Assembly (NCBI GenBank): GCA_022414725.1
Contig: CM039464.1
Coordinates: 45,790,312-45,854,311, forward strand
Direction: 5' to 3'
DNA: 64,000 nt
DNA from: Microglena sp. YARC
Lineage: Eukaryota; Chlorophyta; Chlorophyceae; Chlamydomonadales; Chlamydomonadaceae
Of this stretch, positions 1-64,000 are shown one piece after another. The stretch's first letter is position 1, and every line of letters starts with the position of its first letter. A model generated the notes under the pieces. It saw only the letters and a program-made list of their open reading frames with translations. It was not told the DNA's origin and searched no databases. The position numbers and the translations under genes were made by a program.

Positions 1-2112
1 GAAAGTCCGTTGTGGGTTCGTTTGGTCGCCACTCAACTCGTAATGAGAGCCCCCTTAATTGTTATAAGGTTCAGCAGCTGATATTACCGTAAACCATATA
101 GGTAGTGATTAGATTACAAAGTTATGTATAGTTATATATATATTGTATGTAAAATGAAGTAGATGTATGTCGGTATAATTACATTATATAGGGAGGGTTC
201 CAAGTACCCATCACCTGTCAACTCTACACATTGATTGTACTGTACCTCAGTCAGCTCCGGCAATCAATGTAATGTTTTCTACGACCTACGGCCTTCTGTC
301 TGCCAACGAAAGTCCGTTGTGGGTTCGTTTGGTCGCCCACTCAACTCGTAATGAGAGCCCCCTTAATTGTTATAAGGTTTCAGCAGCTGATATTACCGTA
401 AACCATATAGGTAGTGATTAGATTACAAGTTATGTATAGCTTATATATATTGTATGTAAATGAAGTAGATGTATGCGGTATAATTACATTATATAGGGGG
501 GTTTCTCCAAGACCCCATCACCTGTCAACTCTACACATTGATTGTACTGTAACCTCAGTCAGCCCAATCAATGTAATGTTTTCTACGACCTACGCTTCTG
601 CCTGCCAACGAAAGTCGTTGCGTTGTGGGTTCGTTTGGTCGCCACTCAACTCGTAATGAGAGCCCCCTAATTGTTATAAGGTTCAGCAGCTGATATTACC
701 GTAAACCAATAGGTAGGTAGTGATTAGATTACAAGTTATGTATATGTATATATATATTGTATGTAAAATGAAGTAGATGTATGTCGGTTATAATTACATT
801 ATATAGGGAGGGTTCCAAGTACCATCACCTGTCAAACTCTACACATTGATTGTACTGTACCTCAGTCAGCTCCGGCAATCAATGTAATGTTTTCTACGAC
901 CTACGCCTTCTGTCTGCCAACGAAAGTCCGTTGTGGGTTCGTTTGGTCGCCACTCAACTCGTAATGAGAGCCCCCTTAATTGTTATAAGGTTCAGCAGCT
1001 GATATTACCGTAAACCATATAGGTAGTGATTAGATTACAAGTTATGTATAGTTATATATATATTGTATGTAAAATGAAGTAGATGTATGTCGGTATAATT
1101 ACATTATATAGGGAGGGTTCCAAGTACCCCATCACCTGTCAACTCTACACATTGATTGTACTGTACCTCAGTCAGCTCCGGCAATCAATGTAATGTTTTC
1201 TACGACCTACGCCTTCTGTCTGCCAACGAAAGTCCGTTGTGGGTTCGTTTGGTCGCCACTCAACTCGTAATGAGAGCCCCCTTAATTGTTATAAGTTCAG
1301 CAGCTGATATTACCGTAAACCATATAGGTAGTGATTAGATTACAGTTATGTATAGTTATATATATATTGTATGTAAAATGAAGTAGATGTATGTCGGATA
1401 TAATTACATTATATAGGGAGGGTTCCAAGTACCCATCACCTGTCAACTCTACACATTGATTGTACTGTACCTCAGTCGCTCCGGCAATCAATGTAATGTT
1501 TTCTACGACCTACGCCTTCTGCCTGCCAAACGAAATCCGTTGTGGGAGTTCGGTTTGGTCGCCACTCAACTCTAATGAGAGCCCCTTAATTGTTATAAGT
1601 TCAGCAGCTGATATTACCGTAAACCATATAGGTAGTGATTAGATTACAAGTTATGTATAGTTATATATATATTGTATGTAAAATGAAGTAGATGTATGTC
1701 GGTATAATTACATTATATAGGAGGGTTCCAAGTACCCATCACCTGTCAACTCTACACATTGATTGTACTGTACCTCAGTCAGCTCCGGGCAATCAATGTA
1801 ATGTTTTCTACGACCTACGCCTCTGTCTGCCAACGAAAGTCCGTTGTGGGTTCGTTTGGTCGCCACTCACTCTTAATGAGAGCCCCCGTTAATTGGTTAT
1901 AACGGTTCAGCAGCTGATATTACCGCTAACCATATAGGTAGTGATTAGATTACAAGTTATGTATAGTTATATATATATTGTTATGTAAAATGAGTAAGAT
2001 GTATGTCGGGTATAATTACATTATATAGGGAGGGTTCCAAAGTACCCATCACCTGTCAAACTCTACACATTGATTGTAACCTCAGGGTCAGCTCCGGCAA
2101 TCAATGTATTTT
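1..2112. repeat. 306-bp satellite array, about 6.9 copies
   Basis: The segment GTTGTGGGTTCGTTTGGTCG recurs near 9, 316, 623, 929, 1236, 1541 and 1846, giving a period of 305-307 bp. Copies are highly similar and differ mostly by single-base indels, which is typical of a young array or of uncorrected long-read errors. The unit is AT-rich and contains a TATATATATATTG stretch. Small ORFs inside are period artefacts. The array is cut by the window start and ends where the sequence changes to CT-rich DNA near 2112. Confidence 0.95.
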
Positions 2113-2934
2113 TTCTCTCCTCTCAGACAGACAGACCCGACCCACACACACAGTGCATGATGATGGAACACCACACACACTCACAAAATAGACCGCCCCC
2201 CCCGCATCCTTACCATGACACACGACGGCTTTCGCATCCCCCCGTCCATAATATTCGCTCACACACAGTACCATGGCGGCTGTCGCAGACCCCCGTCCGT
2301 TACATTTCATTGACACACGTAATCTGTACGTATTTTTGCTGTAATCTGTACGTATTTTGCGTTTCTTACACTCGTTTGTTTGAGGCGCACACGAAACCCT
2401 TGTCGTCGACTAAATCCGCATGATGACGCGGCGTCCCAACTCTCGATCAACGCGTAATCCAATGTGTTTTCGCGCGCCTCGAAGCTTCACACGAGTCCTC
2501 AACTGAATTCCCTGCCCCACTCCGTGGTCCCGCGATTCATCTTTCATACTCCGACATAGTTGTCAAGCAGAAGTCTGCTTGAGACGACACGTCCCCATGC
2601 GTATCGAACCACGTGTGTAACAAGTCATATCCGACACGTGTCCCATGCGCCTCGAAAAATACGAACCCTGGGAGCCACGCCACACCCAGGCCACGCCACA
2701 CCCCAGGCCAAGCCACACACACACCAGCCATGTCAATCTTCACCAAGTACCGAAGTTCTCCAATTCTTCTCTCACGAACTCAGTGTGTATCAGCGAAATC
2801 CGAAAGCTAATTCCGAGGGTGAACTCAGTGTGTTCAGGGAGCATGCCAGCGAACTCCGAAAGCTGATTCGAGGTGAGTTCAATAGTAGCAGTCATCGAGG
2901 GATCTATCATGGTTACTTTCATTTGCCTAGTATT
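2113..2934. other. unassigned sequence, no gene recognised
   Basis: Mixed sequence with CA-rich and CCCCCGTCC-containing short repeats (about 2200-2310) and short open frames in all phases. None has a recognisable domain or a convincing splice-flanked exon. Confidence 0.5.
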
Positions 2935-3245
2935 CGCCGAGGCTTGCTAGCTCTATGGCCTCCACCTGCGAAAGCATTATCCATCATGTTACTTTCATGC
3001 TCTAGATTTGCGAAGTTCAGTTTGATTGCGCTGGCCTTGCTAGCTCTATGTTCTCCACCTGCGAAAGGCAATTATCCAGTCATGTTACTTTCATGCTGCT
3101 AGTATTTGCGAGGCCTTTGCAGCTCTATTGCTCCACCTCGAAGCATTATCCATTCATGAGTTTACTTCATTGCTCTAGTATTGCGAATTCGCTTCGGATT
3201 GCGCTGCTTGCTAGCTCTATGGCTCCACCTGCGAAGCATTATCAT
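2935..3245 (+). repeat. degenerate tandem repeat, about 90-bp unit
   Basis: The phrase CTTGCTAGCTCTATGG, followed by CTCCACCTGCGAA and then ATTATCCA, recurs about every 90 bp (near 2943, 3038, 3113 and 3209), with indels in each copy. I see no gene in it. Confidence 0.75.
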
Positions 3246-5315
3246 AATGATTTCGAATTGTGCTGCTGCCGAAAGCATGAGCACTCACCAACATCCACCC
3301 ATGTTCGCACACTGAAGATGCTATGCAAGAGAAAGGGACTATTCAAGATTCGGCTCCAACTGAAATGTGACATGGAGTCTCGAGTAGTGTTGAAAGTTGC
3401 CGTACATAAGCATGGGCAACTTCTTGGCATCATCGACGAGGATGGTGTGAGGCATGTGCGACAGAAGAGTATCGACTGCGAGATTTGAACACCTTCATCT
3501 CCAGAGTGCGTGTCCTAATTCTGGAGATGTTTGTATGCACGCTCCCTTTGCTGGTGATGCAGGATTGCCCTGCAAATGCCAGTTTTGACAGTCATCACTC
3601 GATACATTCGAGCCTTAACTGTGTGTATGGCCCACTTAGCATAGGCAGCGGTGGGCGAGGTTTCATGAGGTGGGATAGAGATAGAGATGGAATATATGAA
3701 TTGAGAGCTATATTGAACAGTGGCATCCGCACAATCTTCTTCCTTGTCCCCCCTTCCATGTGACACTCCAGGAGTTCATTTTGAATTCTGTATAGTCGTT
3801 TCCGGAGCCTAAAATTCCTGAAATTAAAATTAGCATAGGGTTCGTTCCCATCCTTTTCGTTGAATCTGAGGCGGACGACTCCTGATAGTTGGGGAAGGAT
3901 TCCACTTTGTGCAAATATCCTCATTGAACGCCTACCTGTCATGATCGTCAGGGATCCATTGCCGATATCATGCTTGACAGCTCGTAACCTCAGTGCTTCT
4001 CAGCGCTTCTGAGCGCTCAGTCTCAAGCTCACTCTACATGTCAATCATTCTCAATTCCAATCTCGGAGCATTCTCAAGCTCAATCTCCAACTATTCACTC
4101 GGCAGCATCTGCCTTCTAGTCGAGCGCGCTCATCTCAATCTTCAGCTCAGGCTTATTCACTCGGCGCATCTGCCGTTATTCAGCGCGCTCAGTCTTCAGT
4201 CGAATGTAAAAAGAGCAAGGACCGAATGAAAATAGTTACAGGACTGGCAATCAATTGTTTATAATTCTGATGATTTCATATAGTATATTCAACAGGATTC
4301 AAGCAGCCTCGATCCCTTTGCACCGCTCCGTGCCGCGCTCCTCCCTTCAGAAAACACTAGGGTTGTCAACATAAGTCGTGCTTAATTACACCCTTCTTTG
4401 AGTATCAGTCGTGTTCATAAATTGTGCATGTTACATCATCACAACTTACATGATACTACCGATTTCACAAGCAAACACTCGAGTTATGAGCAATTTACCC
4501 CAACTCGATAATTATTTTTTTTATATGACACAGTTCACCAAAAAACAACGCGTCCAGCCCCGACCGCAACCTTGAATTACTGACACAGAAATAATCATTC
4601 TCACAACCGTCCCATACCAACCCGCCATTTGTTATACGTTTAGTAAATGCCAAAGCACCGCGTACAAACCGAAACTATTCCACCACAGTACATCTCCTTC
4701 AATGTAAAGAAGGACCACAGGGCCAATTGGGTGTAGGCAAAAGATTCACATTTATTCAAGTTTCTGTAAGTCGAAAACATCTTCGATCGCTTAAAGTCTT
4801 CGGACAGGATTCCCTTGCTTCCCCCTTATAAAACCAAAAGGCGTGTCCAAGCAAATCCGCTTAATACCAGCACTAATTCATGCTCCGCTACGCGGGCTGC
4901 CCGCGATTCCCCCCCTTCAGAATTCCAGCCATAAGTGTTGTCAAGCAACGCGGCTGCTTCAACATACATTAGCCCGCTCTCCTTGGAGAGACCACCAGCC
5001 AACCCACACTCGAATGAACAGACATCATGCGTAACAACACACTCTAATGGCGCTTTTACTACACTAATCACAAGTACAAGTATACGTGTCGCTACCGAAA
5101 TCGAGTGAAACACGCAAGATCTAGATACCGAACAATACGAAAAGTATATCACAAATACAACAACTACCAATTCAAATCATCTTCTCTATCAACTCGACTA
5201 CATCTCACAAGCTGCCCCATCGAGCTGTTAACCTGTCAAACCCAGAATCGCCCACCACCCCCCATACCAGACCGTGAAACCCCATATCTACATAGATCTC
5301 GAACTTCATCTCTCG
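3246..5315. other. unassigned single-copy sequence before the assembly gap
   Basis: No family is recognisable in any frame. The + frame through 3260-3487 is open and modestly protein-like (charged, ending at a stop), but there is no homology I can name. A short degenerate repeat of CTCAGCGCTTCTGAGCG type lies at 3990-4200. The rest looks like intergenic or intronic DNA. Confidence 0.4.
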
Positions 5316-6315
5316 NNNNNNNNNNNNNNNNNNNNNNNNNNNNNNNNNNNNNNNNNNNNNNNNNNNNNNNNNNNNNNNNNNNNNNNNNNNNNNNNNNNNN
5401 NNNNNNNNNNNNNNNNNNNNNNNNNNNNNNNNNNNNNNNNNNNNNNNNNNNNNNNNNNNNNNNNNNNNNNNNNNNNNNNNNNNNNNNNNNNNNNNNNNNN
5501 NNNNNNNNNNNNNNNNNNNNNNNNNNNNNNNNNNNNNNNNNNNNNNNNNNNNNNNNNNNNNNNNNNNNNNNNNNNNNNNNNNNNNNNNNNNNNNNNNNNN
5601 NNNNNNNNNNNNNNNNNNNNNNNNNNNNNNNNNNNNNNNNNNNNNNNNNNNNNNNNNNNNNNNNNNNNNNNNNNNNNNNNNNNNNNNNNNNNNNNNNNNN
5701 NNNNNNNNNNNNNNNNNNNNNNNNNNNNNNNNNNNNNNNNNNNNNNNNNNNNNNNNNNNNNNNNNNNNNNNNNNNNNNNNNNNNNNNNNNNNNNNNNNNN
5801 NNNNNNNNNNNNNNNNNNNNNNNNNNNNNNNNNNNNNNNNNNNNNNNNNNNNNNNNNNNNNNNNNNNNNNNNNNNNNNNNNNNNNNNNNNNNNNNNNNNN
5901 NNNNNNNNNNNNNNNNNNNNNNNNNNNNNNNNNNNNNNNNNNNNNNNNNNNNNNNNNNNNNNNNNNNNNNNNNNNNNNNNNNNNNNNNNNNNNNNNNNNN
6001 NNNNNNNNNNNNNNNNNNNNNNNNNNNNNNNNNNNNNNNNNNNNNNNNNNNNNNNNNNNNNNNNNNNNNNNNNNNNNNNNNNNNNNNNNNNNNNNNNNNN
6101 NNNNNNNNNNNNNNNNNNNNNNNNNNNNNNNNNNNNNNNNNNNNNNNNNNNNNNNNNNNNNNNNNNNNNNNNNNNNNNNNNNNNNNNNNNNNNNNNNNNN
6201 NNNNNNNNNNNNNNNNNNNNNNNNNNNNNNNNNNNNNNNNNNNNNNNNNNNNNNNNNNNNNNNNNNNNNNNNNNNNNNNNNNNNNNNNNNNNNNNNNNNN
6301 NNNNNNNNNNNNNNN
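5316..6315. other. assembly gap of exactly 1000 N
   Basis: A run of N from 5316 to 6315. The round length indicates a placeholder scaffold gap, so distances across it are not real and frames that read through it are meaningless. Confidence 0.99.
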
Positions 6316-7252
6316 CACCAACGCCCACCCACCAAAACCAACCACCCAGCGGGGCTTGGCACCAACCAGACCAACCACAACCACCTCCACAGCTGCTGAG
6401 CCACCATTAAACCCGGCATAAGAAACCCAAGGGGCGGAATCAGACAAGGGCCACCAGTGATCCAGAGAGCTTCCACAACAACCCAACCGCAGCCTAGACC
6501 ACCTGTTGTCCCTTAGCCTGAACACTCTAAGAATTTATTACCAACACTGTATGACGATGTACTGAGCCCACCATGTAACTGACCAACAGCGCAGTTACCA
6601 CCCCTCTTTATCTCAGATATTCACATGAATATCCTTCAACATGATGTCTGCAAACCTTTCAAATTAGGTTACAAGCAACCTCCTCAGCTCTTGACCCAAA
6701 AATATGGGCGGAACACTCCGTCACCCATACATCATGTCAAACAAGCCTTTTAGTCCTCGATACATGCAACCTACTCTCAGTAACCTAGCAATCTCCCCAA
6801 GCTTTATCCAAGTCGGGAGCTTCCCTCCTATTTTCAGTTTCCTAAGCAGCTTCTCTGCCATATAGCCTGCAGCATATCTGCCAGTTTCCCTCCAGCTTCA
6901 CAGCAGCTTCCCACAGGCCAACCCTATTCCTGCACCTTTTCTGCAGTTAAATTCACCCCTTTTGCAGCCTCCCTGCAGCCTAAGCCTAGCAGCCTCACTG
7001 CAGACTTCTCATTATGACGTTAACTTACCATAGATCTGCTAGCCTAGTAGAATTAACCCCGCAGACTCTACAAGTAAAACCCACTTCCTCTCTGCTCACT
7101 TGAATAAATCATTTATCCAAGTTCCCTGCCCTTCCATGTACTGACTCTCACCTCCCCTTTTACAATATAGTACTTACTACTTAATTTTCTTATGCCCCAT
7201 CAGTTAATTCAGGACATGATTTAGTTAAAGAATACCTTGAATTTGGGGGGGG
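6316..7252 (+). mobile_element. possible internal 3' end of an LTR retrotransposon
   Basis: Sequence between the gap and the candidate LTR. It opens with a Pro/Thr-rich frame ending at 6421, as is common at the C-terminal end of a polyprotein. It then runs non-coding to a purine tract (GGGGGGGGA) ending at 7252. No protease, reverse transcriptase or integrase motif is visible, so the assignment rests on the adjoining LTR-like sequence; the body would lie in or beyond the gap. Confidence 0.3.
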
Positions 7253-7547
7253 ATGTATTGACTAATGTTATATATAAGTCTCTGAGCTTAGCATAGTGAC
7301 ACCGGCTACCAGTCCCCTCCTGGTCCGTGTTGCCTTGCCGTCAGGCAACAGCTAGCTTGTGGCCTGCACGTGACTGCAGTACCTTTGTCAGTACACATCT
7401 CTATTTTCTATATGATTTGCGCACTGTCGCGCTTAATAGCAATCTTCTCCGCTATCGTTGCTTACACCCGTTGTAAAAAGAACTTGGCATTAAAACCACT
7501 GCACCTTCCTGGTCCCTATCTACCCTCGGTCCTGCAGACCCCCACAA
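7253..7547 (+). mobile_element. candidate 3' LTR
   Basis: A G-rich polypurine tract is followed directly by TGTATTGACTAATG and then a TATATATAAG box about 20 bp inside. This is the usual order of polypurine tract, LTR start and promoter. The segment can end at CCCCCACA, giving TGT...ACA ends and a length near 295 bp. No second LTR is visible, because the other end would fall in the gap or outside the window. A chance resemblance is not excluded. Confidence 0.4.
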
Positions 7548-9000
7548 TGGAGATCCACAGCCATCAGATAAGCCCGGTTCATACATCCAGCCTATGGGGG
7601 AAAGAATATGATCCCAAATGAGTGCTTTGAACTTTGACTATGAACTAGATCCAAGTGCCATGCGCCCTGATCTTTGCAATGATGGTAACCACTCCACTGC
7701 CGCACTCCCGTTCCTGACCTTGAGAATTACCCTCCGTGTGTCCTAGCAGCGCTGAGAGAACGGATCGCCCACCGCCTGTCCATGTCGCGTGTGGTGGTGT
7801 AGCTGGCCTGGTTCGTTGGATATTGTCGGTTAGTTCGGTTCAGCCTGGTTGGGGTTCCGGTTTCTGCTTGCATGGCGCTAGAAGTCGTTTCCGTCCTTCC
7901 TTCTTACTGTAGTAAACAGCTGTCCTATTTCCCGTCGCTTCTCCTCTCTCTCCTTCTCGTGCATAGGGCCCATCATCATATGACGCGTTTCTCGTCACAA
8001 ACACCCCCCAACTGGTATGCGCGCCTCAACTGCCACACCAGCTACTAGTGCCCTAGGATCCATCCAAGACGACAGTTCTCATGAGACCAACCCTTGCCAG
8101 CTCAAGGCACAATTCACAGGACGGTCTAGGTTGGAGTATGATGGCATGGACCACCAGATGAGACCAAGTTGACCAGATCGATGATATCTGGGATGGCTGA
8201 ACACCAAGAATGCACCTCCAGGACCAACAAGGATGGTACGTCTTGCAGGCCAGAGGAAGACAACTGGGTATCCCATGTGAGGTTTCAGCCAACACCTTTG
8301 GTGACACTGTCTCCCTATTTGCACAAATCTCCTTAAAATCTCGCAGCCTCCGGAACCTTGTACCCAGTCATCCAACTACAGACCCCAGCAAATCCTTGAC
8401 CAAAGGTCATGAATGGTTTTGAGAGAACAAGTTCCCACGGTGGCCATCTACTTCTGGCTGCTGAGAGGACTGAATAACCCTACAAGTGACAAGCACATAC
8501 ATCCCTACCATTGAGTGTGTGCACCCCTCATTAGTGTGCACCCCACATCATAAAGCTCCAACAGCTAATCGGATCCTGACCCGAGACCAACAAGCCTGAC
8601 ATGACTCCTCAACAGTGGAACCATGATGCATCTGTTTATGTCGACAAGCTGCTATGGTTGACTCACATGCAATAAAATGCTGCAGTTTGAACCAAACACC
8701 CATACATGCTCATGGACCTTGGAAAGCTGTGCAGTACACATGGATCCTGTGTGATCTGCCTGATGGTGTTAGTATTGTCATGGAGCCCCATTGGGCTACT
8801 CTCCAATGGTCATGTTACTGCCCGCCATTTCCCGCCCACCCTTGCAGTTTTGATGCATTCTCCATTTGCCCGGCTCATCAAACAGCTCAAGACAGATGGA
8901 TACTCCCTCCTGGCGCATAAAACAAAATGATAGAGAGGCAAAGGAGAGGCAGACAGATGGAGAGAGAACGGTGAGAACGGAGAGAGCAACGAGAGAGACA
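7548..9000. other. unassigned sequence after the LTR candidate
   Basis: Short open frames occur on both strands (for example + 8654-8920), but none extends far or shows a motif I recognise. Decayed retroelement coding sequence is possible. No repeat family of this window appears here. Confidence 0.35.
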
Positions 9001-12000
9001 CGGGGGAGCTTTAGGGCTTCAGCCCCGGGACCCTGGGGGTCCATGACAGGGGGCTGAAGCGAAAAGCCGAAAAGCAGTCAAGGAGCGAGCATGAGTGAGA
9101 GCGCAGGAGGAGGAGGAGTGAGAAGAGAGTGCTGTGACGGAAGAGAATCCTGGGCACCATACCGGCTTGGCCACAGAGAGTCGCAAGAAGATGACAGAAG
9201 AGCGGAGGAGAAGCCGACTTCATTAGAGAGCGCAAGGGAGCGCAGCGCAACACCAGAGTAGGTCACGACACCAGCTGGGGTAGGGAGCACAGCTTAATTT
9301 TGGTGGGGGCCAAGACATTTGCCAGATAGTGGAGCGCAAAGAGAGAGCTGGCGTAGGAGGCAGAAACGTAGGGTGGAATCATGCGACGTTGAAAAATTGA
9401 CGGGGGTGGGGGAGATGAAAGAGTAGAGGTTTTGTGGTGGGAAATGTGCCAGATCAGCAGGGAAAATGCTCGCGTTCCTTGCCAGGTAAGCCCTGAAACC
9501 CCGTCCTAACAACGCAACTTTAATAGTTACCCAGATCCTAACGCAGAAAGATCGGAGCAGGGATTGATAGCATAGATAGATCTTCCGGTTGTTTTTCGAT
9601 GTCAGAAACGACCCATACCGCTGATGCCCGTTATCACAAATGTATAGATAACCACTAAGAGCTTCATTGTTCTCTCCTCCCTCCGCACAGACAGGATGAT
9701 GATGCCCCGTGCCCAGGCCCCGTGCCCTAGCAGTCGAGAAAGGAAAAGGAAATACAAGAGTGAACAAAGAGTAAAGTAAAAAGAAAGACGAGGAACCCAA
9801 AGCATGTAGTTTAGCTAAAAAACGCGCCGCGGAAATTTCGAGGTCGCGAGTATCTCGCCCCTTGCTGCCCACTTCTCAAGCGCCTGCGCCTGGAGCTAGC
9901 ATGCGCAGGCGCCACAGATATGCCTTTGAGCCGGCAAATCAAAGTGTGAATGAGGTGGCGATGCACGACCTATGAGCTGGGCCACGTCGGTCACTCCTTT
10001 GGATGTGCCGATAGGGTCGGAATGGCCACGGCGTGCCCTGAATCCCCTGACACAAGGAGGCTGACCCCTTTCAGGGGCCTTGGGGCTATTGCCGTTGGCA
10101 GTCAGTTGGCTTTGAGGCAATATCTACTTCCTGTTTTTCGCCGAACCTCAGCCTTCTCCAGCCCCCCCCCCCCGCCCCCCCCCCCCCTAACACCATTGAA
10201 GCTAATTCTCCCTCGGCCACTACGTGCCGGCTGTCTTCTTCTTCTTTTCGTTCCATTTGAATCCCGATGCACTTCCACGGGATTTATTATCAGCACCACT
10301 TGCAGCGCGCCGCGTACTATTGATAGATCGAGAAAAGTCTCCGATCGGCGATCGTTTCCCTCATTTCCCTTAAGAGCATCGTAGCAACTTAACAAATATA
10401 AATAGGATAATAAGACTAGATAATAAGGGATTCCGTCCTATGCCTAATCCCTTATGTATACACCAGCTGATGTACGATGTGCCAGCTCGACGAGCAGAAA
10501 CGCTAGCCTTTCGAGTACTGCTTGGTTGTAAGCTCGCGCTCTCTGCGTACTGCTGACCATCATCTGACCCGTCGCATTCGCATTACGTGCGAGTGGTGTT
10601 AGGTAAAAAACACCGCGGCGGTCAATGGTCTGTTCTCCACCTTTCCACCCTCTTCCTTATGTCGGTACCGCCAAGACCTTGAGCGTTCTTTCCTGTCCAG
10701 ACTATTTTCTTCTCCTTGTTTTTTCGTTTTCGTTGCCTCTCATGGAGAAAACGTCCACCCCCCCCTGATTCTCCTGCAACGATTATTTTCCTACACTCAT
10801 GCTGGCATCAGCTTTGCTGAGGATATGCATGGTGAGCTATTGTGAGATCCCCCAGGGGTCCCACGTTTGGTGTGTGGCTGAATGGCGCTTGTTTAGGGGT
10901 TTCTGAAACTTTTCCACAAGAGCAACTATCCCGCAGCGAGTGACTTGCTGGCCGGGTTGGATAGAGGGTACAAGCGTTCCTCCTTCCTGCTTTCGCCAGA
11001 ACGCCCCCTTTGCTCTGAGCAACTTACAGCGTACCGCAAGCTTGATGTCATTTGATCTACCTAGCCCTGTTCGCCTAGAGCTTACACCAGACTTTGCACG
11101 AAGGTCAAGCCTCTCTAAGAAACGACGTCTTCTTTTCGCTTTAAGATAACTCTGGGTGGATGCCAGTTCGTGACCTCGTTCGAAGGGTGCAATATTCGCT
11201 CCATGGTATTTCAATCCTTTCTGAACGTATGCGTGATATCACGCCCTGATCTTGCAAAATGAGCGTGATTTGTTTTTTGTCACGCTATCACAAGTCTTAA
11301 AACACGAAATTCCCCCAGAATTGTGCGTGGTACTCGCACTGATCCTCACAATTACGTGTGACTTTGGCCTGTGCCATGCACTCACGTACGTTTTGAACTA
11401 CCATAATTCGCACCCCTTCGCGGGAAGTGCCGTTCCAATCAACTGTAGATATTCCGGAAAGCAATTGTGAACTTGAAGTCCACTTCAACTTGGCTGATTA
11501 GCTATTTCTTCAGAAAGGCTTATCAGCAGTGCGGTACCTGCACCCCTCTCCAACGCCCTTCACCCAACCAGTCAATTAGTCAGTTAGTCAGTTTCCTGTC
11601 AAACTGATTAAAGAATTTGTGTCAAACTGGGGATGGCCATTGGCTTTGAGAGGTTTACCCACCTGCTGGCTACCTGCAACACCGACGTAGAAGCATACAA
11701 ACTCCTCTATTTCTCTCCTCAAGCAGAAAGGTCTTGTCACCATCCGCCAAGCATGACATCACCTCACACACAACCCCACCACGGCTTCCCTCCAATCTCA
11801 GACAAACTCTTTATCCAGGCTCGATCGCTTTCTGGCTTGATATTTCTTTGCTACCTCCCCCCCCCCCCCCCCCCCCCCCACCCCCCACATACACACCCAC
11901 ACACACCCACACACACGATTGACACTGTAATCACCACCAACCTCCCTCCCTCCTCACCACCACCACCACCACCGTCACCACCACCACCATCATCACCATC

Positions 12001-12246
12001 AACGTTATTATCGTCCTCATCCTCATCAAACCCATGCTTGTGTATGCATGTGGCCTGACAACTTGCTGGTACTTCACTACAGTTTCCCTCTCCTTTTGAG
12101 CTTGTCAATGTGGACAATGAATTTCTCCAAAGTGGCCCTAGTCATCTCCCTGTTGGTCTACTGCAATCTAAGCCTGCTCTTCGCCTATATATCATTTTTC
12201 TTGAGGAAGTCAATCAACCTCCCTCATGCAACCAAATTCTTGCCAG
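9001..12246. other. single-copy sequence, possible 5' region of the following gene
   Basis: This is the longest stretch free of the window's repeat families. It has a CpG-rich segment around 9830-10090, poly-C runs at 10164-10188 and 11860-11879, and a CAC/CCA-rich stretch before 12020. Open frames at 9294-9872 (-), 10837-11214 (-) and 11633-11729 (+) have no recognisable domain. Promoter, 5' UTR or early exons of the + strand gene that begins around 12.2 kb could lie here. I looked for the Cys/His pattern of an SBP zinc finger and did not find it. Confidence 0.4.
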
Positions 12247-13349
12247 GCAAGGCCTGCTCTACTTCACTAACAAAAGGTAGCAAGCTTGTTTGGGAAACGA
12301 AGCCTCCCTCTGTACTCCAGAAGGACCCCTCCTGTTCAACCTTACAGTCACTCCCAGGCGTGACTTGTGAGTCCATCACAGGCAAGCAGGCTGTGGGGAG
12401 TGCCGCGCCTCTAAGCAAGCAAGCCCCCGCGTGTGCCCCCCCCCTAGGAGAGCTAGGAGTCAACGCTGACCTGGACTTGAAATCTTCGACTACTGACGAG
12501 AAGTGTCTACAACCGTCAACTTCCGCTAGCCATGACTTGCTGTCAACAACTAACGTCAGCCTGGACTTAACATATTCAATTCCTGTTGACTTATGTCGAC
12601 AGTTATCGATCACTGCTGATTTGACTGCCGTGCCTACCTCTTATAACAGCACTGAACCGGATTTGAGGTGTGACTCGGGCAGGACTCTACCAGATTTGGG
12701 TTGTGACTCGGAGGGTACTCAACAGGATTTGGGGTGTGACCTGTCCCCAGACAAGGAAGTCTTCAGCCCTCCTGGTGTCATCGAGACAGCAGCAACAGAA
12801 GTACCAGACGGAGAGGCTATACAGCAGGCAACCGCCCAACCCTTGTCCCCTGCAAGCGTGAGTGGGCAGGCCGAGGGAAAGACGCTGAACGAAGGGGGCG
12901 GGCCAAGGCCAGCTTGCCAATCGGCAAGCCAGCTTGTCGACGATAGTCAACCGCAGCTTGACACCAGTCACAACAGTCACCAACAGCGTGTCCAAGCGTC
13001 GGTGAACGACAAGCAAGCCAATGGGGAGACGGAATCGATGGAGCCCTTGTCAAACAGCGGGGTGGGGCTTCAACAGGGGGGGCTGATATCCAGTGTTGGG
13101 CATTTGCGCCTCCCCCCCCATGTTATCAGGGATAGCATACCGCGCCAGGCGAACGTCGAAGTGTTTGGCGAGAGGATGTTCAACGAAGAAAGAATGGGGC
13201 CCCGCCTGACCCCCGAAGGGTTGACACAGTCTTCCCCTGAAAGACTCCAAGAAATCAACCAGGCTATTGCCGCGATGAAAAACGCGTATAAGTCTTTTTC
13301 TGCCAGCCACGGGAGGTTTGGTGGCCCTTCGCCCAGCATGGTTCAGCAG
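12247..13349 (+). CDS. long internal exon encoding a disordered Ser/Thr/Gln-rich segment
   Basis: An open frame of about 1.1 kb ends at a clean donor (CAGCAG/GTAGGG) in phase 0. The frame stays open back to 12048, but upstream of 12247 it reads like intron, and TTCTTGCCAG/GCAAGG is the best acceptor. The product is low in hydrophobic residues and rich in Ser, Thr, Gln and Pro. It contains three near copies of a DLxCDSxxT motif (12660-12745). It ends in a more ordered, probably helical stretch (SPERLQEINQAIAAMKNAY) just before the donor. No domain is recognised. It may be an upstream exon of the SBP-like gene below, but its phase 0 end does not match the phase 2 start of the exon at 17461, so at least one exon would be missing between them. 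It could also be a separate gene. Confidence 0.6.
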
Positions 13350-13359
13350 GTAGGGGTCT

Positions 13360-13680
13360 TTATCAGACTTGATTCACCAGTTCAGAAAGTGGGTTACCTG
13401 GTAGCTTCATGGGTTGAAGCATCCTGCAGAGACCGAGTAGGGCTTTGGTAGGGCTGCCCCAGGGTGTCTTTATCAGAGTTGATTTTCAGTTCAGAAAGTG
13501 GGTTACCTGAAAGCTTCATGGGTTTAGGCATCTTCCAGGGACGAAGTCCTGGTAGCTTTGGTCGGGCTGCACTGGGGTGTTCAGGGCGCAGCTTGGGAGG
13601 TTGGGGGTGTCAGGTAGCGGACATTTCGGCCAAAATGGGGCCTCGGCCCTCAGGTAGTGATCGGGATCGGTAGCTGGGAA
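13360..13680 (+). repeat. dispersed repeat R5, two partial copies
   Basis: The phrases CAGTTCAGAAAGTGGGTTACC, TAGCTTCATGGG and TTTCGGCCAAAA define a family of about 210 bp, also found at 36200-36420 and 38100-38520. Here the first 100 bp is present twice (from 13369 and 13485), followed by the rest of one copy. The TAGCTTCATGGG part resembles a tRNA A box, but no B box is clear. Confidence 0.75.
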
Positions 13681-13834
13681 AAAACTCTAGTCTTTATACA
13701 ACCTATCAGCACATCTTGTGGGAGCGTTTGCTTGTGTGTGTGCTTGAGTTTGTGCTTGCGGGGGATATTTCTCTGCCTGTAAACGGGGCTTGTGCGAGCA
13801 TTTGCTATTAAATGGGTTAATTGTGAGTTAAGCG

Positions 13835-14165
13835 AGCTATGCCACTTGGCTTGGCCTCATTCGTTTAAGTTAAGCGCGCAATGCTGATTGTCTCAGCCTC
13901 TTTCGCTAAAGTTAAGAGCGCGATCCCCCTTGGCTTGGCCTCTTTCGTTTAAGTTAAGCGAGCAATGCCGCTTGGCTTGGCCTCATTCGTTAAAGTTAAG
14001 CGCGCAATGCCTATTGTCTTGGCCTCTTTTGTTAAGTTAAGAGCGCAATCCTGCTTGGCTTGGCCTCATTCGTTGAAGTTAAGCGCGCAATCCTGCTTGG
14101 CTTGGCCTCTTTTGTTAACATTAAGAGCGCAATGCCGCTTGACTTGGCCCCATTCATTTTCTAAG
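13835..14165 (+). repeat. minisatellite, 40-62 bp imperfect units
   Basis: Units of the form GTTAAGCGCGCAATGC, then CTTGGCTTGGCCTC, then TTTCGTT are repeated about seven times with alternating variants (CGCGCAATG / GAGCGCAAT). No gene. Confidence 0.85.
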
Positions 14166-14274
14166 CATGCCTATAGCAGGTAGGGTCAAGGTTTTGAAGA
14201 GCCTAGAATAAAAGCATAGTACTGATTTGGGGTCATACTAGGCTTAGCCAGTGATTCCTGCCTCTACCCCTGTT

Positions 14275-14948
14275 TTTTGTATTTGTAGTGGGCAAGTGAG
14301 TCAGTGAATAGTGCATCAACCACTGTTTTGTTTGTGTTTGTAGTGGGCCAGTTAGTCAGTGAATAGTACCTCGACCACTGTTTTGTTTGTGTTTGTAGTG
14401 GGCCAGTTAGTCAGTGAATAGTACCTGGACCACTGTTTTGTTTGTGTTTGTAGTGGGCGAGTGCGTCATTGATTAGTACCTCAACCACTGTTTTGTTTGT
14501 GTTTGTAGTGGGAGAGTTAGTCAGTGAATAGTTCCTGGACCACTGTTTTGTTTGTGTTTCTAGTGGGCGAGTTAGTCAGTGAATAGTTCCTGGACCACTG
14601 TTTTGTTTATGTTTGTAGTGGGCGAGTTAGTCAGTGAATAGTTCCTGGACCACTGTTTTGTTTGTGTTTCTAGTGGGCGAGTGCGTCATTGATTAGTACC
14701 TCAACCACTGTTTTGTTTGTGTTTCTAGTGGGCGAGTTAGTCAGTGAATAGTTCCTGGACCACTGTTTTGTTTGTGTTTGTAGTGGGCGAGTTAGTAAGT
14801 GAATAGTTCCTGGACCACTGTTTTGTTTGTGTTTGTAGTGGGCGAGTTAGTCAGTGAATAGTTCCTGGACCACTGTTTTGTTTGTGTTTCTAGTGGGCGA
14901 GTTAGTCAGTGAATAGTACCTCGACCACTGTTTTGTTTGTGTTTCTAG
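14275..14948 (+). repeat. minisatellite A, about 60-bp unit, 11 copies
   Basis: The unit contains CCACTGTTTTGTTTGTGTTT, GTAGTGGGCGAGTTAGTCAG and TGAATAGT. It shares the unit and the leading sequence (ACTGATTTGGGGTCATACT) with the array at 31592-32322, so the two arrays descend from one source 17 kb apart. Confidence 0.92.
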
Positions 14949-14993
14949 GCTAGTGGGTCTTGGATCTATGGTTTGGGGGTTATGGGTCGCATG

Positions 14994-15178
14994 TAGGGAA
15001 AGGCTATGTTAATTAATATTAGTGAATTAATAATATGAGTGAATGTTAGTTAATATTAGACGGACGAGCCGCCTCACCAGAATTTTGAATTTATTTGAAA
15101 AACTAATATTATTGTGACACTACAATAATATTAGTTAATATTAGTTTTTCAAACACTAACATTAGTTGCCGTTCCCTA
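14994..15178 (-). mobile_element. TAGGG-family MITE (hAT-like), copy 1
   Basis: Starts TAGGGAAAGG and ends GCCGTTCCCTA, 185 bp. It is flanked by GTCGCATG (14986-14993) and GTCATATG (15179-15186), 6 of 8 matching. The interior is rich in AATATTAGT palindromes and carries the family block TCTGGTGAG...GGCTCGTCCG in reverse. It has no coding capacity. Confidence 0.8.
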
Positions 15179-15186
15179 GTCATATG

Positions 15187-15385
15187 CCATATCAACAACA
15201 ACCACCTTATCAACAACAACGACCATATCAACAACGACCATATCATTAACGACCATTTCAACAACGACCATATCTATAACGATCATATCAACAAGGACCA
15301 TATCTATAACGATCATATCTACAACGACCATATCTATAACGACCATATCAACAAAGACCATATCAAGAACAACAATATCACAAAT
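15187..15385 (+). repeat. tandem repeat of ACGACCATATC type, 12-30 bp units
   Basis: About a dozen degenerate units of ACAACGACCATATC(A/T)A between two MITE copies. The open minus frame across it is a repeat artefact. Confidence 0.85.
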
Positions 15386-15427
15386 CCTATTTATTGCTCT
15401 AATCTGCAAACCAGTGCCAATAATAGC

Positions 15428-15598
15428 TAGGGAACGGCAACTAATATTAGTGTTTAAAAAAGTAATTTTAACTAATATTATTATTGTGTCACAAAAAACG
15501 GAATTCTGGTGAGATGGCTCGTCCGACTAATATTATATAATACTATTTTGTATTATATAATATTAGTCACTTATATTATGTAACATAACCGACCCCTA
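15428..15598 (+). mobile_element. TAGGG-family MITE, copy 2
   Basis: TAGGGAACGGCAAC...CCGACCCCTA, 171 bp. It is flanked by ATAATAGC (15420-15427) and ATCATAGC (15599-15606), 7 of 8 matching. The interior has AATATTAGT-rich palindromes and the block TCTGGTGAGATGGCTCGTCC. Confidence 0.9.
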
Positions 15599-15641
15599 AT
15601 CATAGCACTAGCAACAGCCTTTTATCACCACCACATATCCT

Positions 15642-15831
15642 TAGGGAACGGCAACTTATATTAGTGTTTGAAAAACTAATGTTGACTTACATTATTATAG
15701 TGTCACAATAATATTAGTTTTTCAAATAAATTTGAAATTCTGGTGAGACGGCTCGTCCGACTAATATTATATACTATAATATGATATAATATTATATATT
15801 TACTAATATTGTTAAACTTAGCCGAACCCTA
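15642..15831 (+). mobile_element. TAGGG-family MITE, copy 3
   Basis: TAGGGAACGGCAAC...CCGAACCCTA, 190 bp. It is flanked by CATATCCT (15634-15641) and CATAACCT (15832-15839), 7 of 8 matching. Same interior as copy 2. Confidence 0.9.
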
Positions 15832-15957
15832 CATAACCTAGCAGCACCAGAGCACCACCAACTGTAGCACCACCATAACCTGTACATCACTTACAATAGA
15901 ACCACCACAAATATTTACATCACCAACCATAGTTCCACCAACTGTAGCACCACCACA

Positions 15958-16167
15958 GCCCGTTTCAGTGATATACATTGGTCTATTGGTACGCCAAATC
16001 GCTGAAACAAAGCAGGGTCGGAGGTTCGTTTCCCCCTACGGTCGCCCTGAGCATTACAGGTCGTTGTCAACCGCGATGGTAGCTTGTCCAGTTGAGGTGG
16101 TAGACTGTTCTCTGCCCGCGTATGACGGGTTCCCTTAATACCACGCCCCACCAAGCGTTATCATTAT
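15958..16167 (+). mobile_element. tRNA-derived SINE, head type A
   Basis: Contains an A box-like TGGTCTATTGGTA and a B box-like GGTTCGTTTCC about 45 bp downstream. These are followed by the family body (GTCGTTGTCAACCGCGATGG) and the terminal CCACGCCCCACC...GCGTTATCATTA. Flanking duplication is weak here (CACCACA on both sides). An RNA polymerase III transcript is expected from the boxes. Confidence 0.85.
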
Positions 16168-16217
16168 TCACCACATATCCTAGCAGCACCAGAGCACCAC
16201 CAACTGTAGCACTATGT

Positions 16218-16456
16218 ACAGAGAGTCTATCTGTTGTGTATGTTGTTGCAGTCCACGGGTAGCCAAATAGGCTAAAGTGACTTGCCCAACCATGATCCCA
16301 GGAGGGGCTACAACGGATCAACTGATCCCAAACAACTGATCCCAACAAACTGATCAACTGATCAACTGATCCCAACAAACTGATCAACTGATCCCAAACA
16401 ATCGTTTTACGCATGGGGGCCCTGAGGTTGTGCTACAGTGATAACTGAATTCTACG
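16218..16456 (+). repeat. dispersed repeat R4 with internal expansion
   Basis: This family is recognised by GCCAAATAGGCTAAAG and ACTTGCCCAACC near the start and GGGGGCCCTGAG near the end. In this copy the middle is expanded by tandem CAACTGATCCCAACAAACTG-type units (16316-16400). Confidence 0.8.
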
Positions 16457-16572
16457 ATTATAAGCACTAACACCAACTTGTATGTCTTCAGGTCTTTGTA
16501 AGCCTGCCCCTGGGAAGTCCCACCTTACTACCCGACGATTACCGCAAGACCCTGTCTTCTGCAGTTCAAGAA

Positions 16573-16760
16573 TGGTAAGCCAGTGGTGGTGGTTAAGGTG
16601 GTGGCGTGATGTTGAAGTTGTGGTGGTGATGGTGGCAGGAGTGGTGGCGGAGGCGTGGTGATGGTGGTGGTAGTGGTGGTGGTGGCGTGATGTTGAACTT
16701 GTGATAATTTTGGTGGCGATGGTGCTACATTTGATAGTCCACACCACACCACGCCACACC
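16573..16760 (+). repeat. GGT-rich simple repeat
   Basis: Imperfect (GGT)n / (GGTGGTGAT)n sequence with two copies of GGTGGCGTGATGTTGAA. Open frames here are artefacts of the triplet composition. Confidence 0.75.
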
Positions 16761-16949
16761 ACTACTGGCAGAGGGCAGTCAGTGCTAGTTTGGCTGTTTG
16801 AGTAGGCTGGACTGTGCAGTGTAGGATAGGCCTAGTAAGCCTGTCAGTCAGTTTCATTTGTTGTTCATACAGTCAACCACAGCTAGTACCTGGTAAACTG
16901 TTTGGCTGATGAATGATCCGCTGAATTGCTCTTAAATGATCTCTTGTCC

Positions 16950-17118
16950 TAGAGAGAATGAAGAAGTTGCTGGGTTCGAATCCCCACGGGTGCGATTTAG
17001 TGTTTGCTGTTGCTGTCAACCGCCATGGTAGCTTTGTCCAGGTAAAGTAGCAGCCCGTTCCCTACCGCTGTAAGACGGGGCTCCCTTAATACCACGCCCC
17101 ACCAGGCGTTATCATTAC
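16950..17118 (+). mobile_element. tRNA-derived SINE, head type B, 5' truncated
   Basis: It has the same body and tail as the other SINEs, but the head carries a different B box region (CTGGGTTCGAATCCCCAC). It is flanked by a perfect 13-bp duplication, TGATCTCTTGTCC, at 16937-16949 and 17119-17131. The A box is missing, so it is a 5' truncated insertion. Confidence 0.92.
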
Positions 17119-17181
17119 TGATCTCTTGTCCACAGTCAACCTCATCATAAATCACCCAGTCATGCCGCAGGCACAAATGGA

Positions 17182-17349
17182 TAGGCAAAGGCAATATGAT
17201 ATCTTATAATGTTATGTCTTTCAATGATATCATATGATGCCGGCAGTCTGGCCAGGCAAAAATTACCATTTATACACAATAGCATATGATGCAATTTGTA
17301 TGATATCATACTCGCCTTTTGTCAACATCATATGATATGCCGGTCCCTA
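17182..17349 (+). mobile_element. TAGGG-family MITE, ATATCATATGAT subfamily
   Basis: Starts TAGGCAAAGGCAAT and ends TGCCGGTCCCTA, 168 bp. It is flanked by CAAATGGA (17174-17181) and CATATGGA (17350-17357), 7 of 8 matching. The interior is built of ATATCATATGAT palindromes and closely matches the copy at 63332, which marks a second subfamily with the same ends. Confidence 0.85.
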
Positions 17350-17460
17350 CATATGGAGTCCAATAGGGCACCAGGATCATGTAATCATCATCATCTCCCA
17401 TCCATCCACCCACCCCACCCCACCCTGCTTCACCATGCCCACCTTGCCCACCACCCCCAG

Positions 17461-17668
17461 GGATCCCCGTCTTCGGCTCGGCAGCTGTACCATTCGTAAG
17501 GGCTCTCTCTTGCTGGTCTTGGACATTTTCACGACAGAAGCAGGGCGAGAAGGCTGCCTCAATTTCGTGGACGCCCCCTCAAGCAATTCAGACCTGTCGG
17601 AGTGCCCTTTAACCCCTGGAATGCTGCATATGGCTGAACTAGAAGATGGGGCAGAGTGTCTTATCCAG
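17461..17668 (+). CDS. SBP-like gene, exon with IRxGxxxLxL motif
   Basis: Exon between CCACCCCCAG and GTAGGT, entering in phase 2 and leaving in phase 0. Residues CTIRKGSLLLVLDIF resemble the YIRPGCxxLTxxL strand conserved in plant and algal SPL proteins C-terminal to the SBP zinc finger. The rest is acidic and unremarkable. Family identity comes from this motif together with the next exon, which joins in phase 0. The frame has an ATG at 17435, so a start here cannot be excluded. The intron downstream is filled by a 20-bp minisatellite and a CAT repeat. Confidence 0.55.
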
Positions 17669-17924
17669 GTAGGTTAACAACACCTTTGATGTTGTGTCGG
17701 ATGTTGTCCAAGTAACCAACGCACCCTCAACCATTGTCGACCTATCGGAGGGCTAGAGGATGGGGCAGAGTTAACAATTCAGGACGACTCGAATGTTGTG
17801 GGGCTTGTGGAGGTTCTGGGCGTGCCAAAGGTCAACAATGGCCTACCTCTGTTGATGTAGTGCTGGACAAGGCTGGACCAGAAGATGGGGCAGCCTGTAC
17901 CCGTTCTGGTTGTGAAACAGGTGT

Positions 17925-18640
17925 TCAGGGTGGTAATGAGGTGTTCAGGGTGGTAATGAGGTGTTAAGGGTGTTAAACAGGTGTTCAGGGTGGTAATGAG
18001 GTGTTCAGGGTGTTAAACAGGTGTTCAGGGTGGTAATGAGGTGTTCAGGGTGTTAAGCAGGTGTTTAGGGTGGTAATGAGGTGTTCAGGGTGTTAAACAG
18101 GTGTTCAGGGTGGTAATGAGGTGTTCAGGGTGTTAAACAGGTGTTCAGGGTGGTAATGAGGTGTTCAGGGTGTTAAGCAGGTGTTTAGGGTGGTAATGAG
18201 GTGTTCAGGGTGTTAAACAGGTGTTCAGGGTGGTAATGAGGTGTTCAGGGTGTTAAACAGGTGTTCAGGGTGGTAATGAGGTGTTCAGGGTGTTAAACAG
18301 GTGTTCAGGGTGTTAATGAGGTGTTCAGGGTGTTAAACAGGTGTTCAGGGTGGCAATGAGGTGTTCAGGGTGTTAAACAGGTGTTCAGGGTATTAAACAG
18401 GTGTTCAGGGTATTAAACAGGTGTTCACGGTGTCCATGAGGTGTTCAGGGTATTAAACAGGTGTTCACGGTGTTAATGAGGTGTTCAGGGTGTTAAACAG
18501 GTGTTCAGGGTATTGAACAGGTGTTCACGGTGTTAATGAGGTGTTCAGGGTGTTAAACAAGTGTTCGACAACTACATGTTTAACCAGTCATGTACATAAA
18601 CAGGTGTTGAACACCCTGAACACCTGTAAAGCAACTTGTT
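17925..18640 (+). repeat. 20-bp minisatellite grown from one end of inverted-repeat element R9
   Basis: About 32 units of AGGTGTTCAGGGTGGTAATG alternating with AGGTGTTCAGGGTGTTAAAC (17935-18560). They are followed by ACATGTTTAACCAGTCATGT and the inverted counterpart ACACCCTGAACACCTGT (18615-18633). The same layout occurs once, unexpanded, at 37888-38050, so the array is an amplified terminal repeat of that element. Confidence 0.88.
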
Positions 18641-18892
18641 TGTTGTGGAGCTTGTTGAGCTTGTAGGTCAGCTTGTGGGCTGTGGTGCTTGTGAGGCCCC
18701 TCCCTCTAGCCTATTGGGCTACCCCTGGACTGTAATAACATGCACGTACACCTCTTCACACAACATACACCTGCACCTACACATTGTTTTAGGGTGGGTG
18801 TGGGTGTGTAGAGGGGGGCATGATGTTCATAAGTCCCCTTGGCTCACTGCAAGCACATATGGAGTCCAGTAGGACACCAGGAAAAATGTGAT

Positions 18893-19012
18893 CATCATCA
18901 TCATCATCATCATAGTCATCATCATCATAATCACCATCACCATCATCATAGTCATCATCATCATAATCACCATCATCGTCGTCGTCGTTGTGGTCACCAT
19001 CATCATCGTCAC

Positions 19013-19071
<59 letters not shown>

Positions 19072-19110
19072 CCACCATCGTCATCATCACCATCATTGTC
19101 ATCATCATCT
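18893..19110 (+). repeat. CAT/ATC trinucleotide microsatellite
   Basis: (ATC)n with interruptions, running up to the splice acceptor at 19120. It makes long poly-His, poly-Ile and poly-Ser frames that are not coding. Confidence 0.95.
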
Positions 19111-19120
19111 TCTTATCCAG

Positions 19121-19912
19121 GTTGGCTCCATGGTTCACACCTCCTGCTGGGACTCCAAGGCGTCTGCATGGGTCGGAGGACAAGCCCCCTGTATTGTCCC
19201 TGGGGCTGGAGATCCACTTGCACTCGATGCCCCACGTCTCGTCCTGATGCACCCGATGAAAACTGCGGCAGGAAACACCGGAGAGAGCTCTGCTTCTGTC
19301 TTTCAGACTGCCGGCCTCCATTCGCACGCGTCTGATGTCCACAGTGCCAGAAACACGTCAGGAAACTATGCTTCTGTCTTCCAAATGGTCGACCTCTCTT
19401 CCCTTCCCTACATGCCCCCTATCACTTGGCGGAACACCCTCCGCGTCAGGTGTCAGGACCAAGCGCTCCCCATTTCGGTCACAGGCCCTGACGGCCCCTT
19501 CAGCACAACCCAGGGGGGGGGCAACGCAACCCAGGTCAACACAACCCAGGGGAGGAGCAACACAACCCAGGTCAACATGGTGCAGGCAGATGCCAAGGCT
19601 GGCCTGCTTGACCAGGTTACCATCGACATGGGAGAAGTGTTTGATGCCGCCTCCCCGCACCTCATGTGGGTGGAAGTATGGGATGGCTACAAAATCATAT
19701 CGTCCATTCCAGTCATGTCCTTTCCCGAGGAGATGTCCGCCACGGCCCAGGAGCTGGGGTGTGTTCCCGAGGGTCTGGTCCTGCAGGGAACAGCAGCCGC
19801 TCCATCTCTCCCCACAGCAAACGAGCTGAGCGGTCTGGGTATGTGGCAGGAGCTTGTCGAATCATTGCGGGCCTCCCCACCCAATAACTCGCTTGCCAAT
19901 GGAATGGCGAAG
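19121..19912 (+). CDS. SBP-like gene, exon with the conserved post-SBP domain
   Basis: A 792-nt exon between TTCTTATCCAG and GTGCGAG, phase 0 at both ends, joining both neighbours in frame. Near its middle, LMWVEVWDGYKIISSIPVM followed by EEMSATAQEL matches the layout seen after the SBP domain in plant SPL proteins (GxGFVEVED...SxSxPxxVAxxxxCxEIxxLE). The N-terminal half is Ser/Ala-rich with two related segments (GESSASVFQ and GNYASVFQM). A short NATQVNTTQG-type repeat follows. In SPL/CRR1 proteins this region precedes ankyrin repeats, and the next exon encodes ankyrin-like sequence. By analogy the product would be a nuclear regulator (copper or nutrient response in the CRR1/SPL7 branch), but no DNA-binding domain is visible in the window, so that role is inferred. 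Confidence 0.65.
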
Positions 19913-20009
19913 GTGCGAGGGAGTTATGTAATGTTAGTATTGTTGGGCGGCTGTGTGCTTGCGCACTTTTTTTAGGCGTCCTTTTCCGCACAGTTTGACA
20001 AGTCCTAAT

Positions 20010-20134
20010 TGGCGGAGTGTGTTGGCAACGTAACGAAAGGTGGCAACAGAAATGGAGCTGACCAAAGCCAGTTAATTATGAGACAGTTGGCTGTCGCGTC
20101 AGGCTTTCAATTTTTCGGAGGGGGGGAAGGACAG

Positions 20135-20165
<31 letters not shown>

Positions 20166-20235
20166 AACAGACATCAGGGATAACCTTGGGGGTTCCCGCC
20201 CCCTTGAAGAGGGGGCTCCGCCAAAAATGTGAGAA
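20010..20235 (+). mobile_element. dispersed element R6 with GC-rich terminal hairpin
   Basis: Contains GTTAATTATGAGACAGTTGG-type sequence, a poly-G tract (20137-20163) and the terminal GGGGGTTCCCGCCCCC...GGGGGCTCCGCC. A second full copy lies at 62975-63195, and shorter ones at 33690 and 50795. The hairpin-like 3' end is reminiscent of a Helitron terminus, but TC/CTRR ends are not clear. Confidence 0.7.
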
Positions 20236-20321
20236 GGGAAATGGGACAATGTGGACTGATAATAGGTTTCTCTCATGCTCCTTGTTATCTCCCCATACCT
20301 CTCTTATAATTATATTCACAA

Positions 20322-20815
20322 ATTCTCAACCAACACCCGTCCTACGGTTCTCAACCAACACCCCTCCTACGGTTCTCAACCAACACCCCTCCTACGGTTC
20401 TCAACCAACCAACACCCCTCCTACGGTTCTCAACCAACCAACACCCCTCCTTCGGTTCTCAACCAACCAACACCCCTCCTACGGTTCTCAACCAACCAAC
20501 ACCCCTCCTACGGTTCTCAACCAACCAAACACCCTACTATTGTTCTCAACCAACCAACAACCCTCATAAGGATCTCAACCAACCAACAACCCTCATAAGG
20601 ATCTTAACCAACCAACCAACAACCCTCCTAAGGATCTCAACCAACCAACCAACCAACTAACAACCCTCCTAAGGTCCTCAATCAACCAACCAACACCCCT
20701 CCTAAGGTTCTAAACCAACCAATACCCCTCCTAAGGTTCTCAACCAACCAACACCCCTCATAAGGTTCGCAACCAACCAACCAACCAACACCCCTCATGT
20801 GGTTCTCAATCATCA
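20322..20815 (+). repeat. 20-24 bp tandem repeat in intron
   Basis: Units of ACACCCCTCCTACGGTTCTC plus (AACC)n spacers, about 21 copies, drifting to AAGGATCTCAACC in the middle. The array ends about 20 bp before the acceptor at 20835. Confidence 0.93.
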
Positions 20816-20835
20816 CCCCTCCTGCTTCTCCACAG

Positions 20836-21167
20836 TCCCCAGCCGCCGTCTCTGCTCTGGGTCTCCAGCTTTTAGACCGTGCAGTCAGAGCTGGCTGGGT
20901 GCACGTCGCCGCCGCACTGTTTGACGATCTGCTGGGCCTGTGCGACGTCTCGATGAAAGCCGTTCTATCTAGTCCCTACCTATGTCACCCACTCCTCCAC
21001 TCCGCCGTGCTCAGCACCAGCATCAACATGGTGGAGCTGGTGCGACAGCGCACAGACCAGCACGGGTGCAGTATCTCCTGGGACCTTCCGGATGCCCTTG
21101 GCTTCTCCCCCATGCACTTGGCTACCCAGATGGAGGAGCTGAACCTCCTCTGGGAGCTGCTCTCCAG
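20836..21167 (+). CDS. SBP-like gene, ankyrin-repeat exon
   Basis: Exon between CTTCTCCACAG and GTATTG, entering in phase 0 and leaving in phase 2. It encodes two ankyrin-like helix-turn-helix units, HPLLHSAVLSTSINMVELV and LGFSPMHLATQMEELNLL, preceded by an amphipathic helical segment rich in Ala and Leu. Ankyrin repeats mediate protein contacts. In SBP proteins of the SPL1/7 and CRR1 group they lie C-terminal to the conserved domain seen in the previous exon, so the order agrees. The 3' edge of this exon with its donor is copied three more times in the following intron. Confidence 0.72.
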
Positions 21168-21712
21168 GTATTGGGAGGGGCGAGGGGGTAGGCGTGGGGT
21201 GCTTGTGTGTGTCTATGTGTGTGTTCGTTTGTGTATTTCTGCCTGTCCCTTGGCATCAACCCCATGCATTTGGCTACCCAGATGGACGAGCTGAACCTTC
21301 TCTGGGAGCTGCTCTCCAGGTATTGGGAGGGGCGAGGGGGTAGGCGTGGGGTGCTTGTGTGTGTGTGTGTTAGTTTGTGCATTTCTGCCTGTCCCTTGGC
21401 AACACCCCCATGCATTTGGCTACCCAGATGGACGAGCTGAACCTTCTCTGGGAGCTGCTCTCCAGGTATTGGGAGGGGCGAGGGGGTAGGGGTGGGGTGC
21501 TTGTGTGTGTCTATGTGTGTCTGTGTGTGTGTTAGTTTGTGTATTTCTGCCTGTCCCTTGGCATCACCCCCATGCACTTGGCTACCCAGATGGACGAGCT
21601 GAACCTCCTCTGGGAGCTGCTCTCCAGGTTTTGGGAGGGGCGAGGGGGTAGGGGTGGGGTGCTTGTGTGTGTGTCTATGTGTGTTCGTTTGTGTATTTCT
21701 GCCTCTCTCCAG
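21168..21712 (+). repeat. tandem duplication of exon 3' edge plus splice donor
   Basis: Starting inside the preceding exon, a unit of 146-162 bp is repeated: coding edge (ATGCA(C/T)TTGGCTACCCAGATG ... GGAGCTGCTCTCCAG), then the donor G(G)T(A/T)TTGGGAGG, then GT-rich intron. Donors stand at 21168, 21320, 21466 and 21628. Only the first copy belongs to a complete exon. No acceptor precedes the others. Confidence 0.9.
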
Positions 21713-21784
21713 GTATTCAGATACCGATGCCACACACACAAGCAAACACGCCCCCCCCCCCCCCCCCCCCCCCCCTCCCCCCTC

Positions 21785-21983
21785 CCCCTCCACGTACCCA
21801 GACCTCGATGCGCCCTGCACATGGCAATCCAAGGGCAGGTTACTCCGGCTGAGATGCTGGCAGCAACACACACAACAAGCAAACACACACACACACACAC
21901 CTCCCCCTCCACGTACCCAGACACCGATGCCGCCCTGCACATGGCAATCCAAGGGCAGGTTACTCCGGCTGAGATGCTGGCGG

Positions 21984-22030
<47 letters not shown>

Positions 22031-22648
22031 CCCCCTCCACGTACCAAACACCGATGCCGCCCTGCACATGGCAATCCAAGGGCAGGTCACTCCGGCTGAG
22101 ATGCTGGCGGCCACACACACACAAGCAAACACACACACACACCCTCCCCCTCCACGTACCCAAACACCGATGCCGCCCTGCACATGGCAATCCAAGGGCA
22201 GGTTACTCCGGCTGAGATGCTGGCGGCCACACACACACAAGCAAACAAACACACACACACACTCCCCCTACAGGTACCCAGACACCGATGCCGCCCTCCA
22301 TGTGGCAGTTCAAGGGCAGGTTACTCTGGCTGAGATGCTAGCTGCCAGACACACACAAGCAAACACACACACCCTTCCCCCCTCCCTTCCCCCCTCCCCC
22401 TACAGGTACCCAGACACCGATGCCGCCCTCCATGTGGCAGTTCAAGGGCAGGTTACTCTGGCTGAGATGCTAGCTGCCAGACACACACAAGCAAACACAC
22501 ACACCCTTCCCCCCTCCCCCTACAGGTACCCAGACACCCGATGCCCGCCCTCCATGTTGGCAGTTCAAGGGCAGGTTACTCTGGCTGAGATGCTAGCTGC
22601 CAGACACACACAAGCAAACACACACACCCTTCCCCCCTCCCCCTACAG
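21785..22648 (+). repeat. tandem duplication of exon 5' edge plus splice acceptor
   Basis: Seven extra copies of the next exon's first 70-75 bp (GTACCCAGACACCGATGCCG onward) alternate with (CA)n spacers at 115-130 bp spacing. The first four have CCTCCACGTACCC and lack an AG. The last three (joining at 22274, 22406 and 22526) carry a full CCCTACAG acceptor like the true one at 22648. None has a donor, so they can only act as decoys. Confidence 0.9.
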
Positions 22649-22953
22649 GTACCCTGACGCCGATGCCGCCCTCCATGTGGCAGTTCAAGGGCAGGTTACT
22701 CCGGCTGAGATGCTGGCGGCCAGAAGATTTTGCATGAGCCAAGAAGCAGAGGACATCCTATCATCGAGTTTGAATCATTGCGTAGCTGATGCTTTAGCTG
22801 ATGAACAGAGCGTCTCCAAGGGCGATGAACCGGGCATCTCCAAGGTTGATGAACAGGGCGTCTCCAAGGGCGTTGAACCGGGCATTTCCAAGGTTGATGA
22901 ACAGGTCGTCTCCAAGGGCGTACACTGCGCCTCAAAGGGCGTCGAAGTGGCAG
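22649..22953 (+). CDS. SBP-like gene, third ankyrin-like unit and acidic repeat tail
   Basis: Exon between CCCTACAG and GTAGGT, entering in phase 2 (completing AG/G, Arg) and leaving in phase 1. It begins YPDADAALHVAVQGQVTPAEML, which continues the ankyrin stretch of the previous exon, followed by a helical CMSQEAEDIL segment. Then comes a five-fold degenerate repeat alternating DEQ(S/G)VSKG and EPGISKV (22800-22945), which is acidic and probably disordered. The spliced reading from the previous exon is exact despite 1.5 kb of duplicated splice sites between them. Confidence 0.7.
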
Positions 22954-23096
22954 GTAGGTTTCACTGTTTCCTTTTGGCAGGTTACTCCGACTGCGTAGCT
23001 GATGCTTCAGCTGATGAACGGAGCTTTCATCCGGAGCCGTAATCTTGAAGTTGGTTCCATTATTGCTTGCATTAGCAGTAGAAAACGGACCTTTGC

Positions 23097-26000
23097 CCCC
23101 CCCATCTAGGGACCCAGCGCCCCCCAGGATCCCTGTAATGGCGGAGCCCCCCCTTCTAGGGACCCAGGCCCCCCAGGATCCCTGTAATGGCGGAGCCCCC
23201 CATTCTAGGGACCAGCGACCCCAGGATCTCTGTGATGGCTGAGCCCCCCTTCTAGGACCCAGCGCCCCCCAGGAACCCTGTGATGGCGGAGCCCCCCCTT
23301 CTAGGGACCCAGCGCCCCCCAGGATCCCTGTGATGGCGGAGCCCCCTTCTAGGGACCCAGCGCCCCCCAGGATCCCTGTGATGGCTGAGCCCCCCCTTCT
23401 AGGGACCCCCAGCGCCCCCCAGGATCACTGTAATGGCGGAGCCCCCCCTTCTAGGTACCCAGCGCCCCCAAGGATCCCTGTGATGGCCGAGCCCCCCCTT
23501 CTAGGGACCCAGCGCCCCCAGGATCACTGTAATGGCGGAGCCCCCCCTTCTAGGGACCCAGCGCCCCCCAGGATCACTGTAATGGCGGAGCCCCCCCTTC
23601 TAGGGACCCAGCGCCCCCCAGGATCACTGTAATGGCAGAGCCCCCTTCTAGGGACCCAGCGCCCCCAGGATCCCTGTGATGGCGGAGCCCCCCCTTTTGG
23701 GGACCCTGCGCCCCAGGACCCCTGTTATGGCTGAGCCCCCCTTCTAGGGGCCCAGCGCCCCCAGGATCACTGTAATGGCGGAGCCCCCCTTCTAGGGACC
23801 CAGCGCCCCCCAGGACCCCTGTTATGGCTGAGCCCCCCCTTCAAGGGCCCAGCGCCCCCCAGGATCACTGTAATGGCGGAGCCCCCCCTTCTAGGACCCA
23901 GCGCCCCCCAGGATCACTGTAATGGCTGAGCCCCCCCTTCTAGGGGCCCAGCACCCCCCAGGATCACTGTAAATGGCGGAGCCCCCCCTTCTAGGGACCC
24001 AGCGCCCCCCAGGATCACTGTAATGGCGGAGCCCCCCCTTCTAGGGACCCAGCGCCCCCCAGGATCCCTGTGATGGCGGAGCCCCCCCTTCTAGGGACCC
24101 AGCGCCCCCCAGGATCACTTTAATGGCGGAGCCCCCCCCCCTTCTAGGGACCAGCGCCCCCCAGGATCACTGTAATGGCGGAGCCCCCCCTTCTAGGGAC
24201 CCAGCGCCCCCCAGGACCCTGTTATGAGCTGAGCCCCCCCTTCTAGGGATCCAGCGCCCCGAAGGACCCCTGTTATGGCAGAGCCCCCCCTTCTAGGGAC
24301 CCAGCGCCCCCAGGATCACTGTAATGGCAGAGCCCCACCTTCTAGGGACCCAGCGCCCCCCAGGACCCCTGTTATGGCTGAGCCCCCCCTTCTAGGGCCC
24401 AGCGCCCCCCAGGATCACTTTAATGGCGGAGCCCCCCCTTCTAGGGACCCAGCGCCCCCCAGGATCACTGTAATGGCGGAGCCCCCCCTTCTAGGGACCC
24501 AGCGCCCCCCCAGGACCCCTGTTATGGCTGAGCCCCCCCTTCTAGGGACCCAGCGCCCCCCAGGATCACTTTAATGGCGGAGCCCCCCCTTCTAGGGACC
24601 CAGCGCCCCCCAGGATCACTGTAATGGCTGAGCCCCCCCTTCTAGGGCCAGCACCCCCCAGGATCACTGTAATGGCGGAGCCCCCCCTTCTAGGGACCCA
24701 GCGCCCCCAGGATCACTGTAATGGCGGAGCCCCCCTTCTAGGGACCCAGCGCCCCCAGGACCCCTGTTATAGCTGAGCCCCCCCTTCTAGGGACCCAGCG
24801 CCCCCCAGGATCACTGTAATGGCGGAGCCCCCCCTTCTAGGGACCCAGCGCCCCCCAGGATCACTGTAATGGCAGAGCCCCACCTTCTAGGGACCCAGCG
24901 CCCCCCAGGACCCCTGTTATGGCTGAGCCCCCCTTCTAGGGGCCCAGCGCCGCCCAGGATCACTTTAATGGCGGAGCCCCCCCTTCTAGGGACCCAGCGC
25001 CCCCCAGGATCACTGTTATCGGAGCCCCCCCTTCTAGGGACCCAGCGCCCCCCCAGGACCCCTTTATGGCTGAGCCCCCCCTTCTAGGGACCCAGCGCCC
25101 CCCAGGATCACTTTAATGGCGGAGCCCCCCCTTCTAGGGACCCAGCGCCCCCAGGATCACTGTAATGGCGGAGCCCCCCTTCTAGGGACCCAGCGCCCCC
25201 CAGGACCCCTGTTATGGCTGAGCCCCCCTTCTAGGGACCCAGCGCCCCCAGGATCACTGTAATGGCGGAGCCCCCCCTTCTAGGGCCCAGCGCCCCCAGG
25301 ACCCCTGTTATGGCTGAGCCCCCCCTTCTAGGACCCAGCGCCCCCCAGGATCACTTTAATGGCGGAGCCCCCCCTTCTAGGGACCCAGCGCCTCCCAGGA
25401 TCACTGTAATGGCGGAGCCCCCCTTCTAGGGACCCAGCGCCCCCCCAGGACCCCTGTTATGGCTGAGCCCCCCTTCTAGGGACCCAGCGCCCCCCAGGAC
25501 CCCTGTTATGGCGGAGCCCCCCCTTCTAGGGACCCAGCGCCCCCCAGGATCACTGTAATGGCGGAGCCCCCCTTCTAGGGACCCAGCGCCCCCCAGGATC
25601 ACTGTAATGGCGGAGCCCCCTTCTAGGTACCCAGCGCCCCCCAGGACCCCTGTTATGGCTGAGCCCCCCCTTCTAGGGGCCAGCGCCCTCCAGGATCACT
25701 GTAATGGGGGAGCCCCCCCTTCTAGGTACCCAGCGCCCCCCAGGATCCCTGTGATGGCTGAGCCCCCTTCTAGGGGCCCAGCGCCCCAGGATCACTGTAA
25801 TGGCGGAGCCCCCCCTTCTAGGGACCCAGCGCCCCCCAGGACCCCTGTTATGGCTGAGCCCCCCCTTCTAGGGACCCAGCGCCCCCCAGGATCACTGTAA
25901 TGGCGGAGCCCCCCTTCTAGGGACCCAGCGCCCCCCAGGATCACTGTAATGGCGGAGCCCCCCCTTCTAGGGACCAGCGCCCCCCAGGATCCCTGTGATG

Positions 26001-29000
26001 GCGGAGCCCCCCCTTCTAGGGACCCAGCGCCCCCCAGGATCCCTGTGATGGCGGAGCCCCCCCTTCTAGGGACCCAGCGCCCCCCAGGACCCCTGTTATG
26101 GCTGAGCCCCCCCTTCTAGGGGCCAGCGCCCCCAGGATCACTGTAATGGCGGAGCCCCCCTTCTAGGGACCCAGCGCCCCCCAGGATCACTGTAATGACG
26201 GAGCCCCCCCTTTTAGGGACCCAGCGCCCCCCAGGACCCCTGTTATGGCTGAGCCCCCCCTTCTAGGGACCCAGCGCCCCCCAGGATCCCTGTTATGGCG
26301 GAGCCCCCCCTTCTAGGGGCCCAGCGCCCCCCAGGACCTCTGTTATGGCTGAGCCCCCCCTTCTAGGGGCCCAGCGCCCCCCAGGATCACTGTAATGGCG
26401 GAGCCCCCCCTTCTAGGGACCCAGCGCCCCCCAGGATCCCTGTGATGGCTGAGCCTCCCCTTCTAGGGACCCAGCGCCCCCCAGGATCACTGTAATGGCG
26501 GAGCCCCTCCTTCTAGGGACCCAGCGCCCCCCAGGATCACTGTAATGGCGGAGCCCCCCCTTCTAGGGACCCAGCGCCCCCAGGACCCCTGTTATGGCTG
26601 AGCCCCCCCTTCTAGGGGCCCAGCGCCGCCCAGGATCACTTTAATGGCGGAGCCCCCCCTTCTAGGGACCCAGCGCCCCCCAGGATCACTGTAATGGCGG
26701 AGCCCCCCTTCTAGGGACCCAGCGCCCCCCAGGACCCCTGTTATGGCTGAGCCCCCCCTTCTAGGGACCCAGCGCCCCCCAGGATCACTTTAATGGCGGA
26801 GCCCCCCTTCTAGGGACCCAGCGCCCCCCAGGATCACTGTAATGGCGGAGCCCCCCCTTCTAGGGACCCAGCGCCCCCAGGACCCCTGTTATGGCTGAGC
26901 CCCCCCTTCTAGGGACCCAGCGCCCCCCAGGATCACTGTAATGGCGGAGCCCCCCCTTCTAGGGGCCCAGCGCCCCCCAGGACCCCTGTTATGGGCTGAG
27001 CCCCCCTTCTAGGGACCCAGCGCCCCCCAGGATCACTTTAATGGCGGAGCCCCCCTTCTAGGGACCCAGCGCCTCCCAGGATCACTGTAATGGCGGAGCC
27101 CCCCTTCTAGGACCCAGCGCCCCCCAGGACCCCTGTTATGGCTGAGCCCCCCCTTCTAGGGACCCAGCGCCCCCCAGGACCCCTGTTATGGCGGAGCCCC
27201 CCCTTCTAGGGACCAGCGCCCCCAGGATCACTGTAATGGCGGAGCCCCCCTTCTAGGGACCAGCGCCCCCCAGGATCACTGTAATGGCGGAGCCCCCCCT
27301 TCTAGGTACCCAGCGCCCCCAGGACCCCTGTTATGGCTGAGCCCCCCCTTCTAGGGGCCAGCGCCCTCCAGGATCACTGTAATGGGGGAGCCCCCCTTCT
27401 AGGTACCCAGCGCCCCCAGGATCCCTGTGATGGCTGAGCCCCCCCTTCTAGGGGCCCAGCGCCCCCCAGGATCACTGTAATGGCGGAGCCCCCCCTTCTA
27501 GGGACCCAGCGCCCCCAGGACCCCTGTTATGGCTGAGCCCCCCCTTCTAGGGACCCAGCGCCCCCAGGATCACTGTAATGGCGGAGCCCCCCCTTCTAGG
27601 GACCCAGCGCCCCCCAGGATCACTGTAATGGCGGAGCCCCCCCTTCTAGGGACCCAGCGCCCCCCAGGATCCCTGTGATGGCGGAGCCCCCCTTCTAGGG
27701 ACCCAGCGCCCCCCAGGATCCCTGTGATGGCGGAGCCCCCCCTTCTAGGGACCCAGCGCCCCCAGGACCCCTGTTATGGCTGAGCCCCCCCTTCTAGGGG
27801 CCCAGCGCCCCCCAGGATCACTGTAATGGCGGAGCCCCCCCTTCTAGGGACCCAGCGCCCCCCAGGATCACTGTAATGACGGAGCCCCCCTTCTAGGGAC
27901 CCAGCGCCCCCCAGGACCCCTGTTATGGCTGAGCCCCCCCTTCTAGGGACCCAGCGCCCCCCAGGATCCCTGTTATGGCGGAGCCCCCCTTCTAGGGGCC
28001 CAGCGCCCCCCAGGACCTCTGTTATGGCTGAGCCCCCCCTTCTAGGGGCCCAGCGCCCCCAGGATCACTGTAATGGCGGAGCCCCCCCTCTAGGGACCCA
28101 GCGCCCCCCAGGATCCCTGTGATGGCTGAGCCTCCCCTTCTAGGGACCCAGCGCCCCCCAGGATCACTGTAATGGCGGAGCCCCTCCTTCTAGGGACCCA
28201 GCGCCCCCCAGGATCACTGTAATGGCGGAGCCCCCCCTTCTAGGGACCCAGCGCCCCCAGGATCCCTGTGATGGCGGAGCCCCCCCTTCTAGGGACCCAG
28301 CGCCCCCCAGGATCCCTGTGATGGCGGAGCCCCCCCTTCTAGGGACCCAGCGCCCCCCAGGATCACTGTAATGGCGGAGCCCCCCCTTCTAGGGACCCAG
28401 CGCCCCCCAGGATCCCTGTGATGGCGGAGCCCCCCCTTCTAGGGACCCAGCGCCCCCCAGGATCCCTGTGATGGCTGAGCCCCCCCTTCTAGGGACCCAG
28501 CGCCCCCAGGACCCCTGTTATGGCTGAGCCCCCCCTTCTAGGGGCCCAGCGCCCCCCAGGATCACTCTAATGGCGGAGCCCCCCTTCTAGGGACCCAGCG
28601 CCCCCCAGGATCACTGTAATGGCGGAGCCCCCCCTTTTAGGGACCCAGCGCCCCCCAGGACCCCTGTTATGGCTGAGCCCCCCCTTCTAGGGACCCAGCG
28701 CCCCCCAGGATCACTGTAATGGCGGAGCCCCCCCTTTTAGGGACCCAGCGCCCCCCAGGATCACTGTAATGGCGGAGCCCCCCCTTCTAGGGACCCAGCG
28801 CCCACCAGAATCACTGTAATGGCTGAGCCCCCCTTCTAGGGACCCAGCGCCCCCCCGAATCCCTGTGATGGCGGAGCCCCCCCTTCTAGGGACCCAGCGC
28901 CCCCCAGGATCCCTGTGATGGCAGAGCCCCCCCTTCTAGGGACCCAGCGCCCCCCAGGACCCCTGTGATGGCTGAGCCCCCCCTTCTAGGGGCCCAGCGC

Positions 29001-29015
29001 CCCCCAGGACCCCTG
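23097..29015 (-). repeat. 5.9-kb minisatellite, 50-bp unit, about 118 copies, with higher-order period
   Basis: The unit is TGGCGGAGCCCCCCCTTCTA plus GGGACCCAGCGCCCCCCAGG plus ATCACTGTAA. Two main variants alternate irregularly (GGATCACTGTAATGGCGGAG and GGACCCCTGTTATGGCTGAG). Rare variants recur about 1.68 kb apart, showing a higher-order repeat. On the minus strand the unit matches the terminal hairpin of element R6, and the array directly abuts the body of an R6 copy at 29025. It lies wholly inside the intron between exons ending at 22953 and starting at 31016. Confidence 0.97.
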
Positions 29016-29024
29016 TTATGTATG

Positions 29025-29290
29025 TTTGTCCACCCGTTCGACCACATTAAGCCAAGTGTCTAAACTAACTGTCTCGTACCCTGGCTTCAGCCCGCTGCAC
29101 TCGATTCCGTTGCCAAAGTCTGTGATAGCCAACACTCTCCGCCAATTTTCCACCTGCAGCTCTAATAGCCAACACTCAAATTTTCCATGAGCAGCTCCGA
29201 TAGCCAACACTCTCCGCCAATTTTCCACCTTCAGCTCTGACAGCCAACACTCAAATTTTCCGCGTGCAGCTTCGATAGCCGACACGTTCC
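29025..29290 (-). mobile_element. R6 element body adjoining the minisatellite
   Basis: Read on the minus strand it contains GTGTTGGCTATC, GGCAACGGAATCGAG and GAGACAGTTAGTTT, in the same order as the R6 copy at 62975. A 50-60 bp segment (GAAAATT...GTGTTGGCTATC) is repeated four times. The GC-rich 3' end of the element lies exactly where the 50-bp array begins. The open minus frame here is not taken as a gene. Confidence 0.8.
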
Positions 29291-29318
29291 ACCATTATCA
29301 TGCGTCGCTCGCACCGCC

Positions 29319-29517
29319 TGGGACTTGTTTGAGCTACTCATGGCAGCTTCCAGGCAGCTCCAACAACCGGTGAATGGGCCCAGCCAAAAGCTTTCAGTTG
29401 CATTGAAATGCCCGTAATATCAGCTCTCAGACACACTAGGTAGCTTCAGGTTTGGCTCAAGGATAGGGAAGAAAGGGAGCTGCCTAGAAGCTGCTACGTG
29501 TAGCTAAAAAAAGAAAC
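29319..29517 (+). mobile_element. inverted-repeat element M3, copy 1
   Basis: GCAGCTTCCAGGCAGCTCC at the left faces GGAGCTGCCTAGAAGCTGC at the right. Outer arms with GAGCTACTCATG (left) and TACGTGTAGCTAAAAAAAG (right) extend the inverted repeat to about 40 bp. No coding sequence. Confidence 0.75.
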
Positions 29518-29619
29518 ACTGGCATGTTTCATGAAAATGCAGCACAAATTGTCAATCTTATATATTTTTACAGTTATAAGATATAGTTGGACAACACCGG
29601 ACGACACAGATTTCCACGA

Positions 29620-29745
29620 TGTATGTATGTTAAAGTCCAGGGGTATGCCAAATAGGCTAAAGGGACTTGCCCAACCGTATAGGAAGGGCTTAAAAAGAAA
29701 AAGCACTGATGAACTGAGCCGCAAACGATCGTTTTTTTTTTTGCC
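29620..29745 (+). repeat. dispersed repeat R4, copy
   Basis: GTCCAGGGGTATGCC...ACTTGCCCAACCGTATAGGA...GCACTGATGAACTGAGCC, ending near CGATCGTTTTTT. The 3' end of the family is missing. Confidence 0.8.
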
Positions 29746-29796
29746 CATGATAGCACTTTAAGACATAGCAATTCACATAATGGGCGTTAGTTATGT

Positions 29797-30690
29797 TTAG
29801 GGTTGTGCTGAGTGATTGATAGCACTGGTTGTGCTGAGTGATTGGTAGCACTGGTTGTGCTGAGTGATTGGTAGCACTGGCTGTGCTGAGTGATTGGTAG
29901 CACTGGTTGTGCTGAGTGATTGGTAGCACTGGTTGTGCTGAGTGATTGGTAGCACTGGTTGTGCTGAGTGATTGGTAGCACTGGTTGTGCTGAGTGATTG
30001 GTAGCACTGTTTGTGCTGAGTGATTGGTAGCACTGGTTGTGCTGAGTGATTGGTAGCACTGGTTGTGCTGAGTGATTGGTAGCACTGGTTGTGCTGAGTG
30101 ATTGGTAGCACTGGTTGTGCTGAGTGATTGGTAGCACTGGCTGTGCTGAGTGATTGGTAGCACTGGCTGTGCTGAGTGATTGGTAGCACTGGTTGTGCTG
30201 AGTGATTGGTAGCACTGGTTGTGCTGAGTGATAGGTAGCACTGGTTGTGCTGAGTGATTGGTAGCACTGGTTGTGCTGAGTGATTGGTAGCACTGGCTGA
30301 GCTGAGTGATTGGTAGCACCGGTTGTGCTGAGTGATTGGTAGCACTGGTTGTGCTGAGTGATTGGTAGCACTGTTTGTGCTGAGTGTTTGGTAGCACTGG
30401 TTGTGCTGAGTGATTGGTAGCACTGGTTGTGCTGAGTGATTGGTAGCACTGGTTGTGCTGAGTGATAGGTAGCACTGGTTGTGCTGAGTGATTGGTAGCA
30501 CTGGTTGTGCTGAGTGATTGGTAGCACTGGTTGTGCTGAGTGATTGGTAGCACTGGTTGTGCTGAGTGATTGATAGCACTGGTTGTGCTGAGTGATTGAT
30601 AGCACTGGTTGTGCAGAGTGATTGGTAGCACTGGTTGTGCTGAGTGATTGGTAGCACTGGTTGTGCTGAGTGATTGGTAAGCACTGGTTG
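29797..30690 (+). repeat. 26-bp minisatellite, about 34 copies
   Basis: Near-perfect units of TGCTGAGTGATTGGTAGCAC plus TGGTTG. Because 3 x 26 is a multiple of three, all minus frames stay open for 270-350 codons; these are not genes. Confidence 0.98.
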
Positions 30691-30757
30691 TGATTTCGTG
30701 AGTAATAAATATCCAGAGGACCACAACTAAGTCTAGCAATTCACAAACTGCATTACA

Positions 30758-30850
30758 TTGTCATTGTGCAAGCAAACAGGCTGGCCCCCTCAACCTCACG
30801 TCTTGTAATAAGGCGTACTATTTATTTATTTATTGTTAAAAATGTCATTG
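30758..30850 (-). repeat. single copy of the 96-bp element amplified at 36.5 kb
   Basis: GCAAGCAAACAGGCTGGCCC and CCTCAACCTCACG...AAGGCGTACTATTTATTTAT are the reverse complement of the unit at 36505-37835. A further single copy is at 43440-43530. Confidence 0.85.
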
Positions 30851-31015
30851 GCTGGCTATTGTTGGCACAAGACAAGCTCCACAACATCAGGGAGGGGTCG
30901 TCCAATAAATCCTCGAAAAAAAGAAATGCCATATTACAGCAAGCAAGCAAGATTGCAGCAAGCAAGCATTATTATCAGCACTAATTCCATGTTATAAATA
31001 TGTTGTGCTTCGCAG

Positions 31016-31298
31016 GCAGTGGATACATAAGCAAAAGAAGATACAGTGCAAGCAGCAGTTGCAGAAGCAGCGCCAGCAGCTCCCACAGCTTCAGCAGCAA
31101 CAGAAACAACATCAGCTTGCCTTCTGCGATTCCTGTGGTTCCTGTAGCTCCTGTGATCAAGCAGGAGGAGTGCCATCCACTTGTCAGCAATGACATCCCG
31201 CGCTCAGCGTTTGCGTCAGTGATTTTGGGCTTCAGGGGGAAGGAGTACCAGTACCTGATGTTCAATGCTGGCAGGTCAAAAACCCTACACGTCATATG
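31016..31298 (+). CDS. SBP-like gene, Ser-rich exon after the large intron
   Basis: Acceptor TGTGCTTCGCAG, donor ATATG/GTGAGC. It enters in phase 1, which matches the exon ending at 22953, and leaves in phase 2. It begins with a Ser/Arg-rich stretch (YSASSSCRSSASSSHSFSS), then a Pro/Val segment and an ordered-looking end (RSAFASVILGFRGKEYQYLMF). No domain is recognised. Membership in the gene rests on phase and strand. The intron before it would be about 8 kb and would contain the 5.9-kb minisatellite and the 26-bp array. The 3' 120 bp with the donor is duplicated 210 bp downstream. Confidence 0.5.
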
Positions 31299-31371
31299 GT
31301 GAGCCTTAGATGTCTCTCCCCCCTACACCCCACCCCGTTTCTGTAAGGGTGTCTTCCGGTAGCGATCCAAT

Positions 31372-31423
31372 TGGAAGCAATGCAATCCAACACTCTGCGT
31401 TAGCGTCGGTGATTGGGGGCTTG

Positions 31424-31466
<43 letters not shown>

Positions 31467-31515
31467 GATACCTCATGTCTGGCAGGACAAAACCCTACAC
31501 GTCCTATGGTGAGCC
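31372..31515 (+). repeat. degenerate duplicate of exon 3' edge plus donor
   Basis: GCGTTAGCGTCGGTGATTGG...GGCAGGACAAAACCCTACAC...CTATG/GTGAGCCTTAGA mirrors the end of the exon at 31298. The middle is replaced by a poly-G run of about 40 bp (31426-31465), which destroys the reading frame. Confidence 0.85.
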
Positions 31516-31591
31516 TTAGATTTTTTTCTCGTTTCAGTAAGGGTGTCTTACGGTAGCGATCCATTATAGATAATAATAATAACAATACGGA

Positions 31592-32322
31592 AAAGCCTGA
31601 TACTGATTTGGGGTCATACTGGTGTTAGTCAGTGATTTGTACCTCTACCCCTGTGTTGTTTGTGTTTGTAGTGGGTGTGTTAGTCAGTGATTTGTACCTC
31701 TACCCTGTGTTGTTTGTGTTCGTAGTGGGTGGTGAGTTAGACAGTGATTTGTACCTCCACCCTGTGTTGTTTGTGTTTGTAGTGGGTGGTGAGTCAGTCA
31801 GTGATTTGTACTTCTACCCTGTGTTGTTTGTGTTAGTAGTGGGTGGTGAGTTAGTCAGTGATTTGAACCTGTACCCCTGTGTTGTTTGTGTTCGTGGTGG
31901 GCGGTGAGTTAGTCAGTGATTTGTACTTCTACCCCTGTTCGTTTGTGTGTGTAGTGGGTGAGCTAGTCAGTGATTTGTACCTCCACCCTGTGTTGTTTGT
32001 GTTCGTAGTGGGTGGTGAGTTAGTCAGTGATTTGTACCTCCACCCTGTGTTGTTTGTGTTCGTAGTGGGTGGTGAGTTAGTCAGTGATTTGTACCTCTAC
32101 CCCTGTGTTGTTTGTGTTCGTAGTGGGTGGTGAGTTAGTCAGTGATTTGTACCTCCACCCTGTGTTTGTGTTCGTAGTGGGTGGTGAGTTAGTCAGTGAT
32201 TTGAACCTGTACCCCTTTATTGTTTGTTTTCGTAGTGGGTGGTGAGTGAGTCAGTGATTTGTACTTCTACCCCTGTGTTGTTTGTGTATGTAGTGGGTGA
32301 GTTAGTCAGTGATTTGTACCCT
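31592..32322 (+). repeat. minisatellite A, second array, about 57-bp unit, 12 copies
   Basis: Units of TGTGTTGTTTGTGTTCGTAG, TGGGTGGTGAGTTAGTCAGT and GATTTGTACCTC. Same family as the array at 14275-14948, including the leader ACTGATTTGGGGTCATACT. Confidence 0.93.
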
Positions 32323-32389
32323 GCTCTTTCTACTATCCATACTCTCACTGCTTTCGTTCCACTCCCTTCACTCTCCTTGAAGTTGGCTT

Positions 32390-32602
32390 AGCCCGTCTGA
32401 TTGATACGATTGGTCTAGTGGTACACCAAATTGCTTTAGCAACGAAGGGTTGGGGGTTCGATTCCTCCTATGGTCACCCTTAGCGTTGCAGGTCGTTGTC
32501 AACCGCGATGGTAGCTTGTCCAGCAGTCGAGGTGGTAGACCGTTCTCTGCCCGCTTACGACGGGTTCCCTTAACACCACGCCCCACTAGGCGTTATCATT
32601 AC
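32390..32602 (+). mobile_element. tRNA-derived SINE, head type A, full length
   Basis: AGCCCGTCTGATTGATACGA, A box TGGTCTAGTGGTA, B box GGTTCGATTCC, then the body and GCGTTATCATTA end. The tRNA-like TPsiC arm (GGGGGTTCGATTCCTCC) is intact. No clear flanking duplication. Confidence 0.9.
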
Positions 32603-32638
32603 TTTTTACTTGTTCAAGCAAGGCTGTGGTGTTATGAG

Positions 32639-32813
32639 TAGGGAACGGCAACTAATATTAGAGTTTGAAAAACTAATATTATCTAATATTATCACAGTGT
32701 CGCAATAATATTAGTTTTTCAAATACATGTGAAATTCTGGTGAGACGGCTTGTCGGACTAATATTAGATAATATTATTTATTCACTAATATTATATGACA
32801 AATCCGACCCCTA
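32639..32813 (+). mobile_element. TAGGG-family MITE, copy 5
   Basis: TAGGGAACGGCAAC...CCGACCCCTA, 175 bp. It is flanked by GTTATGAG (32631-32638) and ATTATGAG (32814-32821), 7 of 8 matching. Confidence 0.92.
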
Positions 32814-33089
32814 ATTATGAGTGCTCCCCCACTCCCCCAGGAGCTGCCTAGAAGCTGCTCCGCGTAGCCTAAAAAAGAAACAGGGTTGAACCCGAGAGGG
32901 GTGCTTTATTATAGGTCCTTTTGAAAAGGGTGTGTGTGGGGGGGGGGTGCTTTCCTGTAATTAGAGTTCAACCTGAACTACCTTGCTGTGCTGTGATGCG
33001 CTGTCATGTGCTGGGATGCTCTGTCCTGTGCTGTGATGCGCTGTGCTCTTTTGACCGGCGCCCCCTCTAAATATGGCAATCTCAACTGG

Positions 33090-33612
33090 ACTGTCCTATT
33101 CGTTATTGCAGTGCTGCTGTCTGTCCTGTTCACTGCTATGTGCCGACTGTCCTGCTCACTGTTATGTGCTGACCGTCCTAGTCACTCTTGCAGTGCTGCT
33201 GTCTGTCATGCTCACTGTAATGTGCTGACTGCTGACTGTCCTAGTCACTCATGCAGTGCTGCTGTCTGTCCTGCTCACTGTAATGTGCTGACCGTCCTAG
33301 TCACTGTTATGTGCTGACTACTGACTGTCCTAGTCACTCTTGCAGTGCTACTGTCTGTCCTGCTCACTATAATGTGCTGACCGTCCTAGTCACTGTTATG
33401 TGCTGACTGCTGACTGTCCTAGTCACTCTTGCAGTGCTGCTGTCTGTCCTGCTCACTGTAATTTGCTGACCGTCCTAGTCGCTGTTATGCGCTGACTACT
33501 GACTATCCTATTCACTCTTGCAGTGCTGCTGTCTGTTCTGCTCATTGTAATGTGCTGACCGTCCTAGTCGCTGTTATGTGCTGACTACTGACTGTCCTAT
33601 TCACTCTTGCAG
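33090..33612 (+). repeat. tandem array carrying copies of the next exon's acceptor edge
   Basis: Units of 60-105 bp contain CACTCTTGCAGTGCTGCTGT followed by CTGTCCTGCTCACTGTAATG and CTGACCGTCCTAGTCACTG. The true exon begins with the same TCTTGCAG/TGCTGCTG sequence at 33613, so the array repeats the acceptor with the first coding bases about six times. Confidence 0.88.
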
Positions 33613-33660
33613 TGCTGCTGCTGCTATCTTTGGGGCCATCTTCCACCACTCCATGATCAA
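33613..33660 (+). CDS. SBP-like gene, 48-nt exon (tentative)
   Basis: Acceptor CACTCTTGCAG, donor GTAAGTATG (a strong consensus), phase 2 at both ends, matching the exon ending at 31298 (TG/T, Cys). It encodes about 16 residues (AAAAIFGAIFHHSMIK), which are hydrophobic. Being a multiple of three, it could be skipped without a frame change. Support is limited to splice sites and phase. Confidence 0.4.
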
Positions 33661-33689
33661 GTAAGTATGTATGGTGGGCTGGGGGTGGG

Positions 33690-33723
33690 GTGGGGGGGGA
33701 TGATGGGCTGGGGGTGTGTGTGT

Positions 33724-33767
<44 letters not shown>

Positions 33768-33815
33768 TGGGGGCTACCGTCCCCCAGAAGGGGGGCTCTG
33801 CCAAAAAGGAATGTG
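33690..33815 (+). mobile_element. R6 3' end with long poly-G tract
   Basis: A G-rich tract, interrupted then pure from about 33725 to 33766, leads into GGGGGCTACCGTCCCCCAGA and AGGGGGGCTCTGCCAAAAA, the R6 terminal hairpin. Confidence 0.75.
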
Positions 33816-34023
33816 TACAAGGTCTTGTCGGTTCTGAGAGGTCTTGTGAGTTCAGAGAGAAAGGCGGAGAAGTTTTACCAAGTGCCCAAACCTAGGTAGG
33901 ACCAGGGTTGTTCTGGGGGACTCCCAAATCTGCAACATGAGACTTGAACTTGAACATGGTTACATAGCTTCAGCCAGCAATTTAGCTGCACGCCAATAAG
34001 GTCGTACAAGGTCTTGTGGACCC

Positions 34024-34180
34024 AGCCCCTTTGGGGGGTTCGACTCCCCCTTCGATCGCTCTTGGCGTTGCAGGTCGTTGTCAACCGCGATGGTAGCTTG
34101 TCCAGTTGAGGTAGGAGACCGCTCCCCACCCGCGTACGACAGGCTCCCTTAACACCACGCCCCACCAGGCGTTATCATTA
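34024..34180 (+). mobile_element. tRNA-derived SINE, 5' truncated
   Basis: Begins inside the head (B box GGTTCGACTCC) and runs to GCGTTATCATTA. It is flanked by a perfect 12-bp duplication, TCTTGTGGACCC (34012-34023 and 34181-34192). Confidence 0.93.
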
Positions 34181-34219
34181 TCTTGTGGACCCGGTTTTCC
34201 AATGCCCACTTCTCGGTCT

Positions 34220-34421
34220 CTTTTGGGGGCTGCGCATGGCAGCTTCTAGCCAGCTCCATTAGCCAGTCGCTGGGCCAAGCCCTAAACTTGCAGCTATGTT
34301 GGAATGCCCATCATGTTGGCTTTCACACGCACTAGCTAGATTCAGGTTAGATCCGAGGACGGGGTAAAGGAGCTGTCTAGAAGCTGCTACGTGTAGCCCA
34401 AAAAATAAACAGTGCACCTGC
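34220..34421 (+). mobile_element. inverted-repeat element M3, copy 2
   Basis: GGCAGCTTCTAGCCAGCTCC (34238) faces AGGAGCTGTCTAGAAGCTGC, with outer arms TCTCTTTTGGGGGCTGCGCA and TACGTGTAGCCCAAAAAATA. About 200 bp, non-coding. Confidence 0.75.
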
Positions 34422-34476
34422 CTCTTCATCTAACCACTGTTCCAAACCTTGCCTACAGTATGTATGTTGTTACAGT

Positions 34477-34687
34477 AGCCTCTTTCAGTGATATACATTG
34501 GTCTAGTGGTAGACTGAGTCAATTTAAGAATGAAGTGTCGGGGGTTTGACTCCCCCTTAGGTCGCTCTTGGCGATCCAGGTCGTCGTCAACCGCGATAGT
34601 AGCTTGTCCAGTTGAGGTAGGAGACCGCTCCCAACCCGCGTACGACAGGCTCCCTTAACACCACGCCCCATCAGGCGTTATCATCAC
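34477..34687 (+). mobile_element. tRNA-derived SINE, head type A
   Basis: A box TGGTCTAGTGGTA and a B box-like GGTTTGACTCC, then the body and GCGTTATCATCA end. It is followed at once by an R4 copy. Confidence 0.9.
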
Positions 34688-34693
34688 CTTTTT

Positions 34694-35030
34694 TTGTTGT
34701 TACAGTCCAGGAGTTTACCAAATAGGCTGAAGGGACTTGCCCAACCGTATAGGAAGGGCTTAAAAAGAACAAGCACTGATGAACTGAGCCCCAAACAATC
34801 GTTTAACCAACGGTTAGTGCCCCTGAGTTCGTGCTACAGTCATAATTTAATTCTACAGTATGTATGTTGTTACAGTCCCGGGGTTGACCAAATAGGCTGA
34901 AGGGACTTGCCCAATGATGGAAGGAGAGGCTATAACGAAAAAGCGCTTGTGAACTGAACCCCAGACAATTGTTTAACCGTCAGGGGCCCTGAGTTTGAGC
35001 TATATTGATCACAATTTTATTCTATGATAA
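34694..35030 (+). repeat. dispersed repeat R4, two copies head to tail
   Basis: Two copies of the 165-bp family follow each other (from about 34694 and 34860), each with CCAAATAGGCTGAAGGGACT and GGGGTTGACC or GGAGTTTACC starts. The second ends 6 bp before the acceptor at 35036. Confidence 0.85.
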
Positions 35031-35036
35031 CTGCAG

Positions 35037-35453
35037 GTGCGAATCCTGCAGATGCGACCCCTGCTGCTGCAACGTGACATGGCTTGCGCTTTGTACTGCC
35101 TACGTACATCCAACACAAGCCTACGGCTGGAGTACCTGTCCGTGAAACACTTCCTCTTGGTTGGCCTGAGAATGGTTGTGGAGGCTGGACACGGACAGGC
35201 GTATAGTGATTCCACTCATGCTAAGGAGGACCCATGCAAGAGACAGACCCCTTAGCAGATACGGACTTAGCTGATCAGCACTTAACTGATCTGGACTTAG
35301 CTGATCAGCACTCACTTGATCTGGACTTAGCTGATCCTGACTTGGCTGATCCAGACCTAGCAGATCCAGACTTGGCTGATCAGCTAAGACCATCCCTAGG
35401 CCGGGCTCAAAGGCTTCAGGAGTTATGGAAAGCTGACACTATCAGCTTCCAGG
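35037..35453 (+). CDS. possible terminal part of the SBP-like gene, frame-broken
   Basis: Acceptor ATAACTGCAG. Spliced in phase from the previous exon, the frame stops at 35145 after a Cys-rich tail (CRCDPCCCNVTW). A second frame from 35037 runs to 35255 and looks more protein-like (LRLEYLSVKHFLLVGLRMVV). A third frame from 35234 encodes DLADxDLADx repeats and ends LQELWKADTISFQ at a donor-like CCAG/GTGCAA (35453). The frames join if one base is gained or lost near 35247, in a C run. This is either an assembly indel or a decayed exon. Part of this DNA (35255-35385) is a 15-bp tandem repeat. Confidence 0.35.
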
Positions 35454-35633
35454 TGCAATGTATTGCTTTATGTTTGGCTATATAGCCAGTCAAGCAGCTG
35501 CCTAGAAGTTACTACACGAAGCAAAAAAAGCGACAGTAAGGGCGGGGGGAGTAACAAGTCAAATATTATTTCCCGGCTGTGAGTACTAGGGATCCCCGGA
35601 GCTTGAACTTGAAAACCTATTAACCTACCATTG

Positions 35634-35835
35634 CTTTCGGTGATGTACATTGGTCTAGTGGTAGACTGAATCGCTTGAGGACAAAGAGTTGGGGCTTCGA
35701 TTCCCCCTACCGTCGCTCTTAGCGTTGCAGGTCGTTGTCAACCGCGATGGTAGCTTGTCCAGTTGAGGTAGAAGACCGCTCTCTACCTGCGTACGACGGG
35801 CTCCCTCAACACCACGCCCCACCAGGCGTTATCAT
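35634..35835 (+). mobile_element. tRNA-derived SINE, head type A
   Basis: A box TGGTCTAGTGGTA and B box-like GCTTCGATTCC, with full body and tail. It is flanked by TACCATTG at 35626-35633 and 35836-35843. Confidence 0.92.
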
Positions 35836-36199
35836 TACCATTGGTAATTATTTGAATCACAGGACAAACCGCATTTGGAGCAGCTCAGAAGCTGGCTGAA
35901 TCCCAGCAGGCAGGTGGTCGAAGGTTTGGTGGTGTTCTGTGGCAATTGTGTGCGGTGGTGGTGTCATCAGCTGGCAGCTGGCTGAATCACAGAACTAACC
36001 CCATTTGAAGCAGCTCAGTACAGGGCGTACACTCCTGGCTAGTTTTGTCTCAACCAACCAACTGAATATCAACCAACCATCTCAATCTCAGTCTAACGAC
36101 TCAGATTTCAATCAACAAACCATCTCACAACGAAGTCAATCTGTTAAAACCAACCAACCAACCAACCCCTGTGCTTTATTTGTCCTTGTTCTCACCAGA

Positions 36200-36420
36200 G
36201 CTTTTTTGCAGTTTCGAACGCGGGTAACCAGGTAGCTTCATGGGTTAAGACCTCCTCCAGGGACTGAGTCCTGGTGGCTTTAGTAGGGCCGCCCTGGGGT
36301 GTTCCGGCTAAACAGTCTTGAGAGCTGGGGGGGGGGGGGGGGGGGGGGATCTTGGTGGCGAACGTTTCGGCCAAAACGGGTCTGAAGTAGCGATCTAGAT
36401 AGGTAGCGAAGAAAAATATC
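36200..36420 (+). repeat. dispersed repeat R5, copy with poly-G insert
   Basis: GGTAACCAGGTAGCTTCATG...GGGTGTTCCGGCTAAACAG, a poly-G run (36330-36348), then GGCGAACGTTTCGGCCAAAA and GATAGGTAGCGAAGAAAAA. Confidence 0.8.
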
Positions 36421-36504
36421 TCTGGTTCTCATTTGTCTGTCAGACCCACAGGCATTGCAATGGGTATGCGCTCGTTCAAACCTGTACCATCCGTACTGCA
36501 CGAT

Positions 36505-37835
36505 AAATAAATAAATATTACGCCTTATTAGGAGGGGTGAGGTTGAGAGGGCCAGCCTGCTTGCTTGCACTGGGGCCAACCACCAAGAGGGAAAGTGATT
36601 AAATGCATAAATATTGCGCCTTAACACGAGGGGTGAGGTTGAGGGGGCCAGCCTGCTTGCTTGCACTGGGGCCAGCCACCAAGAGGAAGAGTGATTAAAT
36701 GCATAAATATTGCGCCTTAACACGAGGGGTAAGGTTGAGGGGGGCAGCCTGCTTGCTTGCACTGGGGCCAACCACCAAGAGGAAGAGTGATTAAATACAT
36801 AAATATTGCGCCTTAACACGAGGGGTGAGGTTGAGGGGGCCAACCTGCTTGCTTGCACTGGGGCCAACCACCAAGAGGGAAAGTGATTAAATACATAAAT
36901 ATTGCGCCTTAACACGAGGGGTGAGGTTGAGGGGGCCAACCTGCTTGCTTGCACTGGGGCCAACCACCAAGAGGAAGAGTGATTAAATACATAAATATTA
37001 CGCCTTAACACGAGGGGTGAGGTTGAGGGGGCCAGCCTGCTTGCTTGCACTGGGGCCAACCACCAAGAGGAAGAGTGATTAAATACATAAATATTACGCC
37101 TTAACACGAGGGGTGAGGTTGAGGGGGCCAGCCTGCTTGCTTGCACTGGGGCCAACCACCAAGAGGGAAAGTGATTAAATACATAAATATTGCGCCTTAA
37201 CACGAGGGGTGAGGTTGAGGGGGCCAGCCTGCTTGCTTGCACTGGGGCCAACCACCAAGAGGAAGAGTGATTAAATACATAAATATTGCGCCTTAACACG
37301 AGGGGTGAGGTTGAGGGGGGCAGCCTGCTTGCTTGCACTGGGGGCAACCACCAAGAGGGAAAGTGATTAAATGCATAAATATTGCGCCTTAACACGAGGG
37401 GTGAGGTTGAGGGGGCCAGCCTACTTGCTTGCACTGGGGCCAACCACCAAGAGGGAAAGTGATTGAATGCATAAATATTGCGCCTTAACACGAGGGGTGA
37501 GGTTGAGGGGGCCAGCCTGCTTGCTTGCACTGGGGCCAACCACCAAGAGGGAAAGTGATTAAATGCATAAATATTGCGCCTTAACACGAGGGGTGAGGTT
37601 GAGGGGGCCAGCCTGCTTGCTTGCAATGGGGCCAGCCACCAAGAGGGAAAGTGATTAAATACATAAATATTGCGCCTTAACACGAGGGGTGAGGTTGAGG
37701 GGGTCACCCTGCTTGCTTGCACAGGGGCCAGCCACCAAAGGGGAAAGTGATTAAATACATAAATATTGCGCCTTAACACGAGGGGTGAGGTTGAGGGGAC
37801 CAGCCTACTTGCTTGCACTGGGGCCAACCACCAAT
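36505..37835 (+). repeat. 96-bp minisatellite, about 14 copies
   Basis: The unit contains CATAAATATTGCGCCTTAAC, ACGAGGGGTGAGGTTGAGGG and GGCCAACCACCAAGAGG. Single copies of this sequence occur at 30758 (-) and 43440, so the array amplifies a dispersed element. The 528-codon minus frame exists only because the unit is a multiple of three. Confidence 0.96.
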
Positions 37836-37887
37836 AGATACTATCAACCGTAGCTGTCACCACCACTTCACAGGGCCCTTGCGTGTC

Positions 37888-38050
37888 CTTACGGCAGCCT
37901 GCACCCTGTTCAGGTTGTTAAGCAGGTGTTCAGGGTGTCGGACACCTGTTTATGTGCATAATTGGTTTAACATGTAGGTGTTAAACAGGTATTTGACACC
38001 CTGAATACCTGTTAAACAACCTGAACAGGTGCAGGCTGCCGTAGGGTGTG
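37888..38050 (+). mobile_element. inverted-repeat element R9, intact single copy
   Basis: CTTACGGCAGCCTGCACC, then TGTTCAGGTTGTTAAGCAGG and TGTTCAGGGTGTC on the left. The near-perfect inverse is on the right, down to GGCTGCCGTAGGG. Arms are about 50 bp around a 60-bp middle. Target duplication is not clear. Confidence 0.82.
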
Positions 38051-38099
38051 AGAGACATCCATTGTCTTGAGTGCAGTGCACCATATTATCACCAAAGCT

Positions 38100-38520
38100 T
38101 TTTTCAGTTCAGAAAGTGGGTAACCAGGTAATGATAACGCCTGGTGGGGCGTGGTATTAAGGAAACCCTTCGTACGCGGGCCGAGTACGGTCAACCACCT
38201 AGACTGGACCTACCATCGCGGTTGACAACGATGTGCAACGCTCAGGGTGACCGTAGGGAGAATGTAACCCCTGACCCCGCTTCGTTTAAGTGATTTGGTG
38301 TACCGCTAGACCAATCGTATCACTTAAACGGGCTGGGTTACCTGGTAGCTGAATGGGTTAATGCCACCTCCAGGGACAGAGTCTTGGTAGCTGCAGTAGG
38401 GCTACCCCGGGGTGTTTGTAGGGCAGCGTCCTCTGAGAGCTGGGGGGGTGGGGTCTCAGGTGGCGAACATTTCGGCCAAAACAGGCTCGCGGGTAGCGAT
38501 CGGGATAGGTTGCAGAAGAA
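38100..38520 (+). repeat. dispersed repeat R5 interrupted by a SINE
   Basis: The left part (CAGTTCAGAAAGTGGGTAACC) and right part (GGGTTACCTGGTAGC...GGCGAACATTTCGGCCAAAA) are separated by the SINE at 38131-38334. R5 was therefore here first. Confidence 0.88.
38131..38334 (-). mobile_element. tRNA-derived SINE nested in R5
   Basis: Minus-strand copy with head type A. It is flanked by GGGTAACCAGGTA (38118-38130) and GGGTTACCTGGTA (38335-38347), a 13-bp duplication of R5 sequence with two differences. Confidence 0.93.
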
Positions 38521-38856
38521 GAAGGAAAATGAATACATATCACCTGCCAATACATGATATCATCATATCCTCGTTATCATTCAATTACCATCATCCTTGC
38601 ATTACCACCGCCATTGTTGACCCAAGAATTTGAATTTCAGTTATTTCTTGGTTGGTAAGCCAACTCAGGGCTGCTCACCGTTTTCAAATCCCAAGTCCTT
38701 CCGTGCGATACCCACGGAACCAGGGAGTAAAATAAGCAGATGAAACAGTTTAAAGACCTGCCCAGGTCCGTCGTCATTATGTCCAGGTACCATCATCATT
38801 ACATTACCACCGCCATTGATTGGCAATTTTGTTGACCCAAGACAAGCCCAGTCAAC

Positions 38857-39050
38857 CAGGGTACTTCAAATTGCCAAATTGGCCAGCGCTTTTGCGCACT
38901 TGAAAACAAAAAAACTGCGCTTTGTAGTGCAAAACGCGCAAACATTGCTTGCTGCGCCCGCAGGGACTTGCAAAAAACTGCGCTTAAAGCGCAGAGGGGG
39001 TCAAAAGTCAGCGCTCAAAAGCGCAAAAGCGAGCGCTTTGAATTACCCTG
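38857..39050 (+). mobile_element. CAGGGTA-family MITE, GCGC-rich type
   Basis: CAGGGTACTTC...GAATTACCCTG, 194 bp. It shares TTGGCCAGCGCTTTTGCGCA and repeated GCGC palindromes with the copies at 54615, 57671, 61557 and 63757. No 8-bp duplication is visible for this copy. Part of its right flank (GTGCGATACCCACGGAA) also occurs at 38702. Confidence 0.8.
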
Positions 39051-39297
39051 CTCCCCGTCACCCATTGTTAAGTCCCCCTGTGCGATACCCACGGAAAACC
39101 GTGAGCATATTATGCGGAGTAGACAGTTTAAAGACTTGAATTGTCCAAGTACTTGAGCAATACCATCATATCTCAGCGTGTGCAGTCACTACACCCCTTG
39201 AAGGGACAGTCGATTCTCAACTGAGGCGTTCGATCGCTGTGCCCCTTGAGAAAATGAATTCGTAGCATCCATGTCGATAGTCGGCTCCATTAGTCAG

Positions 39298-39548
39298 CAG
39301 GGTACTTCAAACGGACCCCAGGGGTTGCGTCCTGGGACGCATCCAATTCGATAGGTAGTGTCCTGGGACGCACTCTGCTCTTCAGGCTGCGTCACATTGT
39401 CAATAGAACCCATAGCCCACGGCAATGGAGTGGTGGTGGGCCAATCAAATGATGGGTTAGACGCAACCAACATCCTGAACCTGCGTTCCCAACGGACCCT
39501 CCCATGTTGCGTCCTGCGACGCAGGACGCTGCGTCCTGCACTACCCTG
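39298..39548 (+). mobile_element. CAGGGTA-family MITE with a different interior
   Basis: CAGGGTACTTC...GCACTACCCTG, 251 bp, with a perfect 8-bp duplication TTAGTCAG (39290-39297, 39549-39556). The interior has GTTGCGTCCTGGGACGCA-type palindromes, unlike the GCGC-type copies, so at least two interiors share these ends. Confidence 0.93.
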
Positions 39549-40154
39549 TTAGTCAGCCTAACACGTTATATTTGGGTCCCCTCACCCGTACGAGGAAAGT
39601 AATCATCATCATAATAATCTTCGTATGGTAGTCAGTAACACTCACGCTTCCTCGTCCAGTCGCCTACCAGCCTGGGACACGTGAACCATCGTATCATTGC
39701 AACAAGGGGTGAAGTCCTCACACCCACAGCATGCACTAGTCATGTTTCCCCATCCTGTCGCCTTCCGGCCACAGATAATAAGTGGCTCATTGTCCAGTCG
39801 CAACTTGAGGATCTACAACTTAAACTTGGTTACATGGCTCCAGCCCTTAAGGCTCGTCGATCTTGAACTTGGGCAGCAGTTTCCAACTGCGGGACCCTCA
39901 GGGAGAACCCTGTGGACTCCCAGTCATGTACTCATATGTTATTCTAATACAATCGGGTTATTCTCATTCTTATTATGAACATGAACTTGGTTATGTGGCT
40001 CCAGTCAGAAATTTGGCAATCTTCGGCAGTAAAAGAATCCACGGGAATGTAAAAATGAACAATTCATTGTTCTGATTACCCACGAACGAGTTTTGATCAT
40101 GGATGAATGTAAATATGACTACGCACTTTTGTGGCATGATTCGTATGCATGTGG

Positions 40155-40320
40155 TACGCTGTTGTTTGTCCAATAGCAAGCCAAATAAGCTAATAGGACT
40201 TGCCCAACCTAGGTATTAGGAGGGGCTACAAATAAGAGCACTGCTGAACTGAATTCCAAACGATTTTTCGACGGGGGGCTTGAGCTCATGCTACAATGAC
40301 AATTATAATTTGCGATTCTT
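40155..40320 (+). repeat. dispersed repeat R4, copy
   Basis: AAGCCAAATAAGCTAATAGG, ACTTGCCCAACC, GCACTGCTGAACTGAATTCC, GGGGGCTTGAGCTC and a terminal AATTATAATTTGCGA. Confidence 0.8.
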
Positions 40321-40439
40321 CTCACATTTGTGGTGCCGGTACATGCCATACCCATCACAACTATTACCAACCTCTCCAACTTAGGCATCAGTCGCGAACA
40401 CGCAGACAAACTCATCTCTAATTAACTAATGATTTCATA

Positions 40440-41165
40440 CAGAAGGGTGGTGGACTGGTGGGGTGGGGTGTGTGTGTGTGGTGGTGGTGGTGGTGGGGTG
40501 GGGTGGGGTGCGTGTGTGTGTGTGGGGGGGGGGGGGGGCTTCGCTAAAAATGAAGCGGAGAGGCGCGCGCCTCGATGCGGTAGGGCAGCGGGGCAGCGGG
40601 GCGGGGAGAGAACGCTTATGCATTCTGAAGTCAAAATCAATCGAAATGATCGGATTCTTGAACCTCCTGGACGCCGGAGTGAAGTTGATCTCTTACGTCA
40701 GGTTGCAGGTTGCAAGTTGACCGTAGCCCGCAGGTAGCCCACGTAGACGCGTCGCCACCCTGATAGCCACGGAGGCGCACGATGCATGTAGGCCAGTGTA
40801 GGCCAGATGACCTAGCAACCATGGTCGACGTCGAAGTCGAAGTCGGTTGGGATCTGTAGTGTGCAGTCTTGTGGTCAGATTTTATTAGCTATCCGCTGCC
40901 CCAATTGCTCGGTGACCCTAATACCCTAATGAATGGCAGTTGCCCAATGACCAATGACGTCACTTTTCCCGAGAGCCGCGCCCCTGAGCCGCCCTGAGCT
41001 GTAGCTACCAGCAGGCTACCAGGGCCCCCCCGAGGGCCCCCCCTGGTAGCTACGGTACAGTAGGCGACCAGGGTCAGGGTCGGAACGCACGTCTCAGCTT
41101 CCCGCAAGCTGTATCGTAGCGCGTGCGCTCGCCTGGACTGCACCTACCCCGAAGCGGGCACTACC
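40440..41165. other. GT-rich tract and GC-rich upstream region
   Basis: A GGTGTGTG/poly-G tract (40455-40540) is followed by GC-rich single-copy sequence with GGTAGCTAC...GGTAGCTAC inverted repeats near 41000-41055. It precedes the two-exon gene below and may hold its promoter. Confidence 0.4.
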
Positions 41166-41524
41166 TTGAAGCGAGGGTACGACGAACAACAGACGTTGGT
41201 TAAAAACTGGGCTGTACAATTCAAACACCTTCGAAAACAAAGCCTGGCTCACAATTGGCATTCCTCTGGATCTTCTTCAGAGTCTACACTTCCGCCTTTA
41301 CCTACCTGTGTGTGTACCTGTTGTTACGAAGTAGTGATCAGCATGACCGCGCTGCTCCTCCCCAGGGCCAATGAAGTGTTAAGCTCGCCCAAACTCGATG
41401 CCTCCCTCGTTGGGCGATCCAGCGGCTCTTCCTGCTTCTCTCCCTGCCTCGAAGTCATCCGCGAGGATAAAATGTTCATGCCCAGCCCTCGTACCTCCCC
41501 CTCGCAGCACTCCCCGACTGCCAA
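41166..41524 (+). CDS. two-exon coiled-coil protein, exon 1
   Basis: Open from an ATG at 41166 (a second in-frame ATG is at 41344) to the donor GCCAA/GTGAGT in phase 2. The segment from 41367 is Ser/Pro-rich (SSPKLDASLVGRSSGSS, PSPRTSPSQHSPTAK). It joins exon 2 at 41950 exactly in frame (AA/G, Lys). Which ATG is used is unclear. The 41344 start gives about 60 residues before the junction and the 41166 start about 120. CCCCAG at 41366 could instead be an acceptor, in which case the gene starts farther upstream. No family is recognised. Confidence 0.55.
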
Positions 41525-41949
41525 GTGAGTTAGCATGCAACTCCGACTGTGCTTCCACCCTACTCGACCCTACTCCCACCCTAGCCCACCCCCCGCGTGG
41601 GCCTCCAACCAGGCCCCCACCCCGCCCCACCCGGCCCCACCCACATTATCCGCCACCTAGCTAAATTTCCGTCACCCCACCCACATCCATCCACCTCCAG
41701 ATCGTTGCCACTGCCTCGGATCTATTTGCGACGCATACTGGCTGTCCGATCCGGCAAAGTGGTACTCGCTACCCCTCGCCACGTCGTACGAATCCCGAGG
41801 CGTTTGTATCGAGCCCTCTTAACCACCTCCCTCGACATTCGTCTCCCTTCCTGCGGGAACTCCTCTTCTTCTTCACTGTTTTTATTTTCCTCGTGTCCCC
41901 TCTATCAGTGCAACAGCATGACCAACGTAGCATGCTCTCCACCTTGCAG

Positions 41950-42181
41950 GAAATTGACGAAGTGGATTATGGACATGGAAATGTACTTGGTAACGGGCGC
42001 TTTTTCCAAGGCAAAACAAGCCTACAACAAGGCATCTGAAGCTGATGCAGAGGCAAAAGCGTCAAGAAATGCATCCAAGATTCAGAAGGCATCAGCCAAG
42101 CTAGAGGTTGCCAGGAGTAAGTACGAGAAGGTACATGCTGAGCACAAGCACTGGAGTAGCATGGCCGCTACCCTAGCTTAA
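41950..42181 (+). CDS. two-exon coiled-coil protein, terminal exon
   Basis: Acceptor CACCTTGCAG, stop TAA at 42179-42181. It encodes a strongly helical, Ala/Lys/Glu-rich C-terminus (GAFSKAKQAYNKASEADAEA, then SKIQKASAKLEVARSKYEKV) typical of a coiled coil and ending SSMAATLA. A BAR-like or other helical bundle is possible but not demonstrable. Phase agrees with exon 1. Downstream at 42230-42310 is a short CACAGCTGGCAGTTGGG tandem repeat in the likely 3' UTR or intergenic DNA. Confidence 0.65.
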
Positions 42182-42464
42182 GCCACATGGCCTACTGTCC
42201 AAGAAGGTCTCTCCCACGGCTGATCACCAGCAATTGGGGCATATCACAGCTGGCAGTTGGGCCATGTCACAGCTGGCAGTTGGGGCGTGTCACAGCTGGC
42301 AGTTGGGCCATTGTAGCTGGCTGTGGGGTGCTTGATCCCTACCAAGCTGAGCTCCATCATATAACCAGGATGGGCTCTGTGTTGGCCAATTCATCATATC
42401 CAAGGGATGAGAGGCAGGAGACTGATAGTATTGGTAATGGGGGTTGATCAGTAGCAGTTATCAG

Positions 42465-42602
42465 CACTGTATTTTTTGGGGTGCATTAGAATGCCTATTA
42501 TGCCAGCTATCTGATGCACTAGCTAGCCGCAGGCTTGGCCCGAGGGTGGGTGTAAGCTGCTGTCTAGATGCTTGCTACTCACAGCCCCCAAAATAAAGAG
42601 TG
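42465..42602 (+). mobile_element. inverted-repeat element M3, copy with candidate 8-bp duplication
   Basis: CACTGTATTTTTTGGGG...CCCCCAAAATAAAGAGTG, 138 bp, flanked by GTTATCAG and CTGATCAG (6 of 8). The interior has CTAGCTAGCCGCAGGCTTGG, as in the copy at 34220. Confidence 0.65.
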
Positions 42603-42856
42603 CTGATCAGTGACAGGATCCAGCTGTAGAAAATGATAGTCATTCAGCGAATCGTTTGGGAATCACGGTCACAGGTCTTGCCTCGGCCTCGACTTTTCAT
42701 GACAATTTACGACAATTCTTCCAGAATTCCCAGTTCTGTGGAATTTCAGGACATACCTGAAGTACTAACTACCTTGATTCTAGGTAGATCCACCAAATGG
42801 CTAAAATACTGGAAGACTGTGCACATCCTTCAAAGTGTATTGGTTGCCTAAAAGTG

Positions 42857-43010
42857 CAGCTAGCTGCGCTTACAATCTCCTGCCCTCTAGCCCCGCCGCT
42901 AAAGCTGCTTACTGCCTACTAGCGCGTCTGCTAAAGCTGCGTACTTCCTACTAGCGTTGCCGCTTAAGCTGCGTACTGCCTACTAGTACCGCCGCTTAAG
43001 CTGCGGCGCT
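42857..43010 (+). repeat. short tandem repeat, about 38-bp unit, 4 copies
   Basis: Units of GCCGCTAAAGCTGCTTACTG plus CCTACTAGCG, degenerate. Non-coding. Confidence 0.8.
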
Positions 43011-43439
43011 AGTGGGCAGTCACTTATCCCTTGTAACGGCCGGTTTAACGGTCGGTTATGAGAAGTTGTTTTTTCCTTTCTTAAAATCGAAGTACACCGG
43101 ATGAAGCTCTCTGCTGCACTAGATCATGCTGTCTGCTACACCTCTCCTAAGGAGGAGATTTATCCTCTATGTTCATACAGTAGTACTAGACTTTGGATCT
43201 GTCATGTGGCTGTATAGTAAATTTCTAGATTCATTAGACTTTGGCTTAGTTAGAATTTGTTTTTGGCAATTAGGGTATTTGTTGGACCCCAATTGGTAGT
43301 GTATGCCCTTAAGACTTGTTTTCCCTTCAGGAGTACATATGATTTTCTTGCTGTTCTACCTGTTGAAGGTTCTCTTGCATTCATCTGTTGGTTTATAACT
43401 GCCCTTTGATTCATATTAAGCCTGCTTGGCAGCTACTTA

Positions 43440-43530
43440 TAAAATAAAGAAGTACATATTCCGCCTTGTATAAAGGCGTGAGGTTGAGGGGGCCTGTCTG
43501 TTTGCTTGCCCTGGGTCCCACCACCACAAT
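43440..43530 (+). repeat. single copy of the 96-bp element
   Basis: AAAATAAAGAAGTACATATT, CCGCCTTGTATAAAGGCGTG, AGGTTGAGGGGGCC and TTGCTTGCCCTGG match the unit arrayed at 36505-37835. Confidence 0.82.
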
Positions 43531-43661
43531 ACAGCTACTTATCTTCCTGAGAAAGGATTTTTGGTGATTCATCCTCATGGTGGTATGGTCTGAGTGTGTG
43601 GTCATTGTTAACCTGTGGAACAAGGGTCACACTGTTTTATTTTCGGCTAATAGCACCAGTT

Positions 43662-43825
43662 TCTAGGCAGCTCCCTGAGACTGCTACGGGGCTGAACCCA
43701 AAGATTCCAGTAGCACTGGAAAGCTGGGATATCAGCTTCTAGGTGCCTACGTTACTTAAGGTTTGGATGTAGAGAGAGGGCCCAGAGAGCTGCCTAGAAG
43801 CAGCTGCTCATAGTTGGAAAGAAAA
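43662..43825 (+). mobile_element. inverted-repeat element M3, diverged copy
   Basis: CAGTTTCTAGGCAGCTCC faces GAGCTGCCTAGAAGCAGC. Middle sequence is diverged. Right-arm fragments of the family also occur at 32838-32885, 35488-35535 and 48128-48178. Confidence 0.65.
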
Positions 43826-44362
43826 ATTATGATGGGCAGACTAGTACTAAAGGCCGCGAGAGAACATGGAGTGTAGGTATGCATGCTTCGCTGCATTGAT
43901 ACGAGCACCTTAAGCGCATACCTGCTTTGTGCATTCTGTTGCACTGCCTGATCTTGTTTGCGACCTAAATGTAAGCATGCTTGCAAGTTACTATTTAGGG
44001 GAAAACTGCTCGCCAGAGTTGCTAGCGACCATGCTGTCATGAGAATGTTGATGGTGACAAGACTGTGTTGAGTTGTAAAAAGAAATCAGTACTGGCCATT
44101 GGTGACTGTTCCGCAGGACTGGAGAACAAAGCACTGCAGCAGAATGTCCTAGTGTCTGTAATAGTTGTCCAAGACATTGAACCTGAACTTGGTTACATGG
44201 TTGAACTTGAAACAACAAGACTTGAACTAGAATTTGGTTACAAGTTGTCCAAGACATTGGAGCACCTACTTCTTCTTTTCACACAAAAAGTGTCGTCTCG
44301 AGACTCGGTTAGTGACTTCAAAATTTTAATCAAGAGAATTTGATCAGGAGGGGGTGGATCAA

Positions 44363-44545
44363 GGGTAAGAGTAGCCCAGTACGCGCCTCAGCATAGCCAC
44401 CGCCTGGTTTGAGGCACACCTAACGTGAACTGACGTAGGGTAGGTGTAGCCCAGTACACGCCTTAGCATAGCCACCGCCTAGTTTGAGGCACACCTAACG
44501 TGAACTGACATAGGGTAGGTGAAGCCCAGTACACGCCTCAGCGAA
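44363..44545 (+). repeat. 84-bp tandem repeat, 2.3 copies
   Basis: GTAGCCCAGTACRCGCCTCA, then GCATAGCCACCGCCT, then TTTGAGGCACACCTAACGTG, repeated at about 44370, 44450 and 44520. Confidence 0.88.
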
Positions 44546-44814
44546 GGTAATGAGGTACAACTATCGTCAACATATACCCTAAGTATTGGCAAGATTAAGT
44601 ATAGCAAAACTAACTTGGCAAAGGGGTCCATGGCGTTGACGGACTCAAGTTCAGATCTGAAATCCAGTTGGCAAATCGTCTTGTTGCTGACATTTTATTG
44701 TTAAATTTTATTGTTACATGTTCACCAAGTAGTCTGCCCAAGCTTGCTGAAAATCTATGTATTGGTAACAATTCAAACCAGGAGCATTAAACTTGCTAGG
44801 CAGGGCTTAGTAGC

Positions 44815-44875
44815 CACACTGGTACATGGCTCCAGCCAGCAAAATCACTGGCTGGAGCCATGTAAGTTCAAGGTC
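44815..44875. repeat. inverted repeat of the GGTTACATGGCTCCAGCC motif
   Basis: TACATGGCTCCAGCCAG and CTGGCTGGAGCCATGTA face each other around about 8 bp. Single copies of CTTGGTTACATGGCTCCAG or its inverse occur at 33950, 39822, 39982, 44187 and 61505. A short dispersed repeat whose origin I cannot identify. Confidence 0.75.
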
Positions 44876-45129
44876 AAGTAAAAGAACAAAATTGTAGACT
44901 GTCATGAGCGGATGGTTATCTTGGACCCTTACTCTTAAGAGCTAAGAGTTTTTTTCCAGCACACCGGGAATTACATACCGGTATGTGCCTATTGGGTCCA
45001 TATTTACAGTCCAGTTGTGCCAGAAATGAGTCGCCAACACCTTTCGAATTTTTCACTCCTCCACTCTCCACTTGTTGAGGTGATGGTGGGGGATGCAGGG
45101 GCAGCAGCGTAAGGCGCGCTTCTTGCATG

Positions 45130-46230
45130 TCTACAAGCTCGAGTGCTGCCTATTGAGAGAGATTAACATATTCAAACCGGTGTACTGAAAAGTACTATGG
45201 TAACCGTAACTTGGCAAAGGCCGACCACCTGGAGTGGTCTCAACCTGGATGCCTAATCCGGTTTGGCAAAGGGTCGTTTGCCAAACCGTTTGCCAATATT
45301 TAAGGCGCGTACGGTAAAAAGTATAATGTTTAGCCTACCTTCAGAGAAAGGTATTGTATGGCAAGGAGTAGAAGAAAGAAAAATCACTCCCCTCAATAAA
45401 AAAACCTGAGGAGGATTGACCCCCCCCCCCCCCCCCCCCCCCCTTAAATATAAATACCCTTCTTTGAAAAACTTAGATATAGATTCTGGGGTTTCACAAT
45501 ATGGCGCACATAGTGGCATCCTCGGAATTCCCACACAGGGATTATGTGATAGTTAAAATTCAGTTCTGCCCCCCCGTTTGGGTGACCCAAGTACTGTAGT
45601 CACCCTCCACCTTTGCAGGGGGCAGCCAAAAACTGGAGTTCTCGTTTTTCAGACAAAACGGTGGCGCTGGGTAGCGGGACAGTTTTCTCAGCTCACAAAC
45701 TCACACACACACTCACTTTGTCACACACATTCAACCATACCCCTGCATATCCCCACATTACCCACCCACTCACCCACCCATCCATCCTCACCCATTCACC
45801 CACTCATACTCTGGGCTGGGCTGGGTTTTGGGGGGTTTGAGGGTGGGTGTGGGTGTGGGTGTGGGGTAAATACTTATTGCACGAGGTCCAAAGTGGTGCC
45901 AATAGACTACCCTTACCAAGGCCTACTCATGGTGGTCTCAGAATGTCATTTGGAGGTCTGAGTAAAAAAAGTTAGAAAAACACCTGAGGGCTGACCCCCA
46001 TCCCCCCCCCCACCCCCCCGCCCCCCCCCCCCCCTAAATAAGGTGCTCAGAATGACCTGAAAAGTAACTCAAAATTTCGCCATGATACATGCCATCACAG
46101 CCCTATTCTCAGAAGAAAAAAACGATCGACCTGACCGAATTTTTAAAGATTGGGCTCCTCCTGGGTATGGTACAATAATAGGGTGCCCTGGTGGGTCCCC
46201 TGGAGGTCGGCCCTTGGGCTCGTGCGTCGT
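45130..46230. other. no gene recognised; poly-C tracts
   Basis: Holds two long C runs (45420-45442, 46003-46034) and a CA/CCCA-rich stretch (45700-45810), otherwise single-copy DNA. TTGGCAAAG...CGGTTTGGCAAAGGG recurs at 45210-45290. No convincing exon. Confidence 0.4.
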
Positions 46231-46407
46231 TTTTAATTTGTGTTGAAGTTTGTGGCCGTGAGGGGTGTAAGGATGGCCTGTAAGGCTAATGAAGTTACTA
46301 GCTCACTGACTCCCTGAAGTTCCATGGAGGCATGTGCAGCAACTCCCGAGGCTACAGTTGCTACTGCCCAACCTGCAGGTACTAGAGCGGAACAGCAGAT
46401 TTCCTTG

Positions 46408-47092
46408 TCAAGCACAATGAACTGATGCAATGAGCTGCAAGAGGCACGGATATGCAAATTTCCCCAGGGGTTCATGGCTTGCAGTATGGGTAGCAAGCAG
46501 TGCATTGGAACTTGACACTAAAGTGGCAGTAGCGGCAGCAATAGCAGCGGCAGCAGCAGCAGGAGCGTTGGGAACAGAGGTAGAAGCCGAAGCTGAAGCA
46601 GCTATAGTGGTAGTAGCAGTGGATGCAGGTGTGGCAACAAGAGTGGGAGTCAGCACATGAGCTGGTCGAGCAGATCCAAGCGGTGCAGTCAAGGCTGTGC
46701 TTCTAGCGGTCACATCAGGAGCTGTCTGCATGTTGGGCGCAGTAGCAGTAGTAGAGCCATTTCTGCGTTGCTCCCTCTCACCACCAGCATGCTCCTCATC
46801 CCGTCCCAAAGCCGCTGTGCCACTTCCAATTGCCCCCCCCCCCCCCCCCCCCATCAGAATGGCCCCCTGCAGGTTGCTGTTGCTCTAGTATCAGGTGTCC
46901 ATCTGCATCCTGGTCCTTCACTGCCGAGGCCTGATCCTGGGATTGTTGCTCTCCTTTGTTTGCCTGTCCTTTCCTGTCCGTCTCCTCCTTCTTCTTGTTC
47001 TTCTTCTCTTTCTGCCTCTGCATCTTACCCTTCTCGACTTGGGCCTTGGCCTCCTTTGAAGCTTTCCCTCTCTCCTCCTCCTCAATCAGCTC
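46408..47092 (-). CDS. charged/Ala-rich protein, exon 2 (frame change at poly-G)
   Basis: On the minus strand, acceptor TATGTTTTAG at 47093 opens ELIEEEERGKASKEAKAQVE and continues with a very Lys/Glu/Gln-rich coiled-coil-like stretch to a poly-G run (46834-46852). Past the run, the frame that stays open (to a stop at 46408) is shifted by one base. It encodes an Ala/Thr/Ser-rich low-complexity segment ending GKFAYPCLLQLIAS. The run length is likely wrong in the assembly or variable in the genome. The unshifted frame ends shortly after it, at 46796. It joins exon 1 in phase 0. No known family. Confidence 0.5.
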
Positions 47093-47173
47093 CTAAAACA
47101 TACATACTTGTGGACAGGCTTTAGCGCACTTATGTTCTAATGCTGCATTCCCTTCTTCCAGTGCCTCGTTTAC

Positions 47174-47284
47174 CTGCATTGCTGATGCGTTCCCTGCCTC
47201 CTTCACACTGGAGCTGCTGAGATGTATGAGGGCATGATTTACCCAGGAAAGGATGGTGGAATCAATGTGGGTTTGATGGAGCAA
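47174..47284 (-). CDS. charged/Ala-rich protein, exon 1
   Basis: On the minus strand an ATG at 47284 opens 37 codons (STILSWVNHALIHLSSSSV within) ending at the donor CAATGCAG/GTAAAC in phase 0. The intron to 47093 is only 81 bp. It may also be an internal exon, since the frame is not closed by a stop immediately upstream. Confidence 0.5.
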
Positions 47285-47324
47285 GTATTCAGGGAGATGG
47301 GGGAGAAATGCTTCTGAAATGTCC

Positions 47325-47365
47325 TACACAATTTCAATGGCAACACTATTGTTTTAAATGATGAC

Positions 47366-47404
<39 letters not shown>

Positions 47405-47516
47405 AGCAGTGATAGTGAGAAAGAGGAGGAGCAGGAGCAGGGGAAGGAGGCACCAGCCACTCATGAAAGTGGTCCTGATTCGATGGATCAGTTTTTGGAG
47501 GCTCAGCAGTATTGAT
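47325..47516 (+). CDS. acidic C-terminal exon fragment
   Basis: An open frame after the TGA at 47310 reads VLHNFNGNTIVLN, then about 15 Asp from a (GAT)n tract, then SSDSEKEEEQEQGKE and ends DSMDQFLEAQQY at TGA. It has no ATG, so it would be an internal or terminal exon on the + strand, overlapping the minus gene's upstream region. A related piece lies at 47974-48105. Confidence 0.4.
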
Positions 47517-47584
47517 GTTACTCCCATTGTGCACCCCTCCTATTTGTCTGCCTGCCTGTCTGTCTGTCTGTCTGTCTGTCTGTC

Positions 47585-47745
47585 TGGTTCAGTACAGGGG
47601 TAGGCCAAATAGGCTAAAGGGACTTGCCCAACCGTGTAAGGAAGGGCTTAAAAAGAAAAAGCACTGATGAACTGAACCCCAAACAATTGTTTTATCGACG
47701 GGGGCCCTGAGTTCGTGCTAGAGTGATCATTTAAATATTCTTCTC
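47585..47745 (+). repeat. dispersed repeat R4, complete copy
   Basis: GTACAGGGGTAGGCCAAATA...ACTTGCCCAACCGTGTAAGG...GGGGGCCCTGAGTTCGTGCT. It sits between the two related acidic fragments, preceded by a (CTGT)n run at 47550-47585. Confidence 0.88.
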
Positions 47746-47765
47746 TACACCTCTCTGGTCTCTAC

Positions 47766-47961
47766 CAGGGTACTGCGTTTTGTCATTTTGGGTTGCGCTT
47801 TTGACGCAACTGCCTCCTTCTGGGTTGCACTTTTGACTCAACTGAAAAAGGAAATCTGCGCGTTGCGCCCCGAGGGGGCTTACAAAATTGCGTCAATCGC
47901 GCAGTCGGGCACCAAATCCATGCGCGCTAGCGCGTAATAGCGCGGGTCATGTATTACCCTA
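47766..47961 (+). mobile_element. CAGGGTA-family MITE
   Basis: CAGGGTACTGCG...GTATTACCCTA, 196 bp, with a perfect 8-bp duplication GTCTCTAC (47758-47765, 47962-47969). The interior mixes GCGCTTTTGACGCAACT and GCGCGCTAGCGCG palindromes. Confidence 0.9.
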
Positions 47962-47973
47962 GTCTCTACATGT

Positions 47974-48105
47974 TATTCAGATGTCCTGGTTGACTTCCAT
48001 GACAAAACTGATGTTTTTGATGGTGACGATGAATGCAATGAAAGTGAGGAGGAGCAATGGGACGTACACAATGGGATGTTTCAACTCAGTTGCGTTCTGA
48101 CTTAA
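47974..48105 (+). pseudogene. diverged duplicate of the acidic exon
   Basis: After TTATTCAG, the frame reads DVLVDFHDKTDVFDGDDE and SEEEQWDV before a TAA at 48103-48105. This aligns with NVLHNFNGNTIVLNDDD and EKEEEQEQ at 47315-47430. A tandem duplicate about 650 bp downstream, separated by R4 and a MITE. Whether either is expressed is unknown. Confidence 0.45.
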
Positions 48106-48274
48106 GGATGGCAAAAGGATTGGGAAACGGAGCTGCCTAGAAGCTGCTATAAGTAGCCCAAGAAAGAAACAGTGCATTTGAGCTATTTTTTTATCGCTTG
48201 TATCCAGTGTTAGCTCAGGTTAGATTCAGCACTATCTTAGAAAAAATACAGGTCGGTGAATCAAGCAACCCAAA

Positions 48275-48322
48275 ATGTTGGGTTGGGTTGGGTTGGGTTG
48301 GGTTGGGTTGGGTTGGGTTGGG
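48275..48322 (+). repeat. (GGTTG)n pentamer microsatellite
   Basis: About nine perfect GGTTG units. It resembles but is not a telomeric repeat. Identical flanks (AATCAAGCAACCC) lie on both sides. Confidence 0.95.
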
Positions 48323-48377
48323 CAATAGAAAACAATACAAGTCCGTAAATCAAGCAACCCCAAATGACACAATGTAA

Positions 48378-48578
48378 TGATAACGCCTGGTGGCACGTGG
48401 TATTAAGGGAGCCCCGTCTTACGGCGGTGGGGAGCGGGCTGCTACTTTACCTAGACAAAGCTACCATGGAGGTTGACAGCGACCGTGAACACTGAGGCCA
48501 ACCTGTGGGGATTAGAACCCGGCACCTTCAGGAGCTCTGCCATTGAGCCATTCGTTGAACGGGGATTAAGTATGACCT
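48378..48578 (-). mobile_element. tRNA-derived SINE, head type B, full length
   Basis: The minus strand reads A box TGGCTCAATGGCA and B box GGTTCTAATCC, then the common body (GTCAACCTCCATGGTAGC) and tail. It is flanked by AATGTAA (48371-48377, 48579-48585). This is the intact version of the head seen truncated at 16950. Confidence 0.9.
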
Positions 48579-48883
48579 AATGTAAAACCCTGAGGTAATA
48601 TGAACTATGTTTGTGTGCATATGTTTTCCTTTGTTTTGTTCGACCCATGGAAATACCGTTGGACTCAGGTATATATACGCCAACATGGGTGACTGTCATT
48701 ACTTTGCCCAGTCTGGAGGGCGGTATGGTCCAGACCCCGTCAGGTAAAGGTCACGCCAACGGGAGTTCGAGCCCCACAGCCAGAAGACAGTGGGCGTATC
48801 GAGTCCGACCTTTCGAGGGCGGTGGTGTTCCACTGCCAGGGCAAGTGCCACTTGTAATCTGTCTTAGTTTGGTTTTGTTCATG

Positions 48884-49312
48884 GTCTATCAGTCTACAGG
48901 CTGCTTATAGGTTAGTCATGATCACATGGTCTATCAGTCTTCAGGCTGCTCATAGGTTAGTCATGATCACATGGTCTATCAGTCTTCAGGCTGCTCATAG
49001 GTTAGTCATGATCACATGGTCTATCAGTCTTCAGGCTGCTCATAGGTTAGTCATGATCACATGGTCTATCAGTCTTCAGGCTGCTCATAGGTTAGTCATG
49101 ATCACATGGTCTATCAGTCTTCAGGCTGCTCATAGGTTAGTCATGATCACATGGTCTATCAGTCTTCAGGCTGCTCATAGGTTAGTCATGATCACATGGT
49201 CTATCAGTCTTCAGGCTGCTCATAGGTTAGTCATGATCACATGGTCTATCAGTCTTCAGGCTGCTCATAGGTTAGTCATGATCACATGGTCTATCAGTCT
49301 TCAGGCTGCTCA
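48884..49312 (+). repeat. 45-bp minisatellite, about 9.5 near-identical copies
   Basis: Perfect units of CATGGTCTATCAGTCTTCAG plus GCTGCTCATAGGTTAGTCAT plus GATCA. The lack of divergence indicates very recent amplification. The open frame is a 15-residue repeat artefact. Confidence 0.97.
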
Positions 49313-49372
49313 CCGTCTGCGGGCAGAGTAAGCATGGGTTGTATCAAGGCCACCACACCACACGCTAGAGTA

Positions 49373-49581
49373 ATGATAACGCCTGGTGGGGCGTGATGTT
49401 AAGGGAACCCGTCGTACGCGGGCAGAGAACGGTCGACTACCTCGACTGGACAAGCTACCATTGTGGTTGATAACAACCTGCAACGCTAAGGGTGGCCGTA
49501 GGGGGAATCGAACCCCCGACCCTTCACCGTTAAAGCGATTTGGTGTACCACTAGACCAATCGTATCACTGAAACGGGCTAC
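49373..49581 (-). mobile_element. tRNA-derived SINE, head type A, full length
   Basis: The minus strand reads AGCCCGTTTCAGTGATACGA, A box TGGTCTAGTGGTA, GGGGGTTCGATTCCCCC and the whole body. It is flanked by ACGCTAGAGTA (49362-49372) and ACTCTAGAGTA (49582-49592). This is the best-preserved copy and the closest to a folded tRNA head. Confidence 0.95.
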
Positions 49582-49599
49582 ACTCTAGAGTACAGAATG

Positions 49600-50244
49600 C
49601 TACCATACATGTATCCTTTGGAAAAGCTATTCTACGCCATACCAGGGAAGTGCTGTGTTTGTGATATCAACAAGATCAGCGCCAGACAAAGGAGTACATC
49701 ATGTTAGGCCTTCATGTGTGAAAAACACTGCTTGGATAGTTGAACTCTAGAACATCAAATACCATTAAAACATGTTCCTTCTAGCCGCGTCTAGCTACCC
49801 TTGGACTCCATTACACATTCAAATCATAATTGTACTTGTCTGCATCGATGTACAACTGATGATGAACTATCTTGCTGCCAGCACTTCCGCCACCATCACC
49901 ATCCTTTTCCTTTATGTTTACACCATCATCTTCATCAACACCATCATTTTTTGATCATTTTCCCTCCTTAACCTCATTATCCACATAATTGCTGCCTTCA
50001 CGGACACCACAACCACCATCTAACTTGTCCTCATCCACATCACCATTACCCTAACCCACATCTGCACCACCACCACCAGCAGCATCATTGTTGTCACCAC
50101 TGTCGCTACTCCCCCCCCCCCCCCCCCCCCTTTCCCCTCCCCCCCCGTACCCTACAATTTCCCCACCACTTTTTACGCCCATCCATGTCACCCCTATCCC
50201 CACACCATTGTTCACCATGCTCCCATGATACCACAAGCTCTTAC
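49600..50244. other. no gene recognised; CCA-rich and poly-C DNA
   Basis: Contains CACCATCACC-type simple sequence and a C run (50110-50130). On the minus strand it would be the 3' flank of the armadillo-like exon. Confidence 0.4.
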
Positions 50245-50690
50245 CTACATTAGCTTGTCTGAGTCCACTGGCTCCACGACAGAGGATGCAGCCCCGGCAT
50301 GCTCAAGCGCAGATGAGGAACTAGCCTCGTGCAAAGTCTGTCCGTTGATACACTTTTGCTTAGATACACACTCCTGGCAGGTGCATACGTCGAACAACAC
50401 CAGGTGCAGCTCTTGCTTTGCATTCTTCAGAATTGGAGAGGTGCTCGCAGCAGCCGTGCCTTTCAAGATAGCAGGAATGACACCAGCAGCAGCCAGCTCT
50501 CTCTGGATGCTAGGACTGAGAGAAGCTAGATGAAACAAAATCCTGGTTGCCCCTCCCCGAGCAGCACATGTTATGAAGCAATGATGTTGCATGGACGCCC
50601 AGGGCAGGAAGTTCCTGGAGTGCTGGCGGACAATAATGCTACCAAGGGCGGACGCACCAGCAGAAGCCACCTTGCCCCGGTTGTAAGGTT
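50245..50690 (-). CDS. armadillo-like repeat protein, C-terminal exon
   Basis: A minus frame of about 150 codons ends at TAG 50247-50245, just before GTAAGAG. The sequence RGGATRILFHLASLSPSIQ followed by AAAGVIPAIL has the helix pattern of an ARM repeat (GAIPxLVxLLxS...VQxEAAxAL), and a weaker unit precedes it. The tail (after CTCQECVSKQKCI) is Cys-containing, then Ser/Ala-rich. ARM repeats bind partner proteins. The exon's 5' edge on the minus strand is probably GTCAG/CAC near 50690; upstream exons were not found. The + strand frame across this region is less protein-like. Confidence 0.5.
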
Positions 50691-50794
50691 TGTGCTGACC
50701 TCGTGTAGCAAGCGCCACTACTGCATGCTATGGGCCCTGGCGGGGCCCTCGGCTGGAAATCCGCCCGTTCGGACAACACGACTCGAAAGGTGAG

Positions 50795-50905
50795 GGGACC
50801 CCCGGGGACCCCGGGGGACCCGGACTCCTGCGGCACGGGACAACCGGACAACAGGGTGACTCTGGGGGCTCCCGCCCCCCAGAAGGGGGGGCTCCGCCAA
50901 AGAGT
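50795..50905 (+). mobile_element. R6 terminal hairpin copy
   Basis: GGTGACTCTGGGGGCTCCCG and CCCCCAGAAGGGGGGGCTCC plus GCCAAA. Reverse-complemented, this aligns with the 50-bp minisatellite unit at 23.1-29.0 kb. Upstream, GGGACCCCCGGGGACCCCGG is a short GC repeat. Confidence 0.82.
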
Positions 50906-51130
50906 GAGACCCACTCCTTCAAGTTACTTGATGGGTTTCGCAAACGTCGCTCTGTGTTCCCTCCTTGTTCTGGTAACAGCGCACTGATCGGAAACAAATT
51001 TTCCCCTTCCGTGCCCATACCCATCGCCTGCTTTCGACTCAGCCCTGGGAGGCACCACTCACATCTCACAGCCCTTACTTTTGGTACAGTTATCCCCCAC
51101 CTCTCTCTGTGTGTGTTCCCTTCAATTCAG

Positions 51131-51450
51131 TGGCCTTGGAAGATGAAGGTTATAGGCAGGCGTTAGAAAAATTGCCAGCCGGGGTACCTACAAGGGAGGC
51201 ACAATGGACTTCGCCTCCCTTCCCAAGGCCCACATGGGCTCCGATGGGGGGGGGGCAGACTCCGAGGCAGGCTCCGAGCTGCAAGGGTCTCCCCAAGGGT
51301 CTTCCCAAGGCACAATGAACCTGGCCTCCCTTTCTAAGGCCTACGTGAGCTCTGATGGGGGGGGGACAGACTCCGAGGCAGGCTCCGACCGGCGAGGCTC
51401 TCCCCGAGGCTCCCAGGCTTCCCGGGGTTCCATGGAGGCTATAAATGCAG
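51131..51450 (+). CDS. Ser/Gly-rich disordered protein, exon with two 35-residue repeats
   Basis: Acceptor CCTTCAATTCAG, donor AAATGCAG/GTGGGG in phase 1. From 51189 the frame encodes two tandem copies of a 35-residue repeat (MDFASLPKAHMGSDGGG and MNLASLSKAYVSSDGGG, each followed by DSEAGS). The first 60 nt read better in another frame (ALEDEGYRQALEKLPAG), so an indel is likely around 51150-51190. Its phase matches the next exon exactly. The protein is polar and likely disordered; function unknown. Confidence 0.55.
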
Positions 51451-52750
51451 GTGGGGGTGGGGGGAATGCAGGTGGGGCAATCCATGGAGGCAATAGTTTC
51501 AGATGGGGTGCACGTGTGTCCTGCGATGATTCATGGTGTGTTGGTGCAAGTGTGTCCTGTGCAAGATGCATGATGTCCTGACGTGTTGGTGCAGATAATT
51601 GCCCTGTGCAAGTTATTGGTGAGCTTGTTGTGCTTGATGCATGCAAGCTAGTTCAAAGTGCATGAAGGTCTGATTCAGACCCAGACCCAGACCCAGACCC
51701 AGACCCAGACCCAGACCCAGACCCAGACCCAGACCTAGACCTAGACCCAGACCCATCATAGTTTGTAGTGCATGATGCATGATGTGTGATTGCAACTAGA
51801 TGTATTGTTGATCATCCTGTCCAACAGAACCATGCAGCATGTACAGTCACCATGGATTGTGTGCATGACCACCATGTAGTGTGTGCATGATCACCATGCA
51901 GTGTGTGTGCATGACCACCATGCAGCATGAATAGAAACCATGAATTGTGTGCATGACCACCATGCAGTGTGTGCATGAACACCATGCAGTGTGTGCATGA
52001 ACACCGTGCAGTGTGCGCATGACCGCCAACCACCATGCAGTGTATGCATGACCACCATGCAGTGTGTGTGCATGACCACCATGCAGTGTGTGCATGACCA
52101 CCCTGCAGTGTGTGCATGACCACCATGCAGTGTGTGCATGACCACCATGCAGTGTGTGCATGACCACCATGCAGTGTGTGCATGACCACTGTGCAGTGTG
52201 TTCAAGAACACCATGCAGTCTATAAATCTGACCACCTAATGCCCTGCTACCTCCTACCTGCCACCCACTGCCCACCTCCTCCCTGCCACCCACTGCTACC
52301 GCATCCTCATGCCCTGACACCTTCTACGTCCTAGCTGCCACCCACTGCCCGCCTCCTACCTGCCACCCACTGCTACCGCATCCTCATGCCCTGACACCTC
52401 CTACCTGCCACCCACTACTACCCCATCCTCATGCCCTGACACCTCCTACCTCCTACCTGCCACCCACTGCCCACCTCCTACCTACCACCCACTGCTACCG
52501 CATCCTCATGCCCTGACACCTCCTACCTCCTACCTGCCACCCACTGCCCACCTCCTACCTGCCACCCACTGCTACCGCATCCTCATGCCCTGACACCTCC
52601 TACCTCCTACCTGCCACCCACTGCCCACCTCCTACCTGCCACCCACTACTACCCCATCCTCATGCCCTGACACCTCCTACCTCCTACCTGCCACCCACTG
52701 CCCACCTCCTACCTGCCATCCACTGCTACCGCATCCTCTTGTCTGCCTAG
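51451..52750 (+). repeat. intron built of four tandem arrays
   Basis: In order: a GTGTCCTG...GTTGGTGCA short repeat (51515-51600); a CAGACC hexamer run (51676-51758); about 17 copies of a 20-22 bp CCACCATGCAGTGTGTGCATGA unit type (51835-52215); and a 70-100 bp unit of CTGCCACCCACTGCCCACCT, CCTCATGCCCTGACACCTCC and CTACCGCAT (52240-52735), which ends at the acceptor. Confidence 0.9.
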
Positions 52751-53686
52751 GAGTGTCCTCAAGTGACTCAGACCGCTCTACCACCTCAGCCCGCTCTCGT
52801 CAGCGTGCTCCTGCCTCAAAGGAGTCGCCCAGGCCAACCCCTCGCTCTGCCATGAAGCTCCACAGTCGGTTCGGGAACCAGGGGGAGGGGGGCGGCGGTT
52901 GGTTACCCAGCCCCACCCATGTGCCGCAGTCGGTTTCATTCCAAGAATCCGATGGCGTTGCTGCCACACCCGCCCCACGCTCATCACACTCTCCTCGGAG
53001 GGGAGCTTTCTTTGGAAGAGGAGCCTCCCCCCGCTCTGCTGCCCAGTCCAATGGTAGCAGCGCCAAGCCAAGCCAGCGGGCACATAGAGATAAAACCGAC
53101 TCTGGCCACAACCTCAGCTTCAGCAGCATTGCAACCTGTGTCTACCCTAGACGAGTTACCTTCCCTCCCTGACACTGCACACCACCAGACAGGTGGGTCC
53201 AACCCGCCCTCACGTAAGACTTCTTTCCGACAATTGCTTTCGAACAGCACTCAGGATACCAAAGCCAGCAGCAGGCCCCCCAAATCCGCCCCTCCAAATC
53301 CGCACATGCCCACCGACCCGCCCAGGCCTGCGTCAGCCAGGCTAGGCAGGGTTAGACGCCATGACCAAGGGTTTTCTTCTGAGTCTGAGGGAGTGGGGGC
53401 CATGCGTAGGGGCTACACGTCCAGTGGACAGGCTTCTGATGGTGGGCTAAATCAGCGCAATAACAACAGGACCAGAGGCGTGAACACTTCGAGTGGGCAG
53501 GCTTCTGATGGTGGGCAACCTCAGCGTAATAGCAACAGGGCCAGGGGCTTGAACACGTCAAGTGGGCAGGTCTCTGATGGTGGGCGAACTCAGCTCAGTA
53601 GCGACCCAAGCAGGGGCTTGAATCTGATGCAGCAGAAGGAGATGTGGATGCCGCCCCAGCGCCCTCCTCTCATGCCAAAGGGGTGA
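52751..53686 (+). CDS. Ser/Gly-rich disordered protein, terminal exon (frame-broken)
   Basis: Acceptor TCTGCCTAG. Phase 1 from the previous exon gives GVSSSDSDRSTTSARSRQ. That frame stays open to 53172, Ser/Arg/Pro-rich throughout. A second frame, one base over, is open from before 53000 to a stop at 53684-53686. It encodes DELPSLPDTAHHQTGG and three tandem repeats of about 21 residues carrying TSSGQ(A/V)SDGG (53410-53600), ending PPLMPKG. Both halves look real, so one base is probably wrong or missing between about 53000 and 53150. No known domain. The composition suggests a disordered scaffold or RNA-binding-type protein. Confidence 0.6.
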
Positions 53687-53689
53687 GGA

Positions 53690-54210
53690 GTTGGAATTAA
53701 GATGTGGATGAGTTTGAATTAAGATGTGGATGCCTGAAGTTTGAATAACATGTGAATGCCTGGAGTTTGCATTAAGATGTGGATGCCTGAAGTTTGAATT
53801 CAGATGTGGATGAGTTTGTGCTAAGATGTGGATGAGTTTGAATTGAGATGTGGATGAGTTTGTTTTCAGATGTGGATGAGTTTGTGTTCAGATGTGGATG
53901 CCTGGAGTTTGAATTCAGATGTGGATGAGTTTGAATTAAGATGTGCATGAGTTTGAATTAAGAAGTGGATGAGTTTGAACTGAGATGTGGATACCAGGAG
54001 TTTGAATGAAGACGTGGATGGGTTTGAATTAAGATGCGCATGGGTTTAAATTAAGATGTGGATCAGTTTGAATTAAGATGTGGATGCCTGGAGTTTGAAT
54101 TAAGATGCCGATGAGTTTAAATTAAGAATTAAGATGTGGATGCCTGAAGTTTGAATTGAGATGCCGATGAGTTTGAATTAATATGTGGATGCCTACCCAG
54201 CGCCCTCCTC
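53690..54210 (+). repeat. 20-bp tandem repeat after the stop codon
   Basis: About 25 degenerate units of GAATTAAGATGTGGATGAGTTT type. It includes a second copy of the exon's last coding bases (GCCCAGCGCCCTCCTCATGC at 54197 and about 53654), so the array begins inside the terminal exon. Confidence 0.88.
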
Positions 54211-54257
54211 ATGCCAAAAGAGTGAGGAGTTTGAATTTTTCTACTTATCATATACTC

Positions 54258-54346
54258 GTATAGATAGATAGATTGATATATATACATGTAGATATATTTG
54301 TAGAGAGATATTGGTAGATAGATAGAGAGAGATTTTGGTTGGTAGG

Positions 54347-54387
<41 letters not shown>

Positions 54388-54395
54388 TGGAAGAT
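54258..54395 (+). repeat. (GATA)n microsatellite
   Basis: Interrupted then pure GATA repeats; open minus frames are artefacts. Confidence 0.95.
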
Positions 54396-54614
54396 AGATA
54401 CATTACAAAGCATACTTGTGTACTTGTATCTGTATAATATATATGGTATAAGTTGTGTAGGCACAAATCCATATATTGCAATGTGCACAAGAATCCAACC
54501 CTACAGCCATTAATATATTCTTGCCCCTCTCCCTTCATCCCCCCCCCCGTCCTTCCTCCCTCCCCCATCACTTCCTCCCTCCCTCCAAGAATCCAATCTT
54601 ACTGTTGTCCATCC

Positions 54615-54800
54615 CAGGGTAATTCAAAGCGCGCGCTTTTGCGCTTTTGAGCGCTGACTTGTCGACCCCCTCTGCGCTTTAAGCGCAGATTTTTGCAACC
54701 CCTTGCGGGCGCTGCAAGCAATTTTTGCGCTTTTTGCACTAAAAGGCGCAGTTTTTTTGTTTTCAAGAGCGCCAAAGCGCTGGCCAATTTGGCCATTCAG
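54615..54800 (-). mobile_element. CAGGGTA-family MITE, one end degraded
   Basis: CAGGGTAATTC at 54615, then GCGC-rich interior to GCGCTGGCCAATTTGGCCA, where the ATTGACC...TACCCTG end of the sister copies is missing. Confidence 0.75.
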
Positions 54801-55021
54801 ACGGTTGACTCAGATTCCTTACAGTTGCTTTTCATATTTCCAATACATATAATTTACCCTTCAGGGTTTAGGAAATAAGCATACATGCAGGCTTCATCAT
54901 TGTCAGTACTTATATTTGCAAAAGTTGGGGGCCTGCTTGCTGGACATTGAGTCACTGCCCGAGAGGTCCAGCGATCTTTCAGATGGGGCCCCCATTGGTA
55001 CAAGTGCTAGTAGACATATTT

Positions 55022-55115
55022 AAGGTGTGTGACATTTCCCTTGATTAGGGGGTATATCACGACACTGGCTGGCTTTACTGGTCTTATCAGCTGTTACCAT
55101 TAAATAAAGTCAACT
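55022..55115 (+). repeat. direct repeat with hairpin, copy 1
   Basis: GTGTGTGACATTTCCCTTGA, TTAGGGGGTATATCAC, CTGGTCTTATCAGCTG and TTACCATTAAAT. It matches 56745-56845 in the same orientation, near the ends of the recombinase element. Confidence 0.85.
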
Positions 55116-55357
55116 GCACTATCTAGCTTGTAAGTCCAGACTGTTCAGGTCTGTCTTTGTGCTACTACCATATGCAAGAGTCACTGCAATTTCACACACA
55201 CGTGCCCTCAGGATATAAAAATCAGTCCCACTAAGTAAAGGAAAGGAGTGTAAAGGGGGACTGGGGGAAAGGTGTAGGAGTAAGGAGCATGTACAGTACA
55301 GCAGGCTTGGCTAAGTGATGGGGTATCAAAAGAAAGAAAGAGGGGGGAAAGCTAGGC

Positions 55358-55594
55358 TCAGAGGCTGGAGGCAAAGTTCAACTTGACCGAGAGGTCTGGG
55401 ATCAGATATGCCTTAATGGCATCTGATTTCCACCTACCTTGAGTTCTAATGGTCTCTAGATCTGCCCCATTAGCCCAAGCTGCTATTACACCTCCCCGTC
55501 TGAGGCTGTGCATGGCAAACCTAGCTGGATCTATGTCCAGTTTGGGGTGAGAGTGTGCAATAGCAGTGAGAAAAGACTTCAGTCTATAGGACAA
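55358..55594 (-). pseudogene. tyrosine recombinase, HxxR...W...Y catalytic end
   Basis: A 78-residue frame. HSLRRGG gives His29 and Arg32, GRWKS gives Trp55 in the place of the second His, and the nucleophile is Tyr63 in AIKAYL. The spacing HxxR-(~23)-W-(8)-Y is normal for the family. This part is intact, although the whole ORF is broken upstream. Confidence 0.8.
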
Positions 55595-55618
55595 AGCCTG
55601 ACCTGAAAGAAGGGGGGA

Positions 55619-55810
55619 CTACACTGACAAAAGTAGAGCAATAAGCTCACTCCTTTTAAGGAGGTCAAAGAAACCCATCACTAGCCAAGCTGCATCTTTA
55701 GTAAACACGTCCTCCATGTGGGGCAGCAGGGTTTTCAGCTTCCTCATGGTCTCCAGACACACAAACATGAGGGACTTACAACACTGCCCTCTTTGCCACA
55801 TGCAACTCAC
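55619..55810 (-). pseudogene. tyrosine recombinase, first catalytic Arg region
   Basis: WLVMGFFDLLKRSELIALL matches the helix with the first catalytic Arg (xxxGxRxSELxxL). Out of frame with both neighbours. Confidence 0.6.
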
Positions 55811-55964
55811 TTAGGCCCTGGAACACCCTAAAGGCCTTATAGATCTGTCCCGCAACACTGGAAACCAGAGTGCTAAGGGTCCAGTCCCTGGGCCTGTGCC
55901 ATTCAGCTAGTGCTGACATGGTTGTAATGGTGGCCGGTTGGTTATGACCTCCTGCCCAACCCAT
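55776..55964 (-). pseudogene. tyrosine recombinase, core-binding region
   Basis: A helical segment TMSALAEWHRPRDWTLSTLV and GQIYKAFRVFQGLSEL, consistent with the SAM-like N-terminal domain of tyrosine recombinases. It ends by frameshift into the next fragment. Confidence 0.55.
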
Positions 55965-56183
55965 GACCAGCTTTAACTAGCATCAAAGGCACTTGTTCCT
56001 TGGGGCCAGGAGGGAGTGCATTCTGCTCAGTAAGCAAGTAACTTCAGCCATGCACTTGGTGTCGCTTAATATCACTTGCATAAGTGTCTTGTGAGCTTCC
56101 GTACAGCCAAGGTAGAGCCCTCCAACATCCCTAACTCCCTGGCCCTTGTTGGCCTTGGAAGCTAGTGATGTGGAGAGACACTC

Positions 56184-56387
56184 TTATAGTGTGCAGGCTG
56201 AGCACTTGAATGTACCACAGGACATGGCATTCCTGCCCAAGCTGATGCACTGGGGGTGGCTGTGCTGGCTGCAGCTGGTGCACCTAAGCATCCTTCCCTT
56301 GGTGCCTTGGTAGATGGTACATCCTATGGGGGGGTGGGAGGAAGATATGAAAGGGGTAAGCTTCTGGGCAGGTCTGATCACAAGCAA
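56184..56387 (-). pseudogene. PHD-like zinc finger between RNase H and recombinase
   Basis: The minus frame reads CTIYQGTKGRMLRCTSCSQH then SHPQC and ends FKCSAC. The spacing CxxC-x4-HxxC-...-CxxC is that of a PHD finger (C4HC3). The expected second Cys of the first pair is replaced (CTIY). In cellular proteins PHD fingers read histone H3 tails. Here it may have served target-site choice, which is inference. Confidence 0.55.
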
Positions 56388-56623
56388 AGTGTGTCAGTGG
56401 GTGAGGCCACCCAAGCATATAGGAGATCCACAGTTTTTCCTAATGCCGATAATGGGATGTTATCATCCCTGATACGTGTTATTCTGGAACCCCCCTTATA
56501 CACAGCTGAGACAGCTTGGACCTTATCCATGTAGCACAAGGCTGACGTTCCTGCCAGTCTATGTGCCCAGTGCTGCAAGCAAATCATGCAAGCTTCGAGT
56601 TCCAGGACACCTATTGTGCACAT
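56378..56623 (-). pseudogene. RNase H C-terminal fragment
   Basis: VLELEACMICLQHWAHRLAG carries the catalytic Glu helix. It is followed by YMDKVQAVSAVYKGGSRITR, which fits the second Asp strand and the xxaixKGxSR turn of DIRS-type RNase H. Confidence 0.65.
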
Positions 56624-56744
56624 GTACCCCTACCGACTCATGCCACTCCAGCTCCAGAGCCTTGTCCCCAGACTCCAGGTCACTTAGTGTGCCCTTGTTA
56701 GAATTATTTAAAGTGTAGGCTGGACTTTGTAAACGTTTTAGCTC

Positions 56745-56845
56745 TTGTGTGTGTGATATTTCCCTTAATTAGGGGGTATATCACACCATTGGCTGGCCGT
56801 ACTGGTCATATCAGCTATGTTACCATTTAAATATCTGTGAGATTT
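56745..56845 (+). repeat. direct repeat with hairpin, copy 2, inside the RNase H region
   Basis: GTGTGTGATATTTCCCTTAA, TTAGGGGGTATATCACAC and CATATCAGCTATGTTACCAT. GTGTGATAT and ATATCACAC can pair. It lies between the two halves of RNase H, so it is a later insertion or part of a rearranged copy. Confidence 0.85.
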
Positions 56846-57007
56846 AAGCCTGTGCCTTGTAAGTGGTATGGTAGGTGGTGACAGGGTATAGGGCATCAAA
56901 CAAGAGTTGGATAGTGCAGGTATCCCCAAGGGTGTGACCTTTGGGGAAGAGCTATCCATCTACCTATTTTTTACCTGTCACAGGGTTGTTTCAGGGGTGG
57001 TGAGTGA

Positions 57008-57283
57008 TCAAGGTAACTTGCTCATACAACCATTTACCCCAGTGAAGGAAGTGTCTACTAGAAACCTAGGACAAGGGACACCTAATTCATCTGCCCAGTA
57101 TTGCCATCTCTCTATATTCAGCTTGGTTTCAGTTGAGTTGAACCACTTTTCCCTGTCTTCCAAGTCATGGGGTTGGAACATCTCAACCATCAGTCTCCCA
57201 CAAAGGGTTGTGATTTGAATGCAGCTATGAATGTGAGTGGGTACTGTAGGAAGACAAATTCTAGCAATAGCTGAACGACGCAA
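57008..57283 (-). pseudogene. RT-RNase H junction fragment
   Basis: The minus frame contains ITTLCGRLMVEMFQ, then LNIERWQYWADELG and FLVDTSFTGVNG. This corresponds to the end of the RT connection (LxGxLxxa...W) and the first catalytic Asp strand of RNase H (xxTDASxxGxGa in DIRS-like elements). The frame is interrupted after residue 90. Confidence 0.55.
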
Positions 57284-57670
57284 ACTTCAAGGCGAACAGG
57301 GCTGCTGTGCAAAGGCACTGAGCAGAAAAGGAAGGCAAAGAAGGAGATCGCGATGGTCGACTACGAGTCGCGGAGCAGAGGGGGAGAGGGAAGGAACTCA
57401 ATAACCTCACCTTTCTTCTCGATCTGGCTGACTGTGCACTTGATTAAATACCGGGCAGGACAGTACTGCTGTGAAAACACTGGCGGTGGTTATTCCTGGT
57501 TTTGCCCGGGGGTTTACGGGTATTTGAAATATGAAGGCGTCCTGCGGAATCTTACGTCGCGCGTCGAATACTCCATTTCACCCACTACTGTGTGGGAAAT
57601 GCGGCATTCGAAGTACCATGGTCCATCCACCCCCTCCCTGTTTCTGCTCCTGCCCATACGGGGGCCACGC

Positions 57671-57865
57671 CAGGGTACTACAAAGCGCGCGCGGCAGCGC
57701 AATTTCGTGCACGCTTTTTGAGCCCCACTGTGCGTTTCGCGCAATTATTTCAACTCCCTGTGGGCGCAGCGCGCAGTTTTTGCGCTTTTTGCACCACAAA
57801 GCGCTGACCAATTTGATGTTTCTGCGCTTTAACCACTGACCAATTTGACAAAATGTAGTACCCTG
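57671..57865 (-). mobile_element. CAGGGTA-family MITE
   Basis: CAGGGTACTAC...GTAGTACCCTG, 195 bp, with duplication GGCCACGC/AGCCACGC (57663-57670, 57866-57873), 7 of 8. GCGC-rich interior in reverse. Confidence 0.92.
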
Positions 57866-58075
57866 AGCCACGCTTAACTTCACTTGTTAGTTAAAAAAAA
57901 GTCACACCCCTTTTCTGAGAATTGACAGAATTTTTGACTGAAAACGTGGAACTGCGAACTGCCAACTGCAAGATCCAAATCCAAATCATTCGCTGAATTG
58001 CCATAGGCCCAACCTTTTCACTCATGCTCATGGCCACAGGTCTGAACTCAACAACTCAGCAACTCTAAACTCAAC

Positions 58076-58145
58076 TCAACGCAACTCAACTCAACTCAAC
58101 TCAACTCAACTCAACTCAACTCAACTCAACTCAACTCAACAAATC
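58076..58145 (+). repeat. (AACTC)n pentamer microsatellite
   Basis: About twelve ACTCA units, degenerating into AATCGCAACTCGCAACTC. Confidence 0.95.
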
Positions 58146-58229
58146 GCAACTCGCAACTCAACAACCCCCAACTGAACAAACACAAAAAAGACCCAAAGCC
58201 AGCTGATTAGGGGCAGTCAATCTAGTTCA

Positions 58230-58460
58230 TGCGCATGGCCACAGGACTAACAAAACTTATCACTAAAGCACGAGCTCAGGGCCCCCGTTGGTAAAATGAT
58301 TGTTCAGGGGTTCTGTTCATCAATGCCTTTTCTTTCACAATTCATTGTCTAGGGGGTTCTGTTCATCAGTGCCTTTTCTTTCACAATTCATTGTTTAGGG
58401 GTTCTGTTCTTCAATGCCTTTTCTTTCACAATTTATCTTCTTGTCACGCCTGCGCAATAT
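58230..58460 (-). repeat. dispersed repeat R4 with a triplicated segment
   Basis: The minus strand reads GGGGGCCCTGAGCTCGTGCT at one end. The GCATTGATGAACAGAACCCC segment is present three times (about 45-bp steps), an internal tandem duplication within a dispersed element. Confidence 0.82.
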
Positions 58461-58513
58461 CCTTTATCTTATTTCGCCTGCCCCTGTACTGTGACATACA
58501 GTCATACATACAG

Positions 58514-58769
58514 GTCTCGCAACCGCCGTCCTGCACCCCATTACGGCTCCGAGAGGACAGGCAGCAGTGACAACGAGTTAGAACAGAGGCTGCATGCCCA
58601 AATGAGCAAACAACCGGTGCCTAAGCCGAGTCATGCGCATGGTATCAGTGTGGGCGGCTCATTGTACTCAGGTCAGTCAGCGGACGAGTCTGGGCAGCAA
58701 CGCCCATGGCCGAGGATGCAACGCCAGAAAACAAGAGCGCCTATGAACAGAGGTGGGGAGGCAAGCTAA
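58514..58769 (+). CDS. terminal exon of an unidentified gene
   Basis: Acceptor CATACATACAG. The frame enters in phase 2 and ends TAA 58767-58769. It encodes about 84 polar residues (HYGSERTGSSDNELEQRLHA, GGSLYSGQSADESGQ, RMQRQKTRAPMNRGG) and is probably disordered. Its composition and the SGQxxDxxGQ motif recall the terminal exon at 52751-53686, but the stop there separates them. Upstream exons were not found, and the recombinase element lies in between. Confidence 0.5.
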
Positions 58770-58776
58770 TTTGACT

Positions 58777-59153
58777 AACATGACATAACATAACACTGAC
58801 ATAACATAACATAACATAACATATAATATAATATAATGTAATATAATATAATATAATATAATACCGGTGTAATATAATATAATACAATATAATATAATAT
58901 AATATAATATAATATAATATAATATACTATAATATAATATAATATAATATAATATAATATAATATAATATAATAAATAAATATAATATAATATAATATAA
59001 TGTAATGTAATAAGATATAATATAATATAATATAATATAATATAATATAATATAATATAATATAATATGATATGATATGATATGATATGATATGATATGA
59101 TATAATATAATATAATATGATATGATATAATATAATAACAATACAATACAATT
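58777..59153 (+). repeat. (ATAAT)n / (ACATA)n pentamer microsatellite
   Basis: About 70 units of ATAAT with ATGAT and ACATA variants, starting right after the stop codon of the preceding exon. Confidence 0.98.
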
Positions 59154-59164
59154 CAATGCTGTGC

Positions 59165-59330
59165 TGTGCCTCGCAGGGTGGTCAGGGAGAGGGGAGGGGG
59201 GGGGGGGGGGGGGGGGGGGAGGGGAGGGAAGGGGGTGATGGAGAGGTAAGGGGAGGGAGGGGAGAGGAGAGGAGAGTGTGTGAGGAGGGTGGGGGAGAGA
59301 GGGGAGAGGGGGGGAGGGCTGTGCCTTGCT
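59165..59330 (+). repeat. G-rich purine tract
   Basis: Nearly pure G/A on the + strand with a poly-G run at 59196-59219. Quadruplex-prone. No gene. Confidence 0.9.
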
Positions 59331-59339
59331 GTGCTAAGC

Positions 59340-59829
59340 TGAGCTAACGTTCTGTGTTTTTATTTTTTCTGAATTCCAACGCATGTGCTTTCCATGCCCC
59401 GTTTCATGACAGCTCCTGGAATCTTGAAGAGCCCTTATACTCATGGATTTCCTGTGCTGTGCTGTGCTGTGCTGTGCTGTGTTGCGCTGTGCTGTGCTAA
59501 CGTTCTCTGTTTTCCTTGCCCCATTTCATGGCAGCCGTCGGGGTCATGAAGGGCCCTTACAACTCATGGATCCAATGTGCTGTGCTGTGCTGTGCTAATC
59601 TCTATAATCTCTATTTTCCTTGCCCCATTTCATGGCAGCTGCTGGAGTCATGAAGGGCCTTTACAACTCATGGATCCAATGTGCCCTGCTGTGCTGTGCT
59701 GTGCTGTGCTTTTGCTGTGCTTTTGCTGTGCTGTGCTGTGCTGTGCTGTGTTTTTGCTGTGCTGTGCTGTGCTGTGCTGTGCAGTGCTGTGCTAACGTTC
59801 TCTATTTTCCTTGCCCCATTTCATGGCAG
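59340..59829 (+). repeat. tandem copies of exon 5' edge plus acceptor with (GCTGT)n
   Basis: CATTTCATGGCAG followed by the first 45-50 bp of the next exon occurs with its upstream CTATTTTCCTTGCCCC tract. Copies join at 59413, 59535, 59639 and, complete, at 59830. They are separated by TGTGCTGTGC pentamer runs. Only the last copy continues into a full exon with a donor. Confidence 0.88.
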
Positions 59830-59903
59830 CCGCTGGAGTCATGAAGGGGCCTTACAACTCATGGATCCAATGCCGGAAGGGCACTGAGGCTGCTATGGTG
59901 CAG
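59830..59903 (+). CDS. small internal exon
   Basis: 74 nt between TTCATGGCAG and GTGTGTCC. One frame is open with 24 residues (GVMKGPYNSWIQCRKG then TEAAMVQ), leaving in phase 0. No family assignment. It may belong to the MRS2-type gene downstream or to another + gene. Conservation of the edge in four copies supports it being a real exon. Confidence 0.4.
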
Positions 59904-60007
59904 GTGTGTCCTGTGCAAGATGTATGATGCATTGGTGTGTCGGTGCAGGTGTGTCCTGTGGAGATTCATGATGTGTCGGTGCAGAATTATCCTGTGCCAG
60001 GGTGGTA

Positions 60008-60085
60008 GGCCTGGGCAAGTTGGGTTGGGCAAGTCCCTTTAGCCTATTTGGCCTACCCCTGGACTGTAACATACATGCATACAGG
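60008..60085 (-). repeat. dispersed repeat R4, fragment
   Basis: The minus strand reads TACAGTCCAGGGGTAGGCCA and AATAGGCTAAAGGGACTTGC. Similar minus fragments lie at 18700-18760 and 49785-49820. Confidence 0.75.
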
Positions 60086-61130
60086 TCTAAGGGGTAATAT
60101 GTCTGAAGGGTCGCAGGTCTGAAGGGTCGTAGGTAGAGTGACAAGTGTGAGGGGTTTAGGAGGTGACGCTGGCAACGTCCTTGTCACTCTACCAACGACC
60201 CTTTGGACCTACGGCCCTTTAGACATACGACCCTTTAGACCAGTGGCCCTGTAGACCTACGACCCTGTGGACCTGCGCCCCTTTGGACCTACGGCCCTTT
60301 AGACATACGACCCTTTAGACCAGCGGCCCTGTAGACCTACGGACCTGTGGACCTGCGCCCCTTTGGACCTGCAACCCTTCAGACATGCCACCCTTTAGAC
60401 CTACGACCCTGTGGACTTGCGCCCCTTTGGACCTGCAACCCTTCAGACATGCCACCCTACATGCCACCCTTTAGACCAGCGGCCCTGTAGACCTACGACC
60501 CTGTGGACCTGCGCACCTTCGGACCTGCAACCCTTCAGACATGCCACCCTTAAGATCAACAACCATTTAGACATGCCACCCTGTAGACATGCCACCCTAT
60601 AGACATGCCACCCTTGCGATCAACAACCCTGTAGACATGCCACCCTGTAGACATGCCACCCTTGAGATCAACAACCATTTAGACATGCCACCCTGTAGAC
60701 ATGCCACCCTGTAGACATGCCACCCTTGAGATCAACAACCATTTAGACATGCCACCCTGTAGACATGCCACCCTTGAGATCAACAACCCTGTAGACATGC
60801 CACCATGTAGACATGCCACCCTTGAGATCAACAACCCTGTAGACATGCCACCCTGTAGACATGCCACCCTTGAGATCAACAACCATTTAGACATGCCACC
60901 CTGTAGACATGCCACCCTTGAGATCAACAACCATTTAGACATGCCACCCTGTAGACATGCCACCCTTGAGATCAACAACCCTGTAGACATGCCACCCTTG
61001 AGATCAACAACCATTTAGACATGCCACCCTGTAGACATGCCACCCTTAAGACGTACAACCCTTAGGACCCGCGACCCTTTAGACATGCCACCCTGTAGAC
61101 CTACGACCCTTTCTGGACAGGAGTTTTGTC
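60085..61130 (+). repeat. 18-45 bp minisatellite of GACATGCCACCCT units
   Basis: A long array of GACATGCCACCCTGTAGACA, GCCACCCTTGAGATCAACAA and (earlier) GACCTACGACCCTGTGGACC units. Both strands stay open, which explains complementary 100-residue frames; none is a gene. Confidence 0.95.
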
Positions 61131-61169
61131 TAAACATACCTGTAGCTCCTGTCAGGTGAGCGCTGGCGT

Positions 61170-61335
61170 AGTGGTATGTATGTATGTGGTTGTTACAGTC
61201 CATGAGTAGGCCAAGTAGGCTAAAGAGACTTGCCCAACCGTGACAGGAGGGGCTAAAACGAAAAAGCACTGATGAACTGAACCCCAGACAATCGTTTTGC
61301 CGACAGGGGCCCTGAGTGCTACAGGGATAATTTAT
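61170..61335 (+). repeat. dispersed repeat R4, copy
   Basis: GTATGTGGTTGTTACAGTCC, AGTAGGCCAAGTAGGCTAAA, ACTTGCCCAACCGTGACAGG and CAGGGGCCCTGAGTGCTACA. Confidence 0.85.
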
Positions 61336-61556
61336 GGCGTGGTGGTGCGTTGCCTCTTGTTGATTATGTGTGATGGACCTGGATAAGTCTTCAAACTGTC
61401 TAGTCAGCTTAGTTTGCTCCCTGGTTTTGGTGGGTATGGCACGTGGGTTGGGTGGGGTTGGGGGTGGGAGGGGGTTGAAACTGGAAGACAGCCAGCAGCC
61501 TAGAGTTGGCTGGAGCCATGTAACCAAGTTCAAGTTCATGTTTCACGATTGACGAC

Positions 61557-61730
61557 CAGGGTATTATTAAGCGCACGCGGAAGCGCGATTTGGCGCACGC
61601 CTTTTGAGCCCTACTGCGCGTTTTACGCAGTTTTTTTCACCCCCCTGCGCTTTTTGCACTACAAAGCGCTGACCAATTTGACGTTGGGGCGCTTTAAGCG
61701 CTGACCAATTTGACAAAATGTAGTACCCTG
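61557..61730 (-). mobile_element. CAGGGTA-family MITE
   Basis: CAGGGTATTATT...TGTAGTACCCTG, 174 bp, with a perfect 8-bp duplication TTGACGAC (61549-61556, 61731-61738). Confidence 0.95.
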
Positions 61731-61941
61731 TTGACGACCTGCAAGTGCGCCATCTCATTGGGGTGTGATTTTGTAGGTCTCCTAAGGTGATTGCTGACAG
61801 TAGTCAGCTCACTGGGAGACCTAAAAATCTGCCGTACAGAAGCCACGCCACTCCCAGCTGTCTCCTGTACAGAAGCCACGCCACTTCCGGCTTTCTCCTA
61901 CAGCGAAGCCAAGCCAACTCTCAATACCCTATGGTGTGTAG

Positions 61942-62192
61942 GTGGAGCGCTCCACGCTAGTTTCTATGTATGGCGTGCAGCCACGCGACTTCCGTCTGTT
62001 CGACAGTGGCCCAAACAGGCAGGGCTACGGACTTCTGACTCGAGACAAGTGCATCATAGTGTACCTCGTGTACATCAAGGCGATTATTACGTCCGAGTTT
62101 GTACTGCTGGCCCCCCCGGAGGACGACCGCTCCACCACCTTCGTCCAGCGCTTCAAGGAGCGAATCCAAGTTGATGATGGTGACCTGCGCAG
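61942..62192 (+). CDS. MRS2: MRS2/CorA-type Mg2+ transporter, N-terminal region exon
   Basis: Exon between GGTGTGTAG and GTGGGT, entering in phase 0 and leaving in phase 2. The order of motifs, QPRDFRLFD, then LLTRDKCIIVYLVYIKAIIT, then EFVLLAPPED and FVQRFKERI, matches the start of the cytosolic or matrix domain of plant and yeast MRS2 proteins (PRDLRxxD...IxxRxxAIxxNxxxIKAIIxxxxVLLxDP...FVxxLxxRL). The Gly-Met-Asn pore motif and the two membrane helices lie farther C-terminal, outside the window. Start codon and targeting peptide are upstream and not identified. The exon's 3' edge with donor is copied twice in the following intron. Confidence 0.75.
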
Positions 62193-62610
62193 GTGGGTTT
62201 GTGTGTGTATGTGCGTGCGTGTGTGTAAGTGTGTGGGGGGGGCGAGAGAAAGGGACGAATGGTTACAAAAAGCAGCGACTAGTTTTGTCAAATATGCGTC
62301 ATCAGGCGGCAGTAGTAAGACCGTTCCGCCACCTTCGTCCAGCGCTTCAAGGAGCGCATCCAAGTTGATGATGGTGACCTGCGCAGGTGGGTTTGTGTGT
62401 GTAAATGTGTGTGTGTGTGTGTGGGTGGGGTGGGGTGGGGTGTGGGGGGGGGGGGGGGGGGGGGGTGAGAGAAAGGGACGAATGGTTACAAAAAAGCAGC
62501 GACTAGTTTTGTCAAATATGTGTCATCAGGCGGCAGTAGTAAGACCATTCCACCACCGTCGTCCACAGCTTTAAGGAGCGCATCAAAGTTGATAATGTTG
62601 ACCTGCGCAG
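62193..62610 (+). repeat. two extra copies of the MRS2 exon 3' edge plus donor
   Basis: Units of 194 and 224 bp contain the coding edge (CGTCCAGCGCTTCAAGGAGC...GACCTGCGCAG), the donor GTGGGTTTG, a GT-rich run and GAGAAAGGGACGAATGGTTA. Donors stand at 62193, 62387 and 62611. The third copy is more diverged and its frame differs. No acceptor precedes the extra copies. Confidence 0.92.
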
Positions 62611-62614
62611 GTGG

Positions 62615-62810
62615 GTTTGCATTGCATTACATTACATTACATTACATTACATTGCATTGCATTGCATTGCATTACATTACATTACATTATTTATCATCGC
62701 ATTGCATTCCATTCCATAGCATTGCATCCAGCTCCGCTCCATTGCATTCCGTTCCGTTCCGTTCCATTCCATTGTATTGCCTTGCATTACATTACATTAC
62801 ATTATTGTCA
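62615..62810 (+). repeat. (ATTAC)n / (ATTGC)n / (GTTCC)n pentamer microsatellite
   Basis: Blocks of ATTAC, ATTGC and GTTCC pentamers directly after the third donor copy. Confidence 0.95.
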
Positions 62811-62845
62811 TAGACAGGTCATAGATAACTCAAGACAAGCCCAGT

Positions 62846-62876
<31 letters not shown>

Positions 62877-62974
62877 ATTCCAACCATCCTCAAAACCACA
62901 AGGGACTTGCCCAACCTGAACAAGTCCTAGGTGGCGTTGCCCAACCTGAACAAGTCGTAGGTGGCGTCGCAAGC

Positions 62975-63195
62975 GATGCAGAAAATTGGAGAAAAGTGTT
63001 GGCTATCGGAGCGACAGGTGGCATTGGAATCGAGCAGACCGAAGCTAGTTAGTTATGAGACAGTCGGTTGTGAGATAATGAGTTGAGACAGTTGGCTTTG
63101 TGTCAGGCTTCGTGTGGTTGGACGCCAGTTGCACGGACGGGGTGGCCCTGGGGCTCCTGCCCCTCCCCCAGAAGGGGGGGCACTGCAAAAAACAG
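62975..63195 (+). mobile_element. dispersed element R6, long copy
   Basis: AAAAGTGTTGGCTATCGGAG, CATTGGAATCGAGCAGACCG, TAGTTAGTTATGAGACAGTC, then GGGGCTCCTGCCCCTCCCCC and AGAAGGGGGGGCACTGCAAA. It aligns with 20010-20235 and, inverted, with 29025-29290. A poly-G run (62847-62874) precedes it, with a CCCAACCTGAACAAGTC duplication at 62910-62960. Confidence 0.78.
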
Positions 63196-63331
63196 GAAAG
63201 GCAGTTATCAAAACAATGGAGGTGGGTTTGTTGGGTTTGTTTATGTTATTCTTATTCTTTGTTTACATTATGTTTTGTATTATGTTTTATATTATCTTTT
63301 GTTCGTATTCCCTGTTTATATTATATGGAAG

Positions 63332-63509
63332 TAGGGAACGGCACAATGATATCATATAATATCATGTCATCATATGATATCACATGATGCCGGCAATCTG
63401 ACTAGGCCAAACTGACCATTTATATACAATATCATACGATGCAGTTTGTATGGTATCATATGATATCATACTCGCCTTTGGTCTACACCATATGATATGC
63501 TGGTCCCTA
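63332..63509 (+). mobile_element. TAGGG-family MITE, ATATCATATGAT subfamily
   Basis: TAGGGAACGGCACA...TGCTGGTCCCTA, 178 bp, flanked by TATGGAAG (63324-63331) and TCTGGAAG (63510-63517), 7 of 8. Confidence 0.92.
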
Positions 63510-63639
63510 TCTGGAAGTGACCATGCTTAAGACAAACAACACTTGTAAGGGTGTCAAATACAAGATCGTACAATAGGTCGTAATTGACAAACCAGATATT
63601 GTACGGTAATAATAGGGACCCGTACAAGTATCCCAGCAC

Positions 63640-64000
63640 AAGGAACATCGCGTGCAGATTGTTTGTAGAAACATGCAACTACAGTTGGCCTGGCTTGTTT
63701 TTCAGATTGTATGTAGAAACATGCAACTACAGTTGGCCTGGTTTGCAGATTGTTTGCAGGGTACTCACATTGACCAAATTGGCCAGCGCTTTAGCGCACT
63801 TGAAAGCAAAAAAACTGCGCTTTGTAGAGAAAAAAGCGCAAAAATTGCTTGCTGCGCCCACAGGGGGTTGCAAAAAACTGCGCAAAATGCTTTCGAGCTC
63901 AAAAAGGCAGCGCGCCAGCGCGCGCTTGGAAGTACCCTGATTGAATGTAGAAACATGCAACTACAGTTGGCCTGGCTTGTTTTGCAGATTATATTGGCAA
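63640..64000 (+). repeat. 50-60 bp tandem repeat interrupted by a MITE
   Basis: Units of CAGATTGTATGTAGAAACAT plus GCAACTACAGTTGGCCTGG occur at about 63655, 63702 and (after the insertion) 63940. The array runs off the window. Confidence 0.88.
63757..63939 (+). mobile_element. CAGGGTA-family MITE inserted in a tandem repeat
   Basis: CAGGGTACTCAC...GAAGTACCCTG, 183 bp. The interrupted repeat unit shows the pre-insertion sequence: ATTGTTTG (63749-63756) and ATTGAATG (63940-63947) both correspond to the ATTGTATG of the intact unit, which confirms an 8-bp target duplication. Confidence 0.95.

Follow-up and report, generated by a model that had tools for sequence, protein, structure and literature searches.

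Minisatellite and satellite arrays occur in introns, and the arrays described here resemble them in having tandem units, mostly common breakpoints, changes in copy number, and, in some cases, homogenized inner copies. Their units are arranged head to tail, and homogenization of inner copies is seen in the dynein genes, where 7 of 12 inner copies are 97 to 99% alike. Unlike such arrays, they are built of units that include coding sequence together with a splice site, and selection acts on one of their members, the exon.

Two accounts of tandem duplication at splice sites provide further points of comparison. The AGGT model of intron gain holds that duplication of an exonic AGGT creates a new intron (PMC3443670). 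As in the present arrays, tandem duplication copies the splice sites, and the coding sequence stays intact when the outer ones are used; here, however, existing introns are lengthened by arrays over an existing junction, and the 5' and 3' splice regions were copies of one exon stretch in only 2 of 33 introns. In potato RdRp, a single tandem duplication across an intron-exon boundary is reported, with detection of a new intron (PMC4974935). There, too, the duplicated unit crosses the boundary and carries splicing signals, and in the present data 31 arrays consist of boundary-crossing units with a splice site. In contrast to that one event, 23 of 36 introns are affected here, and no new intron is inferred in general. 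Recursive splicing ratchet points share the intronic AG|GT, whereas the copies reported here appear unused and drift.

Exon-edge copies in the window

The window is the whole stretch of DNA that was analyzed, with a length of 64 kb. Its intron between positions 21167 and 22649 carries arrays at both ends (all features of this intron and its exons are on the + strand). The upstream exon (20836..21167), the outermost complete copy, whose 3' edge is duplicated downstream, is coding; its weak match to Ank_2 falls below the Pfam cutoff (16.5 versus 27.3 bits). This exon is conserved in a paralog at C3:8.859 Mb, with 75% identity at the DNA level and 57% at the amino acid level over 145 amino acids, in an alignment that continues into the intron. 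A second copy of the paralog is present and is rich in indels. The last 60 bases of the exon recur three times on the donor side, each time followed by GT, at 21260..21319 (95% identity), 21406..21465 (95%), and 21568..21627 (98%). The acceptor-side array (21794..22588; period of about 123 in TRF) repeats the 60-base start of the next exon seven times at 85 to 95% identity, the copies being placed by local alignment at 21794-21852, 21913-21972, 22041-22099, 22156-22215, 22274-22333, 22406-22465, and 22526-22588; AG is kept in the three copies closest to the exon, and the four more distant copies have AC. The downstream coding exon (22649..22953), which is the last and outermost copy, is conserved in the paralog (62% over 39 amino acids), and the donor test found no edge copies within the 1500 bases that follow its own donor. 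The two arrays meet at 21702..21736, where, as read from the sequence, the end of the upstream exon edge (CTCTCCAG) is fused to sequence resembling the start of the downstream exon; the equivalent adjacency in the paralog is an acceptor.

The initial annotation listed six junctions with exon-edge copies in the window, four of which were clear, namely, the two described above, the donor at 62192, and the acceptor at 59830. The exon ending at 62192 is MRS2-like magnesium-transporter sequence detected in a genome search (61942..62192, +; PF22099, 40.6 bits), for which the profile match spans 61942-62166 and the listed start is that of the profile match rather than a mapped exon start. Its duplicated 3' edge recurs on the donor side at 62329-62386 (98%) and 62551-62610 (87%), both on the + strand. 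The putative exon starting at 59830 is preceded by two acceptor-side copies of about 40 bases each (59535-59577, 91%, and 59641-59681, 95%; +) and by an additional weaker copy at 59389-59448 (83%). At a fifth junction, the edge of a putative exon ending at 31298 has a weak donor-side copy (31469..31508, +; 40 exon bases, 93%, score of 25). The sixth was not confirmed: an 89-bp intronic array (33212..33620, +) reaches the acceptor of a putative exon at 33613 but merely adjoins it, with only about 11 exon bases in common and no match in tests with 60-base or 30-base exon edges. Absent from that list was a weak donor-side copy of the edge of the exon ending at 17668 (17856..17898, +; score of 25, 79%).

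Prevalence and polarity in CCT and kinesin genes

The same test was applied to a sample of chaperonin (CCT) and kinesin genes from the same 568-Mb genome, using 60-base exon edges and a local alignment score cutoff of 22. The genome is probably that of a green alga: among the named matches to its CCT6, a plant entry (68% identical) leads by score, but the highest identities, after those of the near-identical P0002 and of entries without a name, belong to green algae. Copies of the neighboring exon edge were found in 23 of 36 modeled introns (13/23 in CCT genes and 10/13 in kinesin genes), and 13 introns had no detected copy. When exon edges were aligned to introns of other, unrelated genes, no score attained the cutoff, either in 884 comparisons (best score of 17) or in the 812 comparisons of a first control (best score of 18); the former result is relevant to introner-type dispersed introns. 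Edge copies with splice sites thus occur in introns outside the window as well, and the excess that the initial annotation required of a genome scan was found at the scale of 36 sampled introns. Copy-bearing introns were also longer, as had been proposed (medians of 1314 bp [n = 20] and 790.5 bp [n = 10]; p = 0.002), although part of this difference may reflect the greater room for matches in longer introns.

Introns were sampled only from genes whose adjacent exons both fell in profile hits. CCT genes lacking adjacent pairs or fetched sequence (e.g., those at C4:22.95 Mb and C2:59.95 Mb) and the long single-frame hits L015 and L020 were not counted, and two spurious CCT6 introns of the spliced alignment were removed. 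Junctions were placed by script, except for the donor of CCT7 intron 2, the acceptor of CCT6 intron 5, and those of KINa, which were placed by hand; the acceptor of KINe intron 1 and the junctions of KINf intron 2 are uncertain. The eight counted kinesin genes were chosen from the profile list after copies had appeared in other kinesin genes, and none of the eight was among the genes flagged in the profile-level pair count described below; kinesin loci L053 to L057, selected because their profile rows showed copies, enter no count. A BLAST classification of arrays (15 junction-spanning, 8 intronic, 0 exon-only, and 0 reaching both ends) missed arrays that were seen by direct alignment, and the direct-alignment counts were therefore relied on.

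The copies were strongly polar. Tests on the expected side were positive in 26 of 60 cases (30 introns), and none of 36 was positive on the wrong side, where exon ends were compared with the upstream intron and exon starts with the downstream intron (18 exons). Profile-level pairs from three families (n = 37, many from one and the same array) comprised 25 of the donor type, 10 of the acceptor type, and 2 others, which were adjacent real exons with over-extended matches. The claim of the initial annotation that the complete exon stays outermost agrees with both counts (0/36 and 35/37). Use of an inner site would preserve the frame without a stop in just 3 of 97 cases. Whole-exon tandem duplication, as in mutually exclusive exons, was not seen: the far ends of the 18 exons (120 to 900 bp) were absent from the neighboring introns (0/36), and the longest exon part within a copy was 129 bp (array median). 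With any tandem duplication that crosses the junction and measures less than the exon, geometry alone places the whole exon at the outside. The polarity thus requires no special system, and reading it as the mark of one was rejected. Genomic sequence documents the arrays, how common they are among the sampled introns, and their polarity.

Unit size, growth, and origin of the arrays

Unit size is documented equally directly. Across 31 arrays (94 copies), copies were spaced at a median of 171 bp (interquartile range, 131 to 201) and contained a median of 71 bp of exon (26 to 129). The exon breakpoint agreed within 6 bp in 15 of 22 multicopy arrays, and arrays reached eight copies at most. The reading that we favor, with a probability of roughly three in four, is that the arrays arose by short tandem duplications straddling the junction, combined with satellite-like amplification of inner copies. 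Tandem duplications with a unit of about 170 bp would straddle the exon-intron junction, and the inner copies would then amplify among themselves in the manner of a satellite; since each unit would cover less than the exon, only the outermost copy could contain the exon in full. The outermost donor and acceptor would still be spliced, leaving the mRNA unchanged, and the inner edges, most with an intact splice dinucleotide, would remain idle and drift like other intron sequence. Growth of the intron would proceed from one end or both, and the donor-side and acceptor-side arrays would meet in the middle of a few introns. Conservation and reading frame lead us to infer that the outermost sites are used; the duplication mechanism is likewise an inference.

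Stepwise copying from the exon edge, by which the arrays had initially been thought to grow, was not supported. Identity to the exon showed no significant gradient with distance (15 arrays; mean rho of -0.27, 9 negative and 6 positive, p = 0.14), and in two paralogous dynein genes the 7 highly similar inner copies were 97 to 99% alike within a gene but 85 to 92% identical to their own exon. (A match 20 to 75 bases past the donor of the second dynein is an intron self-match and was excluded from the copies.) Because the dynein inner units are closer to each other than to their own exon, they have been re-amplified. Such re-amplification is not universal, because copies in the 15 arrays were on average nearer to the exon (identity of 0.88) than to each other (mean of 0.85); identity to the nearest copy was 0.90, versus 0.88 to the exon (p = 0.03).

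Arrays also differ between paralogs. At two intron positions common to the CCT1 paralogs, the acceptor-side arrays of CCT1a comprise 4 and 5 copies, compared with none and a donor-side array of 2 in CCT1b. Copy number is likewise unequal in the dynein paralogs. Independent duplications at one junction were rejected for the dynein arrays, in which the filler appears homologous by eye and the units align at 75 to 90% across genes; since units align across both genes, the array is probably older than the gene duplication. False tandem copies from long-read assembly, of which the indel-rich second copy of the window paralog might be a sign, are very improbable, as the copies differ from one another (mean copy-copy identity of 0.76 to 0.92 per array) and arrays of like shape are found in unrelated genes on several contigs.

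Inner copies and a possible preference for junctions

Inner copies differed from the exon at 11.6, 9.6, and 14.5% of codon positions 1, 2, and 3, respectively, and at 16.4% of positions in the intron part (54 copies; one CCT1a intron was left out because its frame was unclear). This pattern indicates that the inner copies evolve without coding constraint and is the one expected if selection acts on the outer exon alone. Of 99 aligned copies, 87 (33/38 donors and 54/61 acceptors) had an intact splice dinucleotide, a higher rate than that of flanking dinucleotides (68 to 80%, the flanks including sites changeable in both copies), as might be expected if inner copies were functional splicing elements, either recursive ratchet points or intron-defining buffers. 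Where an exon ends in CAG, its donor copies have CAG|GT and could act first as acceptor and then as donor, and in P1 and KINc intron 3 a copied upstream exon edge appears to provide the acceptor, so that not every copy is unused. A functional role is nevertheless unlikely, given that the codon-position pattern matches drift, that dinucleotide retention (88%) is close to the 82% expected under drift from codon position 2 arithmetic, that copy number is unequal in paralogs, and that copies were not detected in 13 of 36 introns. Base pairing between intron ends was not specific to the same intron, and looping out by such pairing was rejected (mean of -40.5 for the same intron versus -42.2 for other introns and -42.1 for shuffled ends).

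The acceptors of P1 and KINc are also what would be expected of intron birth, in which tandem duplication of exon sequence containing AG|GT leaves an intron flanked by copies of a single ancestral stretch of exon. In the P1 paralog the intron end copies the upstream exon end at 80% over 15 bases (p = 0.003); KINc intron 3 shows the same at 73% (p = 0.010), and the window intron holds the fused edge pair at 21702-21736. Across the 33 introns tested, which included P1 and the window intron, mean identity between 5' and 3' splice regions was, however, 0.264 within introns versus 0.251 between introns, and only the P1 and KINc introns reached p of about 0.01. Intron birth was rejected as the general origin and appears decidedly unlikely.

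An apparent excess of amplification at intron edges was an unexpected aspect of the data. Random duplication predicts no junction preference, and the apparent enrichment is unaccounted for by junction-straddling duplication as set out above. It is possible, though we hold it only tentatively, that a process tied to junctions (for example, breaks at tracts by splice sites, R-loops, or nucleosome-sized units at exon ends) duplicates there preferentially and that the arrays are its signature and not that of random slippage. A copy was found in 10 of 31 testable windows made up of the first or last 60 intron bases, compared with 4.9% of ancestral interior positions. In 36 introns the edge-to-interior ratio was 6.6 at a score of 22 (bootstrap 95% confidence interval [CI], 2.5 to 16) and 3.8 at a score of 36 (CI, 1.1 to 8.9), and units tended to center on the junction (mean exon share of 0.47; Kolmogorov-Smirnov p = 0.012 against a uniform distribution from 0.15 to 1). 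In 30 introns, however, the ratio was 3.1 at a score of 36 (CI, 0.8 to 6.9) and 2.3 at a score of 44 (CI, 0 to 7.2). Raw coverage was flat (junction, 45%; intron, 40 to 48%; 23 CCT introns), since much of the intron is itself array; the enrichment emerges when arrays are collapsed, and 41 of 72 edge windows were discarded as low-complexity or nonspecific. Intron edges seem to be amplified more than interiors, an effect that is nonsignificant at the highest cutoff. The stronger proposal, that junction-centered units of about 170 bp are tandemly copied at most introns several-fold more than in interiors, with introns being remade from each end out of exon-edge copies and near-identical decoys reliably ignored by the spliceosome, is somewhat doubtful. 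In the portions of the literature returned by a keyword search, no mutational mechanism for junction-preferring duplication was found, and the preference, if confirmed, needs one.

In appearance the arrays are debris left by local DNA duplication and not put to use. Provided that the sample is representative, about two-thirds of introns carry copies of their own exon edges and constitute a natural experiment on splice-site choice, with decoys that are dense, lie in exon context, mostly retain intact splice dinucleotides, and would nearly all break the frame if used. The arrays also give a visible route to longer introns, and the two putative copy-derived acceptors appear to link intron lengthening to intron gain by tandem duplication.

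Exon-edge copies in the window and in other genes

The initial annotation had placed tandem copies of exon edges, each with its splice site, inside the introns at six junctions of the window, which spans C3:45790312-45854311. Local alignment confirmed them at the donors ending at window positions 21167 (D1) and 62192 (D3) and at the acceptors at 22649 (A1) and 59830 (A3); the donor at 31298 (D2) has a weak, partial copy, and no copy was found by this method at the acceptor at 33613 (A2), which is adjoined by an 89-bp intronic array. Coding status is supported for the exons at D1 and A1 and for the MRS2-like exon at D3; the D2, A2, and A3 exons are putative. The D1-A1 intron carries one array on its donor side and another on its acceptor side. 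The two meet near 21702-21736, and at this point the last bases of the upstream exon are fused directly to sequence resembling the downstream exon start. Among the five complete introns of this gene, two contain donor-side copies (one weak and newly found) and one contains acceptor-side copies. Other repeats in the window are a tandem array of about seven 306-bp units at its start (1-2116) and a minisatellite with about 120 copies of a 50-bp unit (23097-29020).

The excess of such copies expected beyond the window was checked in a sample from the 568-Mb, 2390-contig genome, consisting of CCT chaperonin genes followed by kinesins, with junctions modelled from profile hits. The CCT family was picked before any repeat was inspected there, and the eight kinesin genes were picked after the profile list had revealed copies in other kinesins, none of the eight being among the flagged genes. 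Copies of an exon's terminal 60 bases (its last on the donor side, its first on the acceptor side) were present in 13/23 CCT introns (7 donor-side and 10 acceptor-side) and in 10/13 kinesin introns, or 23/36 combined (donor edges, 12/35; acceptor edges, 19/36), versus 0/884 matches (best score, 17) when 60-base edges were compared with introns of unrelated genes; the excess extends to the sampled genes. Profile hits from three families contained 37 overlapping pairs on the same strand, many of which share an array. In 35 of these pairs a longer master was accompanied by its donor-type or acceptor-type copy, and the other 2 were adjacent true exons whose matches were over-extended. Downstream of one dynein exon lie seven copies with ends 165 to 170 bp apart. 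Introns in the sample that are 400 bp or longer (n = 34) are G and T rich on the 5' side, and their final 80 bases are C rich (44% and 39%).

Possible junction preference, polarity, and reading frame

Across 23 CCT introns, the raw frequency of duplicated 60-mers stays level from the junction into the intron (45% versus 40 to 48%) and drops to 3% more than 90 bases into the exon. Taken alone, this flat profile would suggest intron-wide duplication, but the arrays themselves inflate the intron interior. Each array was therefore assigned to the edge that it touches and each interior family was scored once, using intron-only edge windows so that exon constraint introduced no bias. In this collapsed count of 36 introns, amplification was seen at 10 of the 31 edge windows that could be tested (41 of the 72 windows having been discarded as low-complexity or non-specific) versus 4.9% of interior positions, giving a ratio of 6.6 (CI, 2.5 to 16), or 3.8 (1.1 to 8.9) at a higher cut-off. 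The first 30 introns gave 5.3 (2.1 to 12.4), 3.1 (0.8 to 6.9), and 2.3 (0 to 7.2) with rising cut-off. A preference of duplication for exon-intron junctions is plausible but unproven.

The complete exon had been described as always outermost, and this polarity is accounted for by geometry. When a tandem duplication takes in part of an exon together with some intron sequence, only one copy retains the exon body, and that copy is necessarily the outermost, which is why extra donors lack acceptors and extra acceptors lack donors. The far ends of 18 exons, sought in neighbouring introns, were found in 0/36 tests, versus 26/60 positive right-side tests (30 introns). Splicing at an inner site would maintain the frame and introduce no stop in 3/97 copies; therefore, as had been proposed, the protein is preserved almost only by outermost use.

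Indirect evidence suggests that inner copies are not used. Copy-exon mismatch at codon positions 1, 2, and 3 is 11.6, 9.6, and 14.5%, and the intron part differs at 16.4% (based on 54 copies, with one intron out of 23 excluded for having no frame). This spread matches a constrained outer exon with free inner copies; coding constraint acting on both would leave positions 1 and 2 free of differences. In 87/99 copies the splice dinucleotide is intact, versus 68 to 80% of flanking dinucleotides. Simple arithmetic from codon position 2, at which changes fall mainly in the inner copy, predicts 82%, from which the observed share does not differ significantly by that estimate. Decoy splice sites are therefore not purged.

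Array growth, turnover, and derived acceptors

Across 31 arrays totalling 94 copies, the exon portion spans 26 to 129 bp (median, 71) and copies are spaced 171 bp apart (IQR, 131 to 201). The exon breakpoint agrees within 6 bp in 15/22 multi-copy arrays, which suggests that most arrays stem from one seed duplication. Later growth is partly internal: in two dynein paralogues with 8 and 4 copies, 7/12 inner copies are 97 to 99% alike within a gene but 85 to 92% like their own exon; both paralogues appear to share an ancestral array. In 15 arrays, nearest-copy identity is 0.90 versus 0.88 for copy-exon identity (p=0.03), with mean copy-copy identity lower (0.85) and no significant gradient of identity to the exon with distance. 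Edge arrays differ at two common intron positions between the CCT1 paralogues (C5:39.35 Mb and C3:22.89 Mb), reflecting array turnover between them. In 30 introns, edge arrays cover 13,736 of 37,926 bases, and array-bearing introns are longer than those without.

A paralogue at C3:8.859 Mb, 37 Mb from the window locus, contains both D1/A1 exons. Its 302-bp intron (C3:8858.9-8859.2 kb, minus strand; L009) has two further upstream-edge copies, the last of which provides the acceptor. A similar pattern is seen in intron 3 of the kinesin gene KINc (L060), and at window 17669-19120 TCTTATCCAG is common to the upstream exon end and the intron end, a possible exon-edge copy serving as acceptor. Intron 2 of KINb (L059) begins with GTGCCACGG and the following exon with GTGCCACCGG, which may hint at a shared origin of both splice regions. 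A second version of this paralogue lies about 66 kb away (C3:8.918-8.938 Mb; L011 and L012); it bears many small insertions/deletions and is either a pseudogene or an unpolished duplicate assembly.

Green algae are among the best named hits of a CCT6 protein assembled from the genome (e.g., Myrmecia, 75%, and Sanguina, 74%), and one EukProt protein, P0002, agrees with the genome at every residue along most of its sequence. Twenty-four residues (C1:80990034-80990105, in L032) present in the genome and in the relative P0003 are missing from P0002; they lie at the end of the CCT6 exon whose donor side bears an edge array, and the gap reflects either misannotation or alternative donor use. At C1 ~80991.59 kb, a small indel seemingly puts the outermost copy of a CCT6 exon out of frame relative to P0002, possibly through an assembly error.

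Relation to known duplications

According to a review of intron gain, a new intron can arise by duplication of an exonic AGGT segment (PMC3443670), and the potato RdRp gene contains a single duplication across an intron-exon boundary (PMC4974935). The mechanism is thus of a known kind. A keyword search of the open-access literature, outside which most subscription papers lie, yielded no recognised report of genome-wide exon-edge arrays in introns. As far as seen in that literature, the novelty lies in the scale, in arrays of several copies, and in an apparent focus on junctions.
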